DNA of 64,000 bases from Levilactobacillus mulengensis (GTDB lineage: Bacteria; Bacillota; Bacilli; Lactobacillales; Lactobacillaceae), in assembly GCF_003946045.1 (NCBI RefSeq), contig NZ_RHNW01000001.1, forward strand, positions 62,001-126,000, read 5' to 3'. Below are positions 1 through 64,000 of the stretch, piece after piece. The notes below the pieces were generated by a model that was not told where the DNA came from, ran no database searches, and worked only from the letters and a program-made list of their open reading frames with translations. The translations under genes and the position numbers were made by a program. The first letter of the stretch is position 1. Each line of letters opens with the position of its first letter.

Positions 1-389
1 AGGTCTGTGCGGGATAGCGTGAGGCCGGCTGCCCGACTGGCTGCGCCGGCCAAGGCCGCAAAGGCGGAGGCGGAGCTAGCTAAACCGGCCGCGGTCGGCA
101 CGTGGTTGGTCGAGCTGACCCGGGCAAACTGGGTTACACCACTCTGCTGGCGAACCAGGTCCAACACGTGGCGGACCTTCTGACTGGCCGTGGGGGCTAG
201 CAGCTGGCCATTTAACACCACTTCGTCAGCGGTGAGGTCGCTCACAAACTCGACCGTCGTATCTGTGTAGAATTGGTCCAGTGTTAGCGACAGGCTGCTG
301 GTCTGTGGCAACATCAGCTTAGTGTCGGCCTTGCCCCAGTATTTGACCAGGGCGATGTTGGTGTGCGCTCTTGCGGTGACCGCTGTCAT
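1..389 (-). CDS. mvaD: Diphosphomevalonate decarboxylase, N-terminal part (cut by window edge)
   Basis: The minus-strand frame beginning at 389 reads MTAVTARAHTNIALVKYWGK, the typical start of diphosphomevalonate decarboxylase, a GHMP-fold enzyme that makes isopentenyl diphosphate from mevalonate diphosphate with ATP. A GHMP loop rich in Ser and Ala (AGLASSASAFAALAGAA) follows near residue 105. About 129 codons are inside the window; the rest lies beyond base 1. The ATG overlaps the stop of the mevalonate kinase gene as ATGA, so the two are probably translationally coupled. This matches the usual mvk-mvaD order of the lactobacillar mevalonate operon. Confidence 0.93.
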   Translation of the reverse strand, partial: MTAVTARAHTNIALVKYWGKADTKLMLPQTSSLSLTLDQFYTDTTVEFVSDLTADEVVLNGQLLAPTASQKVRHVLDLVRQQSGVTQFARVSSTNHVPTAAGLASSASAFAALAGAASRAAGLTLSRTD

Positions 390-1333
390 TGGTGTTCCTC
401 CTCAAGGTTAAAAGCCTCCGTCCACGTTTCCGTGGCGCCGGCAGCTCGTAGGTGATCTTCAACTTGGTGGGTCGTGGCTAAATCGGGGCAGAGGGCAATC
501 AAGCAGCCGCCCATTCCGCCACCGGTCAATTTTGCCCCTAAGGCGCCGTTTTGGCAAGCCACCTGGGTCAAATTGTCTAGCTCAGGGGAACTGACTCCGA
601 GCCCCTTTAATTGTCGTTGGGCATCCGTCATGATCTGACCGAGATGCATCAAATCGGGGGTGGCTAGGGCAGTGCGGGCCTGGTGGCTGAGCTCGCCGAG
701 GCGTTGAATCTGTTGCGTGGTCTCCTGGGGGAAAGCCATCTTCCGCCGGGCAACAGCGGCCACGGCCTGACCCGTTTGGCCCTTGATGCCGCTGTCGGCG
801 ATGACCAGGTAGCCGCGCAGGGTAAAGGGAATCTGTAACGTTTCTTGGCGGGGGACGAACCAGATGGGCACGTCGGAGCTAACGGTGGCGGCGTCAATGC
901 CGCTCGGATTCCCGTGCGTAATTTTTTCAGCGATGTCGACCGTGCTCAGCAACAGCTCGCGGTTGAGGGGCCGCTGGAAGAAGTGGTACATAGCGCGCGT
1001 GATGGCCACAGCCACGGCAGCAGAGGAGCCCATCCCGCGTTCGGCGGGGAGGTCACTGGTGATGGTCATGGTAAACGGGGTCGTTTGGCCGCCGAATCGG
1101 TCGAGCAACGTCGTGATCAGCGCCGCCACGCCCGCTAAGTTTTGTCCCATTTGAGCGATGGGCCCGTCAAAGTAGCGACTGGCAATGGTCTGGCCGTTGT
1201 CGGCGTTACGCATGACCACCTGAGTCGTGACTGAGGGCAGGGGTAACGCAATGGCCGGCTGGCCGTACACCACGCTATGGTCCCCAATGAGAATAATTTT
1301 GGCATTACTTTTACCGATTGCCGTTCTACCCAA
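386..1333 (-). CDS. mvk: Mevalonate kinase
   Basis: GHMP kinase that phosphorylates mevalonate, first kinase of the mevalonate branch of isoprenoid synthesis. The N-terminal motif GKSNAKIILIGDHSVVYGQP, the ATP loop ERGMGSSAAVAVA and the C-terminal LTGGGMGGCLIAL are all present, and the length is normal for the family. The open frame extends to a TTG at 1372, but no ATG precedes the conserved core. The TTG at 1333 (product beginning MGRTAIGKSNAK) gives a family-like N terminus, so I prefer it; the ribosome-binding site is weak in either case. It heads an operon running into mvaD with an ATGA overlap. Confidence 0.9.
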   Translation of the reverse strand: MGRTAIGKSNAKIILIGDHSVVYGQPAIALPLPSVTTQVVMRNADNGQTIASRYFDGPIAQMGQNLAGVAALITTLLDRFGGQTTPFTMTITSDLPAERGMGSSAAVAVAITRAMYHFFQRPLNRELLLSTVDIAEKITHGNPSGIDAATVSSDVPIWFVPRQETLQIPFTLRGYLVIADSGIKGQTGQAVAAVARRKMAFPQETTQQIQRLGELSHQARTALATPDLMHLGQIMTDAQRQLKGLGVSSPELDNLTQVACQNGALGAKLTGGGMGGCLIALCPDLATTHQVEDHLRAAGATETWTEAFNLEEEHQ

Positions 1334-1639
1334 GTTATCTCGCTCACTTTCTGCATCGAATTTACTTACCAAAAAATATCATACTCTACTGATTGGCGTT
1401 GCGCTAGCTTTGGCAGTCAAAATCCGGAAATCGACGAAAAATTAACCCTTTCTATAGAAAGTTTGCCTGCTAATCCAGTTGCTTAGTACTGGACCACGGA
1501 ACTAGGCATTAATCGTTATTGGTGTTCTCTGGAATGGAAAATGGGGTGGAACGCGGTGAGCAGGGCTTCGACAGTCTGGAAGACAGTTAGTTACTGAGTT
1601 GTTTTTTATTGGATCATCGGCCTCGTCTTACCAGCCACG

Positions 1640-2100
1640 TTGCATACAACCCAAACGTTTTGTCCAGCTAGGGAATAGAAACCTGATAGACTGACAGCAG
1701 CCAGTGACTAAAATTTACGTAATGGTCACCGAGGATGTGAGCCGCAGGGATGGAGAAAATGAACAATCCATGTAGAGTGACCAGAGGTGGGCCAAGGTGA
1801 CCAGCTGTGTCGATGGTCTTAGCTGAGTGGTTTTTCTCAGCTTAGAGCATGGGGCTTGAAACTTTTGTCTGCCATGTCGAGTACATCCCAGACATTTTGT
1901 CCAGTTAGAAAATAGAAACCGTATAGACTGACAGTAGCCAGTGACTACAATTTGCGTAATGGTTACCGAGGATGTTCGCCGTAGGGATGGAGAAAATGAA
2001 TGATCTATGTAGAGTGACCAGAGGTGGGCCAAGGTGACCAGCTGTGTCGATGGTCTTAGCTGAGCGGTTTTTCTCAGCTTAGAGCATGGGGCGACCTTTG
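1640..2100. repeat. Tandem direct duplication, about 237-base period
   Basis: The segment from TTTTGTCCAGCTAGGGAATA onward recurs 237 bases later with scattered substitutions. Shared blocks include GATAGACTGACAG, CAGTGACTA, GGATGGAGAAAATGAA and TGACCAGAGGTGGGCCAAGG. The first unit contains only the half of the cloverleaf element carrying the outer arm and the long hairpin; the second continues into a full copy. This looks like a segmental duplication of flank plus half element. Confidence 0.8.
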
Positions 2101-2208
2101 AGACTGTGAATTTCAGGCTCAAAGTCGAGGTGGAAGCCCGTTTCTCAGGCTGGAACCGACCCCACAGCAGGGCACCTTGAGCCCACCGGCGGGAACGGCC
2201 TGTCAACA
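2010..2208 (-). repeat. Cloverleaf-type intergenic element, subtype B
   Basis: Read on the minus strand it starts with CGTTCCCGCCGGTGGGCTC and ends with CCTTGGCCCACCTCTGGTCAC. The outer arms pair (GGTGGGCTCAAGG with CCTTGGCCCACC). Inside are three hairpins: one in the region of CCAGCCTGAGAAACGGGCTT, one closed by CTTTGAG and CTCAAAG, and one closed by TCTAAGCTGAG and CTCAGCTAAGA with a single mismatch. It shares this layout with the copies near 24.4, 24.7 and 38.3 kb. Confidence 0.8.
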
Positions 2209-2373
2209 ACTAGTTGCTTTTCATTTTCTCTATCCCGGAGGCGCCAGAACCATCAAAGTAAACATTTCACGAAAATTTAGCCAATGGCGCAGTCAGTCGT
2301 GGCGCTGGCGGCGTAAGTGGTGTATCATAGTGCCAGTTATTATCGCAAATTGTGCAGAAATTGGTGAGCATAT

Positions 2374-5214
2374 ATGGATAAAGACACGGTTTACGCGGTA
2401 GTCGATATTGAGACGACCGGAACCAGTGTGACAGATGGCGACCGCATTATCCAGATTGGGTGCGTCTTCGTCCAGCATAATCAAATTATTAATCACTTTG
2501 AGACGGACGTGAATCCACTCAGAGAGATTCCCCAAGCCATTACCCGCTTGACGGGAATCACGAATCGCCGGGTTCGACACGCGCCGCTGTTTGACGACGT
2601 GGCCGGGACCCTCTACAGTCTGTTGACGAACACGGTCTTCGTGGCCCACAACGTCAATTTTGATTTACCCTTTATTAACGCGGAATTCAGTCGCGTCGGT
2701 TATCCAGAGCTGACGATTGAAGCGTTGGACACGGTGTCCCTGAGTCAAATTCTCTTGCCCACGGCCGCTAGTTTTCGGTTACGCGACCTGAGTGGCTTGT
2801 TTAACATTGAACACGACAATCCACACTCCGCGGACAGCGATGCCAGTGCGACGGCAGAACTCTTTATTTTCCTATTCCGCCGGTTACGGGCACTGCCGCA
2901 GGTGACACTGCAACGCATGATTGATCTGCATCCGGAACTACCGCTACAAACGGCGGCTCTTTTTGACGTGGCGCGGGGACTGAATGAACAACAGCCCCGC
3001 AAGTTGCCGGATTACCTCTACGTGAAAAATGGCTTGGCCCTGCGTAAACCGGGGAGTGAGACCCCAACCACACTGGCCGAACCTAGCAAGTATCCGAAGA
3101 CGAAGAAGCAAAAACAAAAGCTGATGCCGGACAACCTGGAATGGCGGCCGGAACAAGCCAAGATGATGAATTACATTTACAACAACTACGCCGAGGGTGA
3201 CCGGCACCCCGTTAAGCAGATGATCGTTGAGGCGCCGACCGGTATCGGGAAGAGTCTCGGCTACATGCTGCCCATGGCCTATTTAGGGCAAACGGGCCGG
3301 CCCGTGGTCATCAGCACGGCCACGACGCTGTTACAAGAGCAGTTGTTAGACCAAACGCTGCCGCTCCTGAAGTCCATCGTGCCGTTCCCCGTGAACGCCG
3401 TGTTGGTCAAGGGGAGTCGCCACTACCTGGACCTCCAGCGCTTCGCGACCACGTTAAAGGTGGCCGAGGTGTCCAAGCAAACGCAGCTCTTGAAGCTACG
3501 CCTGCTGGTGTGGTTGACCATGACCACGACCGGGGATCTAGACGAATTACACCTGGCCACGTACCGGGCGCCATACTTCCAAGAAATTATTCACGAGGGG
3601 TCGGTCACCGCGGACAACCCATTTTACGCGGATGATTTCTTGCGGCGCCGGGACCAACGCATGGAACAGGCCCAGTTTGTCATCGTCAATCACGCTTACT
3701 TGAGTGAGCATGCGTTGGACCTGGGTGAACGCCTGCACCGGCCATACTTGGTGGTCGACGAGGCCCAACACCTGCCGGACAGCACGCTGAAACAGCGGCG
3801 AACCCAGGTGAAGTTTGCCCAATTGATTAACGAACTACACCATATCGACCGCGATATTAGTCGTGAGACCGGTCCGAGCCTCCTGGATTTATTTGCCGGA
3901 GATGCTGGGGCCGTGGGCACGCTGAACGGTATTTTGGCCGCCAGCGAGACCCTAGAAACAGCGTTGAATGCGTTAGTCAACCATCTGTTCTTGCGGTTTT
4001 TGGCGGCTAAACGCCCCAACAATCACAATCAAATTATTGAAGAACTGATTCCGGCAACGGACCTGGCCGATGAGCTGGCTAAGGGATCGGCCATGGCCAC
4101 CGCGACCACGGCCACCGATGACCTGTTGGCGGCCTTAAACGACCTGCGCCACCGCTTCGACCAACAGAGCGAGCGGTTCGCGGCCTCCGAGCGCTACCTG
4201 TTTGAGCAGGTCGACACCCGGATTCACCTATTTGATGACCAAATGAGTCGGCTATTAATGATTCTGCGTCAGGTGGTCGAGCAGGCTCCGGCCAGTCTCT
4301 TTTGGCTGACCATCAACCACGTGGGTGACCGGAACAGTTTCCAACTGGCGAGTGGTCTGTTAGCCACGGAAGGCTTCCTGCGCAATCACTTGTACGCCGG
4401 CTTCCAGCCAGTGCTCCTGACCGGGGGGACGTTGTTCTCCTCCGGCCGATCGCAGTACGTGCTTGACCAATTCGACCTGGACCGCGAGCAAACGGTGACG
4501 CACCGGATGCGCTCCAGCTTTGACTACGCGAACCAGGCGGAACTCTTTATCAGCGATGCCGGCCCGAACCTGAGTCGGATTGCCCCGGCCGATTACGTGA
4601 CCTACCTGACGGCGGCGATTAGCCAGCTGGCGGGGGCAGTGGATAAGCAGACGTTAGTGTTGTTCAACTCGCTCAGCGTGATTGAACAGGTCTACCAACA
4701 ACTGTGTGCGCAACCGGAATTTGCCAAGCGCGAAATCTTTGCGCAGGGCATCAGCGGCAGTCGTGAACGGATTGTTAAACGGTTCGCCACCAGTCACGGC
4801 GCCATTCTCCTGGGGGCGGCTAGCTTCTGGGAGGGCATCGACTTGCCGGCGGAACAACTGGAACTACTGATTGTGACGCGGTTACCATTTGACTCGCCCG
4901 ACCGGGTCTTTGTCAAGGCTAACTACGCGCGGCTCGAAGCGGCGGGGAAGAACCCATTTTACAGTGCCGCTTTGCCAGCGGCGACGTTGAAGCTGCGCCA
5001 AGGAATCGGCCGGCTGATTCGGACGCCGCATGACCGCGGGGCCGTGGTCATTTTGGATCAACGGCTGCTCGAGAAACATTACGGGCAAAGTATTTTACGG
5101 GCGTTACCGGCCGAACTGCCGCAGACGACGGGGGATGCCAGCGCCATTGCGCAAGGTTTAGTTAATTTTTTCGAAAATAAACCGGACAATCCCGTGACGC
5201 CACCCGAAGTTTGA
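2374..5214 (+). CDS. dinG: DnaQ-DinG type 3'-5' exonuclease / ATP-dependent helicase
   Basis: A 946-residue fusion of an N-terminal DEDDh exonuclease (VVDIETTGT near residue 10, AHNVNFD near 92) and an XPD/DinG-like superfamily 2 helicase. Walker A is APTGIGKSLGY near residue 286, the DEAH-like box is VVDEAQHL near 459, and motif VI is QGIGRLIRTPHDRG near 874. Length and layout match DinG of Gram-positive bacteria. I do not see the four-cysteine iron-sulphur cluster of the Escherichia coli enzyme, as is usual for this branch. It starts a gene order (dinG, ypmB, aspB, dnaD) conserved across Firmicutes. Confidence 0.95.
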   Translation: MDKDTVYAVVDIETTGTSVTDGDRIIQIGCVFVQHNQIINHFETDVNPLREIPQAITRLTGITNRRVRHAPLFDDVAGTLYSLLTNTVFVAHNVNFDLPFINAEFSRVGYPELTIEALDTVSLSQILLPTAASFRLRDLSGLFNIEHDNPHSADSDASATAELFIFLFRRLRALPQVTLQRMIDLHPELPLQTAALFDVARGLNEQQPRKLPDYLYVKNGLALRKPGSETPTTLAEPSKYPKTKKQKQKLMPDNLEWRPEQAKMMNYIYNNYAEGDRHPVKQMIVEAPTGIGKSLGYMLPMAYLGQTGRPVVISTATTLLQEQLLDQTLPLLKSIVPFPVNAVLVKGSRHYLDLQRFATTLKVAEVSKQTQLLKLRLLVWLTMTTTGDLDELHLATYRAPYFQEIIHEGSVTADNPFYADDFLRRRDQRMEQAQFVIVNHAYLSEHALDLGERLHRPYLVVDEAQHLPDSTLKQRRTQVKFAQLINELHHIDRDISRETGPSLLDLFAGDAGAVGTLNGILAASETLETALNALVNHLFLRFLAAKRPNNHNQIIEELIPATDLADELAKGSAMATATTATDDLLAALNDLRHRFDQQSERFAASERYLFEQVDTRIHLFDDQMSRLLMILRQVVEQAPASLFWLTINHVGDRNSFQLASGLLATEGFLRNHLYAGFQPVLLTGGTLFSSGRSQYVLDQFDLDREQTVTHRMRSSFDYANQAELFISDAGPNLSRIAPADYVTYLTAAISQLAGAVDKQTLVLFNSLSVIEQVYQQLCAQPEFAKREIFAQGISGSRERIVKRFATSHGAILLGAASFWEGIDLPAEQLELLIVTRLPFDSPDRVFVKANYARLEAAGKNPFYSAALPAATLKLRQGIGRLIRTPHDRGAVVILDQRLLEKHYGQSILRALPAELPQTTGDASAIAQGLVNFFENKPDNPVTPPEV

Positions 5215-5263
5215 TATAATTGAGAAAGATTGAAATTAGACAAGGGAGACCGATGGAAAATTG

Positions 5264-5767
5264 ATGAGACAACAGTATCAACGACGCCAGCGACCCCATC
5301 ATTGGGTATTGCTGAGCATTCTGCTCGTGATTCTGGTTATTCTGATTACGGGGGCTTACATGGTGAACAAGGCCACCAAGCCGCTGAGTCAGAACCAGGC
5401 TTACGCGGAATCTGTCGCTAAAAAATCCGGTCATTTGACCAGTACCAGCCAGTTTTACTGGACGAACCTGGACACCACGTACTACACGGTTGCCGGGAAA
5501 AACAAGGCCAACCAGGACGTCTACGCCATTGTGCCGAAAACGGGCAAGGACGTGACGGTGCTTAAGAAGAGTGCCGGTCTTTCACGGAACACGGTGCTTC
5601 AGCAGGTCTGGAACAAGAATCCCAAGAAGGTCTTGTCCGCGGCGATGTGTGTCTTTAACGGCAAGCCTGCTTGGCAGGTCAGTTATTTAAATCAGAGTGG
5701 TAAATTGTGCTACATCACCTTCCAGTATTCCAATGGGAAGGTGCTCCAGCAGATTTCAAATATTTAG
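5264..5767 (+). CDS. TseB/YpmB-like membrane-anchored protein (DUF5590)
   Basis: About 167 residues. A basic N terminus is followed by one membrane segment (WVLLSILLVILVILITGAYM), then an extracytoplasmic domain with the small cystatin-like repeats of YpmB. In Bacillus the equivalent protein modulates a class A penicillin-binding protein and cell elongation (family knowledge). Position between dinG and aspB matches Bacillus ypmB. A TTG at 5261 and an ATG at 5264 are adjacent candidate starts behind AAGGGAGA; I chose the ATG. It is probably co-transcribed with aspB, which starts 24 bases downstream. Confidence 0.85.
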   Translation: MRQQYQRRQRPHHWVLLSILLVILVILITGAYMVNKATKPLSQNQAYAESVAKKSGHLTSTSQFYWTNLDTTYYTVAGKNKANQDVYAIVPKTGKDVTVLKKSAGLSRNTVLQQVWNKNPKKVLSAAMCVFNGKPAWQVSYLNQSGKLCYITFQYSNGKVLQQISNI

Positions 5768-5791
5768 GTTTGTGGTGAGGAGTGTGCGTGG

Positions 5792-6970
5792 ATGCAATTA
5801 GCAAAACGAGCGCAGGCGGTTCAACCGTCCGCAACTTTGAAGACCGGGCAGCGGGCCCAAGAGCTTCGCGATGCCGGGGTCGATGTGATCAATTTAAGTG
5901 TGGGTCAGCCGGACTTCCCGACGCCCCGGGCCATCAAGGACGCGACCATCACGGCCATTCGAACCAATCAGGTGGACGGCTACACGGCAACGGCGGGGGT
6001 CTTGCCCCTGCGTCAAGCGGTGGCCGACCATTTGTTAGCGACCCAACACGTCACGGTGACGGCCGACCAAGTCGTCATCACGACGGGGGCCAAGATGGCG
6101 CTGTACGCGCTCTTTCAAGTCCTCTTGAATCCCGGTGACGATGTCTTGCTGCCAGCGCCTTATTGGGTCAGTTACAGCGAACAAGTCAAATTGGCCGGTG
6201 GCCATCCGATTGAGGTGGCCCCGACGGCCAGTCTGAAGGTCACCCCGGCACAGCTAGAAGCCGCCGTGACACCAGCCACCAAGGCCATCGTGTTAAATTC
6301 ACCACAAAACCCCAGTGGCCTGGTCTACACCAAGGCTGAGCTGCAGGCCATCGGCGACTGGGCGGTGGCCCACGACCTGGTCATTGTGGCCGATGAAATT
6401 TACGGCGATTTGATCTATGCGGGGCCGAACCCGTCACCGTCCATGCTGACGCTGGGTGCGGCCGTGGCCGACCACACCGTGCTGATCAACGGGGTCTCCA
6501 AGACCTACGCCATGACCGGTTGGCGGATTGGCTATGCCGTTGGGCCAACCTGGATTATCGACGCGTTGAAGACCGTGTTGTCTCACATGACGGGAAACGC
6601 CGCTGCCGTGAGCCAAGCCGCCGCACTGGCCGCCTTAACCGGGGACCAAGCGCCGGTTGCCGAGATGCGCGCCGCCTTCCAGGAACGGTTAGACACGATT
6701 TATCCGTTGCTGACGGCCATTCCGGGATTTAAACTAGACCACAAGCCACAGGGGGCCTTTTACTTGTTTCCCGACGTGAGTGGGGCCGTTCAGCTGAAGG
6801 GCTTGGCCTCGACCGATGAGCTGGTTGCCGCTATTCTGGACCAGGCGCACGTGGCCTTGGTGACCGGGAAGGCGTTTGGCCTGCCGAGTCACGTTCGCCT
6901 AAGCTACGCCACGGACCTCCAGTCGTTAGAAACGGCGATGGAACGACTTAAAGACTTTATGACGAATTAA
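5792..6970 (+). CDS. aspB: Aspartate aminotransferase (class I, PLP-dependent)
   Basis: A 392-residue fold-type I aminotransferase that interconverts aspartate plus 2-oxoglutarate with oxaloacetate plus glutamate. Visible motifs are INLSVGQPDFPTP near the N terminus, LNSPQNPSG in the substrate pocket, the PLP lysine in NGVSKTYAMTGWRIGY (Lys237), and the C-terminal HVRLSYA arginine. GAGGAG precedes the ATG. In many relatives asnS sits directly after aspB; here a terminator and then dnaD follow instead. Confidence 0.93.
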   Translation: MQLAKRAQAVQPSATLKTGQRAQELRDAGVDVINLSVGQPDFPTPRAIKDATITAIRTNQVDGYTATAGVLPLRQAVADHLLATQHVTVTADQVVITTGAKMALYALFQVLLNPGDDVLLPAPYWVSYSEQVKLAGGHPIEVAPTASLKVTPAQLEAAVTPATKAIVLNSPQNPSGLVYTKAELQAIGDWAVAHDLVIVADEIYGDLIYAGPNPSPSMLTLGAAVADHTVLINGVSKTYAMTGWRIGYAVGPTWIIDALKTVLSHMTGNAAAVSQAAALAALTGDQAPVAEMRAAFQERLDTIYPLLTAIPGFKLDHKPQGAFYLFPDVSGAVQLKGLASTDELVAAILDQAHVALVTGKAFGLPSHVRLSYATDLQSLETAMERLKDFMTN

Positions 6971-6983
6971 TTTGACTTAAACT

Positions 6984-7022
6984 GACGATCGAACCGCAAC
7001 TACCGGGTTCGGTCGTTTTGAT
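6984..7022 (+). terminator. Rho-independent terminator after aspB
   Basis: Stem CGATCGAACC / GGTTCGGTCG with one G-T pair and a nine-base loop, followed by TTTTGATT. It separates aspB from dnaD. Confidence 0.75.
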
Positions 7023-7045
7023 TCTAAATTTCAGGAGGCTTCGAC

Positions 7046-7750
7046 ATGGATGAATTTATCCAACGTTACGTGCAGGCGGGCCAGACCAGTGTGGCCAACT
7101 ACCTGCTCGATCACTTTCGCGAGGTGGGGATGACCACGGACCAGCTCCTGGTCTTCCTCCAGTTGCGGCGTTACATGGACCAGGGCACCAAGCTGCCGGA
7201 CGCCGATGAGATGGCGGCCCATTTAGGTTGGGATAAGCAAAAGGTCTACCAATTGTTACATGAAATGATCAGTCACAAATTGATGACGATTACGACCGTG
7301 ACCGGCGCCGATGGCCAGAAGCAGGACGCCTACGACTTTCGCTTGTTAACGGAAAAACTGAGTCAATTAGCGGCTCAGACCACCCAGCAGGCGGCCAAGG
7401 CCGCCGTTAGTAATGACCGCTCCGCCGTGTTTAACCAGATTGAAACGGAATTTGGCCGGCCATTATCACCCCTGGAAATGGAAAGCATTACCCAGTGGTT
7501 GGACCAAGACCATTACCGCCCAGAGCTGATTCAGCTCGCCTTGAAGGAAGCCGTTTTGAGTCAGGCGTACAGTCTGAAATACATGGACCGCATCCTGTTG
7601 AGCTGGGAACGCAAGAACCTGAAGACGGCCGCCCAGGTCCAACGCGAAAAGGAACGGCAAGAACCGCGACGCACGGCCAAACCAACGACCAATGGGCAGC
7701 CGGACGGGGGGATCCCCGATGTGCCAATCTTTAAGCTGACGGATAATTAG
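7046..7750 (+). CDS. dnaD: DnaD-family replication initiation protein
   Basis: A 234-residue protein with an N-terminal winged-helix DnaD domain (about residues 1-100) and a C-terminal DnaD/DnaB-like helical domain (about 130-210) containing the LKYMDRILLSWE stretch that corresponds to the YxxxI signature of the family. It acts in PriA-dependent restart and initiation by helping load the replicative helicase. CAGGAGG precedes the ATG. The C terminus is short and basic, likely DNA-binding. In Bacillus nth and then ponA-recU follow; here nth is absent from this place. Confidence 0.93.
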   Translation: MDEFIQRYVQAGQTSVANYLLDHFREVGMTTDQLLVFLQLRRYMDQGTKLPDADEMAAHLGWDKQKVYQLLHEMISHKLMTITTVTGADGQKQDAYDFRLLTEKLSQLAAQTTQQAAKAAVSNDRSAVFNQIETEFGRPLSPLEMESITQWLDQDHYRPELIQLALKEAVLSQAYSLKYMDRILLSWERKNLKTAAQVQREKERQEPRRTAKPTTNGQPDGGIPDVPIFKLTDN

Positions 7751-7852
7751 GTTTAAAGACGTGTTGGTGAACCTAATTAACTAAATGGTGCAAGTGCGCC
7801 AGCGTGCCCGTCACGGCCGACCTGTTGTTGCGCCGCTAAATAAATTGGCTTA

Positions 7853-7893
7853 AAAAAGCGCCTCACCGAAAAAATCGGTGGGGCGCTTTGTGT
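7853..7893 (-). terminator. Terminator for the recU-pbp1A operon
   Basis: A perfect-looking stem (AAAGCGCC...CACCGA with TCGGTGGGGCGCTTT) with a six-base A/T loop. Read on the minus strand it is followed by six T residues, so it mainly serves pbp1A. On the plus strand it could weakly terminate dnaD. Confidence 0.85.
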
Positions 7894-7902
7894 TACCTGA
7901 CG

Positions 7903-10224
7903 TTATTTGTCATCATCAGTGGTCTTGGTCGTTGCGGGACTCTTCTGGGTGGTCGTTGCCGAAGAGGATTCGGTCGACGTGGTTCCCGTGTCGTCCCCGT
8001 CATCGTTGCCATCGCCACCAGGCGTCTGTTCCGTGCTCGAGGATTCCTTACTGGTACTGGATTCCGTCGTGGAAGAACTGGCCTGCGTGGTATTATTGTT
8101 GGTCGTGACCCGACTGTTGTTGCTGTAAGCCGATGAGCTCGTCGTGTTGGTTGAGCCGTATTGGCTGGTAGCCGTGGTGTCGGCGACCGTACCAGCGTGA
8201 CCCGTAATGTAGTATTCTTTACTCCCATTTTGGGTCGTTTCGGTCACGGTGCTTGGCGCCGTCCAGTCGGTGTTGGTCGACTTGCTGGCCAGGTAGGACA
8301 TTTCATACTTGTAAATCTCTTGGGCAATCGTAGTCTGCGTTGCACTCACGTAATGGCCGGTCTGGAATTGCTTGTCGTATCCGGTCCAAACGGAGATGGC
8401 GTAATTCCTGGTGTAACCGGTGAACCAGGAGTCCATGGTTGCGCCGTCAGGGACCCTGTCCGCGTAATCGTCAGGGTAGGAGTCGGTCCCGGTCTTCCCG
8501 GCCTGATACAGCCCGGGAATGGCCGCTGAACGCCCGGACCCATTTTCATTGGTCATGACGCCCTTCATCATATCCGTCAACATGAACGCCGTCGCGGCCG
8601 ACATGGCCCGCTTAGGCGTGGCGGAATACTTGTGGGCCTTCCCATCCTGCGTGACGACCTTGGAGACTAGGTATGGCTTGTAGTAGTTCCCACCGTTCGC
8701 GAAGGCAGCGTAGGCCGCGGCTTCTTGTTCGGAGGAGATGTACAGGCCAATCCCATTTTGCAGGGTCAGCGTCTTATCAAAGTCCATCCCTAAGCCACTC
8801 AGGAAAGAGGTGGCGCGCTTGATACCAACGTTTTGCAGCGTCCGGACAGCGGGGATGTTCCGTGATTCAACCAAGGCCTTACGCATGGTAATGGTCCCTT
8901 GGTACTTGCGGTCCCAGTCGTAAAGGTTCCGCGTCGTGCCTGGGTAGGTAAAGGCGGTATCCTTTACGGGTTCGTAGGTTGGGTAGTAGAGGTGTTCGAT
9001 GGCGGGACCGTAGTCCATCAGTGGCTTAGCCGTCGAGGCGCTCGACCGATCCTTTTGGACGGCTCGGTTCAGGCCAAACGTGACGTTGCCAGTCTTCCGG
9101 CCACCAATCATGGCGACGACCTTCCCGTTGTTCGGGTTGACAATCGTCGAGCCCACTTGGAACTTATCGGAAGGGAAGGCCACGTAGGCCGTCCCGTTGA
9201 CGATGTTGTACAGTTGCTTTTGGGCGCCCATGTCCAGGTTGGTGTAAACTTTCAACCCGCCGGTCGTGGTGTTGTAGCCCTTAGACTTCAGTTCGGCGTA
9301 AACCTGCTTGAGGTAGGCGTCGATGACCTTGGTCGTCTTGGCACTGGTACTGGTCGACTTGTGTGACTTGACCAAACCCGTGGTAATGCTCGTGGCTTCG
9401 GCCTGTTGCGCCTGGGCAGCGGTGATGGCGTTGTTCTTGGCCATGGCCTCCAGCACCAGGTCCCGCCGTTTCTTGGCTAAGGCCGGGTATGTGGTAGGGT
9501 CGTAATTGGTTGGTGACTGCGGCATACCGGCCAAGAGAGCCAATTGGGCGAGGTCCAAGCCTTTTAGCGTCTTGCCGTAGTAGTACTGGGCGGCCGTCTG
9601 CATGCCGTAGACTCCGTTGCCCATATAAACCTTGTTGATGTAGTATTCCAAAATTTGGTCCTTGGAGTAGTCGTGGTCGACCTTGAGGGCTAACCAGGCT
9701 TCCTGGGCCTTACGTTTCAGCGTTCGGTCGGAGGCGGCGGTGGAGAAGACGGACAGCTTGACCAGTTGTTGCGTCAAGGTACTGCCCCCCTGCATCCCCA
9801 GGGAAGAGCCGCTGACGTTGGCGAAGGCGGCCCCGATGATCCGGATGGGGTCAACCCCGTTGTTCTTGTAGAAACGCCGATCTTCGGTAGAAACGACGGC
9901 ATTTTTCAAGGTGTCGGGGATGTTCTTGGTCTTCACGTAATTCCGGTTCTGCGCGCCTAGCCGCGAAATCACGGTGCCGTTGGCGTCGTAGACTCGCGTC
10001 GAGGTATCACTGGACAGAGCACCCTCGGAAATCTTGGGCGCGCTCTGCGCATAGAAGAAGAACAGGCCAGCGCCGGCCAGAATGGCAAATACGCCAATGG
10101 CGACGATGACGAAGAGAATTCGGCGGAAGGTCCGCCAGCCAGTGTGCGGCTTTTTAGGACCGCTTGGCTTACGCTCGGCGTTACGACTCATACGCGTCTG
10201 TCGAGGGGTATTGTTACTAGACAT
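7903..10224 (-). CDS. pbp1A: Class A penicillin-binding protein 1A (transglycosylase/transpeptidase)
   Basis: 773 residues. A short basic cytoplasmic tail and one membrane segment (about residues 30-55) precede a GT51 glycosyltransferase domain with STEDRRFYKNNG (catalytic Glu) and GGSTLTQQLVK. A transpeptidase domain follows with SASTAK (active serine near 395) and KTGTD near 578. The last 130 residues are a Ser/Thr/Asp-rich disordered tail outside the cell. It polymerises and cross-links peptidoglycan. recU lies directly upstream on the same strand, as in Bacillus ponA-recU. Confidence 0.95.
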   Translation of the reverse strand: MSSNNTPRQTRMSRNAERKPSGPKKPHTGWRTFRRILFVIVAIGVFAILAGAGLFFFYAQSAPKISEGALSSDTSTRVYDANGTVISRLGAQNRNYVKTKNIPDTLKNAVVSTEDRRFYKNNGVDPIRIIGAAFANVSGSSLGMQGGSTLTQQLVKLSVFSTAASDRTLKRKAQEAWLALKVDHDYSKDQILEYYINKVYMGNGVYGMQTAAQYYYGKTLKGLDLAQLALLAGMPQSPTNYDPTTYPALAKKRRDLVLEAMAKNNAITAAQAQQAEATSITTGLVKSHKSTSTSAKTTKVIDAYLKQVYAELKSKGYNTTTGGLKVYTNLDMGAQKQLYNIVNGTAYVAFPSDKFQVGSTIVNPNNGKVVAMIGGRKTGNVTFGLNRAVQKDRSSASTAKPLMDYGPAIEHLYYPTYEPVKDTAFTYPGTTRNLYDWDRKYQGTITMRKALVESRNIPAVRTLQNVGIKRATSFLSGLGMDFDKTLTLQNGIGLYISSEQEAAAYAAFANGGNYYKPYLVSKVVTQDGKAHKYSATPKRAMSAATAFMLTDMMKGVMTNENGSGRSAAIPGLYQAGKTGTDSYPDDYADRVPDGATMDSWFTGYTRNYAISVWTGYDKQFQTGHYVSATQTTIAQEIYKYEMSYLASKSTNTDWTAPSTVTETTQNGSKEYYITGHAGTVADTTATSQYGSTNTTSSSAYSNNSRVTTNNNTTQASSSTTESSTSKESSSTEQTPGGDGNDDGDDTGTTSTESSSATTTQKSPATTKTTDDDK

Positions 10225-10269
10225 GGTAATCTCCTTTGTGTTTAAACGTGTTCAGCTTGGGTGAAACGA

Positions 10270-10872
10270 TTAGAGAAGCTGATCCACGGCTTTGAGATAG
10301 GGAATGGGCAGTTGGAGCTCGGCGGTAATCTGGATCCCGTTCGCCGCAATTTCTGCGTAGGGGATGGATTTACGGCCGCCCTTTAACTGTGCGTCCCAGA
10401 AATCATACAGGTCGGTCCCACGGTACAAGTAAACTTCATGGCGGGTGACAAATTTAATAATGGCAAAACAGATGCCGCCTTGAGCGGTACAAGCCCGCAT
10501 GTGATCGATCTGATGTTGATGAAAGTTTTTCAACGGAAACGACGATTGATTCCGCGTTTCCTTGGCGTCAAAGTCCAGGTAGTGGCCCTGGTAGACCCCG
10601 TTGTAGTCGGTCGTGGAGGCCGTACTGAAGTAGGCTTCTTTGATGACGGCCGCGCTCCGCTTGGGGTAATCGACCTTGACGATTTTGATGGGCGTGGGCT
10701 TCTTATGAACGACGGCAACCCCGGTTGTTTCATAGTAGGTATTGCTTTCGTTAAGTTCCTCTTCCAGCGTCATACCCCGCTTACCGTAGTTGGTGTAGGT
10801 GCTGGGGAACTTGGGCCCCGTCTTTGCTGCTGGTGCCTGGTAGGCATTCCCATTGGGATACCGAATAGTCAT
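10270..10872 (-). CDS. recU: Holliday junction resolvase RecU
   Basis: 200 residues. The RecU/endonuclease core DYNGVYQGHYLDFDAKETRN carries the catalytic acidic residues and lysine, followed by NFHQHQIDHM. It resolves recombination intermediates. The longer frame from 10899 encodes only the Shine-Dalgarno run (AAGGAGGGTGAGGAG), so the true start is the ATG at 10872, giving MTIRYPNGNAYQ, the standard RecU N terminus. The 45-base gap to pbp1A suggests one operon. Confidence 0.95.
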   Translation of the reverse strand: MTIRYPNGNAYQAPAAKTGPKFPSTYTNYGKRGMTLEEELNESNTYYETTGVAVVHKKPTPIKIVKVDYPKRSAAVIKEAYFSTASTTDYNGVYQGHYLDFDAKETRNQSSFPLKNFHQHQIDHMRACTAQGGICFAIIKFVTRHEVYLYRGTDLYDFWDAQLKGGRKSIPYAEIAANGIQITAELQLPIPYLKAVDQLL

Positions 10873-10940
10873 TGACTCCTCACCCTCCTTGCCTTGCAAC
10901 CACCCATTCGCAGTTGACTTTTAAATTGGTTCTTTGCAGT

Positions 10941-11120
10941 GCCTCCGGGCCGGTGAAAATGAGCCGTGACGCTGTGGGCGCCGCCTGGAGCCAAAAGGCG
11001 GTCTCCAGACTTACTTTGAGCCGAAAATCACGTCTCAAAGATAGCAGTTACCTAAGCGGGAAACCCGCTAAGGTAACTCCCACGGCTGAGCTCATTTTCC
11101 CCAGCCCTGCGGCTGACATA
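10941..11120 (+). repeat. Cloverleaf-type intergenic element, subtype A
   Basis: Begins GCCTCCGGGCCGGTGAAAAT and ends in CCCCAGCCCTGCGGCTGACA, whose arms pair as an outer stem. Inside are a GGAGCC...GGTCTCC hairpin, a CTTTGAG...CTCAAAG hairpin and a long hairpin closed by AGTTACCTAAGCGGG and CCCGCTAAGGTAACT. Confidence 0.85.
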
Positions 11121-11943
11121 GTGTTGGCCGTCAGCTGCGTGGGTTGGTAACGACTAAGCCTGTGTTTTGTGGTTTGCTATTACATAATAGGTTAGCCAAC
11201 GCGTGAAGGCATGCGTGATATTTTTAAGCAACTGGTCGAATGGGATTGTGGCCCAGTTATTGATATTATACCAAGCTGACCCAGAAATAAAAACTCTAAC
11301 TGGTCTATAAATGGTCAAAACGACCGAACTTAAACGGAACTTAAGTGAATGATTGTGGGGTGGACTGATTTAGGTGGAATTTGGTTGGGTTAGGGATTGT
11401 GGAAATACTATTTGTGGTGAGTACAGGTATCATTTTTCTTTGAGGTGCATGTTGGCTCTGATGAAGAGCATTGGTTTACTGAGTAGTTTTAACTCAGTTG
11501 ATGGGTATCTACGAATCAAGACGTTCTTCTATAGAGATAAGTCGTGTAGCATTAGCATTGATAAATCGTGGCAAGAAAAAAGTTAGTTACGGATTAAACG
11601 TGACTCAATGGTCGGCGAGGGTGACAAAACTTTTTCCATTTTAGAACGCCGAGTTAATGTAAGGTGAGATTTAATTTGTATCAGAAGTTGAAGATTATTT
11701 GAATTGTAGAGACAAAGTTGAATGATGAAGTTAATTTGTCGTTAGTGAGAGGGAGTAGTGCGTCGAATAGGTTAAAATGAAAATAGATGAGTGTGAACGA
11801 AGGACAAAATGTTATTTTGGTCTAAGGTGACGTGAATTGAATCGGTACCTAATGGTTAAAATTGATGAATCGAAAAATTTGGATAACGCAATTAAAATAG
11901 GCGACCGTAAAAAAAAAGACAGTTGCGGGCCAAACAAGTGTAA
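11121..11943. other. AT-rich non-coding stretch between two inverted cloverleaf elements
   Basis: About 820 bases of visibly lower GC than the neighbours, bracketed by elements in opposite orientation. A 70-codon frame at 11374-11586 has no recognisable domain and no good ribosome-binding site, so I do not call it a gene. No IS ends, RNA gene or long protein remnant could be recognised. Confidence 0.55.
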
Positions 11944-12122
11944 GCCGCAGAGCTGGTGAAAATGGGCTCAGCCGTGGGAGTTGCCTTAGCGGGTTTCCCG
12001 CTTAGACAACTGCTATCTTTGAGACTCGGGTTATGAGGCTCAAAGTAAGTCCGAAGACCGCACCTCAGGCTTCGGACGCGCGCCCACAGCGTCACGGCCC
12101 GGTTTTCACCAGCCCGGAGGCA
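11944..12122 (-). repeat. Cloverleaf-type intergenic element, subtype A (inverted)
   Basis: Minus-strand reading begins CTCCGGGCTGGTGAAAAC and ends in CATTTTCACCAGCTCTGCGG. The long hairpin is AGTTGTCTAAGCGGG with CCCGCTAAGGCAACT. Compared with the 10.9-kb copy an A-T pair became G-C, a compensatory change. Confidence 0.85.
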
Positions 12123-12219
12123 CTACCAAAAACTTGTTTTACCAACTATCTGTATTTTTCATTGCGTCGGCCGGATTTTTTCGCTACACTGGTAAGGTAC
12201 CGGTAAAGGAGGCCGCGAG

Positions 12220-12789
12220 ATGAGTCGGTTATGGTTGACGGGCTACCGCAGTTATGAACTGGGTGTTTTTGGCAATCAAGACCCGAAGCTCCTGGTCATC
12301 AAGGACGCATTGAAAAAAATGCTGATCGGTAAGATTGAAAATGGGACTGACTGGTTGATCACGGGTGGTCAGCTGGGCGTTGAGCAGTGGTCGATTGAGG
12401 TGGGGCTGGCGTTGAAGCCGGACTACCCGGAATTAAAAATTGCCATGATGACGCCATTCGCTGAGTTTGGTAGCAACTGGAATGAAAATAACCGTGGACT
12501 GTACGCGCAGCTGGCGAGTCAGGTCGATTTTCACCAGTCAGTTAGTGAACAACCCTATCATGGGCCCCAACAGTTAAGAAACTATCAAGAATTTATGTTA
12601 TCCCATACAGATGAGGCCGCAATGGTTTATGATTTAGAGGTTGAAGGGAAACCTAAGTATGATTATCGCGCTGTGACGCGGTTTCAAGAGCAACATGCTT
12701 ACCCCCTAACGCTGATAGATATGGATTGGTTACAAGAAAGTGCCAACGAATATCAAGAAAATAAAAATAATGGTTCCCAATTTGAGTAA
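12220..12789 (+). CDS. ypsA: YpsA-like SLOG-fold protein (DUF1273)
   Basis: 189 residues beginning MSRLWLTGYRSYELGVF, the family signature, then a WLITGGQLGVEQWSIEVGL nucleotide-binding glycine motif of the SLOG/LOG-like Rossmann fold. In Bacillus and Staphylococcus YpsA influences cell division and lies beside gpsB (family knowledge); the biochemical activity is unsettled. AAAGGAGG precedes the ATG. The gene is 56 bases from gpsB and probably shares its transcript. Confidence 0.92.
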   Translation: MSRLWLTGYRSYELGVFGNQDPKLLVIKDALKKMLIGKIENGTDWLITGGQLGVEQWSIEVGLALKPDYPELKIAMMTPFAEFGSNWNENNRGLYAQLASQVDFHQSVSEQPYHGPQQLRNYQEFMLSHTDEAAMVYDLEVEGKPKYDYRAVTRFQEQHAYPLTLIDMDWLQESANEYQENKNNGSQFE

Positions 12790-12844
12790 AAACTGGTATT
12801 ATAGATATCGCCGGTTTGATTAGGATAACGAGGTGTAATGATCA

Positions 12845-13198
12845 ATGGAAAACGTTAATTTTACTCCTAAAGAGATTTTGCAAAAGCAATTTCGTCAAAA
12901 GATGCGCGGGTATGATCCCGACGATGTCGACAGTTTCTTGGATAACGTGATCAAGGACTACGATACTTTTGTGAAGGAGAATCAACGGCTTCAAGAAGAA
13001 AACGAACGGTTGTTGGCTAAGGTCGACGAACTCACGCGCCAAGTGCAAGTGGGGGCAAGTCAGCCGGCAGCAACGACAACCAGCCAATCCACTTCAAGTG
13101 TCACTAACATGGACATTTTGAAGCGGCTCTCCAATTTGGAACGGCACGTTTTCGGTTCACAATTAGATAATGATCCAAACGAGTCACATCGTTTGTAG
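12845..13198 (+). CDS. gpsB: Cell-cycle protein GpsB (DivIVA-like)
   Basis: 117 residues. The N-terminal DivIVA-type domain ([20 protein letters not shown], then [13 protein letters not shown]) binds membranes and penicillin-binding proteins. A coiled coil (residues about 35-70), a Ser/Thr/Gln linker and the short C-terminal trimerisation helix ([16 protein letters not shown]) follow. It coordinates septal and peripheral wall synthesis, and penicillin-binding proteins such as the nearby PBP1A are typical partners. rnpB follows immediately. Confidence 0.95.
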
Positions 13199-13210
13199 AA
13201 TTATAAAGAC

Positions 13211-13607
13211 TGGTGTAAATCCTGAGTAATCGCGGTCGGCTTATGTCGGCTGAGGAAAGTCCATGCTCGCACAGACTGAGATGTCTGTAGTGTTCGTGCT
13301 CGGTGAAAAAATAAGCCGGGGGACGTTAGCAATAACGTAACGGCGGGAAAACACGGCTACGGCTTCGGCTATGCCCTAGTATCCCTGAAAAGTGCCACAG
13401 TGACGATACGTCTAAGGAAACTTAGGCGGTGGAACGCGGTAAACCCCTCGAGCGGGCAACCCAAACTTTTGGTAGGGGCGCTTCACATATGGAAATGAAC
13501 GAAATGTGGGGGGAGAGGAAACTCTCGAGATAGATGATTACTGCCAGTCAATCGTTTGCCTGAAACGGTTGGGTGGTACAAAACATGGCTTACAGGGATT
13601 TGCACCA
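13211..13607 (+). ncRNA. rnpB: RNase P RNA, class B
   Basis: Catalytic RNA of RNase P. Hallmarks are GAGGAAAGTCCATGCTCGCA near the 5' end, AGTGCCACAGTGACG, GGTGGAACGCGGTAAACCCC, CTCGAGCGGGCAACCCAAA, and near the 3' end ACAAAACATGGCTTACA. The first bases TGGTGTAAATCC pair with GGATTTGCACCA at the 3' end (helix P1), which fixes the boundaries. The layout ypsA-gpsB-rnpB-methyltransferase is conserved in Firmicutes. Confidence 0.97.
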
Positions 13608-13612
13608 TGTCA

Positions 13613-13643
13613 GGTGGGTGGGAGCTTGCTCCCGCCTTTTTTT
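13613..13643 (+). terminator. rnpB terminator
   Basis: GGGAG-CTTG-CTCCC stem extended by flanking G/C bases and followed by seven T residues. Confidence 0.9.
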
Positions 13644-13718
13644 ATGGTTATAATCGGGTTAAATGCCCAAGAACAGCGTAAAATTAGCAACTCAGTAAAG
13701 TGAAGTAAGGAGGACGTT

Positions 13719-14861
13719 ATGAAGAAATTTCATTTATACGCGGCCACTGCCAGTGGGATCGAAGCCATTGCCGGTCGTGAGTTACGAGACCTCGGGTACG
13801 ATACCCAGGTTGAAAATGGCCGGGTCCGGTTTGACGGGACGATTGAAGACGTACTGCGGGCGAACCTGTGGTTGCGGACCGCAGACCGGGTTCGGATCAT
13901 CGTGGCTGAATTTGACGCCGTGACCTTTGACGAACTGTTTGAAGCTACTAAGGCCGTGGCCTGGGACGAACTACTCCCCATGGACGCCGCTTTCCCTGTC
14001 GAAGGCCGTTCCAAGAAGTCTCAGCTCCACAGTGTGCCCGACGCCCAAGCCATCGTGAAAAAGGCCGTTGCCACGAAATTGGCGGCTGTCTATCACCGGC
14101 GGACTCGGATGCCTGAAACCGGTGCCACTTACCCCTTGGAAGTCATGATCGATAAGGACCACGTCATGTTGACGCTGGACACCACCGGTTCAAGTCTGTT
14201 CAAGCGAGGCTACCGGGTCGGCAAGGGTAGCGCGCCATTGAAGGAAAACATGGCCGCTGCTTTGATTGCCTTGACCAGCTGGCACAAAAATATGCCATTC
14301 TGGGATCCCGTGTGTGGGTCTGGGACCATTCCTATTGAAGCAGCTATGATTGGCCGTAACCTGGCCCCAGGGTTTAACCGGGACTTCACCTGTGAGACCT
14401 GGGATTGGGTGCCCCAAGAGCTGAGTGATAAGTTGCGTGACGAAGCCGATGCCAAGGCCGACTACGATACGCCACTGCAGATCTTTGGGACCGATATTGA
14501 TGAGAACATGGTGGCCATTGCCAAGCGTAACGCCCAAGAGGCGGGCTTGTCACAAGACATCACGTTTAGCCAATTAGCCGTCCAGGACTTTAAGACGGAC
14601 ATGGAAGATGGGGTCATCGTGGCCAACCCACCATACGGGGAACGGCTGAGTGATCAGGCTTCCGTTCGTGAACTTTACAAACAAATGGGGCAAGTATTCA
14701 AGCCATTAACGGATTGGTCGAAGTACATTTTAACGGCTGATCTGGAATTTGAACATTTCTATGGTCAAAAGGCCACGAAGACGCGGAAGCTGTATAACGG
14801 GGCTTTGCGGACCGACTACTTCCAGTTCTGGGGCAAGCGTAAGCCGCGGCACCAGGGTTAA
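13719..14861 (+). CDS. THUMP-domain 23S rRNA methyltransferase (RlmL/YpsC type)
   Basis: 380 residues. An N-terminal THUMP/ferredoxin-like RNA-binding region (LYAATASGIEAIAGRELRDLG) is followed by a Rossmann methyltransferase with FWDPVCGSGTIPIEAAMIG for SAM binding, GTDIDENMVAIA, and the catalytic NPPYGERL motif typical of N2-guanine methylation. By family it probably modifies 23S rRNA. AAGGAGG precedes the ATG. The HIT gene starts 3 bases after the stop, so the two form an operon. Confidence 0.93.
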   Translation: MKKFHLYAATASGIEAIAGRELRDLGYDTQVENGRVRFDGTIEDVLRANLWLRTADRVRIIVAEFDAVTFDELFEATKAVAWDELLPMDAAFPVEGRSKKSQLHSVPDAQAIVKKAVATKLAAVYHRRTRMPETGATYPLEVMIDKDHVMLTLDTTGSSLFKRGYRVGKGSAPLKENMAAALIALTSWHKNMPFWDPVCGSGTIPIEAAMIGRNLAPGFNRDFTCETWDWVPQELSDKLRDEADAKADYDTPLQIFGTDIDENMVAIAKRNAQEAGLSQDITFSQLAVQDFKTDMEDGVIVANPPYGERLSDQASVRELYKQMGQVFKPLTDWSKYILTADLEFEHFYGQKATKTRKLYNGALRTDYFQFWGKRKPRHQG

Positions 14862-14864
14862 GCC

Positions 14865-15257
14865 ATGATTAAGACGGATTGTGTCTTTTGCCAGAAAAGC
14901 AGTATCGTCTTAGAAAATGACTTGGCCAAGGCGTTTTGGGACAATCATCCCGTGCGCCGCGGCCACCTGTTGATTGTACCCAAGCAACACTACGCAACAT
15001 ACTTTGATGTGCCAGCCGAAACGCGCGCGGCGATGGATGCGTTGACCTTTGCGGCTAAGGCCTTGCTGGATGAAAAATTTCAGCCGGCCGGGTATAACAT
15101 CGGCATCAACGTGGCGCCGGCCGCCGGTCAAACGGTTATGCACGCCCACATTCACCTGATTCCCCGGTACGAAGGGGACGTTAAGGATCCGCGGGGCGGC
15201 ATCCGCAAGATGATTCCGCGGGCCGTTCAGGGCTTGAGTCGGTTGAAACGAAAATAG
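14865..15257 (+). CDS. HIT-family hydrolase
   Basis: 130 residues with the histidine triad HAHIHLIPRYEGD near residue 86 and the N-terminal CVFCQK and AFWDNHPVRRGHLLIVPKQH segments of the HIT fold. Family members hydrolyse nucleotide phosphoramidates or dinucleoside polyphosphates; the exact substrate cannot be read from sequence. Its start lies just behind the methyltransferase stop. A terminator follows. Confidence 0.92.
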   Translation: MIKTDCVFCQKSSIVLENDLAKAFWDNHPVRRGHLLIVPKQHYATYFDVPAETRAAMDALTFAAKALLDEKFQPAGYNIGINVAPAAGQTVMHAHIHLIPRYEGDVKDPRGGIRKMIPRAVQGLSRLKRK

Positions 15258-15267
15258 AAATTGACGA

Positions 15268-15304
15268 AACGAATTTGGACTTCACAGTCTGGATTCGTTT
15301 TTTG
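15268..15304 (+). terminator. Terminator after the HIT gene
   Basis: AACGAAT...GAC pairs with GTC...ATTCGTT, followed by a T run. Confidence 0.8.
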
Positions 15305-15314
15305 TTGGATTATT

Positions 15315-15343
15315 TTGTAAAGTAACGGCTAACCCTGTATACT
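15315..15343 (+). promoter_or_regulatory. SigmaA-type promoter for the secreted protein at 15367
   Basis: TTGTAA and TATACT separated by 17 bases, about 24 bases upstream of the start codon region. Confidence 0.7.
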
Positions 15344-15366
15344 GAGCTTAACGGAAAAGGGGTTTT

Positions 15367-16020
15367 ATGATGAAATGGCGGAGTTTACTACTGGCAGGGA
15401 TTGTGGCAATGGGGACATTAGGCATGGCCACGCAGGCCCAGGCAAAGCAAAAAGTTTTTAATTTGTACCAGAATTATGGTGCCCAGAAGACGCATAAGGC
15501 CTACTCGAGTAAGAAAACCTACCCACTCAAGAAAACGTTCACCTTCAAAAATTCAGCGTATAAGATCAGATTGAATAATTTGTATGTGTATCAGGTTGCC
15601 AATAAAAAGGCGAAGTACGCGACCTGGGCAAAGGTCACGGGAACCGCCTACAATAATAGTGACGATGGCTTTTACCGGTTCGGCAGAAACGTGATGGGCG
15701 GAATCTCCAATTATAATCTCGTGGGGTTCGAGAACACCATGACCAGCAACTTTATCTTTTCGGCCAAGAATAGTAAGAGCAAACACATGTTAGTTAACGT
15801 GACCCCTAAGCAAGGAATCACGGCCGGGCCCAATTCAGCATCGTCGTATTTGAAGCCCCATCAGAAGAGTCAATTTGAGATGCTGCTGTATTCCAGAAAA
15901 AAGGTCACTAAGGTTGGTAAAATCGAGCTATCCTTTGCGACGCTGGCTTACGAAGGCCCCAAGGCTGATAAGGTCGTTAATGGCATTTATGACGGTCGGC
16001 AAAAACTGAATCTAAAATAA
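15367..16020 (+). CDS. Secreted protein of unknown function
   Basis: 217 residues. The Sec signal peptide MMKWRSLLLAGIVAMGTLGM with cleavage after the AQA motif is clear. The mature part is rich in Lys, Tyr and Asn, predicted mostly beta, and has the pattern of a small immunoglobulin-like extracellular domain similar in style to DUF4352 proteins. I cannot name a family with confidence. It has its own promoter and terminator, so it is monocistronic. No sortase motif, lipobox or anchor is visible. Confidence 0.85.
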   Translation: MMKWRSLLLAGIVAMGTLGMATQAQAKQKVFNLYQNYGAQKTHKAYSSKKTYPLKKTFTFKNSAYKIRLNNLYVYQVANKKAKYATWAKVTGTAYNNSDDGFYRFGRNVMGGISNYNLVGFENTMTSNFIFSAKNSKSKHMLVNVTPKQGITAGPNSASSYLKPHQKSQFEMLLYSRKKVTKVGKIELSFATLAYEGPKADKVVNGIYDGRQKLNLK

Positions 16021-16045
16021 ACGATGTCCGATTAGGTGGGATGTC

Positions 16046-16117
16046 GCCCAGCGACTCATAGTCTGAGTCCTGGTAAGCGGGTGTGATGCCGGTTTGCTAG
16101 GACTTGGGCTTTTTTTC
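16046..16117 (+). terminator. Terminator after the secreted protein
   Basis: GCCCA...AGTCCT pairs with AGGACTTGGGC around an inner loop, followed by seven T residues. Confidence 0.8.
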
Positions 16118-16156
16118 TTGTTGTCAGTGTCAATTTGGTAGGAAAAATGCCGATGA

Positions 16157-16173
16157 TGTCAGAAAATGTCACT
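16157..16173 (+). promoter_or_regulatory. Possible upstream GlnR/TnrA half-quality box
   Basis: TGTCAGAAAATGTCACT matches TGTNAN7TNACA except the last base. It lies 134 bases upstream of the near-perfect box at 16291. The remaining part of the 310-base gap before amtB holds only the terminator of the previous gene. Confidence 0.35.
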
Positions 16174-16290
16174 CGTTTCCAAATCTTAATAAGTTTATGA
16201 AAACAACTGGTACTAGTGGAATTAGTTCGTTAAACGTCCCAGCCAACCCGTTATTTTTGAAAATTCACTCGTGACTTTCATCAAAATCAG

Positions 16291-16307
16291 TGTTAGGATT
16301 TCTTACA
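16291..16307 (+). promoter_or_regulatory. GlnR-type operator upstream of amtB
   Basis: TGTTAGGATTTCTTACA fits the GlnR/TnrA consensus TGTNAN7TNACA exactly, with the box ending 24 bases before the amtB start codon. This predicts nitrogen control of ammonium uptake, as in other Firmicutes. Confidence 0.75.
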
Positions 16308-16331
16308 TCAAACGTAAAGAGGGCGCCGCTA

Positions 16332-17642
16332 ATGAATCTTGCAAATACAGCATTCGTGTTGATTGCCAGTATTTTAGTCTTGTTTATGACTCCTGGATTG
16401 GCATTTTTCTACGGGGGCCTGGTCTCCGAGAAAAACGTGGTCAATACGATGTTGTCGGTCTTTATTATGACTGGCGTGGCCATTTTGCTGTGGGTGTTCG
16501 TCGGCTACTCGCTGTCCTTTTCAGGCAATGTGCTCGGCGTCGTGGGCAACTTACGCCATGCCTTCATGAATGGTGTTAACTTGGCTAGCCTGACCGCCAG
16601 TCATATTCCGGTTGGCGTGTATTCGCTGTTTCAAATGATGTTTGCCATTATTACCCCGGCTTTATTTGTGGGGGCCGTGGTCGGCCGGATTCGGTTTAAA
16701 TTTCTTTTGCTATTTCTGCTGGCGTGGTCCGTCTGCATTTACTACCCGATGGTGCACCTGGTCTGGAGTCCAGCGGGGTGGCTGGCCAAATTGGGGGTCT
16801 TGGATTTCGCCGGTGGGACCGTGGTGCACATCAATGCCGGGGTGACGGCGTTGGTACTGTCGGCCTGGTTGGGACCGCGGTTGGCCAAGGATCATCCCGG
16901 GCAACACTATAACTTACCGTGGGTCCTGCTGGGGACGGCCATCTTGTGGGTCGGGTGGTATGGCTTCAACGCCGGCAGTGCCTTAGCCGTCAATGGTGTG
17001 GCCGTTCAAGCGGCGATTACCAGCACGGTGGCCACGGCTACGGCGATGGTGGTCTGGATGTTTCTGGATATCTGGACGAGTGGCAAACCCACGTTGGTCG
17101 GCGTCTGTACCGGCACGCTCTGCGGACTCGTCGCCATCACGCCAGCGGCCGGTTACGTGACCGTGATGGGATCCGTGGCGATTGGCACCTTGGCGACCCT
17201 GGCCAGCTACGGCTTCATTGCAATTGTAAAACCCAAGCTGGGAGTCGACGATGCCCTAGATGCCTTCGGGTGTCACGGGGTGAGCGGCATCGTCGGCAGT
17301 ATCCTAACGGGGGTCTTTGCCAGCAAGGCCGTTAACCCGGCGGTCACCCAAAATGGGTTGATTTACGGTGGCGGCTGGCACTTGCTGGGGATTCAACTTC
17401 TGGCAACGGGCCTGACGATTGCGCTGGTTGCCGTGATGGGCAGCGGCTTGATCTTACTCTTGCGGCGGTTGACCCCCATGCGGGTCGATGCGGCCGAAGA
17501 GGCCCTGGGCCTGGATCAGGGGGAACATGGCGAGCAGGTCGACTACACGGTCGGACTCAGTGAAAAGCTCACGGATTATCGGGCGGATCAGGAACTGTAC
17601 GCGCCCGAGTTCAAGGGGCAGCTCCAACACTTGCAAAAATGA
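16332..17642 (+). CDS. amtB: Ammonium transporter
   Basis: 436-residue Amt/Rh channel with about 11 membrane segments. Characteristic are FFYGGLVSEKNVVNTM, DFAGGTVVHINAGVTALVLS and FGCHGVSGIVGSI with conserved pore histidines. It imports ammonia/ammonium. The frame opens 42 bases earlier, but AAAGAGGGCG lies just before the ATG at 16332, and the GlnR box occupies the upstream bases, so I use 16332. No glnK (PII) gene follows, so regulation is probably transcriptional through GlnR. Confidence 0.94.
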   Translation: MNLANTAFVLIASILVLFMTPGLAFFYGGLVSEKNVVNTMLSVFIMTGVAILLWVFVGYSLSFSGNVLGVVGNLRHAFMNGVNLASLTASHIPVGVYSLFQMMFAIITPALFVGAVVGRIRFKFLLLFLLAWSVCIYYPMVHLVWSPAGWLAKLGVLDFAGGTVVHINAGVTALVLSAWLGPRLAKDHPGQHYNLPWVLLGTAILWVGWYGFNAGSALAVNGVAVQAAITSTVATATAMVVWMFLDIWTSGKPTLVGVCTGTLCGLVAITPAAGYVTVMGSVAIGTLATLASYGFIAIVKPKLGVDDALDAFGCHGVSGIVGSILTGVFASKAVNPAVTQNGLIYGGGWHLLGIQLLATGLTIALVAVMGSGLILLLRRLTPMRVDAAEEALGLDQGEHGEQVDYTVGLSEKLTDYRADQELYAPEFKGQLQHLQK

Positions 17643-17738
17643 GTTGGTGGTTGAGCGCTTCCGGTGGCGGATTTAACGTTTTCCGTAACACAGGCCACTG
17701 AGTAAAGTTAGTGACTTTCTTAAGGTTGTCCTAGATGA

Positions 17739-17767
17739 TTGCTGTTTACCCCCGAACTTGCTAAACT
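17739..17767 (+). promoter_or_regulatory. SigmaA-type promoter for the small membrane protein
   Basis: TTGCTG and TAAACT with a 17-base spacer, 50 bases upstream of the start codon at 17817. Confidence 0.55.
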
Positions 17768-17816
17768 AAGGGTGTGTTTAGGGGACACGTGTTTGAACAC
17801 TCTTGGGGGGATTATA

Positions 17817-18011
17817 ATGAATAAAGATCAATGGGCACTGATTGCCTTAGTTGTGTTAGCCGTTTGTGGGTTGAGCCTGGTGCTCCTACTCATGAAGTCA
17901 CCAATGTGGGCCTTCGGTTTTCCGGTAGCGTTCGCTGGTTTAGGACTGGCGTGCTACGGGATCGAAGATTTGATGACCAAGCTGACAAAGAAAAACAATC
18001 GCGAAGCTTAA
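17817..18011 (+). CDS. Small two-segment membrane protein
   Basis: 64 residues (MNKDQWALIALVVLAVCGLS onward) with two hydrophobic helices and a basic C-terminal tail KLTKKNNREA. A strong GGGGGGA ribosome-binding site sits before the ATG; the longer upstream frame has none. No family recognised. It has its own promoter and terminator. Confidence 0.7.
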   Translation: MNKDQWALIALVVLAVCGLSLVLLLMKSPMWAFGFPVAFAGLGLACYGIEDLMTKLTKKNNREA

Positions 18012-18033
18012 ATCTGAAGAGAATCGAAAAAAT

Positions 18034-18062
18034 AAAGACGGCCAGTGAGCCGTCTTTTTTGT
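18034..18062 (+). terminator. Terminator after the small membrane protein
   Basis: AAGACGGC-CAGTGA-GCCGTCTTTTTT. Confidence 0.92.
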
Positions 18063-18145
18063 TGCGCCGAACTACGTGTGTTTTGCGTCTTTACAGGGCC
18101 CGCCTCGGCTTGCTAAAATGAAGAGGTAAAGGCGATGAGCGAAAA

Positions 18146-19234
18146 GTGACAGAACAACAAACAACGTCGGTGGCGGATGCCGGCGATTACCTCAAGGCAT
18201 TTGCCTGCACGGCGGTCATGCTGCAGACGGTCTTGAGCTGGGCGATAACCACCCCGGCCGGTCGATCGATTCAGGTGGAGCTTGCCGGGGTCTATCTGGC
18301 CGTAAAATTTACGGCCCCGGCCTTCATCTGTGGCATTCTCTTCACCACGATTCGAACGACGGACGTGACGCAACCGACCTATGGCCAGTATCTGCGGCAA
18401 CAGTGGTCGGCGTTAGGGGTGCCGACGGTCTGGTGGTCGCTGGCCTACTTGCTCCTGCAACCGCAACTGCAGCAGCACCACTCATATACGTCGCTGGGTC
18501 AATTTGGCTGGCAGCTGATCAACGGAAATGCCGCACCACACTTGTGGTACAATACCATGATGCTGCAGATCATTCTACTGATGCCCCTGTGGTGGGCGAT
18601 TCGGCGACAGATCACGACGCGGCGCCGTTTCTGGTGGACCGCGGGTTTGAGTGGCGCCTGGATGCTTGGCTGGGTGGTCAGCTATCACCAGCTGATCACG
18701 CCCGCCGCACGGGTCGGTCGCTGGTATTGGCTCGACCGGGTCTTCTGGGGCTTTGCCCTCTATGCGGTCTTGGGCATGCTACTCTGGCTGGCTTGGTCAC
18801 ACATTCGGCAGTGGCGGTGGACGTGGGTACCGTTACTGGTTGGCGCACTGGCGACGCTGGTCTGGCAAGTTCACGACCTACTGGCCACGGGTCGGCCAAT
18901 CGCGTTGGCCCGCAGCAGCTACTACGCACCGGCGACGGTCTTCTATGGCCTGTGTGTGATTGGCTTGCTGGCAAGTCTGGCCGCGTGGCAACAACGACAA
19001 CGGGCCCGGGGGTTAGTGGTGATTCACTGGCTAGCGACCTACGCGTACCGCGCATACTTGGCCAATGTCTTTTGGTTAGCACTGATTTGGCGCTTTGGCG
19101 GTCAGGCGTTAACGGCGGTCCATCCCGTGGGTGGCATCCTAGTGAGTTACCTGCTGACTTGGGTCTGGTCGTTTGCGACGGCGTACGGCATACATAGGAT
19201 TTGGCAATGGACGAAAGGAACGGTGGCAAAATGA
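18146..19234 (+). CDS. Acyltransferase-3-like integral membrane protein
   Basis: 362 residues with about ten membrane helices, of which the first starts near DAGDYLKAFACTAVMLQTVL, a pattern close to the DYLR-type N terminus of acyltransferase family 3 (surface polysaccharide O-acetylation). Further helices are Trp-rich. The expected catalytic His is not obvious, so the call is to family only. The start is GTG at 18146; an ATG at 18135 hits a stop after four codons. Its stop overlaps the next gene as ATGA, so it is coupled to the Nudix gene. Confidence 0.7.
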   Translation: MTEQQTTSVADAGDYLKAFACTAVMLQTVLSWAITTPAGRSIQVELAGVYLAVKFTAPAFICGILFTTIRTTDVTQPTYGQYLRQQWSALGVPTVWWSLAYLLLQPQLQQHHSYTSLGQFGWQLINGNAAPHLWYNTMMLQIILLMPLWWAIRRQITTRRRFWWTAGLSGAWMLGWVVSYHQLITPAARVGRWYWLDRVFWGFALYAVLGMLLWLAWSHIRQWRWTWVPLLVGALATLVWQVHDLLATGRPIALARSSYYAPATVFYGLCVIGLLASLAAWQQRQRARGLVVIHWLATYAYRAYLANVFWLALIWRFGGQALTAVHPVGGILVSYLLTWVWSFATAYGIHRIWQWTKGTVAK

Positions 19235-19710
19235 CAACACGTGATAGGACCCAACCGGTTGAACTGGTCACGATGATCATGGTGACGGACCCCCAGACGA
19301 AACGCGTTTTGGTGGAAGATAAAGTGAACGTGCCCTGGAAGGCGGGACACAGTTTTCCCGGTGGCCACGTGGAAGTCGGCGAGACCTGTGCTCAGGCGGC
19401 TGTCAGGGAAGTGTTCGAGGAAACCGGCTTGCAGTTGTCGACGGTTGACTTCTGTGGGACGTGTGAGTGGTTCGACACGTCTCGGCAAAAACGGAAGCTG
19501 GGCTTGCTGTACCGCGGGGATACATTTACCGGCGAGTTAAAGGCTAGCGATGAGGGCTGGGTCGGCTGGTTGCCACTCAGCGAAATGACCCCGGCAAAGA
19601 GTGCCGAGAGTATGGCGGCATTGTTGCGGGTCTTCAATCGCGAGGTTCCGGCGGTGGTTAGCGATGCCTGGAATGGGCCGTTAGTCGATGATCTTCGGGA
19701 TGAGTCGTAA
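19231..19710 (+). CDS. Nudix hydrolase (MutT-like)
   Basis: 159 residues with a full Nudix box GX5EX7REUXEEXGU from GGHVEVGETCAQAA through VREVFEETGL. It hydrolyses a nucleoside diphosphate linked to another moiety; the substrate is not predictable. The N terminus (VELVTMIMVTDPQTKRVLVE) matches MutT/8-oxo-dGTP-type relatives in Lactobacillaceae. The ATG at 19231 overlaps the acyltransferase stop, which decides this start over the frame opening at 19201. Confidence 0.9.
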   Translation: MTTRDRTQPVELVTMIMVTDPQTKRVLVEDKVNVPWKAGHSFPGGHVEVGETCAQAAVREVFEETGLQLSTVDFCGTCEWFDTSRQKRKLGLLYRGDTFTGELKASDEGWVGWLPLSEMTPAKSAESMAALLRVFNREVPAVVSDAWNGPLVDDLRDES

Positions 19711-19723
19711 AAGCTAGTCGCTT

Positions 19724-19776
19724 AGAATCGCTAGACGCAGAGTCGTTGATGTCGAGAGACGTTGGCGATTTTTTTC
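19724..19776 (+). terminator. Terminator after the Nudix gene
   Basis: AATCGC...ACG pairs with CGTTGGCGATT and is followed by seven T residues. Confidence 0.7.
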
Positions 19777-19879
19777 GTTGGCTCAACGACTAGAGCAATC
19801 ACCAGTCAGCTAGACAATCGGCAAGGCGGCTACACGAGCACCATCCTGATATTTTTAGCAGGCAAGCAATGTTTATCTA

Positions 19880-19907
19880 TTGTAAGCGGTTACAAAAACG
19901 GGTAAAC
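19880..19907 (+). promoter_or_regulatory. cre site overlapping the -35 of a promoter
   Basis: TGTAAGCGGTTACA (19881-19894) fits the CcpA operator consensus TGWNANCGNTNWCA exactly. It overlaps TTGTAA, which with TAAACT 17 bases later forms a promoter. Binding of CcpA would block the -35 and repress the gene at 19945. Confidence 0.8.
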
Positions 19908-19944
19908 TAAAGGTGTAAAGATTGTGATAAAGGGAGCGATAATC

Positions 19945-20289
19945 GTGAAATCAACTGTTCAAACGCAACGCTGGTACGGTTACTTCTTTATCGGGCTGAG
20001 TGTCGTGGCCCTAGGGATGACCGGCCTGCTGGCAATTCCAATGATTGATCGGGCACTGTTGTTGACGACGGCCCTCACGTTACTGGTGTACGGGCTGACG
20101 TACCAACCACGCATTGGTCGTGGCTGGTGGCGGCTGTTACTAGGCGTGAGCGTTATTGTTGGCGTCGCCGATGTTGTCTTAACGTTGACGGTGGCTCCGG
20201 TCTTACTCACGGCTCTGTTTAGCTTTGCTTTACCGTTTGCATTTTTAAGTGTTTTATTAGGGTTCTTGAAACAACGTGTCCGGGCCTAG
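19945..20289 (+). CDS. Small membrane protein under catabolite control
   Basis: 114 residues, four predicted membrane helices (YFFIGLSVVALGMTGLLAIP and following). No family recognised. The GTG at 19945 has AAAGGGAG nine bases upstream; the frame opens at 19924 without support. The consensus cre on its promoter implies repression by glucose. A bidirectional terminator separates it from the convergent CPBP gene. Confidence 0.72.
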   Translation: MKSTVQTQRWYGYFFIGLSVVALGMTGLLAIPMIDRALLLTTALTLLVYGLTYQPRIGRGWWRLLLGVSVIVGVADVVLTLTVAPVLLTALFSFALPFAFLSVLLGFLKQRVRA

Positions 20290-20301
20290 CCTGGTTACAC
20301 G

Positions 20302-20346
20302 AAAAAAGCGTCTGGGATGAAAAATTCCCGGACGCTTTTGATTTTT
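20302..20346. terminator. Bidirectional terminator
   Basis: AAAAAGCGTCTGGGA pairs with TCCCGGACGCTTTT; A and T runs on both sides serve 19945 (plus) and 20366 (minus). Confidence 0.9.
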
Positions 20347-20365
20347 AATGCAATTGAGTCCCACT

Positions 20366-21037
20366 TTACCCAAAGAGGGTGACCAAAATATCCCAGGTCA
20401 TGTGGGTGGCGATGCCGGGCCACAAGGAATGACTGCGGGCGTACAACCACCCGAAGAGTAGGCCCAACAGGAAGACGGAGACCAGATTGCTGATCCACAG
20501 CATCGGGCTCATGGCGGGGACCGTCGTCAGGTAACGGGGGATGTGCATGCTGGCAAAGGCCAGTGCCTGAATCACGTTGGCAGTGGTGAGCGAGAATTTC
20601 TGTAACAGGGCATTTAGGAAGTAGCCCCGGAACAGGAACTCTTCACTGACGCCGACGACCAGGAAATAGCGACCCCAGAATTGGGGGATGAAAGTGTGAT
20701 TAACGTTCAGACCGTGATGGGCCAACCAAAATTCACCCAGCAGGTAAACAATGATAATGCCCCAGACGACATAGCCGGCGGCAAATCGCCATGCTGGTTG
20801 CCACTGTTTGGCATTGCTCAGGGTGAGACGTTGATGGTTGCGGTCAGCTTGATGGATGAACCACCAGGCCAGCCCTAACCAGACGGCTAATTTAATGGCA
20901 TCGAGCGCCAATTCTTGGGGCCAGCCGGTCAGGTGTTTTTCGATGGGACTGTTGAGACCGACCTGAACGGCGAGCCAGATGAACCAGCAACTGATGAATT
21001 GCAAAATAAGACGACGATTGGAGACGGGTTCAGACAT
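20366..21037 (-). CDS. CPBP-family intramembrane metalloprotease
   Basis: 223 residues, about six to eight membrane helices. The EEFLFRGYF motif (EExxxR), the ASMHIPRY segment and the late GIATHMTWD segment are the family's metal and catalytic motifs. Members act as type II CAAX-like proteases, and in lactobacilli some give immunity to bacteriocins or process peptides; the role here is unknown. I chose the ATG at 21037 behind GAAAAGAG, nine bases inside a GTG alternative. It is divergent from a TetR gene. Confidence 0.88.
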   Translation of the reverse strand: MSEPVSNRRLILQFISCWFIWLAVQVGLNSPIEKHLTGWPQELALDAIKLAVWLGLAWWFIHQADRNHQRLTLSNAKQWQPAWRFAAGYVVWGIIIVYLLGEFWLAHHGLNVNHTFIPQFWGRYFLVVGVSEEFLFRGYFLNALLQKFSLTTANVIQALAFASMHIPRYLTTVPAMSPMLWISNLVSVFLLGLLFGWLYARSHSLWPGIATHMTWDILVTLFG

Positions 21038-21138
21038 AGACGACACTCTTTTCTTTGAATAGACGCATTAACTTTATTGTAAGACAAGTAGCCGTGAGAA
21101 GGGGCGTAAAAATGTGTAAGGATTGGTTAAAAATAGAA

Positions 21139-21204
21139 GTAAGCACTATTAACGACAAATGTAATCACTGTTTACATATAAAGTAATCAATGTTAACATA
21201 AGGA
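21139..21204 (+). promoter_or_regulatory. Three 22-bp direct repeats, candidate operator
   Basis: Three adjacent units at 21139, 21161 and 21183 share the core GTAAnCAnTnTTnAC; units two and three share GTAATCAnTGTTnACATA. The 22-base phase is two helical turns, so a protein would meet all three on one DNA face. They lie between the divergent CPBP and TetR genes and end 32 bases before the TetR start. Confidence 0.7.
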
Positions 21205-21236
21205 CACAAACGTTACCGTGAAAGGAATTGACCCTG

Positions 21237-21755
21237 ATGACAAAATTACCCTACCACCGTGAGAATTTAGCAGCAGCAATTCAGCAGCAAGCCCGTCAGC
21301 AACTCGAAACAGCTGGTGCCGAACAACTTTCTTTGCGCCAAATCGCCCGTTTTTTGGCCGTGACACCGGCGGCAGTTTACCGCCATTTCCCAGATAAGGC
21401 GAGTTTATTAGCAGCCTTACGAGCAGACATCACGGCGGAACTAACGGCCACTTTACGTGAAAACGTGTTGGACTCGGCCGATGCCACAACCATGCTCCAA
21501 CACATGGTCCGGAATCTTCTAGCCTATGCGGATCAGCATCCCCAAGCCGTGGCCTTTGTCTTGACGGCACCACTACCAGTGCCAATCAGCTTGACGACCG
21601 TGGTGACCCTATACGCAGCCCAACAAGGCCAGACGGCAGTTGCTCCTGAAGCGGGGCAGGCCGTTTGGACCTTCTTGATTGGGGTCCTGACACAGTACCC
21701 ACAGGACCAGGCCACGGTAGACTGGGTCGTTGCTGTGATTGAACGACTACTATAA
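21237..21755 (+). CDS. TetR-family transcriptional regulator
   Basis: 172 residues. The N-terminal TetR helix-turn-helix reads LSLRQIARFLAVTPAAVYRH followed by FPDKASLLAALRADI. The C-terminal ligand domain resembles the WHG-type of short regulators. AAAGGA lies ten bases before the ATG at 21237. It is divergent from the CPBP protease gene with three 22-bp direct repeats between them, so it probably controls itself and that gene (inference). Confidence 0.9.
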   Translation: MTKLPYHRENLAAAIQQQARQQLETAGAEQLSLRQIARFLAVTPAAVYRHFPDKASLLAALRADITAELTATLRENVLDSADATTMLQHMVRNLLAYADQHPQAVAFVLTAPLPVPISLTTVVTLYAAQQGQTAVAPEAGQAVWTFLIGVLTQYPQDQATVDWVVAVIERLL

Positions 21756-21951
21756 AAACGCGCTGAATCATCTAGTTAAAGTATTCACAATAAAATGCAA
21801 GAATAAGTGAACAAATCACAAAGCAACAGTATTCACGTCAAATCAGCATTTTAACTGAATTCGTCAATTAAAATATAATGAGAAAATTTACGGGCTTTTT
21901 AGAAAGGACCATGCTACACTAAAATCATCTCAAGATTTGGAGGCGGTTGCC

Positions 21952-23454
21952 ATGGCAAAAACGGAAGCGGATTTCCTGGCTTTGGTGAAGCAGATTAGTT
22001 TATTAGACATGAATTTGTCCCTCATGGGCTGGGACGCGCGCACGTACCTACCCAAGGATGGGGCGAGTTTTCGGGGCGAGTTGACGGCCTACATCGGCGC
22101 CAAAGAAATGGCGTTGACCACGGGACCCGAGATGGGCGCATTTATCGCCTACTTCACGGCACATCCCGAAGCACTCGATGCCAAGGGCCAACAGGTCTTA
22201 CGGCTGGTCAAGCGGGAGTACGACTTGAACCATGATATTCCGGCGGATGATTACGCAGCCTACCAGCGAACGGTTTCGGATGCCCAACAGGTGTGGGAGA
22301 CGGCGCGTGAGGCCCAGGACTTTACGGTTCTCCAGCCGTATATTGAAAAAATTGTCGCCTACCAAAAGCAGTTCATTCCTTACTGGCAAAATGGGCAGGC
22401 CACGCCCTACGACGTGTTGCTCGACCAGTACGAGCCGGGGATGACGGTCGCGCAGTTGGATCCCATCATGGAGACGTTGAAGGCAGGTATCAAGCACATT
22501 CGCGCGGTCATTGCGACCGGAACCGAACCGCGGGTGGACTTCATGAGTCGTGCCGTGCCCGAAGACGTTCAGGAACGGGTGGTCCGCGCCACGGTCGAGC
22601 GACTGGGGTACGATTTCAACAAGGGGGACCTGTCCCGCAGCATTCATCCGTTTACGGTCCCACTGAACCGCAACGATGCTCGGATCACCAACCGCTATGG
22701 CGTGCATGATTTTCAAATGTCGCTGCTAGGTGGGATCCACGAGGCGGGGCACGGCCTGTACATGCAAAACTTTGACCCGGACTTTGACTACACGCCACTG
22801 TCTAACGCGCCATCGATGGGCCTGCACGAGTCGCAGTCGCTCTTCAACGAAATTTTCATCGGCCGCAACCCGGCGTTCTGGCAAGGGGCGTACGGGCGTT
22901 TCCAGGCGGCCACCGGCGATATCTTTACGGACATCGATGAGCCCACGTTCTACCAGGGATTCATGGCCACTAAGCCAACGCTGATCCGGACCGAGGCCGA
23001 TCCCCTGACGTATCCGTTACACATTATCGTGCGCTACGAATTGGAGAAGGCCTTGTTCAATGGCGAAACCACGGTGGCGGAATTGCCGGCCCTGTGGCGC
23101 CAGAAGTATCAGGAATACCTGGGCATCACCCCGGCCAACGACACCGAAGGCATTTTACAGGACATCCACTGGCCGGGTGGGGACTTCGGCTACTTCCCAA
23201 CGTATCTGTTGGGGCAAATTTACGCGGCCCAGTTCTACCACAAGATGAGCCAGACGTTGCCGGTGGCGGACATCTTAGCCAGCGGCGACTACGCTCCGAT
23301 CACCGAGTGGCGGCGAGAAAATATTTTCCGTTTGGGTGCTAGCGTGACGCCACAAGAACTGGTTCAACGGGTGACCGGGGAGCCGCTCAATCCACAATAC
23401 TGGCTGGACTGGATGACCCAGACGTTTAAGACGGCGTATCAGGTTCAGGACTAA
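21952..23454 (+). CDS. Carboxypeptidase M32 (thermostable carboxypeptidase 1 family)
   Basis: 500 residues, normal length. The zinc motif HEAGH sits at residues 263-267 in GGIHEAGHGLYMQN, and GLHESQSLFNE provides the third ligand and the HES motif of M32. It removes C-terminal residues from peptides in the cytoplasm. The ATG at 21952 lies ten bases after GGAGG; the frame from 21937 just encodes that site. It is transcribed alone. Confidence 0.95.
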   Translation: MAKTEADFLALVKQISLLDMNLSLMGWDARTYLPKDGASFRGELTAYIGAKEMALTTGPEMGAFIAYFTAHPEALDAKGQQVLRLVKREYDLNHDIPADDYAAYQRTVSDAQQVWETAREAQDFTVLQPYIEKIVAYQKQFIPYWQNGQATPYDVLLDQYEPGMTVAQLDPIMETLKAGIKHIRAVIATGTEPRVDFMSRAVPEDVQERVVRATVERLGYDFNKGDLSRSIHPFTVPLNRNDARITNRYGVHDFQMSLLGGIHEAGHGLYMQNFDPDFDYTPLSNAPSMGLHESQSLFNEIFIGRNPAFWQGAYGRFQAATGDIFTDIDEPTFYQGFMATKPTLIRTEADPLTYPLHIIVRYELEKALFNGETTVAELPALWRQKYQEYLGITPANDTEGILQDIHWPGGDFGYFPTYLLGQIYAAQFYHKMSQTLPVADILASGDYAPITEWRRENIFRLGASVTPQELVQRVTGEPLNPQYWLDWMTQTFKTAYQVQD

Positions 23455-23474
23455 TGGCTTTACTTTCTAAAAGT

Positions 23475-23556
23475 AAGTGATACACTTGGACTTAAGTTTT
23501 AACAGGAAACTACTTGCCCATAAACGGGGAACTAACTTAAAAAAGTGAGGTCACTT
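23475..23556 (+). promoter_or_regulatory. Two AAGTG/CACTT dyads upstream of the nitroreductase
   Basis: AAGTGATACACTT (23475-23487) and AAGTGAGGTCACTT (23543-23556) are both perfect short palindromes with the same half-site. The second contains the Shine-Dalgarno GAGG of the nitroreductase gene. They may be operators for an unidentified redox-responsive regulator. Confidence 0.4.
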
Positions 23557-23562
23557 ATCAAT

Positions 23563-24165
23563 ATGGAAACGAAATTTACTGAACTAGCCAAGCAACGCCG
23601 CAGCATCTATGCCTTAGGTCGTAACGTTAAGCAAACGCCTGACGAATTGACGGCCTTGATTGAAGACAACATCAAGAACGGTCCGTCATCTTTCAACAAC
23701 CAAACGACGCGCGCCATCATTTTATACGGCGCCTCTCACGAAAAGTTGTGGGACATCGTGATTGACCGCCTGAAGCAAGAGGTGCCTAACGAAGAAGCCT
23801 TCGCCAAGACGACCGCTAAGATCAACAGCTTCAAGGCAGCCTTCGGGACGGTACTCTTCTTTACCGAAACCAAGACGGTCAAGGAGTTCGAAGACAACTT
23901 CCCACTCTACGCGGACAACTTCCAGGACTGGTCCGAACAATCACAGGGGAACGCCCAATTCTCCGTCTGGACGTCATTGGCTGAAAACGGCTTGGGTGCC
24001 AACTTACAACACTACAACCCCCTGATCGATGACGAAGTGCGCGCAGCCTTCAACGTCCCAGCTAGCTGGCGTTTGCGGGCCCAACTGGACTTCGGTTCTA
24101 TCGAAAGTCCCGCTGACCCTAAGGATTACATGAATGACGACGACCGCTTCATGGTCTTCAAGTAA
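23563..24165 (+). CDS. Nitroreductase-family FMN protein
   Basis: 200 residues. The N-terminal AKQRRSIYALG and the FMN-phosphate segment PSSFNNQTTRAIILYG mark the HBN/YdgI-like branch of nitroreductases. FMN- and NAD(P)H-dependent reduction of nitro or quinone compounds is expected. The start at 23563 follows GAGGT; the first six codons of the longer frame are the ribosome-binding region. A strong terminator follows. Confidence 0.92.
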   Translation: METKFTELAKQRRSIYALGRNVKQTPDELTALIEDNIKNGPSSFNNQTTRAIILYGASHEKLWDIVIDRLKQEVPNEEAFAKTTAKINSFKAAFGTVLFFTETKTVKEFEDNFPLYADNFQDWSEQSQGNAQFSVWTSLAENGLGANLQHYNPLIDDEVRAAFNVPASWRLRAQLDFGSIESPADPKDYMNDDDRFMVFK

Positions 24166-24175
24166 TTTAACCAAA

Positions 24176-24225
24176 ATAAAAGAGAACCCCGGACCACGCC
24201 ATGGCGCGCGTTCGGGGTTCTTTTG
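24176..24225 (+). terminator. Terminator after the nitroreductase
   Basis: AAGAGAACCCCG pairs with CGGGGTTCTTTT around a 20-base loop. Confidence 0.88.
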
Positions 24226-24343
24226 CGGTTACGGGGAACTTTGCGGCCGCTTTCAGGGGAGGAGTTATGCTAAAATGAAAGCGTGCTATCACGCGCCCCA
24301 ACCAGGTCTTTGCCAACGTGAAAATCAGAGAGCCCGTGGCAGT

Positions 24344-24532
24344 TGTTCCCGCCGGTGGGCTCAAGGACCCCTGCTGTGGGGCCGGCTCCAGCCTGAGGGG
24401 CGGTCTTCCGCCTCGGCTTGAAACCGGGCAGAAAACCGCCCGGTTCCAAGACCGTCCCATGCTCTAAGCTGAGAAAAACCGCTCAGCTAAGACCATCGAC
24501 ACAGCGGGGGACCTTGGCCCACCTCTGGTCAC
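24344..24532 (+). repeat. Cloverleaf-type intergenic element, subtype B
   Basis: Starts GTTCCCGCCGGTGGGCTCAA and ends CCTTGGCCCACCTCTGGTCA. The second hairpin is CTTGAAACCGGGC with GCCCGGTTCCAAG, longer than and different from other copies but still paired. The long hairpin is TCTAAGCTGAG with CTCAGCTAAGA, as in the 2.0-kb copy. Confidence 0.82.
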
Positions 24533-24643
24533 ACACACGGACTCTCTGATTTGACCTTGACCGACGCAGGTCTCAAACTTGTTCGGCCTATCTGAGCGGA
24601 TTTACCAGGCAGTAAGGCCACGTTAACTTAGTTGGTCGATGTC

Positions 24644-24832
24644 AGTGACCAGAGGCGAGTCAGGATGACCAGCTGTGTCGATGGCGTTGGCTGAGGTCTC
24701 TCACTCAGCCTAGGCCATGGGACGACCTTGGAGACTGGGAACTTTCCAGGCTTCAAGGCGAGCTGGAAGACCGTTTCTCAGGCCGGAAGCGTTCCCCACA
24801 GCAGGGCTTCCTGAACTCGCCGCCGGGAACGG
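24644..24832 (-). repeat. Cloverleaf-type intergenic element, subtype B (inverted)
   Basis: Opposite orientation to the copy 110 bases upstream. Minus-strand start CGTTCCCGGCGGCGAGTTC, end CCTGACTCGCCTCTGGTCAC: the outer arms GGCGAGTTCAGG and CCTGACTCGCC have changed together. The long hairpin is GGCCTAGGCTGAG with CTCAGCC. The 740-base gap 24166-24903 holds these two elements, a terminator and no gene. Confidence 0.8.
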
Positions 24833-24903
24833 TCAGACCAGTTAAGTTAACGTTGGGGCGTTAACTTGTGCTTTCTAACACTAATTAGGGGGTCAGTATC
24901 GTT

Positions 24904-26028
24904 ATGGAAAAACGCATTGCCATTATTGGCGGCGGTATCGTGGGTGCGACCGCTGCGTATTATTTAAGCACCTTGCCCGGAAGCGAGCAGACCAAGGTCA
25001 CGTTGTTTGATGACGGGACCGGACAGGCGACCACGGCCGCCGCAGGCATCATTTCGCCGTGGCTGTCTAAACGCCGGAACCAACGCTGGTACCGGTTGGC
25101 CAAGGCCGGGGCAGATTTATTCCCCGAACTGATGCATGACGCGCAACTGGGGACCGATGTCTATCAACAGACCGGGACCATCGTGACCCGCGAAGTGCCC
25201 ACGGACCTGGAAACGCTGTTTGATTTAGCCCAGGAACGCCGGCAGGACGCCGCTACCATGGGAACCGTGACGACGTTAAATGCCGCCGAGGTTCAGGCCA
25301 AGGTGCCACTGTTGTCGCGGGCCCAGCCCGGGGTCTTCATCACCGGCGGGGCCCGGGTCGACGGTGCGGCGTTGGTCAGCGGCTTGTTGGCTAAGGCGAC
25401 GCAGAAGAACCTGACGATTCGGCGCGAACGCGTCAGTCTCGATGCCCAGGGCCAAGTCCTGACGTCATTGGGCGCGCGGCAGTTTGACCGCGTCATCATC
25501 GCGGCCGGTGCTTGGCTCAAAGAACTTGTGGCACCCCTAGGCATCACCGCCGCCGTGCGACCACAAAAAGGCCAGCTGATTGAGCTGGCCGTCAAGGATT
25601 ATCCGTTGAACGAAAATATGCCCGTTGTCATGCCCGAGGGTGAACGTGATTTCGTGCCGTTTGGCCACGGTAAGCTGATTGTTGGGGCGACTCACGAGGA
25701 CGACGGCAAGTTTAATTTGGCCGCCGATCCGGCCGTCACCGCCGATCTCCTGGCCAGTGCCCAACGGCTGATGGCTGACGTGACCGCGGACAACATCACG
25801 GGTGTTCGCGTGGGGACACGGGCCTACACGGCTGACTTCGCGCCATTCTTTGGACCGATTCCGGACCAGGAGAAATTCCTCGTGGCCTCTGGACTGGGGT
25901 CTTCCGGCTTAACGACCGGACCGCAAGTCGGACGATTGTTAGCGGGTTCCGCGCTGTACGGCGGTATGCCAGACTGGAGCGAATACGAGTTGCCACTGAC
26001 GACTTATTTAACGTCTTCGGCGGAATGA
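24904..26028 (+). CDS. FAD-dependent amino-acid oxidoreductase (DadA/glycine-oxidase fold)
   Basis: 374 residues. The N-terminal Rossmann motif IAIIGGGIVGATAAYYLS binds the FAD ADP moiety; AAAGIISPWLSKRRNQRWY and the C-terminal LVASGLGSSGLTTGPQVG complete the D-amino-acid-oxidase-like fold. It likely oxidises an amine or D-amino acid; the substrate is uncertain. The ATG follows AGGGGGT. Its 3' end overlaps the convergent RNase HI-like gene by 25 bases. Confidence 0.87.
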   Translation: MEKRIAIIGGGIVGATAAYYLSTLPGSEQTKVTLFDDGTGQATTAAAGIISPWLSKRRNQRWYRLAKAGADLFPELMHDAQLGTDVYQQTGTIVTREVPTDLETLFDLAQERRQDAATMGTVTTLNAAEVQAKVPLLSRAQPGVFITGGARVDGAALVSGLLAKATQKNLTIRRERVSLDAQGQVLTSLGARQFDRVIIAAGAWLKELVAPLGITAAVRPQKGQLIELAVKDYPLNENMPVVMPEGERDFVPFGHGKLIVGATHEDDGKFNLAADPAVTADLLASAQRLMADVTADNITGVRVGTRAYTADFAPFFGPIPDQEKFLVASGLGSSGLTTGPQVGRLLAGSALYGGMPDWSEYELPLTTYLTSSAE

Positions 26029-26408
26029 AGCGCCTGATTGGCTAGGGTGTGCGCGCCACGGTTCTGCTTCTCGGGAACCCATTGCGTGAGCACCAGCTGA
26101 AACGGGGCCTGTGCGGCCAACAGGTCGTCGACCAACTGTTGGTAGTGTTTGGCGTAATGCTTGGCGACACTATCGTTGACGATTTGACTGTCGGTATAGA
26201 ACAGGACGGTCGTGTGCGCCGGGTCGGTCGCTAGCGTGGCCAATTTTTCAAAACCTAACCGGGCAATTTCAAACTCGGCGGTGTGGTTGGTCGTGGCCGT
26301 CAGGGGCGCACTCAGTTGGGTCTGATGATGGTCGTGAATGATTAAGATGCCCCCGGCACTCAGACCCGACTGGGGTTGTGTCGCGGCGTCCGTATATAGA
26401 GAAAACAT
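26004..26408 (-). CDS. RNase HI-like protein
   Basis: 134 residues. The RNase H fold starts LYTDAATQPQSGLSAGGILI with the first catalytic Asp, then TAEFEIARLGFEKL (Glu), VLFYTDSQIVND (second Asp) and NRGAHTLANQAL. It probably cleaves RNA in RNA-DNA hybrids; it belongs to the short YpeP-like group common in lactobacilli. GGAGTG precedes the ATG. It converges on the oxidoreductase and its 5' end faces ebsA. Confidence 0.87.
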   Translation of the reverse strand: MFSLYTDAATQPQSGLSAGGILIIHDHHQTQLSAPLTATTNHTAEFEIARLGFEKLATLATDPAHTTVLFYTDSQIVNDSVAKHYAKHYQQLVDDLLAAQAPFQLVLTQWVPEKQNRGAHTLANQALHSAEDVK

Positions 26409-26445
26409 GGAATCACTCCAATTCTTTCGTGAGGTGTTTAAACCA

Positions 26446-26862
26446 ATGATAACCCAGGAACGACGATTTTTGTATCAACCGAATCCCCTCAGCAGCATTA
26501 TCAACTGGAGCTGGACGCTCATCGTCCTGTTGATGGGGGCCATCTTCTGGCTCGAGGTCACCCATTTTAACTGGTATACGCTGGGGTTCTTCGTGGCCTT
26601 TGCGTTCTTGTGCTGGTTAGAGATCCATTTTAGAAATATTACCATGGCCAATGGCGTCCTGACGGTCAGCACCGTCTTGAATCACCGCCACCTGGTCATC
26701 CCGTTGAAGCAAGTCCGCAGCGTCCAACAGTCCCGGTACCGGTTGGGGATTGTGGCGCAGGGCAAGATTTATCAATTCTTATTACCACGGAACTCGGCGA
26801 TCGAACTCGCAAGCCTCTTGCGGGACGCGATGGTTGCCAACGGCGTGAAGGAGGAAAATTAG
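26446..26862 (+). CDS. ebsA: EbsA-like membrane protein
   Basis: 138 residues with two membrane helices ([18 protein letters not shown] and [17 protein letters not shown]) and a C-terminal PH-like domain. Family EbsA was first linked to surface/aggregation phenotypes in enterococci; its function remains vague. GAGGTG lies nine bases before the ATG at 26446, giving [14 protein letters not shown]; the earlier ATG at 26407 overlaps the opposite gene's start and has no support. Its TAG stop overlaps the GTG start of fhs. Confidence 0.82.
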
Positions 26863-28517
26863 TGAGCGATATTGAAATTTCACAAAAAACACAGTTAGAA
26901 CCCATTGAACAGGTGGCGGGCAAGGTCGGTTTGACCACCGACCAGATTGAACCCTACGGCCATACCAAGGCCAAGATCAACCTCCCACTGACGGGCAACC
27001 ATACCCCAGGCAAATTGGTGCTGGTCACCTCGATCAACCCCACGCCGGCCGGTGAAGGGAAGTCGACCGTGGTCGTTGGCTTGGGGGATGCCCTGAACCT
27101 ATTGGGTCACCAAACCGTTTTAGCCTTGCGGGAACCCTCGATGGGCCCCGTCATGGGGATGAAGGGTGGCGCGACCGGGGGTGGCTACGCCCAAGTGGTG
27201 CCAATGGAAGACATCAACTTGCATTTCACCGGGGACATGCACGCGCTGACCGAGGCGCACGACACCCTGGCCGCCCTGATTGATAACCACATCCAACAGG
27301 GCAATGAGCTGAACCTGGACCCCCGCCAAATCGTGTGGAAACGGGTCTTGGACATCAACGACCGTGAGCTGCGCCAGACCGTCATTGGCCTGGGTGGCCG
27401 GACATCCGGTGTGCCGCGGCAAGATGGCTTTGACATCACCGTGGCCAGTGAATTAATGGCCGTGTTGTGCCTGAGCGAAGACCTGACGGACCTTAAGCAC
27501 CGGGTCAACCGCATCCTGATTGGCTACACCTACGACAAGGAACCGGTTACGGTCGGCGACTTGAAGGTCGGTGGGGCCATCACGCTCCTGTTGAAGGACG
27601 CCATCAAGCCCAACCTGGTCCAAACGTTGGCGCACAACCCAGCCATCATTCACGGTGGACCATTTGCCAACATCGCCCACGGCTGTAACTCAGTGCTCGC
27701 GACCCAGACGGCCCTGCAACTCGGGGATTTTGCCGTGACGGAAGCCGGTTTTGGGGCCGACCTCGGTGGGGAAAAGTTCATGGATATCAAGACCCCCGTG
27801 CTCGGTCAAACGCCAGACGCCGTGGTGATTGTCGCCACAGTGCGGGCCCTCAAGTATAACGGTGGGGTCAAGCGCGCCGATTTGGAAACGGAAAACCTCG
27901 CCGCCCTGCAACAGGGTAGCGCCAACTTAAAGCGCCACATCACCAGCATGCAACAGTACGGTGTGCCGGTCGTCGTGGCCATCAACCGTTTCACCAGCGA
28001 TACGGACGCCGAAATTGCGGCCCTGACGGCTGACGTGACCGCCTGGGGCGTTCCCGTCGCCACCACGACCGTTTGGGCCGATGGGGGTGCCGGTGCCACT
28101 GATTTGGCCGAAAAGGTCGTCACGGCCACGCAACAGCCTAAGCACTTCGCCCGCCTGGCACCCGCTGGCGCGGACCTGATGACCCAAATGACAGCCATCA
28201 CCCAGAAAATTTACGGTGGGGCCAAGGTCGAGTTGTCGGCTAAGGCTGCCCGCCAGTTGAAGACCTTTGCCAAGCACGGCTGGGACAAGTTGCCCGTCTG
28301 CATGGCCAAGACCCAATACTCCCTGACGGACGACGCCCACCAACTGGGGGCCCCAACGGACTTCACGATTCACGTGCGCGAGTTTGCGCCACGGTTGGGG
28401 GCTGGGTTTGTGGTCGCCTTGACGGGAAACGTATTGACGATGCCAGGGTTGCCGAAGCACCCGGCCGCACTGGACATGGATATCGACGCTAACGGCAAGA
28501 TCACTGGGTTGTTCTAA
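26862..28517 (+). CDS. fhs: Formate-tetrahydrofolate ligase
   Basis: 551 residues, the full family length. The P-loop region [19 protein letters not shown] lies near residue 50, followed by [20 protein letters not shown], and NIAHGCNSV further on. It makes 10-formyl-THF from formate, ATP and THF for purine synthesis and initiator formylation. GGAGGAAAATTA precedes the GTG start, which overlaps the ebsA stop. A folate ECF S-component with a THF riboswitch lies elsewhere in the window. Confidence 0.97.
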
Positions 28518-28540
28518 GGGGTAAATCTGTCGTTGTTAGC

Positions 28541-28718
28541 GCCTCCGGGCTGGTGAAAATGGGCCGGAACGCTGTGGGGAGGACGCCCCGAGCCGAAGAG
28601 CGGTCTCGGGACTTGCTTTGAGCCGCCAAGAACGCGTCTCAAAGTCACCATTCACTGAGGGTTTCCCTCAGTGAATCCCGCGGCTGAGCCCATTTTCACC
28701 AGCCCTGCGGCTAACACA
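28541..28718 (+). repeat. Cloverleaf-type intergenic element, subtype A
   Basis: Starts GCCTCCGGGCTGGTGAAAAT and ends CATTTTCACCAGCCCTGCGG. First hairpin CCCCGAG...CTCGGG, second CTTTGAG...CTCAAAG, long hairpin ATTCACTGAGGG-TTT-CCCTCAGTGAAT. The first and long hairpins differ in nearly every base from the 10.9-kb copy yet remain perfectly paired. Confidence 0.88.
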
Positions 28719-29067
28719 GATTTAACCCAGCACAACGCCATGACCCTTCTTGGAGTATTCTAGGATTGGATTGCGTGTGCTGGCGTCGATAGCAAATCTA
28801 CGGGCTGCTGTGAGCTACAGCTGGTCACTTTGATCCGCCTCTGGTCACTCCCACGACTAGCCCAGTTTTCCCAGCCCTACGGCTAACACGGATTTAGCCC
28901 GGCACAACGCAGTATTTTTGCCATGGCTCTTGCCTGATTTCAATGTGACCGGATGGTTTGCCCAATCAAACTAGTCGAGCTGACACTAGTTGTTAAATTG
29001 TCAGTGGTTGAATCCAGTTTTAAATTAAAATAAACATTGCGTGTGTGATTTCGCGCAATTAATAATC
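28719..29067. other. Degraded pieces of the cloverleaf elements, no gene
   Basis: Around 28805-28850 a piece of a subtype B right arm is seen (CAGCTGGTCACTTTGATCCGC, shortened copy), and at 28865-28915 a second copy of the right end of subtype A with its flank (CAGCCCTACGGCTAACACGG, then CGGCACAACGC) that also follows the intact element at 28700-28735. Nothing coding is visible. Confidence 0.5.
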
Positions 29068-29116
29068 AAAGAAGCGTTAGTTACCTTTCTAAATGATTGG
29101 GAACTAGCGCTTTTTG
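29068..29116 (+). terminator. Terminator/attenuator-like hairpin before the ABC transporter
   Basis: AAGCGTTAGTTACC pairs with GGGAACTAGCGCTTTTT. It lies 125 bases upstream of the ABC gene and before a TATAAT box near 29190, so it is more likely a terminator than an attenuator. Confidence 0.65.
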
Positions 29117-29240
29117 CTGTCCTTTGGATGGGAGATTGGCATAATTAACGAAAAGGGTAGCTGCTAGCGAAAAAAATGATAGAATGATTATAATATGAGA
29201 GAATCATTAAAATTAGGATACTGCTTAAAGGGGTGGGCCA

Positions 29241-30815
29241 ATGAAGTTTGCGAATAAGAAATTAGTGGGATTGGCGGTTTTTACCGCGGTGCTGGCGGGG
29301 CTGTCGACGCCGTTTAATGCTGCGATGTATGCGTTTATCTTCCGAATCATTGAGACTAAGCATGTGAGTTGGATCGTGCCGTTTGTGATTGTCATTATTT
29401 TGGGCTACTTTGGGTTCAGCCTGGCCACGTACCTGAATACGGTCGTGATCAATAAAAATGTGGTCACGGTCAATCGGCGGTTGAAGACGCAACTGCTGCG
29501 GGGGCTGCTACAGCGGCGAACCGTGGACTCCAAGGATTTTGTGGCGACGAACCTGTCCTTCTTCATGAACGATTTGAAATTACTCGAAGACAACTACATT
29601 CGCCAGCTGTTCGCGTTGATCAGTGTGCTGGTGACCTGCGTCGTGACCCTGGCCTATTCGCTGGCCAACAACGTTGAACTGACGCTGGTCTTCATGGCTT
29701 TTATGATTTTTCCCTCGGCGATTCCGCGTTTATTTCGGAACCGGATCAATGTGCGCAGCGAGGCCTGGTCACAGCGAAACAGCCAGTGGTCGGGCACACT
29801 GAAGGACGTGTTGAAGGGGGCCTTAGCGTTACGCCAATACCGAGCATTGCCGGGCATCGAGCCGAAAACAACGGCGGCCATTCAAAATGTGGAGCACGCC
29901 AACGCCGCCATGAAAAACGAAATTGCCCTGTCCAACGCGGTGGTGGAAGCCATTTTCTACGTATGTACGCTGATTCCCATCGGGATTGGAATCTACGCCA
30001 CGATTCAGGGCCGCATCAGCTTGTCCCAGTTCGTCGCGATTCAGTACTCGTCCAACTGGATCATCAACAGTGCCGGGCAGGTCGTGAACAGCTTTAACAC
30101 GCTGAACAGCACCGGGAAGATTCGCCAGCGCATCAAGGACGCGGTCCAACCGGTCAATGAGCCGGCGGCGGTCACGGCTGGTTTTGAAAAATTAACCCTG
30201 ACACAGCTCGGATTTAACCGGCAGGAGACATCAATCCTGCACGACATCAACCTTGCCGTTGCCCGGGGCGAAAAAATTCTGATTCAAGGCGAATCCGGTA
30301 GTGGCAAGACGACGCTGCTGCGGTTGATTGATGGGGCCTTGGCGCCGAGCAGCGGGCAGGTCGCCATCAACGGTGAGCCCGTCAAGCAGTACGCGGGGAT
30401 GAGCACGGTCAATCAGTCACCAATCGTGTTTAACGACACGCTGCGCTTCAATTTGACACTGGGGTTGGACTTCACGGACGAAGCGGTCACCCACGCCTGT
30501 CAGGAGGCCGGCCTCATGGACTTGGTCGACCGCGATGGCTTGGACTACCAAATTGGGGATGAGGGGCAGAACTTGTCGGGCGGGCAGGTGAAGCGGTTAG
30601 AGATTGCCCGCGCCATTTTATTTGACCGCGAGCTGATCTTCATCGATGAAGGCACGGCGTCACTGGATGAGCAAACCTCAATCGCCATTCACCAAACGAT
30701 CCTGCGCTTGCCCAAGACCATCATCGAGGTCGACCACCACATCCCACCAGAAGTCCGTCCGCTGTTCGACCACGTGTACCAGTTGCGGGATGGTCAGTTG
30801 ACGATGCAAGCGTGA
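29241..30815 (+). CDS. ABC transporter, fused permease and ATPase
   Basis: 524 residues: a six-helix type IV exporter transmembrane domain (about 1-300) and an ATPase with Walker A GESGSGKTTLLRLI near 350, signature LSGGQVKRLEIAR and Walker B LIFIDEGTASLDEQ. It exports an unknown substrate and should work as a homodimer. It is at the short end for half-size exporters. AAAGGGGTGG precedes the ATG; a TATAAT box with the dyad AATGATT...AATCATT lies about 50 bases upstream. It stands alone. Confidence 0.9.
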   Translation: MKFANKKLVGLAVFTAVLAGLSTPFNAAMYAFIFRIIETKHVSWIVPFVIVIILGYFGFSLATYLNTVVINKNVVTVNRRLKTQLLRGLLQRRTVDSKDFVATNLSFFMNDLKLLEDNYIRQLFALISVLVTCVVTLAYSLANNVELTLVFMAFMIFPSAIPRLFRNRINVRSEAWSQRNSQWSGTLKDVLKGALALRQYRALPGIEPKTTAAIQNVEHANAAMKNEIALSNAVVEAIFYVCTLIPIGIGIYATIQGRISLSQFVAIQYSSNWIINSAGQVVNSFNTLNSTGKIRQRIKDAVQPVNEPAAVTAGFEKLTLTQLGFNRQETSILHDINLAVARGEKILIQGESGSGKTTLLRLIDGALAPSSGQVAINGEPVKQYAGMSTVNQSPIVFNDTLRFNLTLGLDFTDEAVTHACQEAGLMDLVDRDGLDYQIGDEGQNLSGGQVKRLEIARAILFDRELIFIDEGTASLDEQTSIAIHQTILRLPKTIIEVDHHIPPEVRPLFDHVYQLRDGQLTMQA

Positions 30816-30967
30816 GTTGAAACAAAACAGGATACGAAAAAAATAAGCAATAAGAAATGAAGGCGAACAAGAAATGAATCGATTGCGGTCGCCAAAAAAA
30901 TGCATGAATCAAGCGGATTCGAGAATGGTAGAAAACAAATCTTGAATTTTTGAAGGAGTTGAGCTGA

Positions 30968-31321
30968 ATGCATATTCTTTTTCAAATTAATGCGCTGTTA
31001 AGATTTTTAATAGAAATGATAACTCTAATAACATTAGCTTTTGTAGGTTTTACAAAATATAAGTTACCACTTAACTTACTGATGGGGATTTTAGTACCAA
31101 TTGTAATTTATGTGATTTGGTCTATTTGTATGGCTCCTTTATCACCAAACAGAGTGGACCTACGTTTGAGAGTAACGATTGAGATTATCATTTTTGGTCT
31201 CTGTAGTTATATGATAATAACTAAAGTGTCAGTTCGTGTAGGGACTGTATATGGAGTTGTAGTTGGTCTGAATGCAATAATGGCACACATTGGAGATGGA
31301 ATATATGGCAGTAGTTTATGA
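30968..31321 (+). CDS. YrdB-like membrane protein (DUF2568)
   Basis: 117 residues with four membrane helices (LLRFLIEMITLITLAFVGF and on). The sequence pattern matches small YrdB-family proteins of unknown function. AT content is much higher than in the neighbouring genes, suggesting acquisition by transfer. GAAGGAG precedes the ATG. The stop codon lies directly at the edge of an IS remnant, so the 3' end may have been reshaped by that insertion or deletion. Confidence 0.75.
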   Translation: MHILFQINALLRFLIEMITLITLAFVGFTKYKLPLNLLMGILVPIVIYVIWSICMAPLSPNRVDLRLRVTIEIIIFGLCSYMIITKVSVRVGTVYGVVVGLNAIMAHIGDGIYGSSL

Positions 31322-31617
31322 AATGGAAAATGTTTATCGAGAATTGGGTTCAATATCGATTCACTCATATCAAGCTTTTTAGCTATACCAGTTAGGGCTT
31401 TCAACGACCGATGCAAAGCATTAGTGAATGCAATTTCTGGTAAGGGTCGATCATCCTGATTCTCTCGTTGCGCTAAGGCCAAAATATCATAGCCTATTAG
31501 GACCAGTGCCATGTGGCCGCAAAGTCCGTCGTAGCTTTGAATCTGGGTTTTATCGAATTGAAGATATTGTTTCGCAACTTTGAAATAGCCTTCAATCTGC
31601 CAGCGACGAGCATACAT
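31320..31617 (-). pseudogene. IS4-family transposase, C-terminal remnant
   Basis: About 100 codons from MYARRWQIEGYFKVAKQYL. The spacing Y-2-R-3-E-6-K is the YREK signature of IS4-type DDE transposases. The rest of the DDE domain upstream is missing, and downstream the frame runs antisense into yrdB, so only the tail of the transposase is real. No intact IS ends could be assigned. Confidence 0.85.
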
Positions 31618-31632
31618 TTGAATGATGCATAT

Positions 31633-31708
31633 TAGACATGGGCATAGATTCTCCTTGTATATTTTTTTAGACGACTCAAATATACAAGCATGGAGTAATC
31701 CATGTCTA
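31633..31708. repeat. Imperfect inverted repeat beside the IS remnant
   Basis: TAGACATGG...CTTGTATATTT on the left is complementary to AAATATACAAG...CCATGTCTA on the right; the inside of the right arm carries its own CATGGA-GTAA-TCCATG hairpin. It may be an IS end or a folded leader of the lost transposase gene. Confidence 0.6.
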
Positions 31709-31711
31709 TTT

Positions 31712-31753
31712 TTGTACAGTAAAGGCCCGGCATGCCGGGCCTTTACTGTACAA
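31712..31753. repeat. Perfect 42-bp palindrome
   Basis: Two 21-base arms without a spacer; the left arm begins TTGTACAGTAAAGGCCCGGC and the axis is in GCATGC. The outer part is A/T-rich and the centre G/C-rich, as in a terminator, but no long T run follows on either side. Confidence 0.9.
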
Positions 31754-31831
31754 TTTAACTTTCAACCTTTAGGTAAATAAACTAAACGTAATCAGAAAAT
31801 GACCGTGCTCCTTGAAACCAGCGCGTCAACG

Positions 31832-31872
31832 TCAGCCGTGCGGGTGGTCGAAATGGGCCCAGCCGGGGGATT
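31832..31872 (-). repeat. Half of a subtype A cloverleaf element
   Basis: GTCAGCCGTGCGGGTGGTCG followed by AAATGGGCCCAGCCGGGGGA matches the distal arm of the subtype A elements in inverted orientation, without its partner arm. Confidence 0.6.
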
Positions 31873-31943
31873 TGATTGGCCGGAAACCTGAGCGTTAGTG
31901 AAGTCATCAGAGTCTGAGGTAGGGAAACAGGCCAACTTTGTTT

Positions 31944-32138
31944 GAATCCTGGAGCCAGAGACCAGTGGGGAGACTACCTGTGTCGGGGATGCTTGACCGG
32001 TGGACTTCCGGTCTTACAGCCCGGGGCGACCTGAAAGACCCGCGGGTTTCGGGGCTTTGAGGCGAAGGTGAAGACCGCTCTTTGGCTTCGCCTGGTCCCC
32101 ACAGGTAGTCTCCCCGCTGGTCGGCGGCGGAAGGATTC
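31944..32138 (-). repeat. Cloverleaf-type intergenic element, third subtype (C)
   Basis: Minus-strand reading has outer arms GACCAGCGGGGAGACTACCT and AGGTAGTCTCCCCACTGGTC, about 23 pairs with the adjoining GTG/CAC. Inside are GGCGAAG...CTTCGCC with the conserved AGCCAAAGAGCGGTCT loop, CCTCAAAG...CTTTCAGG in place of CTTTGAG...CTCAAAG, and GACCGG...CCGGTC. The 618-base gap 31618-32236 consists of this element, the half element, the palindrome and the IS-linked repeat. Confidence 0.8.
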
Positions 32139-32236
32139 AGACAAAGTAGGAATTTTCTAGTGTGGAGAAGGGCGCGGGGGGCCATTTTCTGGTATACTTT
32201 TCGGTAACGACTTATAGGAAAGGTGTTCCGGATTTT

Positions 32237-32701
32237 ATGCTGATTGCAGATACAATCTTAATCGTGCTACTGGTGGTCATTGACCAGTGGATCAAGCACG
32301 CGGTAGTGGTCAACATCGCCCTTGGTGGCGAGCACCCACTCATCCCCGGCTTCCTGTCGCTCACGCACCTGCGTAACGACGGGGCCGCCTGGAGTATTTT
32401 ACAGGGCCAAATGTGGTTCTTTACGGTCATCGCCATTGTGGCGTTAGGCATCATGGGCTACTTTTTCTGGCAGTACCGCAATCAGAAAGAACACTGGGTA
32501 GAGGAACTCGGCCTGACCCTGATGATGGCGGGCACGATTGGCAACTTTATTGATCGCCTGCTGCAAGGCTACGTGGTCGACATGTTCCAACTCGATTTTA
32601 TTAATTTTCCAATCTTTAACTTCGCCGACAGCTGTTTGACGGTCGGCGTCATCTTAATCGCGATTGGCGTCTTCCTAGCTGATCGACGGGAGGCACAGTG
32701 A
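32237..32701 (+). CDS. lspA: Lipoprotein signal peptidase (SPase II)
   Basis: 154 residues, four membrane helices. The two aspartyl protease motifs are present: GTIGNFIDRLLQGYVVDMF and FNFADSCLTVG. It cleaves the signal peptide of prolipoproteins after lipidation. AAAGGTG precedes the ATG at 32237; the longer frame adds 25 residues without family support. The stop overlaps the rluD start region, giving a tight lspA-rluD pair as in Bacillus. Confidence 0.95.
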   Translation: MLIADTILIVLLVVIDQWIKHAVVVNIALGGEHPLIPGFLSLTHLRNDGAAWSILQGQMWFFTVIAIVALGIMGYFFWQYRNQKEHWVEELGLTLMMAGTIGNFIDRLLQGYVVDMFQLDFINFPIFNFADSCLTVGVILIAIGVFLADRREAQ

Positions 32702-33624
32702 TGCAAGAAACAGACTTTCAAGTAACGACTTCAGACCGGCTGGATAAATTAGTGGCGGATAACGTGGCCACGATTTCTCGTTCACAGGCGAAAAATGCCA
32801 TCGAAGCCGGCCAAATCACGGTCGACGGGCAGCCAGTCAAGCCTAAGGTCAAGCCCAAGGTTGGCGCGACGGTGCACATTGCACTGCCAGACCCCGTTCC
32901 CTTGGATTTGACCCCCGAAAATATTCCCCTAGACATTGTTTACGAAGATGACGATGTTATCGTGGTCAACAAGCCCCAGGGGATGGTCGTCCATCCCGCA
33001 CCCGGGCACCCGGACCACACACTGGTTAACGCGCTGCTGTACCACAGCCCGCTGTCGAGCATTAACGGCACCCTGCGGCCCGGCATCGTGCACCGCATCG
33101 ACAAGGACACCTCGGGCCTGTTGATGGTGGCCAAGAACAATCACGCCCATCAGAGCTTGTCGGCCCAGTTACAGGCCAAGACCAACCTGCGGGAGTACGT
33201 GGCCATCGTGCACGGCAACTTCAAGGAAGAAGACGGGACCATCAACGCGCCTTTGGGTCGGTCACCTAAGGACCGCAAGAAGCAGGCCATCGTCGCTGAC
33301 GGGCGGCCTGCCGTGACTCATTTCCGGGTGCTGGAGCGCTACGGGAATTATTCCTTAGTGGCGTGTCGCTTGGAAACCGGCCGGACGCACCAGATTCGGG
33401 TCCACATGGCCTACATCAACCATCCCGTCGCGGGTGATCCGCTGTATGGGCCTAAGCACACGCTAAAGGGTGCCGGCCAGTTTCTACACGCCCGTGAATT
33501 GGGCTTCAAGCAGCCGACGACCGGTGAACAGTTAGACTTCACCGCGCCGGTTCCCGAAAACTTCGCCAAGGCCGTGCGCCACTTGCGCCAGCAGGCGGGA
33601 TTGCCGGTTGACAAAGCAATTTAG
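32701..33624 (+). CDS. rluD: RluD-like 23S rRNA pseudouridine synthase
   Basis: 307 residues. An N-terminal S4 RNA-binding domain (RLDKLVADNVATISRSQAKN) is followed by the RluA/RluD catalytic domain with HRIDKDTSGLLMVAKN, carrying the catalytic Asp, and GRTHQIRVHMAYI. GGGAGG lies seven bases before the ATG at 32701; a GTG at 32698 is possible. It overlaps lspA by one base and precedes pyrR, matching the conserved Firmicutes order. Confidence 0.93.
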   Translation: MQETDFQVTTSDRLDKLVADNVATISRSQAKNAIEAGQITVDGQPVKPKVKPKVGATVHIALPDPVPLDLTPENIPLDIVYEDDDVIVVNKPQGMVVHPAPGHPDHTLVNALLYHSPLSSINGTLRPGIVHRIDKDTSGLLMVAKNNHAHQSLSAQLQAKTNLREYVAIVHGNFKEEDGTINAPLGRSPKDRKKQAIVADGRPAVTHFRVLERYGNYSLVACRLETGRTHQIRVHMAYINHPVAGDPLYGPKHTLKGAGQFLHARELGFKQPTTGEQLDFTAPVPENFAKAVRHLRQQAGLPVDKAI

Positions 33625-33672
33625 TTTTTTTAAGCTAGCACTAATCAGATAAACGGGTTTGCCGAATCAGGC

Positions 33673-33717
33673 GGGCGGGTTTCTTCACCATTTTGCCGAA
33701 GAAATGCGCCCGTTTCC
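33673..33717 (+). promoter_or_regulatory. Hairpin upstream of pyrR, terminator or attenuator
   Basis: GGGCGGGTTTCTTC pairs with GAAGAAATGCGCCC, followed by only three T. I do not see the usual PyrR-binding loop in the leader, so simple termination after rluD is as likely as pyrimidine attenuation. Confidence 0.45.
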
Positions 33718-33731
33718 TGCACTTACGCTAA

Positions 33732-34295
<564 letters not shown>

Positions 34296-34317
34296 GGGGC
34301 AAGGGGGTCGATTTTAC

Positions 34318-35397
34318 ATGGCAAAACGCTATTTGATTTTAGAAGACGGCTCGGCCTATGCCGGCGAAGGCTTCGGTGCCGGTGCCACGACGAGCGGAGA
34401 GGTTATCTCCAACTTAAATCTATTAGGCTATCAGGAAACGATTACCGATCAAATCTACCACAACCAAATTATTATCTTTGCCCAGCCAGCCATTGGTAAC
34501 GTGGGCATCAACCACGATAGCTACGAGTCGATTTTGCCCACAGCCAAGGGGATGGTGGTCCGAGACGTCACCAATATCTCGACCAACCGGTTATCCCGGC
34601 TGTCCCTTGACGAATTTCTCCAGCAGCACAACATTCCCGGCATCAGTGGCATTGATACGCGCCACCTGATCCGGAAGCTCCGCCAAGAAGATGGGCCGAT
34701 GAAGGGCAGTATCGTGGATGTGGCCGATGCCCATGCCTTTGACCAGCTGAACGCCACGGTGCTGACGAACCGGCAAGTCGACCAGGTGGCCACACCCAAG
34801 CCTTATCCGAACCCGGATACGGGGAAAAATGTGGTCGTCATCGACTTCGGGTTAAAGCACGGCATCTTGCGGCAATTGTCCGAGCGCCGGTGTAACGTCA
34901 CGGTCCTACCGTGGACGGCCAGCGCTCAGGACGTCTTAAACCTGGATCCGGACGGGGTCTTACTCTCCACCGGCCCCGGCTCACCGTTAGACCTCGGCGA
35001 AGGGGTTCTCGATATGATTCGCGAGGTTCAAGCGGAGATTCCCCTCTTTGCGATTGGCCTGGGCCACGAGCTCTTTGCCCTAGCCAACGGGGCGGAACTG
35101 ACCATGCTACCGGTTGAATATCACGGTAGTAGTCATCCCATTCGTCGAATCATTACCAACGATATTATTTATGCGACCCAGGGTCAGGGGTACGCGGTGA
35201 TTGCCAAATCAATCGACCGCGACCGCCTGATCACCACCTACGTGGACCTGATCAACGGGACCGTCCAAGGGTTACGCCACCGGGACTTTCCGGCTTTTTC
35301 GGTGCAATTCTTTGCGGATGGTGCCCCCGGTCCTCACGAGAGTCGCGATTTATTTGATGAATTTATGGAAGCCATGACAGCACGCCGGGAGGGATAA
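34318..35397 (+). CDS. Carbamoyl-phosphate synthase small-subunit homologue, glutaminase site apparently lost
   Basis: 359 residues. The N-terminal CPS small-subunit domain is well preserved (LGYQETITDQIYHNQIIIF, GNVGINHDSYES, GIDTRHLIRKLR), as is the overall class I amidotransferase fold. The nucleophile motif that should read GICLGHQ is AIGLGHE, placing Gly247 where the catalytic Cys belongs. The HPE motif near the C terminus is FAD (residues 332-334), so His and Glu of the triad also appear replaced. Glutamine hydrolysis should therefore be absent. The frame is intact and GC matches neighbours. The start at 34318 follows AAGGGGGT. It is coupled to the large-subunit homologue. Confidence 0.82.
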   Translation: MAKRYLILEDGSAYAGEGFGAGATTSGEVISNLNLLGYQETITDQIYHNQIIIFAQPAIGNVGINHDSYESILPTAKGMVVRDVTNISTNRLSRLSLDEFLQQHNIPGISGIDTRHLIRKLRQEDGPMKGSIVDVADAHAFDQLNATVLTNRQVDQVATPKPYPNPDTGKNVVVIDFGLKHGILRQLSERRCNVTVLPWTASAQDVLNLDPDGVLLSTGPGSPLDLGEGVLDMIREVQAEIPLFAIGLGHELFALANGAELTMLPVEYHGSSHPIRRIITNDIIYATQGQGYAVIAKSIDRDRLITTYVDLINGTVQGLRHRDFPAFSVQFFADGAPGPHESRDLFDEFMEAMTARREG

Positions 35398-35399
35398 GC

Positions 35400-37973
35400 T
35401 TGCCAAACTTGGATAACATTCAAAAAGTTTTGATCATCGGCGGCGGGCCAACCGAGATCGGTCACGAAACGGAACTCGATAGTGCCACGGTCCAAATCAT
35501 TACCAGCTTTAAAAAGCACGGGGTCCGGACGCTAGTCATTGACAACAACCCGTTCTCCGTGGCGCTGGAGGAGATTCAGCCGACCAACATGTACGTGCAG
35601 GCGGTCACGACCGCTAATGTCCGCCACATCATTGAAAAGGACCAGCCCGATGCGATTTTGCCGACGCTGGGCGGCCTATTGGGCATTCGGATTGCCCAGG
35701 AACTCGTTGAAAATGGCGACCTGGCCAACTTTAACGTGCGCCTGCTGGGGATGCCCACCACGACCTTGCAGCAGATCAACAATCCGGCCGACCTGAACGC
35801 CACGCTCAAGGAGATTCACGAGCCCGTGATTGAGGCCCAAGTCGTGGGCACCCTCGATGAGGCGCGAGGTCTGGTCGAGAAAATCGGGTTCCCCCTGATT
35901 GTGAAGCCGGTAGCACCCAGACTGGACACCAACCGGACCGTCTGCGACAACGTGGATGACATGTTTAACGCGTTGACCCAGGGTTTTCAGCAGTCGCGCT
36001 TTGACCAGTGTACCCTGGAGCGTAGTGTGATTGGGTACAAGGAAATCGAAATGGTGGCCGTCAGAGACGTCGCCGATACCGAGGTCCTGGTCGCCGGCTT
36101 GGAAAACGTCGATACGATTGGGATTCACTCCGGCGATTCCATTCTGGTAACACCACCACAAACGCTCAACGACCGTGAGTATCAAGACTTGCGGGACGCC
36201 ACGTTTCGGATTGCGACCGAGCTGGGAATCGTGGGGGTCTTACACCTCCACTTTGCCCTGAACCCGGCCAACCAACACTTCTACGTGACTAAGATTGCAC
36301 CGTACTTCTCGCGGGGCGTGGCCCTGGCTGCCCGGACGACCGGTTATCCGATTGCCCTGGTCAACGGCGCCTTACTCCTGGGCCAAAAGCTCGTCGACAT
36401 CAAGTTGCCAAGCCAGTACGTCAAGCAGACCGTCATCATGGAGCCGACCATCGACCACGTGAGCGTGCGGATCCCCATTTGGCCCTTTCAAGAGGTGCCC
36501 GACGCCGACCAGCATCTGAACACCGTCATGAAGGCCGTGGGCTCGACCGTCGGCGTGGGTCGCTCGGTCGAAGAAGCCATGTTAAAGGCCGTGCGGAGCT
36601 CGCAGTTCTCGCCACGAGACGTCTTACCCTCCGTCAGCAATCTGACCGATGGGGAAATGATTCGGCAACTGATTCATCCGTTGGCGAACCGAATTCTGGT
36701 GTTAATTGAAGCCTTACGGCGGGGATATGCCCCCGAAGAGTTGAGCGAATTAACAAAAATTGATAACTACTATTTCGTCAAGCTTCGCCATTTGTTAACG
36801 ATTGAAAAAGAAATTCAAGACAATCCCTTAGACGTGGCGACCCTCCAACGGGCTCGGTATTACGGGTTCGGTGACGGGATGATCGCCCGTATCTGGCAAA
36901 CGGATACGGCCACGATTCGCCATCTGTCGGCGCAGGCCAAGATCACGCCGACCTACAAGATGATCGAACCGACCGCCGGGGAATTTCCCGAGAATCTTAG
37001 TGGCTACTACAGTACCTTCGAGTACGAAAACGAAAGCCAGCCCTTGGGTGACCGGACCGCGCTGGTCTTGGGTCGGGGCGGGAATCAGTTAGGCCCTAAC
37101 TCCGCGGCGGAATACTTCACGACGGAAATGCTCAAGCAACTGAAGCGCGCTGGGTACCATACCATTTTGATGAATACCAACCCGAATGCCGTGGGCGTGG
37201 CACCGGAATTTACCGAGAAACAGTACGTCGATCCGATTCAACTGGGGGATGTGCTCAACGTGATTCAGGTCGAGCATCCCGACATCGTCATCGTCCCGGG
37301 GAACCGGCACTACCTGACCCGTGAGTTGGGTAAATTGCCAATCAACCTGCACGTCCTCCCCCCCGACCAGGAAACGGGCGAACCCGCTCCAGAAATGGCG
37401 ACGATTGGCGTCAGCTTGTTTGTGCATAAGCAACAGAAGATTGCGGTCGGCGTCATGGACATGATTGCCCCCGGCATCAACAAGTCCTTGGCCCAGGTCA
37501 CGGCCTTTCGGATGCCAGCAGAACTGCCCAAGGCCAAACGGGTCAACCTGGTCGAGCAGGCCAAGGAGGCCGTGAGCGCGCGGCAGGTCACGGGGATGAT
37601 CCAAGTCCTCTTTGCCCCCAAGAGCGATGATTCACAACAGCTAGTCGTCGTTGGCGTGCGGCCGACGCGGTTGACCGAGATGGCCTTTCTCAGTAAGGTC
37701 ACCGGGGTCAACTGGGTCCGCATGCTGACGCGGCAACACATTGGTACGCTGGACGAAGGGGAGCTGGCCAAAATCAGCATTGATCTGAACAGCACCCGGG
37801 TCGCCTTGATGAACGCGGCCTTTCCGTTCCGGCAGTTACACGTGTTGAACCGGCCGGGGACCACGGATCAGGAGGTGGGGGCGACGATTGCGTTTGGGTC
37901 TAGCGAGGCGCTGACGCTGACCAACCTCAGCGACACCTCCGAGCTCGACCAAATCATCAACCGCACCATCTGA
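35400..37973 (+). CDS. Carbamoyl-phosphate synthase large-subunit homologue, degenerate and short
   Basis: 857 residues; the family norm is about 1060. The N-terminal half still shows VLIIGGGPTEIGHETELDSA, DAILPTLGGLLGIR and GYKEIEMVAVRD, but the ATP loop (normally RPxxxLGGxG) is KPVAPRLDTNRT (169-180) and the metal motif (normally ExNPR) is KIAPY (298-302). The second half keeps its first Rossmann-like part (VLGRGGNQLGP) and lacks most of its ATP-grasp domain, with a reduced remnant near MIQVLFAP...VGVRPTR. It starts with TTG behind GGGAGGG, 2 bases after the small subunit. An intact frame of this length argues for a retained role, possibly non-catalytic. Confidence 0.8.
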   Translation: MPNLDNIQKVLIIGGGPTEIGHETELDSATVQIITSFKKHGVRTLVIDNNPFSVALEEIQPTNMYVQAVTTANVRHIIEKDQPDAILPTLGGLLGIRIAQELVENGDLANFNVRLLGMPTTTLQQINNPADLNATLKEIHEPVIEAQVVGTLDEARGLVEKIGFPLIVKPVAPRLDTNRTVCDNVDDMFNALTQGFQQSRFDQCTLERSVIGYKEIEMVAVRDVADTEVLVAGLENVDTIGIHSGDSILVTPPQTLNDREYQDLRDATFRIATELGIVGVLHLHFALNPANQHFYVTKIAPYFSRGVALAARTTGYPIALVNGALLLGQKLVDIKLPSQYVKQTVIMEPTIDHVSVRIPIWPFQEVPDADQHLNTVMKAVGSTVGVGRSVEEAMLKAVRSSQFSPRDVLPSVSNLTDGEMIRQLIHPLANRILVLIEALRRGYAPEELSELTKIDNYYFVKLRHLLTIEKEIQDNPLDVATLQRARYYGFGDGMIARIWQTDTATIRHLSAQAKITPTYKMIEPTAGEFPENLSGYYSTFEYENESQPLGDRTALVLGRGGNQLGPNSAAEYFTTEMLKQLKRAGYHTILMNTNPNAVGVAPEFTEKQYVDPIQLGDVLNVIQVEHPDIVIVPGNRHYLTRELGKLPINLHVLPPDQETGEPAPEMATIGVSLFVHKQQKIAVGVMDMIAPGINKSLAQVTAFRMPAELPKAKRVNLVEQAKEAVSARQVTGMIQVLFAPKSDDSQQLVVVGVRPTRLTEMAFLSKVTGVNWVRMLTRQHIGTLDEGELAKISIDLNSTRVALMNAAFPFRQLHVLNRPGTTDQEVGATIAFGSSEALTLTNLSDTSELDQIINRTI

Positions 37974-38004
37974 CCATTGGCTGGTTAAACTTGCGTTTTG
38001 ATTC

Positions 38005-38187
38005 GCCTCCGGGCTGGTGAAAACTGGGCCGTGACGCTGTGGGCGCCCGTCTGGAGCCGAAGGGCGGTCTCCAGACTTACTTTGAGCCTCATAACCCGAG
38101 TCTCAAAGATAGCAGTTACCTAAGCGGGGAACCCGCTAAGGTAACTCCCACGGCTGAGCCCATTTTCACCAGCCCTGCGGCTGACAC
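38005..38187 (+). repeat. Cloverleaf-type intergenic element, subtype A
   Basis: Starts GCCTCCGGGCTGGTGAAAAC, ends CATTTTCACCAGCCCTGCGG. First hairpin GTCTGGAG...CTCCAGAC, second CTTTGAG...CTCAAAG, long hairpin AGTTACCTAAGCGGG...CCCGCTAAGGTAACT. Closely related to the 10.9-kb copy. Confidence 0.88.
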
Positions 38188-38264
38188 GAGTTTAACCCGC
38201 CGGTCGACTGGGTTCGGTGGATGATTTTGGTCGGCAGGGGGATACTCCAAGAGTTGTGACGTCC

Positions 38265-38444
38265 GTTCCCGCCGGCGTGCTCAAGGAGCCCTGCTGTGGG
38301 GTCGGTTCCAGCCGAAGGGCGGGCTTCCACCTCAACTTTGAGCCTGAGGTGTGGTCTCAAAGGTTGTCCCGTGAACTAGGCTGGAACAGAACCTCCAGCC
38401 TAGTTCACCGACACAGCCGGGCACCTTGGCGCGCCTCTGGTCAC
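38265..38444 (+). repeat. Cloverleaf-type intergenic element, subtype B
   Basis: Starts GTTCCCGCCGGCGTGCTCAA, ends CTTGGCGCGCCTCTGGTCAC. Long hairpin GTGAACTAGGCTGGA with TCCAGCCTAGTTCAC is perfect and unlike any other copy. It is followed by another copy of the right end of subtype A with its 40-base flank (38458-38525), which also follows the preceding element. Confidence 0.85.
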
Positions 38445-38579
38445 TCCCCCGACCGGCCCATTTTCACCAGCCCTGCGGCTGACACGGGTTTAACCCGCCG
38501 GTCGACTGGGTTCAGTGGATGATTTGGTCGGTGAGATCTTAGAATTTACTGAATTTTAGATTGGTAAATAATGTATATA

Positions 38580-38625
38580 GCAAAAAGGCGTCACACCGGT
38601 GATTTGGTGTGACGCCTTTTTGCAT
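38580..38625. terminator. Bidirectional terminator between the CPS-like operon and rqcH
   Basis: AAAAAGGCGTCACACC pairs with GGTGTGACGCCTTTTT around an eight-base loop. Confidence 0.93.
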
Positions 38626-38759
38626 TTTAAACTAGTTGTTATTACCAATTAGTTGCTGAATGACATTTGAGCTTGTGCGATGCACTAGTTGTTACTGACA
38701 ATTGACTAGTGGCAGTCGTGAGTAGAATACCTACAGGCAGACTAACGGGCTACCTGTAG

Positions 38760-38943
38760 GTCAGCCGTCCGGGTGGGCAAAATACCTTCAGCCGTGGGAA
38801 TGCTCTAAGTAGCGGTAGCTACTTAGAGCATTGGCGTCTTTGAAACGCGGGTTGGGCGGTTCAAAGCGAGCCCGAAGACCGTTCTTTGGCTTCGGGTGTC
38901 CGCCCACAGCGTTCCGAGGTATTTTGACCACCCGGTAAGGCGC
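38760..38943 (-). repeat. Cloverleaf-type intergenic element, diverged subtype A
   Basis: Minus-strand outer arms GGGTGGTCAAAATACCT and AGGTATTTTGCCCACCC replace the usual GGGCTGGTGAAAATGGGCC pairing with matched changes. Inner hairpins are CCCGAAG...CTTCGGG, CTTTGAA...TTTCAAAG and AATGCTCTAAGTAGC-TACC-GCTACTTAGAGCATT, the last perfect. The 990-base gap 37974-38964 is three elements plus a terminator, without genes. Confidence 0.86.
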
Positions 38944-38964
38944 TGGTGACATCCAGGTAATCGG

Positions 38965-40671
38965 TTAATCAGCCAGTTTTTCTACGAGGTCGCTTTGGGG
39001 CGTGACGTAGACCGTCCGCTGACCCGTGAAGATGACGTACCCTGGTTTTGCCCCATTTGGCTTGTGCAGCCGTTTAACGGGCAGGTAGTCTACTGGCACG
39101 TTGCTGGACTCGCGGCCCTTAGAGAAGTAGGCAGCCAGGTTAGCGGCCTCCATAATGGTCTCGTCACTCGGGTGTTCCGCGTGGATGATCACGTGAGAGC
39201 CCGGCATGTCCTTTACATGTAACCAAATATCGGTGCGTTTGGCCGTGTGGAGGCTGAGTTGGTCGTTTTGCAAGTTGTTCTTCCCGACGGAGATCTTGGT
39301 GCCGTCGCTCGCCGTGAAGCGGTCTGGCTTGCTGACCTTTTGCCGTTTTTGCTTCTTGCTCTTCTTTTGGTGATCGTGGTCTCTGAGATAACCGCCTTGT
39401 TGGAGCTCCAAGCGAATGTCGATCAGGTCCTTGGGGGCGGCCAGCTCGATCTGGGCCATGATATTGTTAAAGTAGTCCACGTCGGTCTGGGTAATCTTCA
39501 ATTGCTCGTTGACGTAGATGACCGCGTTCTTGGCCTTTTGGTACCGTTTGAAGTACTTCTGGGCGTTTTGGTTAGGGGACAACTGGTTTGACAACTGAAT
39601 CTTTAGGTCCCGGTTCTCGTCGTAGAAGTTCGGCAGGGTGACCTCGGTTTCGCCACGGGTGACCTGGTTCAGGTAGGTCGTGAGGATTTCTCCCTTGATC
39701 CGGTACTCGTCGGCGTTCTCGGTCTCGGCCAGAGTCCGTTGAAGCTTCTTGAGCTTGGTGCGGTTCTTCTTCAACTCGTTGCGGACGACGCGAATCAGGA
39801 CACTGCCTTGTTGCTGAACCCGATCACGTTCGGCCTTGTCCTGGTAGTAGGTGTCGAGTAGTTCGCTAAGCGTGGCCGCAGACTGTTGGGTACCCGCCGT
39901 GGGGTATGGAAAGGCCGTGAAGCTGGTCTTGTTCTTCGGTGAGATTTCCAAAGTGGGTTGCGGGTGATCGAAGCCAGCAAAGAACTGTTGGAATTGTTCG
40001 GCGTGATCGCCGGTCTCGTGAAGCGTCGCCGCCAGAGCCGCTGCGGTATCCTTGCCCAGCCCCTGATATTGGTGTTGGAGCGTTTGGGCGAGGACTTCCT
40101 GGTTCGGGTAATCCCGAATCGTTTGGTCCAGGTCATCACGGACGCCGGCAAACGGATCATCTAAGTCCTGCTTTGGCGGCATGATGTACTGTGCCCCCGG
40201 AAGTAGGAGCCGGTAACGGTTTTGGTCGGAACCGACGTGCTTAATGGCATCTAAAATTTTCATGGAGGCGCCGTCGACGAGGATGACGTTACTGTGACGG
40301 GCCATGATTTCAATGATTAAGAGCAGTTCCTGCTGGTCTCCCAATTCGTTACGGGAGGTGAAGTGCAGGTGGACGACCCGGTCGTTAGCGACTTGGCTCA
40401 CGTCCTTAAGGATGGCGCCCTGCAGGTACTTCCGGAGAATCATGGTAAAGTTGGTGGGGACGGGCGGGTTGACGTAAGGAATCTGCGTCACTTGAATCCG
40501 CGCGTAGGTCGGGTTGGCCGACAAAAGGATGGGATAGTTGTGGCTGTTGGCCCGAATCGTCAGGACAATTTCGTTGGCGTAGGGCTGATTGATTTTACTG
40601 ACGCGACCGGTCGTGAGCGTCTGGCTCAACTCGTGGACCATGGCGTGGGTGAATGAACCATCAAAAGACAT
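38965..40671 (-). CDS. rqcH: NFACT/RqcH-family ribosome quality-control protein (FbpA-like)
   Basis: 568 residues. The NFACT-N domain begins MSFDGSFTHAMVHELSQTL, a long coiled-coil middle region follows (VRNELKKNRTKLKKLQRTL), and the C-terminal NFACT-R domain shows DIWLHVKDMPGSHVIIHAEH. In Bacillus RqcH binds stalled 50S subunits and adds alanine tails to nascent chains; older annotation calls it fibronectin-binding protein. The frame extends to 40941 but AAAGGTG precedes the ATG at 40671 and the family N terminus starts there. Confidence 0.94.
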   Translation of the reverse strand: MSFDGSFTHAMVHELSQTLTTGRVSKINQPYANEIVLTIRANSHNYPILLSANPTYARIQVTQIPYVNPPVPTNFTMILRKYLQGAILKDVSQVANDRVVHLHFTSRNELGDQQELLLIIEIMARHSNVILVDGASMKILDAIKHVGSDQNRYRLLLPGAQYIMPPKQDLDDPFAGVRDDLDQTIRDYPNQEVLAQTLQHQYQGLGKDTAAALAATLHETGDHAEQFQQFFAGFDHPQPTLEISPKNKTSFTAFPYPTAGTQQSAATLSELLDTYYQDKAERDRVQQQGSVLIRVVRNELKKNRTKLKKLQRTLAETENADEYRIKGEILTTYLNQVTRGETEVTLPNFYDENRDLKIQLSNQLSPNQNAQKYFKRYQKAKNAVIYVNEQLKITQTDVDYFNNIMAQIELAAPKDLIDIRLELQQGGYLRDHDHQKKSKKQKRQKVSKPDRFTASDGTKISVGKNNLQNDQLSLHTAKRTDIWLHVKDMPGSHVIIHAEHPSDETIMEAANLAAYFSKGRESSNVPVDYLPVKRLHKPNGAKPGYVIFTGQRTVYVTPQSDLVEKLAD

Positions 40672-40870
40672 TGCGGCACACACCTTTCTATTAAATAAAT
40701 TTATTTTTGAATTCGAAAAAACGGCACAAGTTAAAGTATAACGGCCTCGCCGCCGAAGTGCAAAGAAGATTGTTCGGAATTGTTCGGGAGGTGGTAAATT
40801 TTCCCCTAACTGGGCCTTGTGGTCACCAACCAAATCGTTGTACAATACAATCAAAAGGAGTGAGGGTCTT

Positions 40871-41299
40871 ATGAAATCAAGTCTAGCCGCGTTGATGGCA
40901 ATCAACAAGGTGCAACAAACGTTGCTGCAACGGATGACCAAGCAACATCACCTGACCGTTTCCGAATGGCAGTTGCTCGACCACATTGGTGGCGGGGAGA
41001 ACACCCAAGAAATCTTGGCGCAACAAACCAAGCTGGATACCTCGACTCTGAGTCGCCAGCTCAAGGGGCTGGTGGCTAAGGAAATGGTGACCAAGAAGGC
41101 CATTGGTCGGGATAAACGTCAGTTGGTATATACAATAACGCAACAGGGCGAGGATACCGCCGAAGAGATCAACACGGCCTTTGAGGCCTTATCCGACCAA
41201 GTCTTCGAACACTGGTCTACGGACGAACGCAATTTATTACAGATTTTATTGAACCGGTTAGATAAAAGTATGGATCGTCGCCGAACGGTCGAGAACTAA
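40871..41299 (+). CDS. MarR-family transcriptional regulator
   Basis: 142 residues with the MarR winged helix: WQLLDHIGGGENTQEILAQQ, then LDTSTLSRQLKGLVAKEMV as recognition helix and wing, and RDKRQLVYTITQQG. AAAGGAGTGAGG precedes the ATG at 40871. It is divergent from rqcH and heads an operon with the phosphodiesterase and MFS genes, which it may control (inference). Confidence 0.93.
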   Translation: MKSSLAALMAINKVQQTLLQRMTKQHHLTVSEWQLLDHIGGGENTQEILAQQTKLDTSTLSRQLKGLVAKEMVTKKAIGRDKRQLVYTITQQGEDTAEEINTAFEALSDQVFEHWSTDERNLLQILLNRLDKSMDRRRTVEN

Positions 41300-41306
41300 G
41301 GAGTGA

Positions 41307-42620
41307 GTGATTATTCAACAGAGATTAGTGGTTATTTCTTTGGACGCGCTGGGCAGTCGCGATTTGGATGAGCATTTAGAGGAGTTGCCCAATTTACGCC
41401 GACTGGTCGTCACCGGGACCCGGGTCCGCCAGGTGCGGGGCATTTACCCCACGCTGACGTATCCCTCGCACACGACCATTATCACGGGCCAATACCCGCG
41501 GGTCCATGGCATCGTTAACAATACCAAATTACAGCCGCAACGCCAGTCACCGGATTGGTATTGGTACCAGCGCGACGTCAAGGTGCCGACGCTGTATGAT
41601 CTGGTGCGCCAACAGCATAAGCAGACGGCGGCCTTCCTATGGCCCGTGACGGCCGGGAGTAAGATTACCTATAACTTAGCGGAGATCTTTCCCAACCGCA
41701 TCTGGACCAATCAGGTGCTGGTCTCACTCAAGGCTAGCAGTCCGGCCTTTTTGTTGCGAATGAATCGGAAGTACGGGCATTTACGCCGGGGCATTCAGCA
41801 GCCCGAACTCGACGACTTCATCACGGCCTGTGCGGTGGACACGTTGACCCACAAGCAACCGTGGTTAACGCTGATTCACCTGGTCGACATGGACAGCATG
41901 CGGCACCGCTACGGCGTGCGCTCGACTGAGGCCATGGCGGCGTTAAAACGGCTGGATAAGCGGGTCGGGCAGCTGATCGACGCGACGATTGCGGCGGGAA
42001 CCTTTGCCGAAACGAACTTTGCCATTCTGGGGGACTATTACCAAATCAACGTTGACCACATGATCCACCTGAATCAGGCCTTTGCCCAGCGGGGCTGGTT
42101 AACGCCGACCGCAAACGGGACCGTCAAGAATGATTGGCACGTTTTGGCAAAGTCCTGTGATGGGAGTACCTATGTGTATACCCGTAATTTTGCGGACACG
42201 AAGACTTTACGAGACCTCTTAGCAGCAACCCCGGGGGTCACGGCCGTGATCGATGGGCAAAGAGCGACCGAACGCGGGGCCGACCCGCATTGTCGCTTCA
42301 TGGTCGAGGCGCAGGCCGGGTATTACTTTACCGATGAGACCAACCGGCCCGCCGTGGTCGAAGCCGTGGACCCGGCTAGTCTGGGGCAACCCGACCGGTA
42401 TCATGGCGTGCACGGGTACGATCCCGATAAGCCGGATTATTTCACCACGCTGGTCTTGAACGGGCCGGCTATTAAGGAAAACCAGACGATCGATCAAGCG
42501 CGATTGATCGACGAGGCGCCCACGTTTGCCAAGCTGTTGGGGCTCCAGTTTCCCGAACCCTTACCCGGTCACGCACTGACGGCCGCCTTCAAGGGGGTGC
42601 CCGATGCGTCGGCTAAATAA
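41307..42620 (+). CDS. Alkaline-phosphatase-superfamily phosphodiesterase (nucleotide pyrophosphatase type)
   Basis: 437 residues with metal and nucleophile motifs VVISLDALGSRDLDEHL, PTLTYPSHTTIITGQYPRVHG (Thr nucleophile) and the later LGDYYQINVDH and HGYDPD sites. It hydrolyses phosphodiester or pyrophosphate bonds of an unknown substrate. No signal peptide is seen, so it is cytoplasmic. The GTG start at 41307 lies only about three bases from GGAG, unusually close, and no better start exists upstream of the first motif. The end overlaps the MFS gene by 17 bases. Confidence 0.87.
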   Translation: MIIQQRLVVISLDALGSRDLDEHLEELPNLRRLVVTGTRVRQVRGIYPTLTYPSHTTIITGQYPRVHGIVNNTKLQPQRQSPDWYWYQRDVKVPTLYDLVRQQHKQTAAFLWPVTAGSKITYNLAEIFPNRIWTNQVLVSLKASSPAFLLRMNRKYGHLRRGIQQPELDDFITACAVDTLTHKQPWLTLIHLVDMDSMRHRYGVRSTEAMAALKRLDKRVGQLIDATIAAGTFAETNFAILGDYYQINVDHMIHLNQAFAQRGWLTPTANGTVKNDWHVLAKSCDGSTYVYTRNFADTKTLRDLLAATPGVTAVIDGQRATERGADPHCRFMVEAQAGYYFTDETNRPAVVEAVDPASLGQPDRYHGVHGYDPDKPDYFTTLVLNGPAIKENQTIDQARLIDEAPTFAKLLGLQFPEPLPGHALTAAFKGVPDASAK

Positions 42621-43857
42621 GGAACAATGGAGCTGGATCTTCTACGATTGGGCCAACTCCGGTTACGGCATTATCGTCACGACCGCCGTCTTACCCATCT
42701 ACTTCAAGGGCATCGCGGAGGCCAGTGGGGTTACGGCGGCCAACGCCACGGCCTACTGGGGGTATGCCAATAGCTTGGGAACCTTGCTCGTCGCCATTTT
42801 AGCCCCATTTCTGGGCGCCCTAGCGGATTACCAGGGATTTAAGAAGCGCTTACTGACGGGGTTTGCCTCGCTGGGGATGCTGATGACGGTGGGCCTAGCA
42901 CTCTTGCCGGCAACTCAGTGGCAATGGCTCCTAGTCGTCTATATTCTGTCCGTCCTGGGTTATTCCGGGGGGAACCTGTTCTACGATAGTTTTCTGACGG
43001 ACGTGAGTGACGACCAGCAAATGGACCGCATCTCCAGTGTCGGCTATGGCTTTGGCTATCTGGGTGGTGTCATCGCCTTTATTCTATTTATGATCCTGCA
43101 ACTCACCCACGGTTTTGGTCAGTTGTCGAGCACGGCCGTGGCCCGGTGGGGCTTTGTCCTGGCCGCCGTCTGGTGGGTCGTCTTCTTTATCCCGATTCAA
43201 CGTAACGTCCACCAACGCCACGCCCTGGCCGTGACCCAGGCGCCACTCAAGCAGAGTTGGCAGCGCGTATGGGTCACGCTCAGTCACATTTGCCAGCACA
43301 AATACTTGGCCTGGTTTCTGGTGGCCTATTTCTGCTACATCGATGGGGTCGATACCATCTTTACCATGGCGACCTCGATTGGCTTAGACATTGGGATTAC
43401 CAGTACCACCTTGATTGTGGTGCTTCTGGTAGTCCAGCTGGTGGCCTTTCCGTTCTCGATTCTCTATGAGTGGTTAGCGGAGAAGACCAGTACGCGCTTG
43501 GGCATCCTGATTGCCATTGTGATGTACCTGTTGATCTGTGTGGCCGCCCTCAACTTGAAGACGGTCGGCAGCTTCTGGTTGTTGGCCGTGCTGGTGGGGA
43601 CCAGTCAAGGGGGCATTCAGGCGCTTTCCCGCTCGTACTTTGGTCGACTAGTCCCCAAGGAACGCTCGAGTGAGTTCTTTGGCTTCTACAACATTTTAGG
43701 CAAGTTCTCTGCAGTGTTGGGGCCCATCTTAGTGGGGGTCGTGACGCAGTGGACCGGGCAGTCGCGCATCGGGGCGGCCTCGTTGTCGATTCTGTTTATC
43801 CTGGGACTCGTTATTTTCTGGGCGATTCCGAAATCAGCGACTGAAACTTCAAAATAA
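42604..43857 (+). CDS. MFS transporter, UMF1/Atg22-like
   Basis: 417 residues, twelve membrane helices. The N terminus WSWIFYDWANSGYGIIVTTA is the hallmark of the UMF1 family, related to vacuolar effluxers of yeast. RLVPKERSSEFFGFYNILGK near the end of the second half is also typical. Substrate unknown. It overlaps the phosphodiesterase gene, so it belongs to the MarR operon. Confidence 0.92.
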   Translation: MRRLNKEQWSWIFYDWANSGYGIIVTTAVLPIYFKGIAEASGVTAANATAYWGYANSLGTLLVAILAPFLGALADYQGFKKRLLTGFASLGMLMTVGLALLPATQWQWLLVVYILSVLGYSGGNLFYDSFLTDVSDDQQMDRISSVGYGFGYLGGVIAFILFMILQLTHGFGQLSSTAVARWGFVLAAVWWVVFFIPIQRNVHQRHALAVTQAPLKQSWQRVWVTLSHICQHKYLAWFLVAYFCYIDGVDTIFTMATSIGLDIGITSTTLIVVLLVVQLVAFPFSILYEWLAEKTSTRLGILIAIVMYLLICVAALNLKTVGSFWLLAVLVGTSQGGIQALSRSYFGRLVPKERSSEFFGFYNILGKFSAVLGPILVGVVTQWTGQSRIGAASLSILFILGLVIFWAIPKSATETSK

Positions 43858-44019
43858 ATGAATTTCTGGGTCAGTCAGCTGTACGTTTTTGAGTATGATT
43901 CTTAGGGTATTGGTCATATCAGTAAAATTTTTGTGTATCTGGTAGTAATCGCTACTTGTTATGGGACAATTGTGATAAATTACATGGACAGTGTCGAATG
44001 CATGGAAGGAGTAATAGGC

Positions 44020-44250
44020 ATGCAAACTACCACGTACACGGATTTTCGTAAGGACCTGAAGAAATATATGGCTAAAGCCACAGGTGTCTTTGAACCGATT
44101 ACCATCACACGTAAGAATCAGCAAAATGCTGTGCTCATATCAGAGGAAGAATATAACAATATGATCGAGAACCGGTACATTTTAGATGATCCAGCGAATC
44201 GTGAATGGTTACAGACCTCGTTAGAACAGGCAAAGCGTGGTCAGAATTAG
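44020..44250 (+). CDS. Phd/YefM-family antitoxin, orphan
   Basis: 76 residues: MQTTTYTDFRKDLKKYMAKA, then PITITRKNQQNAVLISEEEYN, the DNA-binding fold of Phd/YefM. Such proteins neutralise YoeB or Doc toxins and repress their own promoter. GAAGGAG precedes the ATG. No intact toxin follows; a short stretch after the stop resembles a decayed yoeB. Confidence 0.85.
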   Translation: MQTTTYTDFRKDLKKYMAKATGVFEPITITRKNQQNAVLISEEEYNNMIENRYILDDPANREWLQTSLEQAKRGQN

Positions 44251-44261
44251 CTTGCCGGACA

Positions 44262-44345
44262 CACGATAACGATAAATAAAGTTAGAAAGCTCATGGCATT
44301 AAGGTTTTTTGGAATAGCCCTATATCAAGCAAAATATCATACGGG
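44262..44345 (+). pseudogene. Possible yoeB toxin remnant
   Basis: One frame reads TINKVRKLM and shortly after FFGIA, reminiscent of the KRINKLIKDI and PFEGIG stretches of YoeB toxins, in the place where the toxin gene normally sits behind a YefM antitoxin. The match is short and without an intact frame. Low certainty. Confidence 0.3.
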
Positions 44346-44347
44346 TC

Positions 44348-44397
44348 AAAAAGGACGGCTGCCTCTCATTTCTGTGGGGATGCACCGGCCTTTTTAA
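44348..44397 (+). terminator. Terminator-like hairpin after the antitoxin
   Basis: AAAAAGGACGG pairs with CCGGCCTTTTT across a loop; a second small hairpin GCCC-GTTGAT-GGGGC with a T run lies at 44443-44464. Confidence 0.6.
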
Positions 44398-44538
44398 ATG
44401 GTATCGTCCGTGACGAACAGGCGGTTAAGGGAATTTTAAGAATGCCCGTTGATGGGGCTTTTTAGAATCGTTGGTTTCCATCGTTCCGGAAAAATGTTAT
44501 TCTAGGTAAACGAATGAAAAGATAAAGTAGGTGTAAAG

Positions 44539-45405
44539 ATGAAGATTGCTGTGGTCACCGATAGTACCAGCTATTTGTCCGCAGAAGAAGTTGAGCGGTA
44601 TCACATTCACGTTGTCCCGATTCCGGTGATCATGGATGGTCGCTCCTACGATGAAGATGTTGATATCTCCACCAGTGAATTCTACGAGAAATTACGCAAT
44701 TCCAAATCATTCCCCAGCACGTCACAACCGCCGCTGGGCGAAATGATCAATTTATATAACCAATTAGCCGATGAGGGCTACGACGCCGTCATCAGTATTC
44801 ATCTGGCCAGCACCATTTCTGGCTTTGTGAACCAATTGAAAAATATTGCCCCCACGATTGAAAATATCCGGGTGATTCCGTACGACTCCCAGATCACCGT
44901 CAAATTGATGGGTTATTTGGCCATTGAGGCCTCTCGGATGGCCGCTGAGGGAAGTACCCCCGAAGCCATCATCGCGCGCTTAGACGACTTGCGGTCCACG
45001 ATTGGCGAATACTTCGTCGTCGATGACCTGCAGAACTTGGTGCGAGGCGGGCGACTGTCTAACGCATCCGGTTTCATTGGCAGCGTCTTGCGGATCAAGC
45101 CATTACTGACATTTGACGATGAGACTCACGAAATCGTGGCCTTTGAAAAGGTGCGGTCCCGTAAGAAGGCGTTGGCTCGGGTCGAAGACCTCTTCGTTGA
45201 GGCCCAAGCGCAGGTCGATTACCCATTACGGGCCTTGGTGATCAATGCCAACGATCCCGAGGGCGGGCAGACCTGGGCCAATAAGATTGCCACGCAGTAT
45301 CCGGAAATTCCGGTCGAACAATCATACTTCGGTCCCGTGATTGGCGCGCACTTAGGGGAGAAAGCCTTGGCCTTAGCCTGGATCAAGGATTTTGATCGCG
45401 CATAA
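44539..45405 (+). CDS. DegV-family fatty-acid-binding protein
   Basis: 288 residues starting MKIAVVTDSTSYLSAEE, with the SFPSTSQPPLGEM and SIHLASTISGF motifs that form the lipid pocket, and LVRGGRLSNASGFIGSVLRIKP. In Gram-positives DegV/FakB proteins hand bound fatty acids to the kinase FakA for phospholipid synthesis. Which fatty acid is not predictable. AAGTAGGTG precedes the ATG. Confidence 0.93.
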   Translation: MKIAVVTDSTSYLSAEEVERYHIHVVPIPVIMDGRSYDEDVDISTSEFYEKLRNSKSFPSTSQPPLGEMINLYNQLADEGYDAVISIHLASTISGFVNQLKNIAPTIENIRVIPYDSQITVKLMGYLAIEASRMAAEGSTPEAIIARLDDLRSTIGEYFVVDDLQNLVRGGRLSNASGFIGSVLRIKPLLTFDDETHEIVAFEKVRSRKKALARVEDLFVEAQAQVDYPLRALVINANDPEGGQTWANKIATQYPEIPVEQSYFGPVIGAHLGEKALALAWIKDFDRA

Positions 45406-45458
45406 GTCGTGCAAGTCGGCAATGAATATGGTATGCTATCTCCTGTAATTAAATTTAC

Positions 45459-45556
45459 GGAGTAGGAAGTAAGGCGTCAAGTGCTGGTGGAACGCAATGT
45501 GAACACCGGACGAAGGGAATGTGTCCCGCGATCTTATTTCCGCATTGACCGCAGCA
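45459..45556 (+). promoter_or_regulatory. THF riboswitch upstream of folT
   Basis: GGAGTAGGAAGTAAGGCGTC, AAGTGCTGGTGG, then ACGAAGGGAATGTGTCCCGC and CCGCATTGACCGCAGC follow the tetrahydrofolate aptamer layout (5' GGAGNGUAG-like start, GUUAAGUG core, CGAAGG bulge, terminal CCGC). A folate transporter follows directly. Near the end of the leader CTCC-CTTA-GGAG can hide the Shine-Dalgarno sequence, which suggests translational control. Confidence 0.85.
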
Positions 45557-45586
45557 ATGTGGCAACTCCCTTAGGAGATGTCTGAA

Positions 45587-46120
45587 TTGAAGACGATGGC
45601 AAAAACCCAGCTGCCAAAGCTGGACACTTTGAGTTTGGTAACGATGGGACTACTGATGGCTTTACAATTAGTCATTAGTCGGTTCTCGGTCGGCAACAGT
45701 TTTATCAAGGTCAGTTTTACCTTTCTGATCGTGGCGTTGTTGGCCAAATGGTTTGGTCCCTGGTGGGGGATGATGACGGCAGCTGTCGTCGACGTGGTAG
45801 GAACCCTAATGACGGGTGGGCCGTTCTTTATCGGCTTCACCGTGTCAGCAATCCTAGGGTCGCTGATCTACGCGGTCTTTCTCTACCAGAAGCCGGTGAC
45901 ATGGACCCGGGTGATTCTGGCCTCGGTGATTATCTCCTTGTTGGTCAACGCCTTGTTGAACACCTTGTGGGTAACCATCATGTACCACACGCCATTCTGG
46001 GGCTTACTGCCGATTCGGCTGGTTAAGCAACTGATCGTGACACCAATTCAAATTGTATTAGTTTACCTGTTGTTGCAGAGTCGCGTGATTCAAACGATTC
46101 AGGAACGTTTAAATCGATAG
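45587..46120 (+). CDS. folT: Folate ECF transporter S component
   Basis: 177 residues with five to six membrane helices. LVISRFSVGNSFIKVSFTFL and GPWWGMMTAAVVDVVGTLM are typical of FolT-type S components, which bind folate and use the shared EcfAA'T module for uptake; no module gene is in this window. The frame opens with an ATG at 45578 only one base after AGGAG. A TTG at 45587 has the correct eight-base spacing, so I prefer it. Regulated by the THF riboswitch in its leader. Confidence 0.9.
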   Translation: MKTMAKTQLPKLDTLSLVTMGLLMALQLVISRFSVGNSFIKVSFTFLIVALLAKWFGPWWGMMTAAVVDVVGTLMTGGPFFIGFTVSAILGSLIYAVFLYQKPVTWTRVILASVIISLLVNALLNTLWVTIMYHTPFWGLLPIRLVKQLIVTPIQIVLVYLLLQSRVIQTIQERLNR

Positions 46121-46128
46121 TGATCTGA

Positions 46129-46164
46129 GCACCGTTTTGGTTAAAGCCAGGACGGTGTTTTTAA
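46129..46164 (+). terminator. folT terminator
   Basis: CACCGTTTTGG pairs with CCAGGACGGTG around TTAAAG, followed by five T. Confidence 0.82.
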
Positions 46165-46317
46165 ATGTCGTGATGGTGTGAGTAATAAACTAATTACTTT
46201 AACTTATAGCAACAAACCTGACCACCATTCCCACAACATTACATAAACCAACTAGCAAACAGCTCCCGTCACTAACGAAAAAATCAGGTCACCGGCCCAA
46301 CCCTTAACTTTTTCTAT

Positions 46318-46357
46318 GAAATCGGGGTGGGTGCTTGCGCCGGTAACCGATTTCGAC
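46318..46357 (+). other. Leader hairpin upstream of gtrA
   Basis: GAAATCGG pairs with CCGATTTC around a 24-base loop, with no T run afterwards. Between the folT terminator and this hairpin (46165-46317) I see nothing else. Confidence 0.5.
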
Positions 46358-46376
46358 TATAACGGGAGAAGATAAG

Positions 46377-46409
46377 ATGAGCAGAATTCAGGGAGGACGA
46401 ACAACGTGA
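46377..46409 (+). CDS. Ten-codon leader ORF overlapping gtrA start
   Basis: ATG with GGGAGA upstream, product MSRIQGGRTT, stop TGA overlapping the GTG start of gtrA as GTGA. It also contains the GGGAGG that serves gtrA, so translation of the leader could couple to gtrA. Confidence 0.4.
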   Translation: MSRIQGGRTT

Positions 46410-46846
46410 AACGACTATTACAACTCTATACTAAATATCAGGATATCTTGGCGTACCTGATTTTCGGGGGCCTGACGACACTGGTCAATTTGGTCGTTTT
46501 CTACGTCACAGCGACCCTGTGGGGCTGGAACTACCAGGTCGGTAACGTCTGGGCCTGGTTCCTATCCGTGTTATTTGCCTACCTGACCAATCGGGTGTGG
46601 GTCTTCCATTCCCACTTCACGACGTTCAAGGCCTTGGTCAACGAGGTCGTCTCGTTTTTCTTAGCCAGAGGGGCGACGTTGATCATGGACATGGCCATCA
46701 TGTGGCTAGGGGTGTCATTGCTGCAGCAAAATGAAATGCTGACGAAGTTGGTCGACCAAGTGGTGGTTGTGTTGGCGAATTACTTCTTTAGTAAATGGTT
46801 CGTGTTTAAGAAAAATAAGGCCTCTTCGGTAAACGAACAGGATTAG
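46406..46846 (+). CDS. GtrA-like membrane protein
   Basis: 146 residues with four membrane helices; FGGLTTLVNLVVFYV and YLTNRVWVFHSHFTTFK are diagnostic of GtrA. Members help move undecaprenyl-linked sugars across the membrane for cell-wall polysaccharide or teichoic-acid glycosylation. GGGAGG precedes the GTG start. A terminator shared with the convergent VanZ gene follows. Confidence 0.92.
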   Translation: MKRLLQLYTKYQDILAYLIFGGLTTLVNLVVFYVTATLWGWNYQVGNVWAWFLSVLFAYLTNRVWVFHSHFTTFKALVNEVVSFFLARGATLIMDMAIMWLGVSLLQQNEMLTKLVDQVVVVLANYFFSKWFVFKKNKASSVNEQD

Positions 46847-46860
46847 GGACACTCGCTAAA

Positions 46861-46903
46861 TAAGGCACCGCTGTTATCTCTCGTGGATAACAGCGGTGCC
46901 TTA
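46861..46903. terminator. Bidirectional terminator gtrA / vanZ-like
   Basis: AAGGCACCGCTGTTATC pairs with GATAACAGCGGTGCCTT around seven bases. Confidence 0.93.
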
Positions 46904-46926
46904 TTTGTGTGCACATTTTAAAAGAG

Positions 46927-47439
46927 TTAAGCCGCAATCCGTTCCGAGCGTTGCCGGTGGCTAGCCGTGAGCCGGTAAAAGGCGGCGACGGCCAGGCTAC
47001 CGATGACGATGCCTAGCGCATTGGCCAGGACGTCGTTGATGTCGCTACTCCGGTTGATCAGCCAGTGATGGGAGAGCACGTATTGGATGGTCTCGACACT
47101 GCTGCCAACGAAGAGCCCGCAGAAGCCGACGCCGAAGAGAGACAGCTTGGGGAGCGCCCATTTCAACAGGAGACCCAGTGGAATCGTTAAGATGATATTT
47201 TCCAAGAAGCCGAGGTTGAAGACGTCTAGGTTGGTCAGATTGACCCGCCCGATGCCAATCGGCATGATGTAGATGCCAGTGCCATCAAATGAAATCGGGG
47301 TGAAAAGAATGGCGGCTAAACCCGTTAAGTAGCTTAGCACTAAGAGGGCGAACCAGCGATGTTTACCACCGGTTGCGACGATGAGCAGGCCGCTTAGTCC
47401 AGCCATTAAGATAATGAGTAATAAGGGTTCCCAACGCAT
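46927..47439 (-). CDS. VanZ-family membrane protein
   Basis: 170 residues with about five helices. ILTIPLGLLLKWALP, GSSVETIQYVL and SSDINDVLANALGIVIG are the characteristic VanZ motifs. Family members can change susceptibility to glycopeptides but most have unknown roles. GGAGGTGG precedes the ATG. Confidence 0.92.
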   Translation of the reverse strand: MRWEPLLLIILMAGLSGLLIVATGGKHRWFALLVLSYLTGLAAILFTPISFDGTGIYIMPIGIGRVNLTNLDVFNLGFLENIILTIPLGLLLKWALPKLSLFGVGFCGLFVGSSVETIQYVLSHHWLINRSSDINDVLANALGIVIGSLAVAAFYRLTASHRQRSERIAA

Positions 47440-47589
47440 CGAACCACCTCCGTGAATTTTTGTGTGTCTGTCGTGTCCGTTAACATGTTCCTAGACTACA
47501 ACAGAATTCGCGGTTACGGGGACTTTCAACCGGAGTTTTAATAAAAATTAGGCAGAATTCCCTTGCTTTCAAACAAGGGATGAATGCCA

Positions 47590-48009
47590 CTATGGCTTTT
47601 GCTGATTAGCAATGTAGTTTTCCACGGTTGTCTTGCTCATATCACCAAGGGTACTCATGAAATAACTAGGGGACCAAAGATGTCCACCCCAGAACTTTTG
47701 AGCCTTTATCTCTGGATGTAGCTCAAAGAATAAACGAGCCGAACCGCCCTTGAAGGCTTTGACAATATTGGTTGGTGCATACTTAGGCTTAAAGCTTAGT
47801 AGTAAATGAATATAGTCTGGCATTACCTCCATCCGCTCAATGGTCACTTCGTTTAGCCGGGCTATCTTCGTTAGAATGTCGGTCATTTCAGCGACCAGCT
47901 TGGGTGTTGTAAATGCTTCGTGCCGGTATTTGGTGACCCAGACCAGGTGAAAATGAAAATTGTAAACATAGCCTCGTTCGTGGATTGCTCCGACGTTACT
48001 TTTACTCAT
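47590..48009 (-). CDS. tnpA: TnpA, Y1 HUH transposase
   Basis: 139 residues. The HUH pair is in YIHLLLSF and the single-strand transposase fold begins YNFHFHLVWVTKYRH. The catalytic tyrosine lies in the C-terminal helix (TTVENYIANQQ). It moves single-stranded IS DNA by cleavage at folded ends. GGAGGTAAC precedes the ATG. Full family length. Confidence 0.95.
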   Translation of the reverse strand: MSKSNVGAIHERGYVYNFHFHLVWVTKYRHEAFTTPKLVAEMTDILTKIARLNEVTIERMEVMPDYIHLLLSFKPKYAPTNIVKAFKGGSARLFFELHPEIKAQKFWGGHLWSPSYFMSTLGDMSKTTVENYIANQQKP

Positions 48010-48105
48010 ATGTTACCTCCATAAATATTATTATAAGACAACTTACTATGGATACAGTATACTCATATGATATGCTTACTATCAAGCAAAAGGAGGTGGC
48101 AGCTT

Positions 48106-49359
48106 ATGACGACAACAATGGCACAATTACCTTATCATTATGGGGTTAAGGTCCGGGTCTTTCCTTCAACCGAACAGAAACGGCTGATCAAACGTAACAG
48201 TGATGCTAGTCGCTTCATTTATAACGAAATGAACGGGATGAGCAATGATCTATTCTGGCTGAAGAAAGTTAAAACACCAATCACGCTTGTTTTGAAGCGG
48301 ATTGCTGATTTGACTGAACGACTGAAAAAGCCGTCAACTGCTATCTCCAATATCCACGGCTGGCTCAATCATCCGGACTTTGATAGCCTGATGAAAGCCA
48401 ACGCTATCAAGAATTATAAGACTGCCTGGAAGCTATTCCACCAGGTTCATCAGTCGGGAACCCCTAAGTTTCATAAACGCGGCTATACGCAAACTTACCA
48501 AACATCATGCCTTTACAGTGCCAAGGTGACAACCCCAACTATGAAGAATGGTAGCGTTAGACTAACTGACAATCGTCACCTACAATTACCCAAGCTGGGA
48601 CGTCTCCGATTCAAGGGACTTCCATTAAAAATCTTAGAACGAGCTAATGACATTAGAATTGGGACGACAACAGTCTCAATGGACGCTGTAGGTCATTACT
48701 TTGTGTCCATGCAGATTGGGTCAGGACACCCCTTCATTGCTAAGCAACCCGCAATCGGAACTAGAGTCGGCATCGATTTGAATCTCGATAATTTTTTGAC
48801 GGACTCCAATGGACAGGTGATTGATAATCCGTGTTATTACCGAATGATTAAAGGAAAGCTGGCTAAAGCTCAACGGAAACTGTCACGGCGAGCCAGACGA
48901 GCTAAAAAGAGCCAACGACGGTTATCGGAATCGAAGAATTATCAAAAACAACGTCTACTAGTGGCTAGATTACAGCTTAAAGTTGCCAATCAACGTAAGA
49001 ACTTTTTACACCACGTCTCTACGGCCTTGATCAAAAACCACGATTTAGTTGTAGCTGAAGAACTTCGGAGTAAAAATATGTTGCGAAATCACGCTTTGGC
49101 AATGAGCATATCGGACGTTGGTTGGCGAACACTATTGGACATGTTGGCTTACAAAGCTGACCTTTACGGCCGAAAATATTTGACAATCAATCCTCGAAAT
49201 ACAACGCAAACTTGTAGCCATTGCGGACATGTCATGGTCGGCAAGAATAAGTTGACGTTAGCTGACCGCGAGTGGACGTGTCCTAGCTGTGGGACGTTTC
49301 ATGTTCGTGATCATAACGCGGCTAAAAATATTTTAGCCAAAGGTTTAGCAACTCTGTAA
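48106..49359 (+). CDS. tnpB: TnpB RNA-guided endonuclease
   Basis: 417 residues. RuvC-like motifs: VGIDLNLDNFL (Asp), LVVAEELRSKNM (Glu), and DHNAAKNILAKG (Asp), with the zinc ribbon CSHCG...CPSCG between the last two. TnpB cuts DNA next to a short motif, guided by an omega RNA from its own 3' region, and favours IS retention. AAAGGAGGTGG precedes the ATG at 48106. All catalytic residues are present. Confidence 0.95.
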   Translation: MTTTMAQLPYHYGVKVRVFPSTEQKRLIKRNSDASRFIYNEMNGMSNDLFWLKKVKTPITLVLKRIADLTERLKKPSTAISNIHGWLNHPDFDSLMKANAIKNYKTAWKLFHQVHQSGTPKFHKRGYTQTYQTSCLYSAKVTTPTMKNGSVRLTDNRHLQLPKLGRLRFKGLPLKILERANDIRIGTTTVSMDAVGHYFVSMQIGSGHPFIAKQPAIGTRVGIDLNLDNFLTDSNGQVIDNPCYYRMIKGKLAKAQRKLSRRARRAKKSQRRLSESKNYQKQRLLVARLQLKVANQRKNFLHHVSTALIKNHDLVVAEELRSKNMLRNHALAMSISDVGWRTLLDMLAYKADLYGRKYLTINPRNTTQTCSHCGHVMVGKNKLTLADREWTCPSCGTFHVRDHNAAKNILAKGLATL

Positions 49360-49516
49360 GAGAAAAGTCCGTCTGGCAACCTGCGGACCTAAAAGGCTTT
49401 GGTAATTAGCGGATAAGTCCTATTCGTAGGCTAGCGCTGTATCTAAGCAAATTGTGGTCGCCATGCCATGGGGTGTGGTTCTCACAAGCGTCCGTTTTTA
49501 AACGGGCGTGGTTGAC
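49340..49516 (+). ncRNA. Probable omega RNA (reRNA) scaffold of TnpB
   Basis: The tnpB 3' end and the right end of the IS contain ordered hairpins (GTCCG...CGGAC; CCGTTT...AAACGG) ending in GTGGTTGAC, the usual layout of TnpB guide RNA scaffolds. The host bases after 49516 would act as the guide (GGTTTCTTGGGTCCTTTAGG). Boundaries are inferred. Confidence 0.6.
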
Positions 49517-49603
49517 GGTTTCTTGGGTCCTTTAGGAAAATCGTAAGGACTTGGTCAAAGAAACATCACATTCTTTCGGGAATTTGTGGTTAGCGCTGGG
49601 GAC

Positions 49604-49637
49604 TAAAAAACGGCTACCGGTGGGGGTAGTCGTTTTA
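49604..49637 (-). terminator. Terminator of the YhgE/Pip-like gene
   Basis: AAAACGGCTACC pairs with GGGTAGTCGTTTT; A and T runs on both sides. Confidence 0.8.
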
Positions 49638-49641
49638 GAAT

Positions 49642-51036
49642 TCAATCAGCGAGTACGTTTCGTTTCAAATCCAACTGGAACCGGGCAATAATCAGGCCGT
49701 TTAACCCGATGATCATCAGCAGCATCGTCCACCAAGCCCCAGGCAAGGCGAGGTTGGTGGAAATGGCCGCCCGTAGCACCTGAATCAGGTAGGTCATCGG
49801 TAACCAGGGATTGAGGGCTTGGGCCAGCGGACTCACTAAGGGGAGCGGGTAAAGACCACCGGAACTGGCCAGCTGCAGGACCAGGACGATGGAAATCAGC
49901 CAGGTTCCGAAGCCGCCTAGTAGGAGTCGTAAGCAGAAAATGAGGGATAGAAAGAGCAGCGACCCGATGAGAATGGCGCTGAAGAGCATCAGGCGGGACT
50001 GGACGGTTAAGGTGTTGGCCTGGCGCAGGGTCGCGTAGAGCAGACCACTTTGCCCCAGGGCGACCGTACCGATGATGACGGCTTTGCTGGCCCACCAGGT
50101 GAGGGCGTTACGTGGCCGACGGTAGGTTCGGCGGCCGTCGTACATGGTACCGAGGGCAATGCCACCGACGTAGAGCCCGATGGCAATCGCAAATGGCGCC
50201 ATACCAGTGCCGTTGTTGGGTACACTCGCTACATCATGGCTGTGAGCAATTACGGGTTGAGCGAGGACCCGAGCGTTAGCGGACCGGGTTGCCAGGGTCG
50301 CCAGCCGTTGACCTCCAACAGCCAAGCTGGTTCCTAGCGATTGACTGCCGGTGTGAAGTTGCGTCAGGCCTTGTTGCGTGGCGGTTAAGCCAGCAATCAG
50401 GGCGGGTTGCTTGACCGTTTGTGTGGCGACTTGCAGGGAACGGTTGCCTGCTTGCAGGCGCTCGGTGCCGCTAGTGAGCTGCTGACTCCCGGCTGCTGCC
50501 CGCGTCATTCCGGCAGCGGCACCATGGAGTGCCTGCAACAACACCTGAGTCTCTAGTTCCGTGACGTTACGGCTGACGGTCGCCGTGATGGCATTGGCCG
50601 CGCCGGTCGTCATTTTTGAGACGATGAAGTTGGTGCCTGAGTTCAGGTCATAGTGTAGCTGGAGTTGCTGGGGCGCGTCGGTCAGAAGCGTCGTCGAGTT
50701 GTGGGAAAAGTTGGCAGGAATCGTGATGACCAGGTAAAGTTTGCCCGCCTTGAGCCGGTGGTGCGCCGTGGTAGCGCTCAGGTGGTGAAAGTCTAACGCT
50801 GTGGACTTGTCCAAGTTACGGGTCAGCTGCCGGCCAATAGCGACGCGGTGTCCCTGATCGGTAACGGACTGGTCGTGATTGACCACGGCAACCGGGATAT
50901 CAGCTGAGTGGCCGTACGTGTTCCACATAGAGGAGAGGTAAAAGTAACAGTAAATTGCGGGAATCAACGCAATCATTAACAAGACGACCAACATCATTTT
51001 GTGTTGGCGTAGGTAGGTCCATTCGGCTTTGAGCAT
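49642..51036 (-). CDS. Short YhgE/Pip-type ABC-2 membrane protein
   Basis: 464 residues. The N-terminal helix MLKAEWTYLRQHKMMLVVLL is typical of YhgE/Pip proteins, followed by an extracellular region (VAVVNHDQSVTDQGHRVAIG) with a short heptad-like stretch, and then five to six C-terminal helices of the ABC-2 permease type. Full-size Pip proteins reach 800-1000 residues; here the extracellular part is much reduced. Such proteins act in phage entry or type VII-like secretion in relatives. The ATG at 51036 follows AAAGGAGCGG. Divergent from a TetR gene. Confidence 0.83.
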   Translation of the reverse strand: MLKAEWTYLRQHKMMLVVLLMIALIPAIYCYFYLSSMWNTYGHSADIPVAVVNHDQSVTDQGHRVAIGRQLTRNLDKSTALDFHHLSATTAHHRLKAGKLYLVITIPANFSHNSTTLLTDAPQQLQLHYDLNSGTNFIVSKMTTGAANAITATVSRNVTELETQVLLQALHGAAAGMTRAAAGSQQLTSGTERLQAGNRSLQVATQTVKQPALIAGLTATQQGLTQLHTGSQSLGTSLAVGGQRLATLATRSANARVLAQPVIAHSHDVASVPNNGTGMAPFAIAIGLYVGGIALGTMYDGRRTYRRPRNALTWWASKAVIIGTVALGQSGLLYATLRQANTLTVQSRLMLFSAILIGSLLFLSLIFCLRLLLGGFGTWLISIVLVLQLASSGGLYPLPLVSPLAQALNPWLPMTYLIQVLRAAISTNLALPGAWWTMLLMIIGLNGLIIARFQLDLKRNVLAD

Positions 51037-51294
51037 GAGCAACCGCTCCTTTCAAATTAACAGCTTGTTGATTGAACGGGGCTAGCATAACAGCACGAAA
51101 ATGTTCAGACAATCAACATCTTGGTACCAATTGTTGAGTTGCTCAGACCAGCGGGTGACTGTCGTTTCTTTGCGAAACCTTATCAAATCAGCTGACTTAA
51201 CCAGCGACACTGTGGCCGGTGATGTTGATTGACTGTGACGTTCAAAAGTTTTTTAATGGGAGCCGACTAAACAATCTGTTCAGGGAGGTGCATC

Positions 51295-51852
51295 ATGGAA
51301 ACGGATGCGAAAAGATTGGTCACGGAGGTCAAAATTCAGCGGGCCTTTATCCAGTTGGTGACGACAGTTGGGTTTGATCGGCTGACCGTTCAGCAGTTGA
51401 GTCAGACGGCGCACATTAATCGGGGGACTTTCTACCTCCACTACTTAGACAAGTACGACTTGTTAACTCATTTGGAAAATGACCTGGTGGCGCAGGTCCA
51501 AGAAATCTTCCAGCGGTACCCCAAGCCAGGGACGGGGGCAACCACGACGGATGCTTTTGGGAAGCTGTTTACCTACCTGTACCGTCAGCGGCAGTTGGCC
51601 GTGGTTCTGTTAAATAGCCCGGCTTCGCAGTTGCGTGGGCGGGTCAAGACGCTGATTTTGACCGTCATTGGTCTAGCCACGGCCTCGCCCATTTCACCAG
51701 CTATCGCGCGCGAATTGGTGGCGCAAGGCATTCTTGATTTTGTGGGTAATTGGTTAGGGCAGGAGCCCGTGCCATCGTCGGAGCAGGCTTACACACTTTT
51801 CAAGCAGACCAGAAGTCTGTCGCCACAACAGTTGTTGGGGGTCACCGAGTGA
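51295..51852 (+). CDS. TetR/AcrR-family transcriptional regulator
   Basis: 185 residues. HTH LTVQQLSQTAHINRGTFYLH followed by YLDKYDLLTHLENDL, the pattern of TetR regulators that sit beside YhgE-like genes, and a C-terminal TetR_C_8-like domain. GGGAGGTG precedes the ATG. The 259-base divergent gap contains TTGTTGAGTTGCTCAG-like A/T-rich half-sites but no clear palindrome. Confidence 0.9.
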   Translation: METDAKRLVTEVKIQRAFIQLVTTVGFDRLTVQQLSQTAHINRGTFYLHYLDKYDLLTHLENDLVAQVQEIFQRYPKPGTGATTTDAFGKLFTYLYRQRQLAVVLLNSPASQLRGRVKTLILTVIGLATASPISPAIARELVAQGILDFVGNWLGQEPVPSSEQAYTLFKQTRSLSPQQLLGVTE

Positions 51853-51880
51853 GTCTACGAGGGTGATCACCATCTTGTTG

Positions 51881-51894
51881 TGTAAGCGCTTAAA
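51881..51894 (+). promoter_or_regulatory. Possible cre site upstream of the secreted protein
   Basis: TGTAAGCGCTTAAA differs from the cre consensus only at the next-to-last base. It lies about 10 bases upstream of two overlapping TATGAT boxes and 56 bases before the gene. Confidence 0.5.
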
Positions 51895-51936
51895 AACAGT
51901 GATCTATGATATGATGGTGCCAAAGGGGTGGAACAC

Positions 51937-52806
51937 ATGAAATTACGACAAGCAGTCGGGATTGTCCTGGGGTTAACTGTCGGCGTGACACTGGGGCTAG
52001 CTTCGGCTCAGACGGCGCAGGCTTCGCAGAAGTACACGGTGGTCTCAGAAAAGTGGCCGACTCAGCGACCAACTTATCGGGCAAAATATCCCAACAAGAA
52101 AGTTGCCATGTGGAATAAGAAACACACGAAACGGCACGGCTACTTGGCGGATAGGCCGAATACGACCTTCTCTCGGGCCTCAACCGTGGTCTTAAAGCAC
52201 GGTCAAACGAAAGCCGTTTACTATTACCTCGTTGCGGGTGGAACCAAGGCCCATCCGAAGGCGACGGCCGGCTACGTTTGGCGGGGGTATGTGACGCAGG
52301 GGTTGGCGCTGGACCGGCTGAAGAGTCGCTACGTCCCAATGGGGTGGTTCACGAACAATCGGGACTACCAAGACTACCTCAAGCTTTCGCCAATTCAGGG
52401 CATCACCCGGGCAATAGCCAAATTATTGCCCAATATGAAATTAACCTATGACTTAACCAATATCGCGGCGTATGAATTTGGGCAGAAACTGGGTAACGAG
52501 GATCCGGCCCTGCCAATGGTTAAGAAGAGCGTGCTGAAGCCGAATAAGTATCAGCACGTGACCTATTTCACTAAAGTGACCGAATATCTGGCAACGAGTA
52601 ACGCCGTCAGCACGACGAAGCGGGTCAAAAAGGTCAAGCAGATCTTGGCCAACGATTACGGCTACACGGCTGCCAAACTGGGAAAACTTAAGCACTATGA
52701 GATTGGGCTAAACGTCGAGGAGAATGTTAAGGGAAAACCTTCTATCGATAATGGTCCGAATGCAGAAAAGTTCTACGCGTTTGCGATTGGGCAACAAGTG
52801 GATTAG
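51937..52806 (+). CDS. Secreted protein of unknown function
   Basis: 289 residues with a Sec signal peptide (MKLRQAVGIVLGLTVGVTLG, cleavage after the AQA motif). The mature part is Lys/Tyr-rich and contains GYVWRGYVTQGL, a short motif seen in cell-surface proteins of lactobacilli whose domains bind wall polymers, similar in style to the protein at 63607. No catalytic motif or sortase signal is visible. GGGGTGG precedes the ATG. The near-consensus cre suggests carbon control. Confidence 0.82.
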   Translation: MKLRQAVGIVLGLTVGVTLGLASAQTAQASQKYTVVSEKWPTQRPTYRAKYPNKKVAMWNKKHTKRHGYLADRPNTTFSRASTVVLKHGQTKAVYYYLVAGGTKAHPKATAGYVWRGYVTQGLALDRLKSRYVPMGWFTNNRDYQDYLKLSPIQGITRAIAKLLPNMKLTYDLTNIAAYEFGQKLGNEDPALPMVKKSVLKPNKYQHVTYFTKVTEYLATSNAVSTTKRVKKVKQILANDYGYTAAKLGKLKHYEIGLNVEENVKGKPSIDNGPNAEKFYAFAIGQQVD

Positions 52807-52848
52807 TGGGGCTAAAGATCTTAAGCCTGAATATTAACGTGATAGGAA

Positions 52849-52880
52849 CCACCGCCATTTGAAACGCCGGTGGTTAAATA
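52849..52880 (+). terminator. Small terminator-like hairpin
   Basis: AACCACCG...CGGTGGTT, followed by AAAT only. Confidence 0.45.
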
Positions 52881-52887
52881 CCAAACA

Positions 52888-52936
52888 AAAGTGGCCATCT
52901 TCTCAGAAATTGTTGAGAGGATGGCCACCTTATTTG
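52888..52936 (+). terminator. Strong terminator upstream of the XRE-ImmA-PIN module
   Basis: AAGTGGCCATC pairs with GATGGCCACCTT and the loop CTTCTCAGAAATTGTTGAGAG forms an inner stem. Nearly the same hairpin recurs at 54880 downstream of the module. Confidence 0.88.
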
Positions 52937-52971
52937 TTAATAATCAATTAGTACGAGCGAAATTTAAATTT

Positions 52972-53024
52972 AATATTAACAAAAAAGGTTCTTTTCTTGT
53001 TAATATTTACAAATCTGATAAAAT
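52972..53024 (+). promoter_or_regulatory. Inverted-repeat operator and promoter of the XRE module
   Basis: AATATTAACAA (52972-52982) and TTGTTAATATT (52997-53007) form a perfect 11-base inverted repeat. The right arm contains a -35 (TTGTTA) paired with TAAAAT 16 bases later. A further half-site TTGTTAATA lies at 52934. Binding of the XRE protein here would block its own promoter. Confidence 0.75.
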
Positions 53025-53062
53025 GAATCTAACTGTTAGAAGACATTTACGGAGGAAGTCAA

Positions 53063-53404
53063 ATGAATAACGCTGTCGTGATTAATAATGTTCAAGGCTG
53101 GCTAAAGGCTAATAACCGGTCACAGAAGTGGTTGGCCGAGCAAATTGCCGTTACCCCAGGATTAATGAGTCAAATTTTTAGTGGTAAGCGCAAGCTACAG
53201 ACGAAACAACTCATTAACATTGCGAGCGTCATTAATGTTCCTTTGGAGGAGCTGACCATGAGCCAGGCAGAACAAACCTTGCAGGTACCTAGCTTTCAGT
53301 TGCGCGGATCGTTGTCAAATGAAGGTTCGAAGCAAGCTTTTGATCAGTTACTTTGGGACATTGAACGTTACGTGGAATTAGAGGAGAGTGCTAATGGCAG
53401 ATGA
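53063..53404 (+). CDS. XRE-family regulator of the XRE-ImmA-PIN module
   Basis: 113 residues. HTH KWLAEQIAVTPGLMSQIFSGKRKLQTKQL and a C-terminal extension without known domain. GGAGG precedes the ATG. By its position in front of an ImmA/IrrE-type protease it is the likely repressor and cleavage substrate (family logic from ImmR/ImmA). Lower GC than the neighbouring blocks. It overlaps the next gene by 11 bases. Confidence 0.88.
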   Translation: MNNAVVINNVQGWLKANNRSQKWLAEQIAVTPGLMSQIFSGKRKLQTKQLINIASVINVPLEELTMSQAEQTLQVPSFQLRGSLSNEGSKQAFDQLLWDIERYVELEESANGR

Positions 53405-54203
53405 TGTTAGGACCGTGTTTTCTGAAAACATTGCCGAGATTGCGGCCAATGCGTTTCTTACGGAGAACTTTGGTCTAGATATCTTCATGGGTGCCGATAT
53501 TGAAAGTGTCCTATCAGCTAGAGCCCAGGTAATTTATCAGGACGTTGACGATTCAGAATACTCTGGTGCGGCAATTTCGTTTCGTCAACAAAATTTTGTT
53601 GTCTTAAATACTTGGCAGCCACTACGTGCACGGTATTATAGTGCGGCTCATGAACTATGGCACTTGGCCCTGAAAGCAGAACTCTTTGGTCCTGAGAACA
53701 AAAAAATTATGGCACAGGTCCAATTACCCTTATTTGATATGGAACGTGCAGCGGATCATTTTGCTGCTGCAGTGATGATGCCTAAGGAAGCCATGCTGGC
53801 AACCTGGTCAAAATATGTGGGGTTACAACCATCAACGGATAAACAAGTTGCTCAAGCCGCTATTGTGCGTATCGCAAACATTTCATCAATGCCTTATGTG
53901 GCGGTCACTCGGCGGTTGAAAGAGTTAGGACTCCTCTTAAGTAAAAGCTTAGTGAAATTGTCGGAAAGTGACTGGCGTGATTACGTCTGCCACTCAAATT
54001 TTCCACCCAGTTCCTTAGATCAGGCTGTCCATTTTAAAAAATTTGCTGGAATGGCTGAACTCATTAACCAGTTAGTGGCGAAACAGCAAATCACCTTGAC
54101 GGAAGCTGCGAGCTTAGCGGCACATACTGAACCTCAGTTGGCGGTTGACCTTTTGAATAGACGGCAAGAACAAGTTGACCGACTCAGTGAGGGCAATGTG
54201 TGA
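53394..54203 (+). CDS. ImmA/IrrE-type metallopeptidase
   Basis: 269 residues. Zinc motif HELWH in YYSAAHELWHLALKAE, with a third ligand in DMERAADHFAAAVMMP. Relatives cleave XRE repressors in mobile elements or under stress. GAGGAG lies before the ATG at 53394, within the end of the XRE gene. The stop overlaps the PIN gene as GTGA. The C-terminal 100 residues show no known domain and might bind DNA or partner. Confidence 0.9.
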   Translation: MADDVRTVFSENIAEIAANAFLTENFGLDIFMGADIESVLSARAQVIYQDVDDSEYSGAAISFRQQNFVVLNTWQPLRARYYSAAHELWHLALKAELFGPENKKIMAQVQLPLFDMERAADHFAAAVMMPKEAMLATWSKYVGLQPSTDKQVAQAAIVRIANISSMPYVAVTRRLKELGLLLSKSLVKLSESDWRDYVCHSNFPPSSLDQAVHFKKFAGMAELINQLVAKQQITLTEAASLAAHTEPQLAVDLLNRRQEQVDRLSEGNV

Positions 54204-54838
54204 ATAGACGAGAAGCACGTGTCTTTCTCGACACGAATATGTTGATCTTTGCTATGCAGTACCACAAGGAAAATGTTTTTGAATGGATTGAGTTACTGTA
54301 CGGCAACGTCTGGATCCACATGGATGTGCTAGCAGAGTTATTACAAGGTCGAGCAATTGTGGAACGTGAAATACGGCAGCGTAATTGGCAGATCTTTGAC
54401 ACCAGCAAGCTAACCGCAAACGAAAAGGTTATTTACGCCAGTTATGTGGCTGAAATTAAAAATGCTTTTCGCCAAATGAACTTAAAGCGTGCGGCTCAAG
54501 GAAAACGGGCGAAGAATACCGCTGATATTGGTGAAATTGCCACGTTAGCCGTTTGCTTACTCGAGGACGCTCAGCTTATTTGTAGCGATGACGCGGATAT
54601 TCAAACGGTTGTTAGACAAGAGCAATATTCTTACATTGATGTGGATGGGGCGCAACATCTGATTGCCCAAGACTCGGCTGAAGACTTTTGTTTTTACTGT
54701 GTGGTCGAGGCGGGTATTGCGAAAACCAAGGCCCGACACTTCTACAAAACCTTGTTTGAAGATGCAACTGTTCGTGCACACAAGCTGGCAGCATTAGACA
54801 CCCGTTTTAGAGCGTACATGGCTTTCGAGAAAAGTTAA
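54200..54838 (+). CDS. PIN-domain-like putative ribonuclease
   Basis: 212 residues. Acidic residues of the PIN fold are visible: VFLDTNMLIFA (Asp), DIGEIATLAVCLLEDA (Glu) and LICSDDADIQTV (two Asp). PIN domains commonly act as toxins that cut RNA. A further C-terminal 60 residues (AEDFCFYCVVEAGIAKTKAR) are unusual. The GTG start overlaps the protease stop. No separate antitoxin gene is seen, so the XRE and/or protease may provide control. Confidence 0.82.
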   Translation: MNRREARVFLDTNMLIFAMQYHKENVFEWIELLYGNVWIHMDVLAELLQGRAIVEREIRQRNWQIFDTSKLTANEKVIYASYVAEIKNAFRQMNLKRAAQGKRAKNTADIGEIATLAVCLLEDAQLICSDDADIQTVVRQEQYSYIDVDGAQHLIAQDSAEDFCFYCVVEAGIAKTKARHFYKTLFEDATVRAHKLAALDTRFRAYMAFEKS

Positions 54839-54879
54839 GACGGCCTTTCGGAAAATCGGTGCAATGGGAAACTTATAGT

Positions 54880-54930
54880 GAAAGGTGTCCATCTTCTCAG
54901 AGATAATTGAGAGGATGGGCACCTTTTCGT
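54880..54930 (+). terminator. Terminator downstream of the PIN gene
   Basis: AAAGGTGTCCATC pairs with GATGGGCACCTTTT, loop with CTCAGAGATAATTGAGAG. It is strikingly like the terminator at 52888. Confidence 0.9.
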
Positions 54931-55004
54931 GAAGACCCTGAGTTTGCTCAAAGCCATCCCGTATGTTACGGTTAAAGTCTACGGAAAAATGAGGAGTGAC
55001 GCTA

Positions 55005-55058
55005 ATGAGTGTGGTAGTCTGCCGTGACATGTCCGGCAAGAACGCATACACAGATTAG
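55005..55058 (+). CDS. Possible 17-residue leader peptide
   Basis: ATG with GAGGAGTGAC upstream; product MSVVVCRDMSGKNAYTD, then stop. It sits 72 bases before the MutS-like gene. Coding status cannot be decided. Confidence 0.25.
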   Translation: MSVVVCRDMSGKNAYTD

Positions 55059-55129
55059 CCAGCAGCACGACCAACAATTCAAGGAACCTATGAAGCGTTC
55101 TGCCATGCTGTTCGCTGCAAGGAGAGAAA

Positions 55130-56653
55130 ATGAATTTAAAAGAAATTACCCAATTAGATCAAATTTTAGCAAAGGTGGCGTCCTTTACCCACAGTACGCG
55201 GGCGGCCACGGCCATTCAAACCGCAACCAATCAGACCGACATCGCTAGCGTCCGCAAAGAACTGGCGCTGACGGCGGAAGCCCACCAGTTATTGGCCAAT
55301 AACGTGGTCTTTACCTACTTTGACTTGGACCAGATGGATGCGCTACAGACGAAGCTGGATCAAGGGCTGATGTTAAACGCGCCACAGTTGGACCTCGTCA
55401 ATCACTTTTTGATTAACCTACGGCGCTTAAAAACGACCCTGCAGGCTAACCAGCAACAGGCCACCCAGTTAACGGAACTATTGGCATCCTCGACGCAGCT
55501 CACCGGGCTCCAACAACGCTTGGAACACGTCATTGTGCATGGCCAGGTGGCGGATGATGCCACGCCGGAGTTAGCTGAGATTCGCCAAAAAATCGTTAAG
55601 CAACGGCAACAGGTGCAGACGGCACTGACGCAGTTTGTCCAGAAGCATCCCCATTCCGTCCAAAGCAAACGCCTGATCACTCGGAATGACCGGGTTTGTG
55701 TCCAGTTGAAGGCTGGCGAGAAGAATAAGTTTAAGGGCCAAATCATTGACCAATCCTCGACCGGCTCAACGGTCTTCTTTGAACCGGCAACGGTGGCGAA
55801 GAAGGGTGCCGTCCTCGCGGGGGTGATTGCGGACGAGAGCGCCGAGGTGTATCAATTACTGGTGACCTTAACGGGAGATGTCTTGGATAACTGGGACGCC
55901 CTGACCGAGAACCAAACGCTCCTCAGTCGGTTTGATCAAATCATGGCGCGGGGCCAGTACGGTTTGGAAACCGGCAGTCAGTTGCCCGCGCTCAATACGG
56001 ATCAGCACGTGAAGATTGTCGCCGGTCGCCATCCTTTGTTAAAACATGCGGTGCCCCTCGATATTGAATTGACGCCGCAACAGGGTCTGATGATCACCGG
56101 TGCCAACTCCGGGGGCAAGACGGTCGTTTTGAAGACGATTGCGTTATTTGCCTTAATGATTCAGTTTGGCTTAGAATTGCCGGTTGACGCCGGGACGCAG
56201 ATGCCCGTCTTCAGCCAGTTCTGGGTCGATATTGGTGATAACCAAAGCATCACGGCGCAGCTCAGTACCTTTGCCGCCGAGATGACGACGCTGGTCGACA
56301 TGACCGATCACATTCAGGACAATGCCTTAGTCTTGCTCGATGAAATTGGGAGTGGGACCGATCCGGAAGAGGGGTCTGCCCTGAGTATTTCTATCATTGA
56401 GTATCTTCGCCAGAAAAAGGCAACGATTATTGCGACGACCCACTTCAGTGCCATCAAGGAGTACGCGGTGGACTGCCCGACGTTTATGACGGCCACCATG
56501 GCCTTTGATCCAAAAACGCTGGAGCCCACGTATCACCTGTTGCTTAACCAGGTGGGGGCTAGTGAGGCCGTGTGGCTAGCCGAGCGGTTGGGTTTGTCCC
56601 CAGCCATCTTGGCCGATACCCGGCAACGACTCGCAACTAAGGAAGCTAAGTAA
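55130..56653 (+). CDS. MutS-like ATPase lacking the MutS2 tail
   Basis: 507 residues. The core and lever region (about 1-300) resembles MutS2/MutS-I, then the ATPase: Walker A GANSGGKTVVLKTI, Walker B NALVLLDEIGSGTDPEEGSAL, and ATTHFSAIKEYA. It ends just after the ATPase (LSPAILADTRQRLATKEAK) and lacks the coiled coil, KOW and Smr nuclease domains of MutS2, so it should bind DNA or ribosomes without cutting. CAAGGAGAG precedes the ATG. The last 29 codons recur at 58042. Confidence 0.87.
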   Translation: MNLKEITQLDQILAKVASFTHSTRAATAIQTATNQTDIASVRKELALTAEAHQLLANNVVFTYFDLDQMDALQTKLDQGLMLNAPQLDLVNHFLINLRRLKTTLQANQQQATQLTELLASSTQLTGLQQRLEHVIVHGQVADDATPELAEIRQKIVKQRQQVQTALTQFVQKHPHSVQSKRLITRNDRVCVQLKAGEKNKFKGQIIDQSSTGSTVFFEPATVAKKGAVLAGVIADESAEVYQLLVTLTGDVLDNWDALTENQTLLSRFDQIMARGQYGLETGSQLPALNTDQHVKIVAGRHPLLKHAVPLDIELTPQQGLMITGANSGGKTVVLKTIALFALMIQFGLELPVDAGTQMPVFSQFWVDIGDNQSITAQLSTFAAEMTTLVDMTDHIQDNALVLLDEIGSGTDPEEGSALSISIIEYLRQKKATIIATTHFSAIKEYAVDCPTFMTATMAFDPKTLEPTYHLLLNQVGASEAVWLAERLGLSPAILADTRQRLATKEAK

Positions 56654-56726
56654 ATTTACGCTAAAAAGAGTTTGCGAAAACAATGGTAGAACATTTGAAT
56701 TATTACAATTACCATCATATTAAAAC

Positions 56727-56782
56727 AAAATTGGCTGGCATGCTCTCGGTAAAATACCGAGAATATGCCAGCCAATTTTATT
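56727..56782. terminator. Bidirectional terminator between MutS-like gene and candidate immunity gene
   Basis: AAAATTGGCTGGCAT and ATGCCAGCCAATTTT enclose a second stem TCTCGGTA...TACCGAGA. Confidence 0.92.
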
Positions 56783-56812
56783 GCTTAGAAACTTATTCCA
56801 AATAGCTCAGAA

Positions 56813-57064
56813 TCATTTATTATTTTTGAGATATTTAAGACTATGAATAACAGTTTCTACGAGAAATGTCACAAAGGTTAGTATCAAATAACTGGTACAT
56901 AGAACATCAAATATAAGAGATTCTGGGAGAAAGAATAAAACAATTTGAAGTGTTATAACGGGTCCAGACAACACAAACAAAACTCTAAAAAATTTGGAGT
57001 AATTTTTAAACAACTTATTTGTCTTAGCTTGGCCTCTAACATAACGATTAAATAGCTTATTCAT
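56813..57064 (-). CDS. Small membrane protein, candidate immunity protein
   Basis: 83 residues with two membrane helices (FFRVLFVLSGPVITLQIVLF and VLCTSYLILTFVTFLVETVI) and basic ends. It starts 29 bases after the secreted protein gene on the same strand, with AAAGGAG before the ATG. Size, topology and position fit immunity proteins for small secreted toxins, but no family is recognised. AT-rich compared with surroundings. Confidence 0.6.
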   Translation of the reverse strand: MNKLFNRYVRGQAKTNKLFKNYSKFFRVLFVLSGPVITLQIVLFFLPESLIFDVLCTSYLILTFVTFLVETVIHSLKYLKNNK

Positions 57065-57093
57065 TGAATTGTACTCCTTTCCAAGAATCTATA

Positions 57094-57801
57094 TTATTTT
57101 TTGTGGATGCTAGTCCAGTGACGCACAACGAAGTGAATGCCAGTCTTAGTATTCCCAGCTTTGACTGTTTGAGAAATAGCACCAACCATGCTCTTTACAG
57201 CACCGACATAATTTTCACCGGCAGCTTCCACAATGATTTTCACTAAATCGGCTGCTCCCCATCCAGCATGCATTGCTGTTAACACTGTTTTTCCAATGTA
57301 AATATCCATATTCCCATGTTTAATTGCGCCATGGAAGTTAACATGAATTTTACCACTATAACTGCGATTTTCGGAAAATGCCCGATTATTAAGTGCAGCG
57401 TCATAGGCTCCAGCAATAGATGAGTCCATAATTGTAATGTCAGTATCATTTCCGTTATGCTTAACAATAGTGTGGTCCGCAATCATTTGTTGCATTTTTT
57501 GAGTCTGTTCAGGTGTCAATTGACTAACATCAATTTGACCATCGCCTTGAGCATTGTTATCTGAATTCGTATCACTTGTCCGATCTGGCCATAATTGATT
57601 GATTAGGTCGTTAAGATTCCCTGAGTCAGTTGAAGCAGTTGGAGCGGTAGTACTAGTGGATGTTGTTACGCTACTTGCATGGGCCTGAGTTACACTTCCA
57701 ATTGCAGTTACCCCAACCATACTTAAAAGTACAGTGGATATAATGCAATAGATGTTCCTTTGATTAAAGTGTTCATAATAAATTTTATCCCCGTGTTGCA
57801 T
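57094..57801 (-). CDS. Secreted protein, candidate bacteriocin or toxin
   Basis: 235 residues. A signal peptide (CIISTVLLSMVGVTAIGSVT, cleavage near HAS) is followed by a Thr/Ser/Asp-rich linker and a C-terminal part with an amphipathic hydrophobic stretch (IYIGKTVLTAMHAGWGAADL, AVKSMVGAISQTVKAGN). The end VVRHWTSIHKK is basic and aromatic. This looks like a large secreted antimicrobial or surface protein, not a classical class II pre-bacteriocin (no double-glycine leader). AT-rich, and followed by a putative immunity gene. AGAGGA precedes the ATG. Confidence 0.6.
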   Translation of the reverse strand: MQHGDKIYYEHFNQRNIYCIISTVLLSMVGVTAIGSVTQAHASSVTTSTSTTAPTASTDSGNLNDLINQLWPDRTSDTNSDNNAQGDGQIDVSQLTPEQTQKMQQMIADHTIVKHNGNDTDITIMDSSIAGAYDAALNNRAFSENRSYSGKIHVNFHGAIKHGNMDIYIGKTVLTAMHAGWGAADLVKIIVEAAGENYVGAVKSMVGAISQTVKAGNTKTGIHFVVRHWTSIHKK

Positions 57802-58041
57802 GTATTTGTCCTCTGAATAACAATATATATTATTTCGTGCGCACTAAATTAATACTAAAATTGTTTTTCCCCCGGAACGAATCTAAATTATAGACTTAAG
57901 ATCTTGATAATTCAATGGTTTTTGCTAATTAATTGAACTTTTTGTGATTTTTTTGTGAACATTTCTCTAACTGAGTGAATTTTTGCGTGGATCATAATTG
58001 AAGTGAATAACAACTTTTTCCCATCGTTCATTTTAACGAAG

Positions 58042-58128
58042 GCCGTCTGGCTGGCCGAGCGGTTGGGCTTGTCCCCAGCTATCTTGGCCGACACCCGGCA
58101 GCGACTTGCCGCTAAGGAAGCTAAGTAA
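58042..58128 (+). pseudogene. Duplicated 3' tail of the MutS-like gene
   Basis: Twenty-eight codons plus stop, AVWLAERLGLSPAILADTRQ then RLAAKEAK, match the end of the gene at 55130. About nine of 84 bases differ and all but one change are synonymous. This pattern is expected for two diverged alleles, not a recent copy. The upstream part of the second allele is absent. Confidence 0.88.
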
Positions 58129-58130
58129 AT

Positions 58131-58178
58131 CCACAGTAAAAGGCGGTAACCGGTTGTGGTTGCCGTCTTTTACTGTGG
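58131..58178 (+). terminator. Terminator after the mutS tail
   Basis: CCACAGTAAAAGGCGGTAAC pairs with GTTGCCGTCTTTTACTGTGG with few mismatches. Confidence 0.9.
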
Positions 58179-58342
58179 AAATTAGTCTACGAGGACGGTG
58201 ACTTGAAAAACTGAACGTCGCTATTACCAATTATTCTCAGCATGGCACTGGTAAATTCACAAAAGTAACTGGCACGTCTGAATGTCTTTACTTCTCGTTG
58301 ATTCCGCCTAGACTAGGCAATCAGTAGAGGGAGGGTGCCTAT

Positions 58343-58705
58343 ATGGATCAGAAAACTGGAATTATCGAACGTTACTTTGAATTGTCCGACTTGGCTTCTA
58401 GTAATGAGCAGGCATTAAAAGACATCATTGACTTATTCTCTTCAGTTGCTGTTGTTAAGGGAGCCAATGGATTTGTCGCCAACACGCCAGCAAAAGTCAC
58501 GAGTTTCTTTACGCATTTCTTTCAAGACAATCGAGAACTACATCATCTTTGTCATGTTGTGATGGATGATAGTGTTTATAAGGCGGAATGGGTCGTCGCG
58601 GGCCGTAAGCGTAGTGGTGAGCTGTTTGCCTATCACGGATTTGATAACTATGAGTTTGATCAAGATGGTAAAATCAAATTTTTGCAGGTCGAAATTATTC
58701 AGTGA
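58343..58705 (+). CDS. NTF2-like (SnoaL-like) protein
   Basis: 120 residues. The helix-then-sheet pattern from IIERYFELSDLASSNEQAL through FYAYHGFDNYEFDQDGKI-like segments (here LFAYHGFDNYEFDQDGKIKF) is typical of nuclear transport factor 2 fold proteins of the SnoaL group; a small hydrophobic pocket but no definite activity. GAGGGAGGG precedes the ATG. It stands alone with a terminator. Confidence 0.78.
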   Translation: MDQKTGIIERYFELSDLASSNEQALKDIIDLFSSVAVVKGANGFVANTPAKVTSFFTHFFQDNRELHHLCHVVMDDSVYKAEWVVAGRKRSGELFAYHGFDNYEFDQDGKIKFLQVEIIQ

Positions 58706-58722
58706 GTGACTGCATCGAAAAA

Positions 58723-58768
58723 AAGAATTGGCCTTGGAAATTTAACGATTTTCGAGGTCAATTTTTAT
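58723..58768 (+). terminator. Terminator after the NTF2-like gene
   Basis: AATTGGCCTTGGAAA pairs with TTTTCGAGGTCAATT and a T run follows. Confidence 0.82.
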
Positions 58769-58882
58769 GCGCATTAGCGCACCGCTAGTTTTCCATCGAA
58801 TTAGTCGGCTAGGCCTTCGTTTTGCGGTAAACTTAAGTCAGCAAGTAAACACCAAATACGTTGAAGAAATCGAGGGAGTCGT

Positions 58883-59533
58883 ATGTTAACGGACAAACAG
58901 ATTGTGTGGGCCATTCACCAAATGGAAGAAGAAATGGGACCAGTTGGGCCATCCCTGGACTCGCGGACACCCTTTCAATATTTAGTCTCAGTGATTCTGA
59001 GTGCGCAGGCGACCGATGTGTCGGTGAATAAGGTCACCCCCACGCTGTTTGCCAAGTATCCCGAACCCAAAGATTTAATGGCAGCCAACGTGACCGACGT
59101 TGAGCTGATCATCAAGAGTGTCGGGCTCTTTCACAACAAGGCGCGCAACATCATCAAGACGGCGCGCATCGTGCACGAAGAGCTTAACGACGTGGTGCCA
59201 ACCGACCGAAAGGGGATCATGGCCTTGCCAGGGGCGGGGCGGAAGACGGCCAACGTGGTCTTGAGCGACGTCTTTGACCAGCCAACCTTTGCGGTGGATA
59301 CCCACGTTTCGGCCATCTCCAAGCGGCTGCATTTTGTGGACCAGTCGGCATCCCCCCTACAGGTCGAAAATAAAATTGTGAGCGTGCTCCAACCAGAAGA
59401 GTTACACCGCGCCCACCACACCATGATTGAGTTTGGCCGGAAATATTCCATGAAGCTGACACCGGACAAGGAAGTTTGCCAGTTGATTATTGACTGTGAT
59501 AAGTTGAATGAGGAAAATGAGGCTGAGGTCTAA
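58883..59533 (+). CDS. nth: Endonuclease III homologue without iron-sulphur cluster
   Basis: 216 residues. The helix-hairpin-helix LPGAGRKTANVVLS holds the catalytic Lys, and FAVDTHVSAISKRL the catalytic Asp, so glycosylase/AP-lyase activity on oxidised pyrimidines is expected. The usual C-terminal CX6CX2CX5C cluster is missing: the tail reads KEVCQLIIDCDKLNEENEAEV with only two cysteines. It lies far from dnaD, its partner in many Firmicutes. Confidence 0.93.
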   Translation: MLTDKQIVWAIHQMEEEMGPVGPSLDSRTPFQYLVSVILSAQATDVSVNKVTPTLFAKYPEPKDLMAANVTDVELIIKSVGLFHNKARNIIKTARIVHEELNDVVPTDRKGIMALPGAGRKTANVVLSDVFDQPTFAVDTHVSAISKRLHFVDQSASPLQVENKIVSVLQPEELHRAHHTMIEFGRKYSMKLTPDKEVCQLIIDCDKLNEENEAEV

Positions 59534-59562
59534 AGTTAGTAAGCCCCATCCTGAAATTAGGG

Positions 59563-59841
59563 CTACCCGTTTAACATCCGATTAAGTGCCTGGCGACTCG
59601 TAACTATATTCTCTGGGTGCTTGTTGCCACTGATAACATCTGCCATTTCTAGAATGGATTCAATGACTTCATCAGTGGGCTGGGCAAACTGCGTGGATAG
59701 GCCATGTTCTGCGATATGAGTAAGAACCATTCGCGTATATTCGCTGATTGTTAGACCATTTTTAGCAAGGACATTTTGCGCCCTTAACTTAATAACCGGG
59801 CTGATTCGAAAGTTAATCTGATCATTTGCCTTAGTGTGCAT
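59563..59841 (-). CDS. RelB/DinJ-family antitoxin, orphan
   Basis: 92 residues: MHTKANDQINFRISPVIKLR then AQNVLAKNGLTISEYTRMVL, the ribbon-helix-helix of RelB/DinJ proteins. These repress their own operon and neutralise a RelE/YafQ RNase. GGAGGTG precedes the ATG at 59841. No toxin gene follows; the convergent nth gene ends 30 bases beyond its stop. Confidence 0.85.
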   Translation of the reverse strand: MHTKANDQINFRISPVIKLRAQNVLAKNGLTISEYTRMVLTHIAEHGLSTQFAQPTDEVIESILEMADVISGNKHPENIVTSRQALNRMLNG

Positions 59842-60085
59842 AGAAAAACACCTCCAATCATCATCGTACACGGTGCAAGATGTTAGTGTATGGAGATAGC
59901 TTAGAATAATCACCTCTTTAGAAATTCATTGGCATCTTGGGATTGATGGTCTAGGCTGTGGGCAATTTGTTGATTTAATTGTTATGAATAATATTTCTGT
60001 TGCCTGTATAAATTTTTAGAGACTTGCGGGGTCGAATACGCTATGATAGACAGTGAGCAAAAGATCCCTGAAGGAGGCCATCAAC

Positions 60086-60583
60086 ATGGCAGATGTCTTA
60101 TTAGTCATAGATCTTCAAAATGGTGTTTGTTACGGCGACGAAACCGCTGTGAACTTGCCCCAAGTTATCGCGGGTGTTAACGCACGAATTGCGGCGTACC
60201 GGCAAACGAAAAAGCCCATCGTCTTCGTCCAACACACGGACGCAGACCTGGTCAAGGGTACACACGATTGGGAATTCATTCCCGAGTTGGCTTACCGGGA
60301 CACGGATCCCGTTGTAAGCAAGACGCACGCCAATGCCTTTTACCACACCAACTTACGGCGCGTTCTAACCGGATTTGCCGCAGAATCCTTGGAAATTTGT
60401 GGGGCCCAAACGGAGTACTGTGTCGACACCACGGTTAAGGTGGCTCATGGTATCGGGTATGACTTGGAAATGACGCGGGGGTTAACAACGACCGTGGACA
60501 ACCCATTCATGACGGCTGAACAAACCATTGCCTTCTTTGAGGGCATTTGGGATAAGCGCTTTGTCACGATGCGAGAAGCGTAA
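60086..60583 (+). CDS. Isochorismatase-family cysteine hydrolase
   Basis: 165 residues. The catalytic triad is visible: Asp in LLVIDLQNGV, Lys in VVSKTHANAF and Cys in ICGAQTEYCVDTTVK. Relatives hydrolyse nicotinamide, N-carbamoylsarcosine or similar amides; the exact substrate is unclear. GAAGGAGG precedes the ATG at 60086; the longer frame just encodes that site. Confidence 0.92.
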   Translation: MADVLLVIDLQNGVCYGDETAVNLPQVIAGVNARIAAYRQTKKPIVFVQHTDADLVKGTHDWEFIPELAYRDTDPVVSKTHANAFYHTNLRRVLTGFAAESLEICGAQTEYCVDTTVKVAHGIGYDLEMTRGLTTTVDNPFMTAEQTIAFFEGIWDKRFVTMREA

Positions 60584-60602
60584 TCACATAATTTAATGTC
60601 AT

Positions 60603-60652
60603 TTCAAAGGCGCCTTGAGCTGAATTTTATCAGTCGAGGCGTCTTTTTATGC
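60603..60652 (+). terminator. Terminator after the isochorismatase-like gene
   Basis: AAAGGCGCCTTGA pairs with TCGAGGCGTCTTT across a 15-base loop, followed by T residues. The stop codon of the minus-strand small gene lies in its 3' half. Confidence 0.82.
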
Positions 60653-60802
60653 AGAAATTTTTAGTGAGAGCGCTTGAAGAGCCACAGTAAGCCCCCCAAG
60701 AATACAGCCAATCAGGAGGGCCCGAATGCCCCAGCCAATCAGCCAGAGCGTTAAGAGTTGCGGCAATAGGTGGGGCCAATCAATCGTTAGGTTCATGAAC
60801 AT
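60647..60802 (-). CDS. 51-residue membrane peptide overlapping the oxidoreductase gene
   Basis: Product MFMNLTIDWPHLLPQLLTLW, then a hydrophobic helix (LIGWGIRALLIGCILGGLTV) and a short amphipathic tail. CAGGAGG lies nine bases before the ATG, inside the end of the oxidoreductase gene whose frame it overlaps by 23 bases. Strong ribosome site, sensible topology and tight linkage support a real gene of unknown function, the last of the SRPBCC-oxidoreductase operon. Confidence 0.65.
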   Translation of the reverse strand: MFMNLTIDWPHLLPQLLTLWLIGWGIRALLIGCILGGLTVALQALSLKISA

Positions 60803-61736
60803 AGTTATTAGCCTCCTGTTGATAGGTTAAGAGAATGCGACCAGCCGAGTGCGCCGTCATCAGACGATGCTGGGCGGTCTTGACGGCGGTAAACGGCAGC
60901 CGTTCTTGAATCACGGCGGTGAGGGTTCCCGTGGCTAGCTGGTCGAGTAACCACCGGTAGTCGCCGGGCATGATGGCGCCACTGGCGAAGGTAAATGATT
61001 GTTCCGGAAAAGCTGGCTGATAATCCGGTAACGCAAGTGACAAGATATTTACCGGTCCCAGTCGAGCGCTTAAATGAGCTAGTAAGGACGCATTGCCGGC
61101 TAAATCAATGAGTTGGTCGACATTAGTCGTTGTCAGTTGTTCTTCTAGTGGTCGGTCGTAGTCCAGTACTTGTTCGGCACCCAAATCAATTAGTAACGAG
61201 TGACGGCTGGAATGTCCCACGGCAATGACGTGACAGCCTGCCAACCGGGCCAACTGGACCAGGTAGGTGCCGACACTCCCGGTGGCGCCGGTGATGAGCA
61301 CCGTTTCACCCGCGGTCAACTGGGACTTTTTCAAGGCGAAGTAAGCGGCGTCGGCACCGCCAATCACGGTCGTGGCAGCGGCCAGGGATACGCCCTGAGG
61401 GACCGGAAGCAGAAGTGGCGGTAACGTTGAGAGCAGTTGTTCCTGGTGACTTCCCGTCAGTTGGATGCCAATCACGGGTTGGTTACGTAAGCGGGCGTTT
61501 CGTAACTGACCAACCTCACGGACAATCCCGCCGAAGCCGTAGCCCACCACGATGGGCAGTTTGGCCGGTCGTCGTTGCTTCAATTGACCGGTTTCGGTGA
61601 GTACGTCGTAGGGCATGACCGGGGTGTAGTGGGTCTCGACTCTGACAGCGAGCGGATTCAGCAATTTTGGCGTAGGCATCGTCACGAAGGTCAACGCGTC
61701 GATGCCGTTGTAGGAGTCTTGCACGATAGCTTGCAT
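60780..61736 (-). CDS. Zinc-independent MDR/quinone oxidoreductase-like protein
   Basis: 318 residues. GroES-like N-terminal domain (MQAIVQDSYNGIDALTFVTM), then a Rossmann domain with TVLITGATGSVGTYLVQLA for NADPH. No zinc-ligand set is seen. It likely reduces a quinone or an activated alkene. Its ATG overlaps the stop of the SRPBCC gene, and a small membrane peptide follows, forming a three-gene operon behind a divergent-free XRE gene. Confidence 0.9.
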   Translation of the reverse strand: MQAIVQDSYNGIDALTFVTMPTPKLLNPLAVRVETHYTPVMPYDVLTETGQLKQRRPAKLPIVVGYGFGGIVREVGQLRNARLRNQPVIGIQLTGSHQEQLLSTLPPLLLPVPQGVSLAAATTVIGGADAAYFALKKSQLTAGETVLITGATGSVGTYLVQLARLAGCHVIAVGHSSRHSLLIDLGAEQVLDYDRPLEEQLTTTNVDQLIDLAGNASLLAHLSARLGPVNILSLALPDYQPAFPEQSFTFASGAIMPGDYRWLLDQLATGTLTAVIQERLPFTAVKTAQHRLMTAHSAGRILLTYQQEANNYVHEPND

Positions 61737-62167
61737 TAACTGAGCACCTCCCGAGAGGATTCGGCGAGAGCAGTTAGATGATGCAGTTTCTGAGCAAAGG
61801 CCTGTTGGGCAATGGGTGCCAACAAGCGCAAGGGTAGTGGCAGGCCACCGGTGCTGGTGACGCGGAGTTCCTCGGTGAGGATGGTGTGCGTCGCTTCTGT
61901 GGCTAGGCTGAAGACGAGGTCATAGGCCAATCGGCCGCCCTGACTGTGATAGACAATTTGGTCGGCAGTTGTCGTGACGGCTAGGTCTTCATGTTCATTG
62001 AGAGCGGGCAGTCGACGGGTGAGCTGAAAGTTACCCGTGGTCGTGGGAACGACTTGGGTGATCTCCTCATCCCACAGGGGTAAGTTTTCCGGGTGGACGA
62101 GAATTGTGCGTAGACGGTCGGGCCGAGCATGGGTACTGATGACGTTTTGAAATAAGTTTTCTGACAT
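61736..62167 (-). CDS. SRPBCC-fold ligand-binding protein
   Basis: 143 residues with the START-like/polyketide-cyclase pattern: N-terminal helix and beta strands (NVISTHARPDRLRTILVHPE, LPLWDEEITQV) and a long C-terminal helix (LLAPIAQQAFAQKLHHLTAL). It probably binds a hydrophobic small molecule. AAAGGAGG precedes the ATG. Its stop shares a base with the oxidoreductase start. Confidence 0.85.
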   Translation of the reverse strand: MSENLFQNVISTHARPDRLRTILVHPENLPLWDEEITQVVPTTTGNFQLTRRLPALNEHEDLAVTTTADQIVYHSQGGRLAYDLVFSLATEATHTILTEELRVTSTGGLPLPLRLLAPIAQQAFAQKLHHLTALAESSREVLS

Positions 62168-62244
62168 TGAAAAAGGCCTCCTTTGATTGGATGGCCTTAC
62201 TTTAAACGTTTTATCCGCCAGTTAAAAATCAGAATACTGATAGT

Positions 62245-63063
62245 CTAAAATTTTTCGGGCACCTTTTCGTGAAACAGGTCCGATAAAAATTGTTGTTTCT
62301 GCCGGGCGGCTTCGGCATCGTTGGCGTGACCCGCCTGCTCGGCAAGTTCTGCCAGCAGGCGGTAACTGTTGGCCAGCATGTAGTGCGAGTCATGGTCGGT
62401 GATGTAGGTGATTCCTGCTAGGAGCCGCTCGGTGGCAACCGTGGCATCCTGCAAAAAGTAGGCGGTCAGAGCGGCCAGGTAGAAGAGGATATTGTTATTT
62501 TCTTCGTAGGGACCTTGGTCGAGGTTAGCGAGCGCCTGCGTGATTAACTGCGCTGCACTTTCTGGTAGCTGTTGCTTGGCGTGCACGGTGGCTAGCGAAG
62601 CCAAAGCCAAGCGGGTCAGTGTGGTGGGCGTCCGTTCCTCGGTCATGGTCGTGGCAAACTGGAGATTCTGCTCGGCGGCAGTGCGTGTCGGGGCGACGTG
62701 CAGTTGGGCCACGCCCAGATAGTAGTAATAAGCCTGTGTCTGTTGGGCGGTGGTCACGGCGTCTTGGGTACTGGGAGCCGTTAAAAAGTTGGCCAGTTCC
62801 TGGTAGCGATGCTGATTACAGAGCCGCTGCATGTGGGCGTTCAACTGATCATCCCCGCTAATGGCAAAGTCGGTCGCCAGACTGATTTCATCGAGTGAAA
62901 TATCTAGACGGTGGCAGAGCGCCAGCAAGAGCTTAGCATTGGGCGTGTACCGGTCATTTTCGATGGCTGACAACATGGACTGGGCGCAAATGCCAGCCGC
63001 AATGGTCTTTTGTGAGCGGTGCTGGTGCTGACGAACTTGCTTGAGTGTGCTTCCGAGTGACAT
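62245..63063 (-). CDS. XRE regulator with TPR-like domain (Rgg/MutR type)
   Basis: 272 residues. HTH LGSTLKQVRQHQHRSQKTIAAG...SMLSAIENDRYTP followed by about 200 residues of helical TPR-like repeats, the layout of Rgg/RRNPP regulators that sense peptides. It lies 77 bases upstream of the SRPBCC-oxidoreductase operon on the same strand and may govern it. No obvious short hydrophobic signal-peptide gene was seen in the two adjoining gaps. GGGGGGG precedes the ATG. Confidence 0.88.
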   Translation of the reverse strand: MSLGSTLKQVRQHQHRSQKTIAAGICAQSMLSAIENDRYTPNAKLLLALCHRLDISLDEISLATDFAISGDDQLNAHMQRLCNQHRYQELANFLTAPSTQDAVTTAQQTQAYYYYLGVAQLHVAPTRTAAEQNLQFATTMTEERTPTTLTRLALASLATVHAKQQLPESAAQLITQALANLDQGPYEENNNILFYLAALTAYFLQDATVATERLLAGITYITDHDSHYMLANSYRLLAELAEQAGHANDAEAARQKQQFLSDLFHEKVPEKF

Positions 63064-63195
63064 GGCAATTCCCCCCCTGGATGAGTGATTAGGTCCAATT
63101 TACCTGGTTGTGCGGGTGAATACCAGGGATTCGTATTATTTGTTTCAAAATAGGGGTATACTGTGTAAAATTGTCGTTAAGGGGAGAAAGTTCAC

Positions 63196-63426
63196 ATGTT
63201 AAAAGTTTACGTTCATTTGAGCGCGCGACGAGAAGCACGGATGATTAAGACTTTTCGGCCAAGCACTAATTTTTTCGAAAAAAACGGCAGGTTGGGAACA
63301 ACGGTTGTAACGTCTACAGCCCAACAGATGCGCATGCATGATCTATTTGCTAACTGGGACGATGATGGTGAGCGAGACCAAGAAATGGATTGGGGAAAAC
63401 CAACTGGCCATGAATTACCATGGTAA
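63196..63426 (+). CDS. MazE/PemI-like orphan antitoxin (tentative)
   Basis: 76 residues. The C-terminal part MHDLFANWDDDGERDQEMDW then GKPTGHELPW resembles the toxin-binding tail of MazE/PemI antitoxins (an LFxxW...DWGxPxGxE pattern). The N-terminal part is less clear as a MazE fold. AAGGGGAGAAAG precedes the ATG and TATACT lies about 30 bases upstream. No MazF-like toxin follows. Confidence 0.5.
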   Translation: MLKVYVHLSARREARMIKTFRPSTNFFEKNGRLGTTVVTSTAQQMRMHDLFANWDDDGERDQEMDWGKPTGHELPW

Positions 63427-63545
63427 ATGGTTTGTGCTTGCCAAAAATTTGAGCATAAATTCGAAGTTGTCTTAGTGAGCAAGTGGTCACTCCCCTAAAA
63501 GATTGTACCTTTATAACATCTTAATATATTACAGTCGAAATACCA

Positions 63546-63574
63546 TTGACACATTTCTGTAACATGCCTATACT
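63546..63574 (+). promoter_or_regulatory. Consensus SigmaA promoter for the secreted protein
   Basis: TTGACA and TATACT with a 17-base spacer, 33 bases upstream of the start codon. This is the best promoter match in the window and predicts strong expression. Confidence 0.9.
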
Positions 63575-63606
63575 AGCTTTAATCTTTGGAAGAGGAGTGG
63601 GATTAC

Positions 63607-64000
63607 ATGAAAAAATCTTTAGTATTGATGACTGTTTTAGGCATGGTTGCGCCGTTGGCATTGGCTGTACCAGCTTCTGCTAAGAGCACGACGGCTGTCG
63701 CTACTGCGGCAACGGCTAAGCAAAGTAAGACCTATACCATCGCTTCATCTAACTTCTTCAAGCAGGCCAAGACGGTGCACACCAAGGATGCCAAACCGGT
63801 CGTTTACAAGGCCAGCATCGCCGCTGATCGGCCAACTATGACGTTGACGGCTAAGGGGAAGCTGAAGTCAGGCACCACTTACAAAGTTACGAAGCAAGCT
63901 ACTCTGAAATTAACCGCCAAGAAAAACCAGACCTATAGCTACGTTAAGGGTCAGGGCTGGGTTGTTGCCAGCAAGTTAACGGCCGGAAAGTTTAAGGCTG
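63607..64000 (+). CDS. Secreted surface protein, N-terminal part (cut by window edge)
   Basis: Signal peptide MKKSLVLMTVLGMVAPLALA with cleavage after ASA, then a Ser/Thr/Ala-rich stretch and repeated short strands (TYTIASSNFFKQAKTV, TYKVTKQATLKLTAKKN, TYSYVKGQGWVVASKL) similar to SLAP/SH3-like surface repeats of lactobacilli. GAGGAGTGGG precedes the ATG. Only the first 131 residues are visible. The strong promoter suggests an abundant surface protein. Confidence 0.85.
   Translation, partial: MKKSLVLMTVLGMVAPLALAVPASAKSTTAVATAATAKQSKTYTIASSNFFKQAKTVHTKDAKPVVYKASIAADRPTMTLTAKGKLKSGTTYKVTKQATLKLTAKKNQTYSYVKGQGWVVASKLTAGKFKA

What the first reader, a model, noticed from the sequence alone, without database searches (positions are those of the whole stretch)
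2010..38943. A dispersed family of cloverleaf-forming intergenic elements with compensatory stem changes
Ten near-complete copies (2010, 10941, 11944, 24344, 24644, 28541, 31944, 38005, 38265, 38760) and several fragments share one layout: outer stem P1, hairpin P2 with a conserved loop like AGCCGAAGNGCGGTCT, hairpin P3 (usually CTTTGAG/CTCAAAG), and a long hairpin P4. Loop and junction bases are conserved. P4 arms are replaced wholesale yet stay paired: AGTTACCTAAGCGGG, ATTCACTGAGGG, AATGCTCTAAGTAGC and GTGAACTAGGCTGGA each meet their own complement. P1 covaries too (GGGCTGGTGAAAATGGGCC versus GGGTGGTCAAAATACCT). This argues for selection on structure, as in a structured RNA or a folded single-stranded DNA substrate of a mobile system. 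Template switching inside palindromes could also produce matched arms. The copies lie in divergent, convergent and tandem gaps, so they are not ordinary terminators.
Basis: partly seen in the sequence, partly recalled or inferred. Interest (0 to 1): 0.88.

Follow-up and report, generated by a model that had tools for sequence, protein, structure and literature searches.

The report
Cloverleaf-folding DNA repeats of lactobacilli
The gaps between genes in this lactobacillus and many of its relatives hold hundreds of copies of a repeat, not found described, that folds into a cloverleaf, whose folded shape is preserved by evolution although its letters change and which probably spreads like a tiny jumping gene.

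Summary
All ten copies belong to a dispersed intergenic repeat family, roughly 500 copies in this 3.1-Mb Levilactobacillus-group genome (36 hits in 226 kb, extrapolated). There are two related inner types, A and B, rather than one layout. Structure conservation is strong: 34 of 44 pairs change on both sides, and under a tree-based null all 11 significant column pairs lie in the cloverleaf. A bulge and two mismatches are conserved, so the arms are not simply self-corrected palindromes. Some wholesale changes are cassette swaps: one site carries A, another A subtype or B in sister species inside the same outer stem. Neighbours in one gap point outwards (33 of 45 pairs; 1 the opposite way), and compact A-B inverted pairs recur. 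A covariance model finds the family in 14 of 40 sampled Lactobacillaceae genera and in one genome of another Lactobacillales family. No Rfam match, no tracking Y1 transposase and no description in print were found. Best reading: a REPIN/BOX-like non-autonomous mobile repeat with cloverleaf units; a structured RNA is the main rival.

The parts
1756..1865 (-). B-type fragment (3' half), part of a tandem duplication with 2011-2200
   Evidence: nhmmer B profile 1.2e-21; 222-nt direct repeat D1, 90%
2011..2200 (-).
   Evidence: nhmmer 7.8e-57; R1 2033-2175 + 8e-9
10927..11128 (+). A-type copy upstream of recU; G021 and G012 carry a B-type interior at this site
   Evidence: nhmmer 1.2e-60; R1 3e-30; recU by Pfam
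11925..12133 (-). A-type copy upstream of ypsA
   Evidence: nhmmer 2.7e-65; R1 2e-31; ypsA by Pfam
24337..24552 (+). B-type copy, left partner of an inverted pair
   Evidence: nhmmer 1e-40; R1 2e-5
24635..24836 (-). B-type copy, right partner of the inverted pair
   Evidence: nhmmer 7.9e-41; R1 3e-5
28528..28728 (+). A-type copy (second subtype), 11 nt after the stop codon of formate-THF ligase; other interiors at the same site in G012 (A1) and G021 (B)
   Evidence: R1 8e-31; alignment; Pfam
28817..28901 (+). 3' remnant of a B-type copy with its 3' outer stem
   Evidence: nhmmer B 28817-28870 1.5e-9 and A 28833-28901 7e-9; alignment
31827..31883 (-). A-type 3' fragment (outer stem)
   Evidence: nhmmer 4e-4
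31952..32112 (-). degenerate copy, nearer type B
   Evidence: nhmmer B 31952-32104 1.2e-5; R1 31969-32112 + 2e-9
37993..38199 (+). A-type copy, 20 nt after the stop codon of a carbamoyl-phosphate synthase gene
   Evidence: nhmmer 3.6e-69; R1 1e-33; Pfam
38252..38465 (+). B-type copy, present here but absent from the same gap in G012 and G021
   Evidence: nhmmer 5e-68
38456..38525 (+). second copy of the A 3' outer stem and its flank (70 nt, 97% to 38158-38227), read as the scar of a tandem A/B merger
   Evidence: repeat D3
38746..38949 (-). A-type copy 16 nt from the stop codon of the NFACT gene
   Evidence: nhmmer 4.7e-19; R1 8e-33; Pfam

Best explanation
A family of non-autonomous, mobile or formerly mobile intergenic repeats, comparable with REPINs and BOX elements but built of a 140-190-nt cloverleaf unit. 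Each unit is a long outer stem enclosing three hairpins. Shown: the fold is conserved, with wobble tolerance mainly on one strand, and with a bulged A in P2, an A.G mismatch in P3 and a U.U mismatch in P4 (read on that strand). The 3' end of that strand points outwards in most paired units and, for type A, mostly lies against the neighbouring gene. Shown: units A and B recur as compact inverted pairs, sites are gained or lost between species, and the interior at an occupied site differs between species as a cassette. Inferred: a protein supplied in trans recognises the folded outward strand as a transposon end or processing site. Inferred: homologous recombination through the shared outer stems homogenises and swaps the interiors, which would explain matched arms that change together. 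The protein was not found.
For: 36 hits in 226 kb of G000, i.e. about 500 per genome by extrapolation. Gain/loss: at G000:C1 9.9 kb a unit starts right after the stop codon of a 224-aa ORF (9892) where G021 has no unit, and the reverse at G000:C1 26.6 kb. Cassette differences: 10941 A vs B vs B; 28541 A2 vs A1 vs B; 38005 A1 vs another A subtype; a fourth site with B, A, or B plus A in tandem with the flank duplicated. Arrangement: 33 '-+', 7 '--', 4 '++', 1 '+-' among 45 neighbouring pairs. Flanking-gene orientation does not explain it (25 '-+' pairs with assignable neighbours: '--' 10, '+-' 6, '++' 5, '-+' 4, against 139, 64, 92, 65 for all gaps), and across a gene the rule vanishes (20 cases, orthologous ones included: 5 '-+', 7 '+-', 6 '--', 2 '++'). 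13 of 13 compact pairs examined are A-B, typed by R1 score and alignment. Structure. Strand: 80 vs 26 events in P2-P4, 14 vs 4 in B. Tandem clusters that include flanks are also reported for REPINs (PMC3116915, passages read).
Against: No mobilising gene was found. Y1 transposases do not track the elements (for example G012, G002, G030, G032 and G023 have elements and 0 Y1 matches; G031 has 5 matches, two of them near full length, and no R1 match). In 20 unit-gene(s)-unit cases no transposase was recognised on reading the translations; they were not run through a family library. The target duplication is unclear at the two clean sites. Wobble tolerance is the classic sign of RNA and would also fit an RNA function. 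Spacers of A-B pairs are mostly not alike, even within one genome.
Confidence: 0.5

Rival explanations
1. A structured RNA element. The outward-pointing strand is transcribed, as 5' leader, antisense or 3' trailer of neighbouring transcripts, and the cloverleaf acts as RNA (processing, stability, protein binding). The many copies are then dispersed cis elements or pseudogene-like copies of an ncRNA.
For: G.U versus A.C asymmetry of 3:1, in both GC- and AT-derived events (47 vs 13 and 25 vs 11). RNA folding energy is lower on that strand in 104 of 128 A and 82 of 86 B copies. Tree-aware covariation. Presence in 14 of 40 sampled genera and one genome of another family.
Against: In 27 of 40 A copies with assignable neighbours the adjacent gene would transcribe the opposite strand, median 16 nt away. 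No conserved flanking sequence that could be a promoter or transcript end was seen by eye; no promoter scan was run. In A-B pairs the two units favour opposite strands, so no one transcript holds both. No Rfam family other than neighbouring tRNAs (the two window hits lie elsewhere). No expression data were available.
Confidence: 0.27
2. Neutral palindromes: insertions whose arms stay matched because template switching and gene conversion correct one arm to the other, with no selection on a folded strand.
For: Interiors are exchanged and tandem mergers and deletion scars occur. The outer stem P1 shows little strand bias (46 A.C vs 38 G.T events). 25 of 128 A copies lack the A.A at the centre of P4, 17 of them with A.T.
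Against: The imperfections are conserved: A.A (other strand U.U) in 103 of 128, C.T in 123 of 128, bulge in 127 of 128 A copies; correction would remove them. The wobble asymmetry in P2-P4 differs from P1 in the same copies (Fisher p = 0.003; against the outermost part of P1 alone p = 0.10). The fold is kept in other genera with much-changed sequence (identity not measured).
Confidence: 0.08
3. Host-domesticated intergenic DNA sites, bound as dsDNA or cruciform by a chromosomal protein (nucleoid, repair or transcription-roadblock function), spread by recombination rather than transposition.
For: High density, A units against gene ends, outward orientation in each gap, persistence at orthologous sites between three species.
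Against: First-look candidates vary from 3 to 292 inside one genus and some species lack R1 matches (G016, G031), which argues against an essential host role. A dsDNA site would not give strand-specific wobble.
Confidence: 0.15

Closest known systems
REPINs / REP doublets (GTAG- and CGTC-tagged palindromes)
   Same: Hundreds of copies, intergenic, imperfect palindromes arranged as inverted doublets with a spacer, tandem clusters that include flanks (PMC3116915: abstract in the listing and passages; PMC3733652: abstract and passages).
   Different: REPs are 20-40 bp single hairpins tagged GTAG or CGTC, and GTAG REPs go with RAYT transposases. Here the unit is a 140-190-nt cloverleaf with three inner hairpins, there is no GTAG tag by eye, and Y1 transposases do not track it. 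The main text of the 2013 survey has no word beginning Lactobacill or Firmicutes.
BOX elements of Streptococcus
   Same: Order Lactobacillales; dispersed, mobile at a low rate, constant end modules with exchangeable interior modules (PMC3049150, passages read).
   Different: BOX is modular boxA-boxB-boxC. Here a constant outer stem encloses alternative cloverleaves, with strand-specific wobble and inverted A-B pairs. No sequence comparison with BOX was run.
IS200/IS605 ends and their derivatives
   Same: Imperfect hairpins with extrahelical bases, one strand privileged (recalled from general knowledge).
   Different: Y1 transposases do not track the units; the two units of a pair use opposite strands; an IS200/IS605-like copy in the window (47541-49517) has no unit within several kb.
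Rfam structured RNAs
   Same: Covariation and conserved unpaired letters of the quality of an RNA family.
   Different: No family reaches its threshold on the elements, and the permissive hits in 37900-39000 are far below their families' cut-offs, most of them miRNA models.

Membership tests
REP/REPIN | inverted doublets of a palindromic unit, hundreds per genome | tested here: met
   (33 of 45 neighbouring pairs inverted and outward); density, genome number extrapolated
REP/REPIN | unit of 20-40 bp, one hairpin with GTAG or CGTC tag | tested here: not met
   unit 140-190 nt with three inner hairpins; no constant GTAG tag seen; CGTC(C) occurs 3' of P2 on the favoured strand but inside the element, not as an unpaired terminal tag (alignment)
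REP/REPIN | associated RAYT/Y1 transposase | tested here: not met
   Y1 in 23 of 35 genus genomes but in none of G012, G030, G032, G002, G023, which have elements
MITE | terminal inverted repeats | tested here: met
   by eye: outermost GGGTTAAAC/GTTTAACCC and outer stem in the species group of the window (flanks listed); imperfect and variable
MITE | target site duplication | tested here: inconclusive
   two clean filled/empty sites; GTTA is repeated at one, nothing clear at the other
MITE | autonomous parent with the same ends | tested here: inconclusive
   none recognised in 20 unit-gene(s)-unit cases with one or two ORFs between; whole genomes not scanned for it
structured ncRNA family | covariation beyond phylogeny | tested here: met
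   11 of 44 pairs at E<0.05, no significant pair outside the structure (own null with 12 simulated alignments, recombination not modelled)
structured ncRNA family | transcription of the favoured strand | not testable with these tools
   no expression data held
known Rfam family | match at gathering score | tested here: not met
intrinsic terminator | hairpin followed by a T-run | tested here: not met
   0 of 59 copies on either side

The most novel reading that the evidence does not exclude
An undescribed superfamily of structured repeats of Lactobacillales whose mobile unit is a pair of inverted single-strand cloverleaves with 3' ends pointing outwards: a transposon-end or RNA architecture with no known counterpart, spread by a protein not yet recognised, and old enough to span 14 of 40 sampled Lactobacillaceae genera and at least one genome of a second family.
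Probability: 0.35. Interest if true: 0.87.

Novelty: new variant of a known kind. Interest (0 to 1): 0.72.

Why it matters
Dispersed palindromes such as REP and BOX are old puzzles: what moves them, and whether the fold acts as RNA or DNA. This family gives hundreds of copies per genome, strand-resolved wobble data, filled and empty sites, and visible interior exchange at fixed sites, so the question becomes directly testable in food bacteria. It would also account for a good part of intergenic DNA in such genomes (about 3 units per 20 kb here) and warns that wholesale matched-arm changes between repeat copies can be cassette swaps rather than compensatory mutations.

Tried and rejected
Rejected: intrinsic terminators; RAYT/Y1 dependence; plasmid or phage carriage (blastn found nothing for an A copy, nor for the G520 copy in plasmids). 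The pattern scan of viral contigs gave 19 stretches; of the 13 inspected only L276 carried a full element by eye. Its contig has the same length as G000:C16, so it is probably the same genome. A Burkholderiales hit of the pattern scan (L220) did not fold into the element and was dropped. The first MAFFT of A copies mixed strands and was redone (where L019 stayed misoriented in the profile seed).

Left out before counts: pair 54-60 (a loop pair) from the A wobble test (with it, 84 vs 26); pairs 87-95 and 88-94 from the B test; 2 of 164 rows (L169:7955-8000 and L241:4516-4573) when the table was retyped; one of the 45 selected A rows (L079) from alignment A1; 44 of 258 distinct elements as too partial for the A or B sets; 9 further copies selected (8 from other genera, 1 from L. 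senmaizukei) were not used in A1. The compact pairs are the 11 with spacing up to 144 nt plus L299 and L300; the next closest '-+' pair (L239, 158 nt) is A-A by score.

Literature: ten full-text searches listed no paper that by title or abstract describes this family; only open-licence PubMed Central papers are searched. PMC6534642 (L. brevis CD0817) reports 214 interspersed repeated sequences; the passages seen do not describe them. PMC2267715 (stem-loop families of 40 genomes; its text names Lactobacillus once, L. johnsonii) was read in passages; its family Lac-1 was not compared.
Full report
What is there. The window is G000:C1:62001-126000 of a 3.11-Mb genome. One A copy finds 56 places in its own genome and one B copy 49, with only 40 of 285 and 40 of 319 candidates scored. 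In two continuous stretches of 126 and 100 kb there are 22 and 14 profile hits, which extrapolates to about 500 in the genome, fragments included. Most lie between genes: 5 of 36 fall mostly inside ORFs of at least 150 aa, one of which (window 1715-2209) runs through two copies and looks spurious.

Anatomy. In the species group of the window both types share an outer stem (5' GTCAGCGCCTCCGGGCTGGTGAAAACTGGGCC, 3' GGCCCATTTTCACCAGCCCTGCGGCTGAC) flanked by GGGTTAAAC/GTTTAACCC, with variation (flanks). Inside sits interior A or interior B, each with three hairpins. A 44-row alignment of diverse A copies gives 96.4% paired cells, 34 of 44 pairs changed on both sides, 0 of 500 shuffles on any measure, and a collapse when partners are slid. 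With a null simulated on the tree of the same rows (12 alignments), 11 of 44 pairs are significant at E<0.05 and no pair outside the structure is. This null does not model recombination between copies.

Which strand. In P2-P4 of 128 A copies, changes from a standard pair go to A.C in 80 inferred events and to G.T in 26 (p = 1e-7). Both GC-derived (47 vs 13) and AT-derived (25 vs 11) events lean the same way. A.C on this strand is G.T (G.U) on the other, so the complement is the strand that keeps the fold. P1 shows 46 vs 38; the difference from P2-P4 is p = 0.003, but only p = 0.10 against the outermost part alone. B copies (P3 and P4 only) give 14 vs 4, p = 0.03. Folding energies agree: the complement is more stable in 104 of 128 A and 82 of 86 B copies. 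The events are parsimony counts on a tree of recombining copies, so the p-values are approximate. The asymmetry is modest for an RNA, and G.T wobble in folded DNA could produce it too.

Not self-correction. The centre of P4 is A.A in 103 of 128 A copies (A.T in 17), P3 has C.T in 123 of 128, and P2 a bulged T in 127 of 128; on the other strand these are U.U, A.G and a bulged A. Arm-by-arm correction would erase them.

Why arms change together. At G000:C1 about 274.7 kb one species has A, one B and one both in tandem with the flank duplicated; the window's 38005-38525 block has the same form (D3). These are the sites I looked at, not a census. Deletion scars (outer 5' stem joined to outer 3' end) also occur. 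Exchange through the shared outer stems is the simplest cause; that step is inferred. It does not explain how the subtypes first diverged with matched arms.

Mobility. At G000:C1 a unit begins directly after the stop codon of a 224-aa ORF (ends at 9892) where G021 continues into the downstream flank; at 26.6 kb G021 is filled and G000 empty. Polarity (gain or loss) was not settled with an outgroup. More distant G020 and G001 lack units in some of the same gaps. Target duplication is unclear.

Arrangement. Among 45 distinct neighbouring pairs within 1 kb in 80 loci, 33 are '-+' by model strand and 1 '+-', so the favoured strands run outwards. The flanking genes of such pairs show no orientation preference, and across a gene the rule disappears. 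Eleven of the 45 pairs have a spacing of 107-144 nt; these and two more from G010 and G027 are all A-B. Their spacers are mostly not alike, even in one genome. In the window's genome 27 of 40 A copies with assignable neighbours follow a co-directional gene at a median 16 nt, with the other side far away; B copies show this less (26 of 54, median 108.5 nt).

Distribution. By DNA search 24 of 34 other genomes of the genus match and 0 of 23 from other families of the order. By covariance model 118 of 397 genomes of the family match, in 14 of 40 genera (own genome included); 5 of 198 in the order, own genome included, one of them (G520) from another family; and only the window's own genome of 299 in the class. 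G520 has 24 matches to its own copy, so the repeat habit is not confined to Lactobacillaceae. Copies in other genera keep the cloverleaf with much-changed sequence; the Lacticaseibacillus, Schleiferilactobacillus and Limosilactobacillus copies appear, by eye, to lack P2.

Known or not. No Rfam family reaches threshold on the elements. Y1 transposases do not track the units. Closest in kind are REPINs and BOX (papers read in passages). The cloverleaf unit, the strand bias and the A-B outward pairs set it apart, so I file it as a new variant of the dispersed palindromic repeat kind, not as a REPIN or BOX member.

Verdict. A real, structurally selected repeat family with visible turnover. The favoured strand is identified; whether it acts as ssDNA transposon end (favoured, 0.5), RNA (0.27) or host site (0.15) needs experiments.

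Noticed in passing
window 47541-49517: IS200/IS605-like insertion: Y1 transposase 47590-48009 (-) and TnpB-like protein with OrfB_IS605 and Cas12f1-like TNB domains 48067-49359 (+); the block is absent from G012. No cloverleaf unit lies nearby.
   Followed up: partly
window 52887-52931 and 54881-54925: Two 45-nt hairpin-forming repeats, 87% alike (D15); unexplained.
   Followed up: no
window 56565-56666 and 58040-58141: A 102-nt direct repeat, 87% identical (D4).
   Followed up: no
window about 18064-18082 versus G021 contig 5: G021 has an extra stretch of about 175 nt (starting GAGAGTGGGACAAAAGGCGG) right after a terminator-like hairpin, absent here and not matched by the A or B profiles: a possible second small repeat.
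   Followed up: no
window 43879-44373: About 490 nt holding a small Phd-like antitoxin-looking ORF, present here and in part in G021, absent from G012 (the label is by eye).
   Followed up: no
L276 (IMG/VR contig of 20,824 bases): A contig catalogued as viral carries a full A copy and has the same length as G000:C16, so a unit may sit at the edge of a putative prophage.
   Followed up: partly
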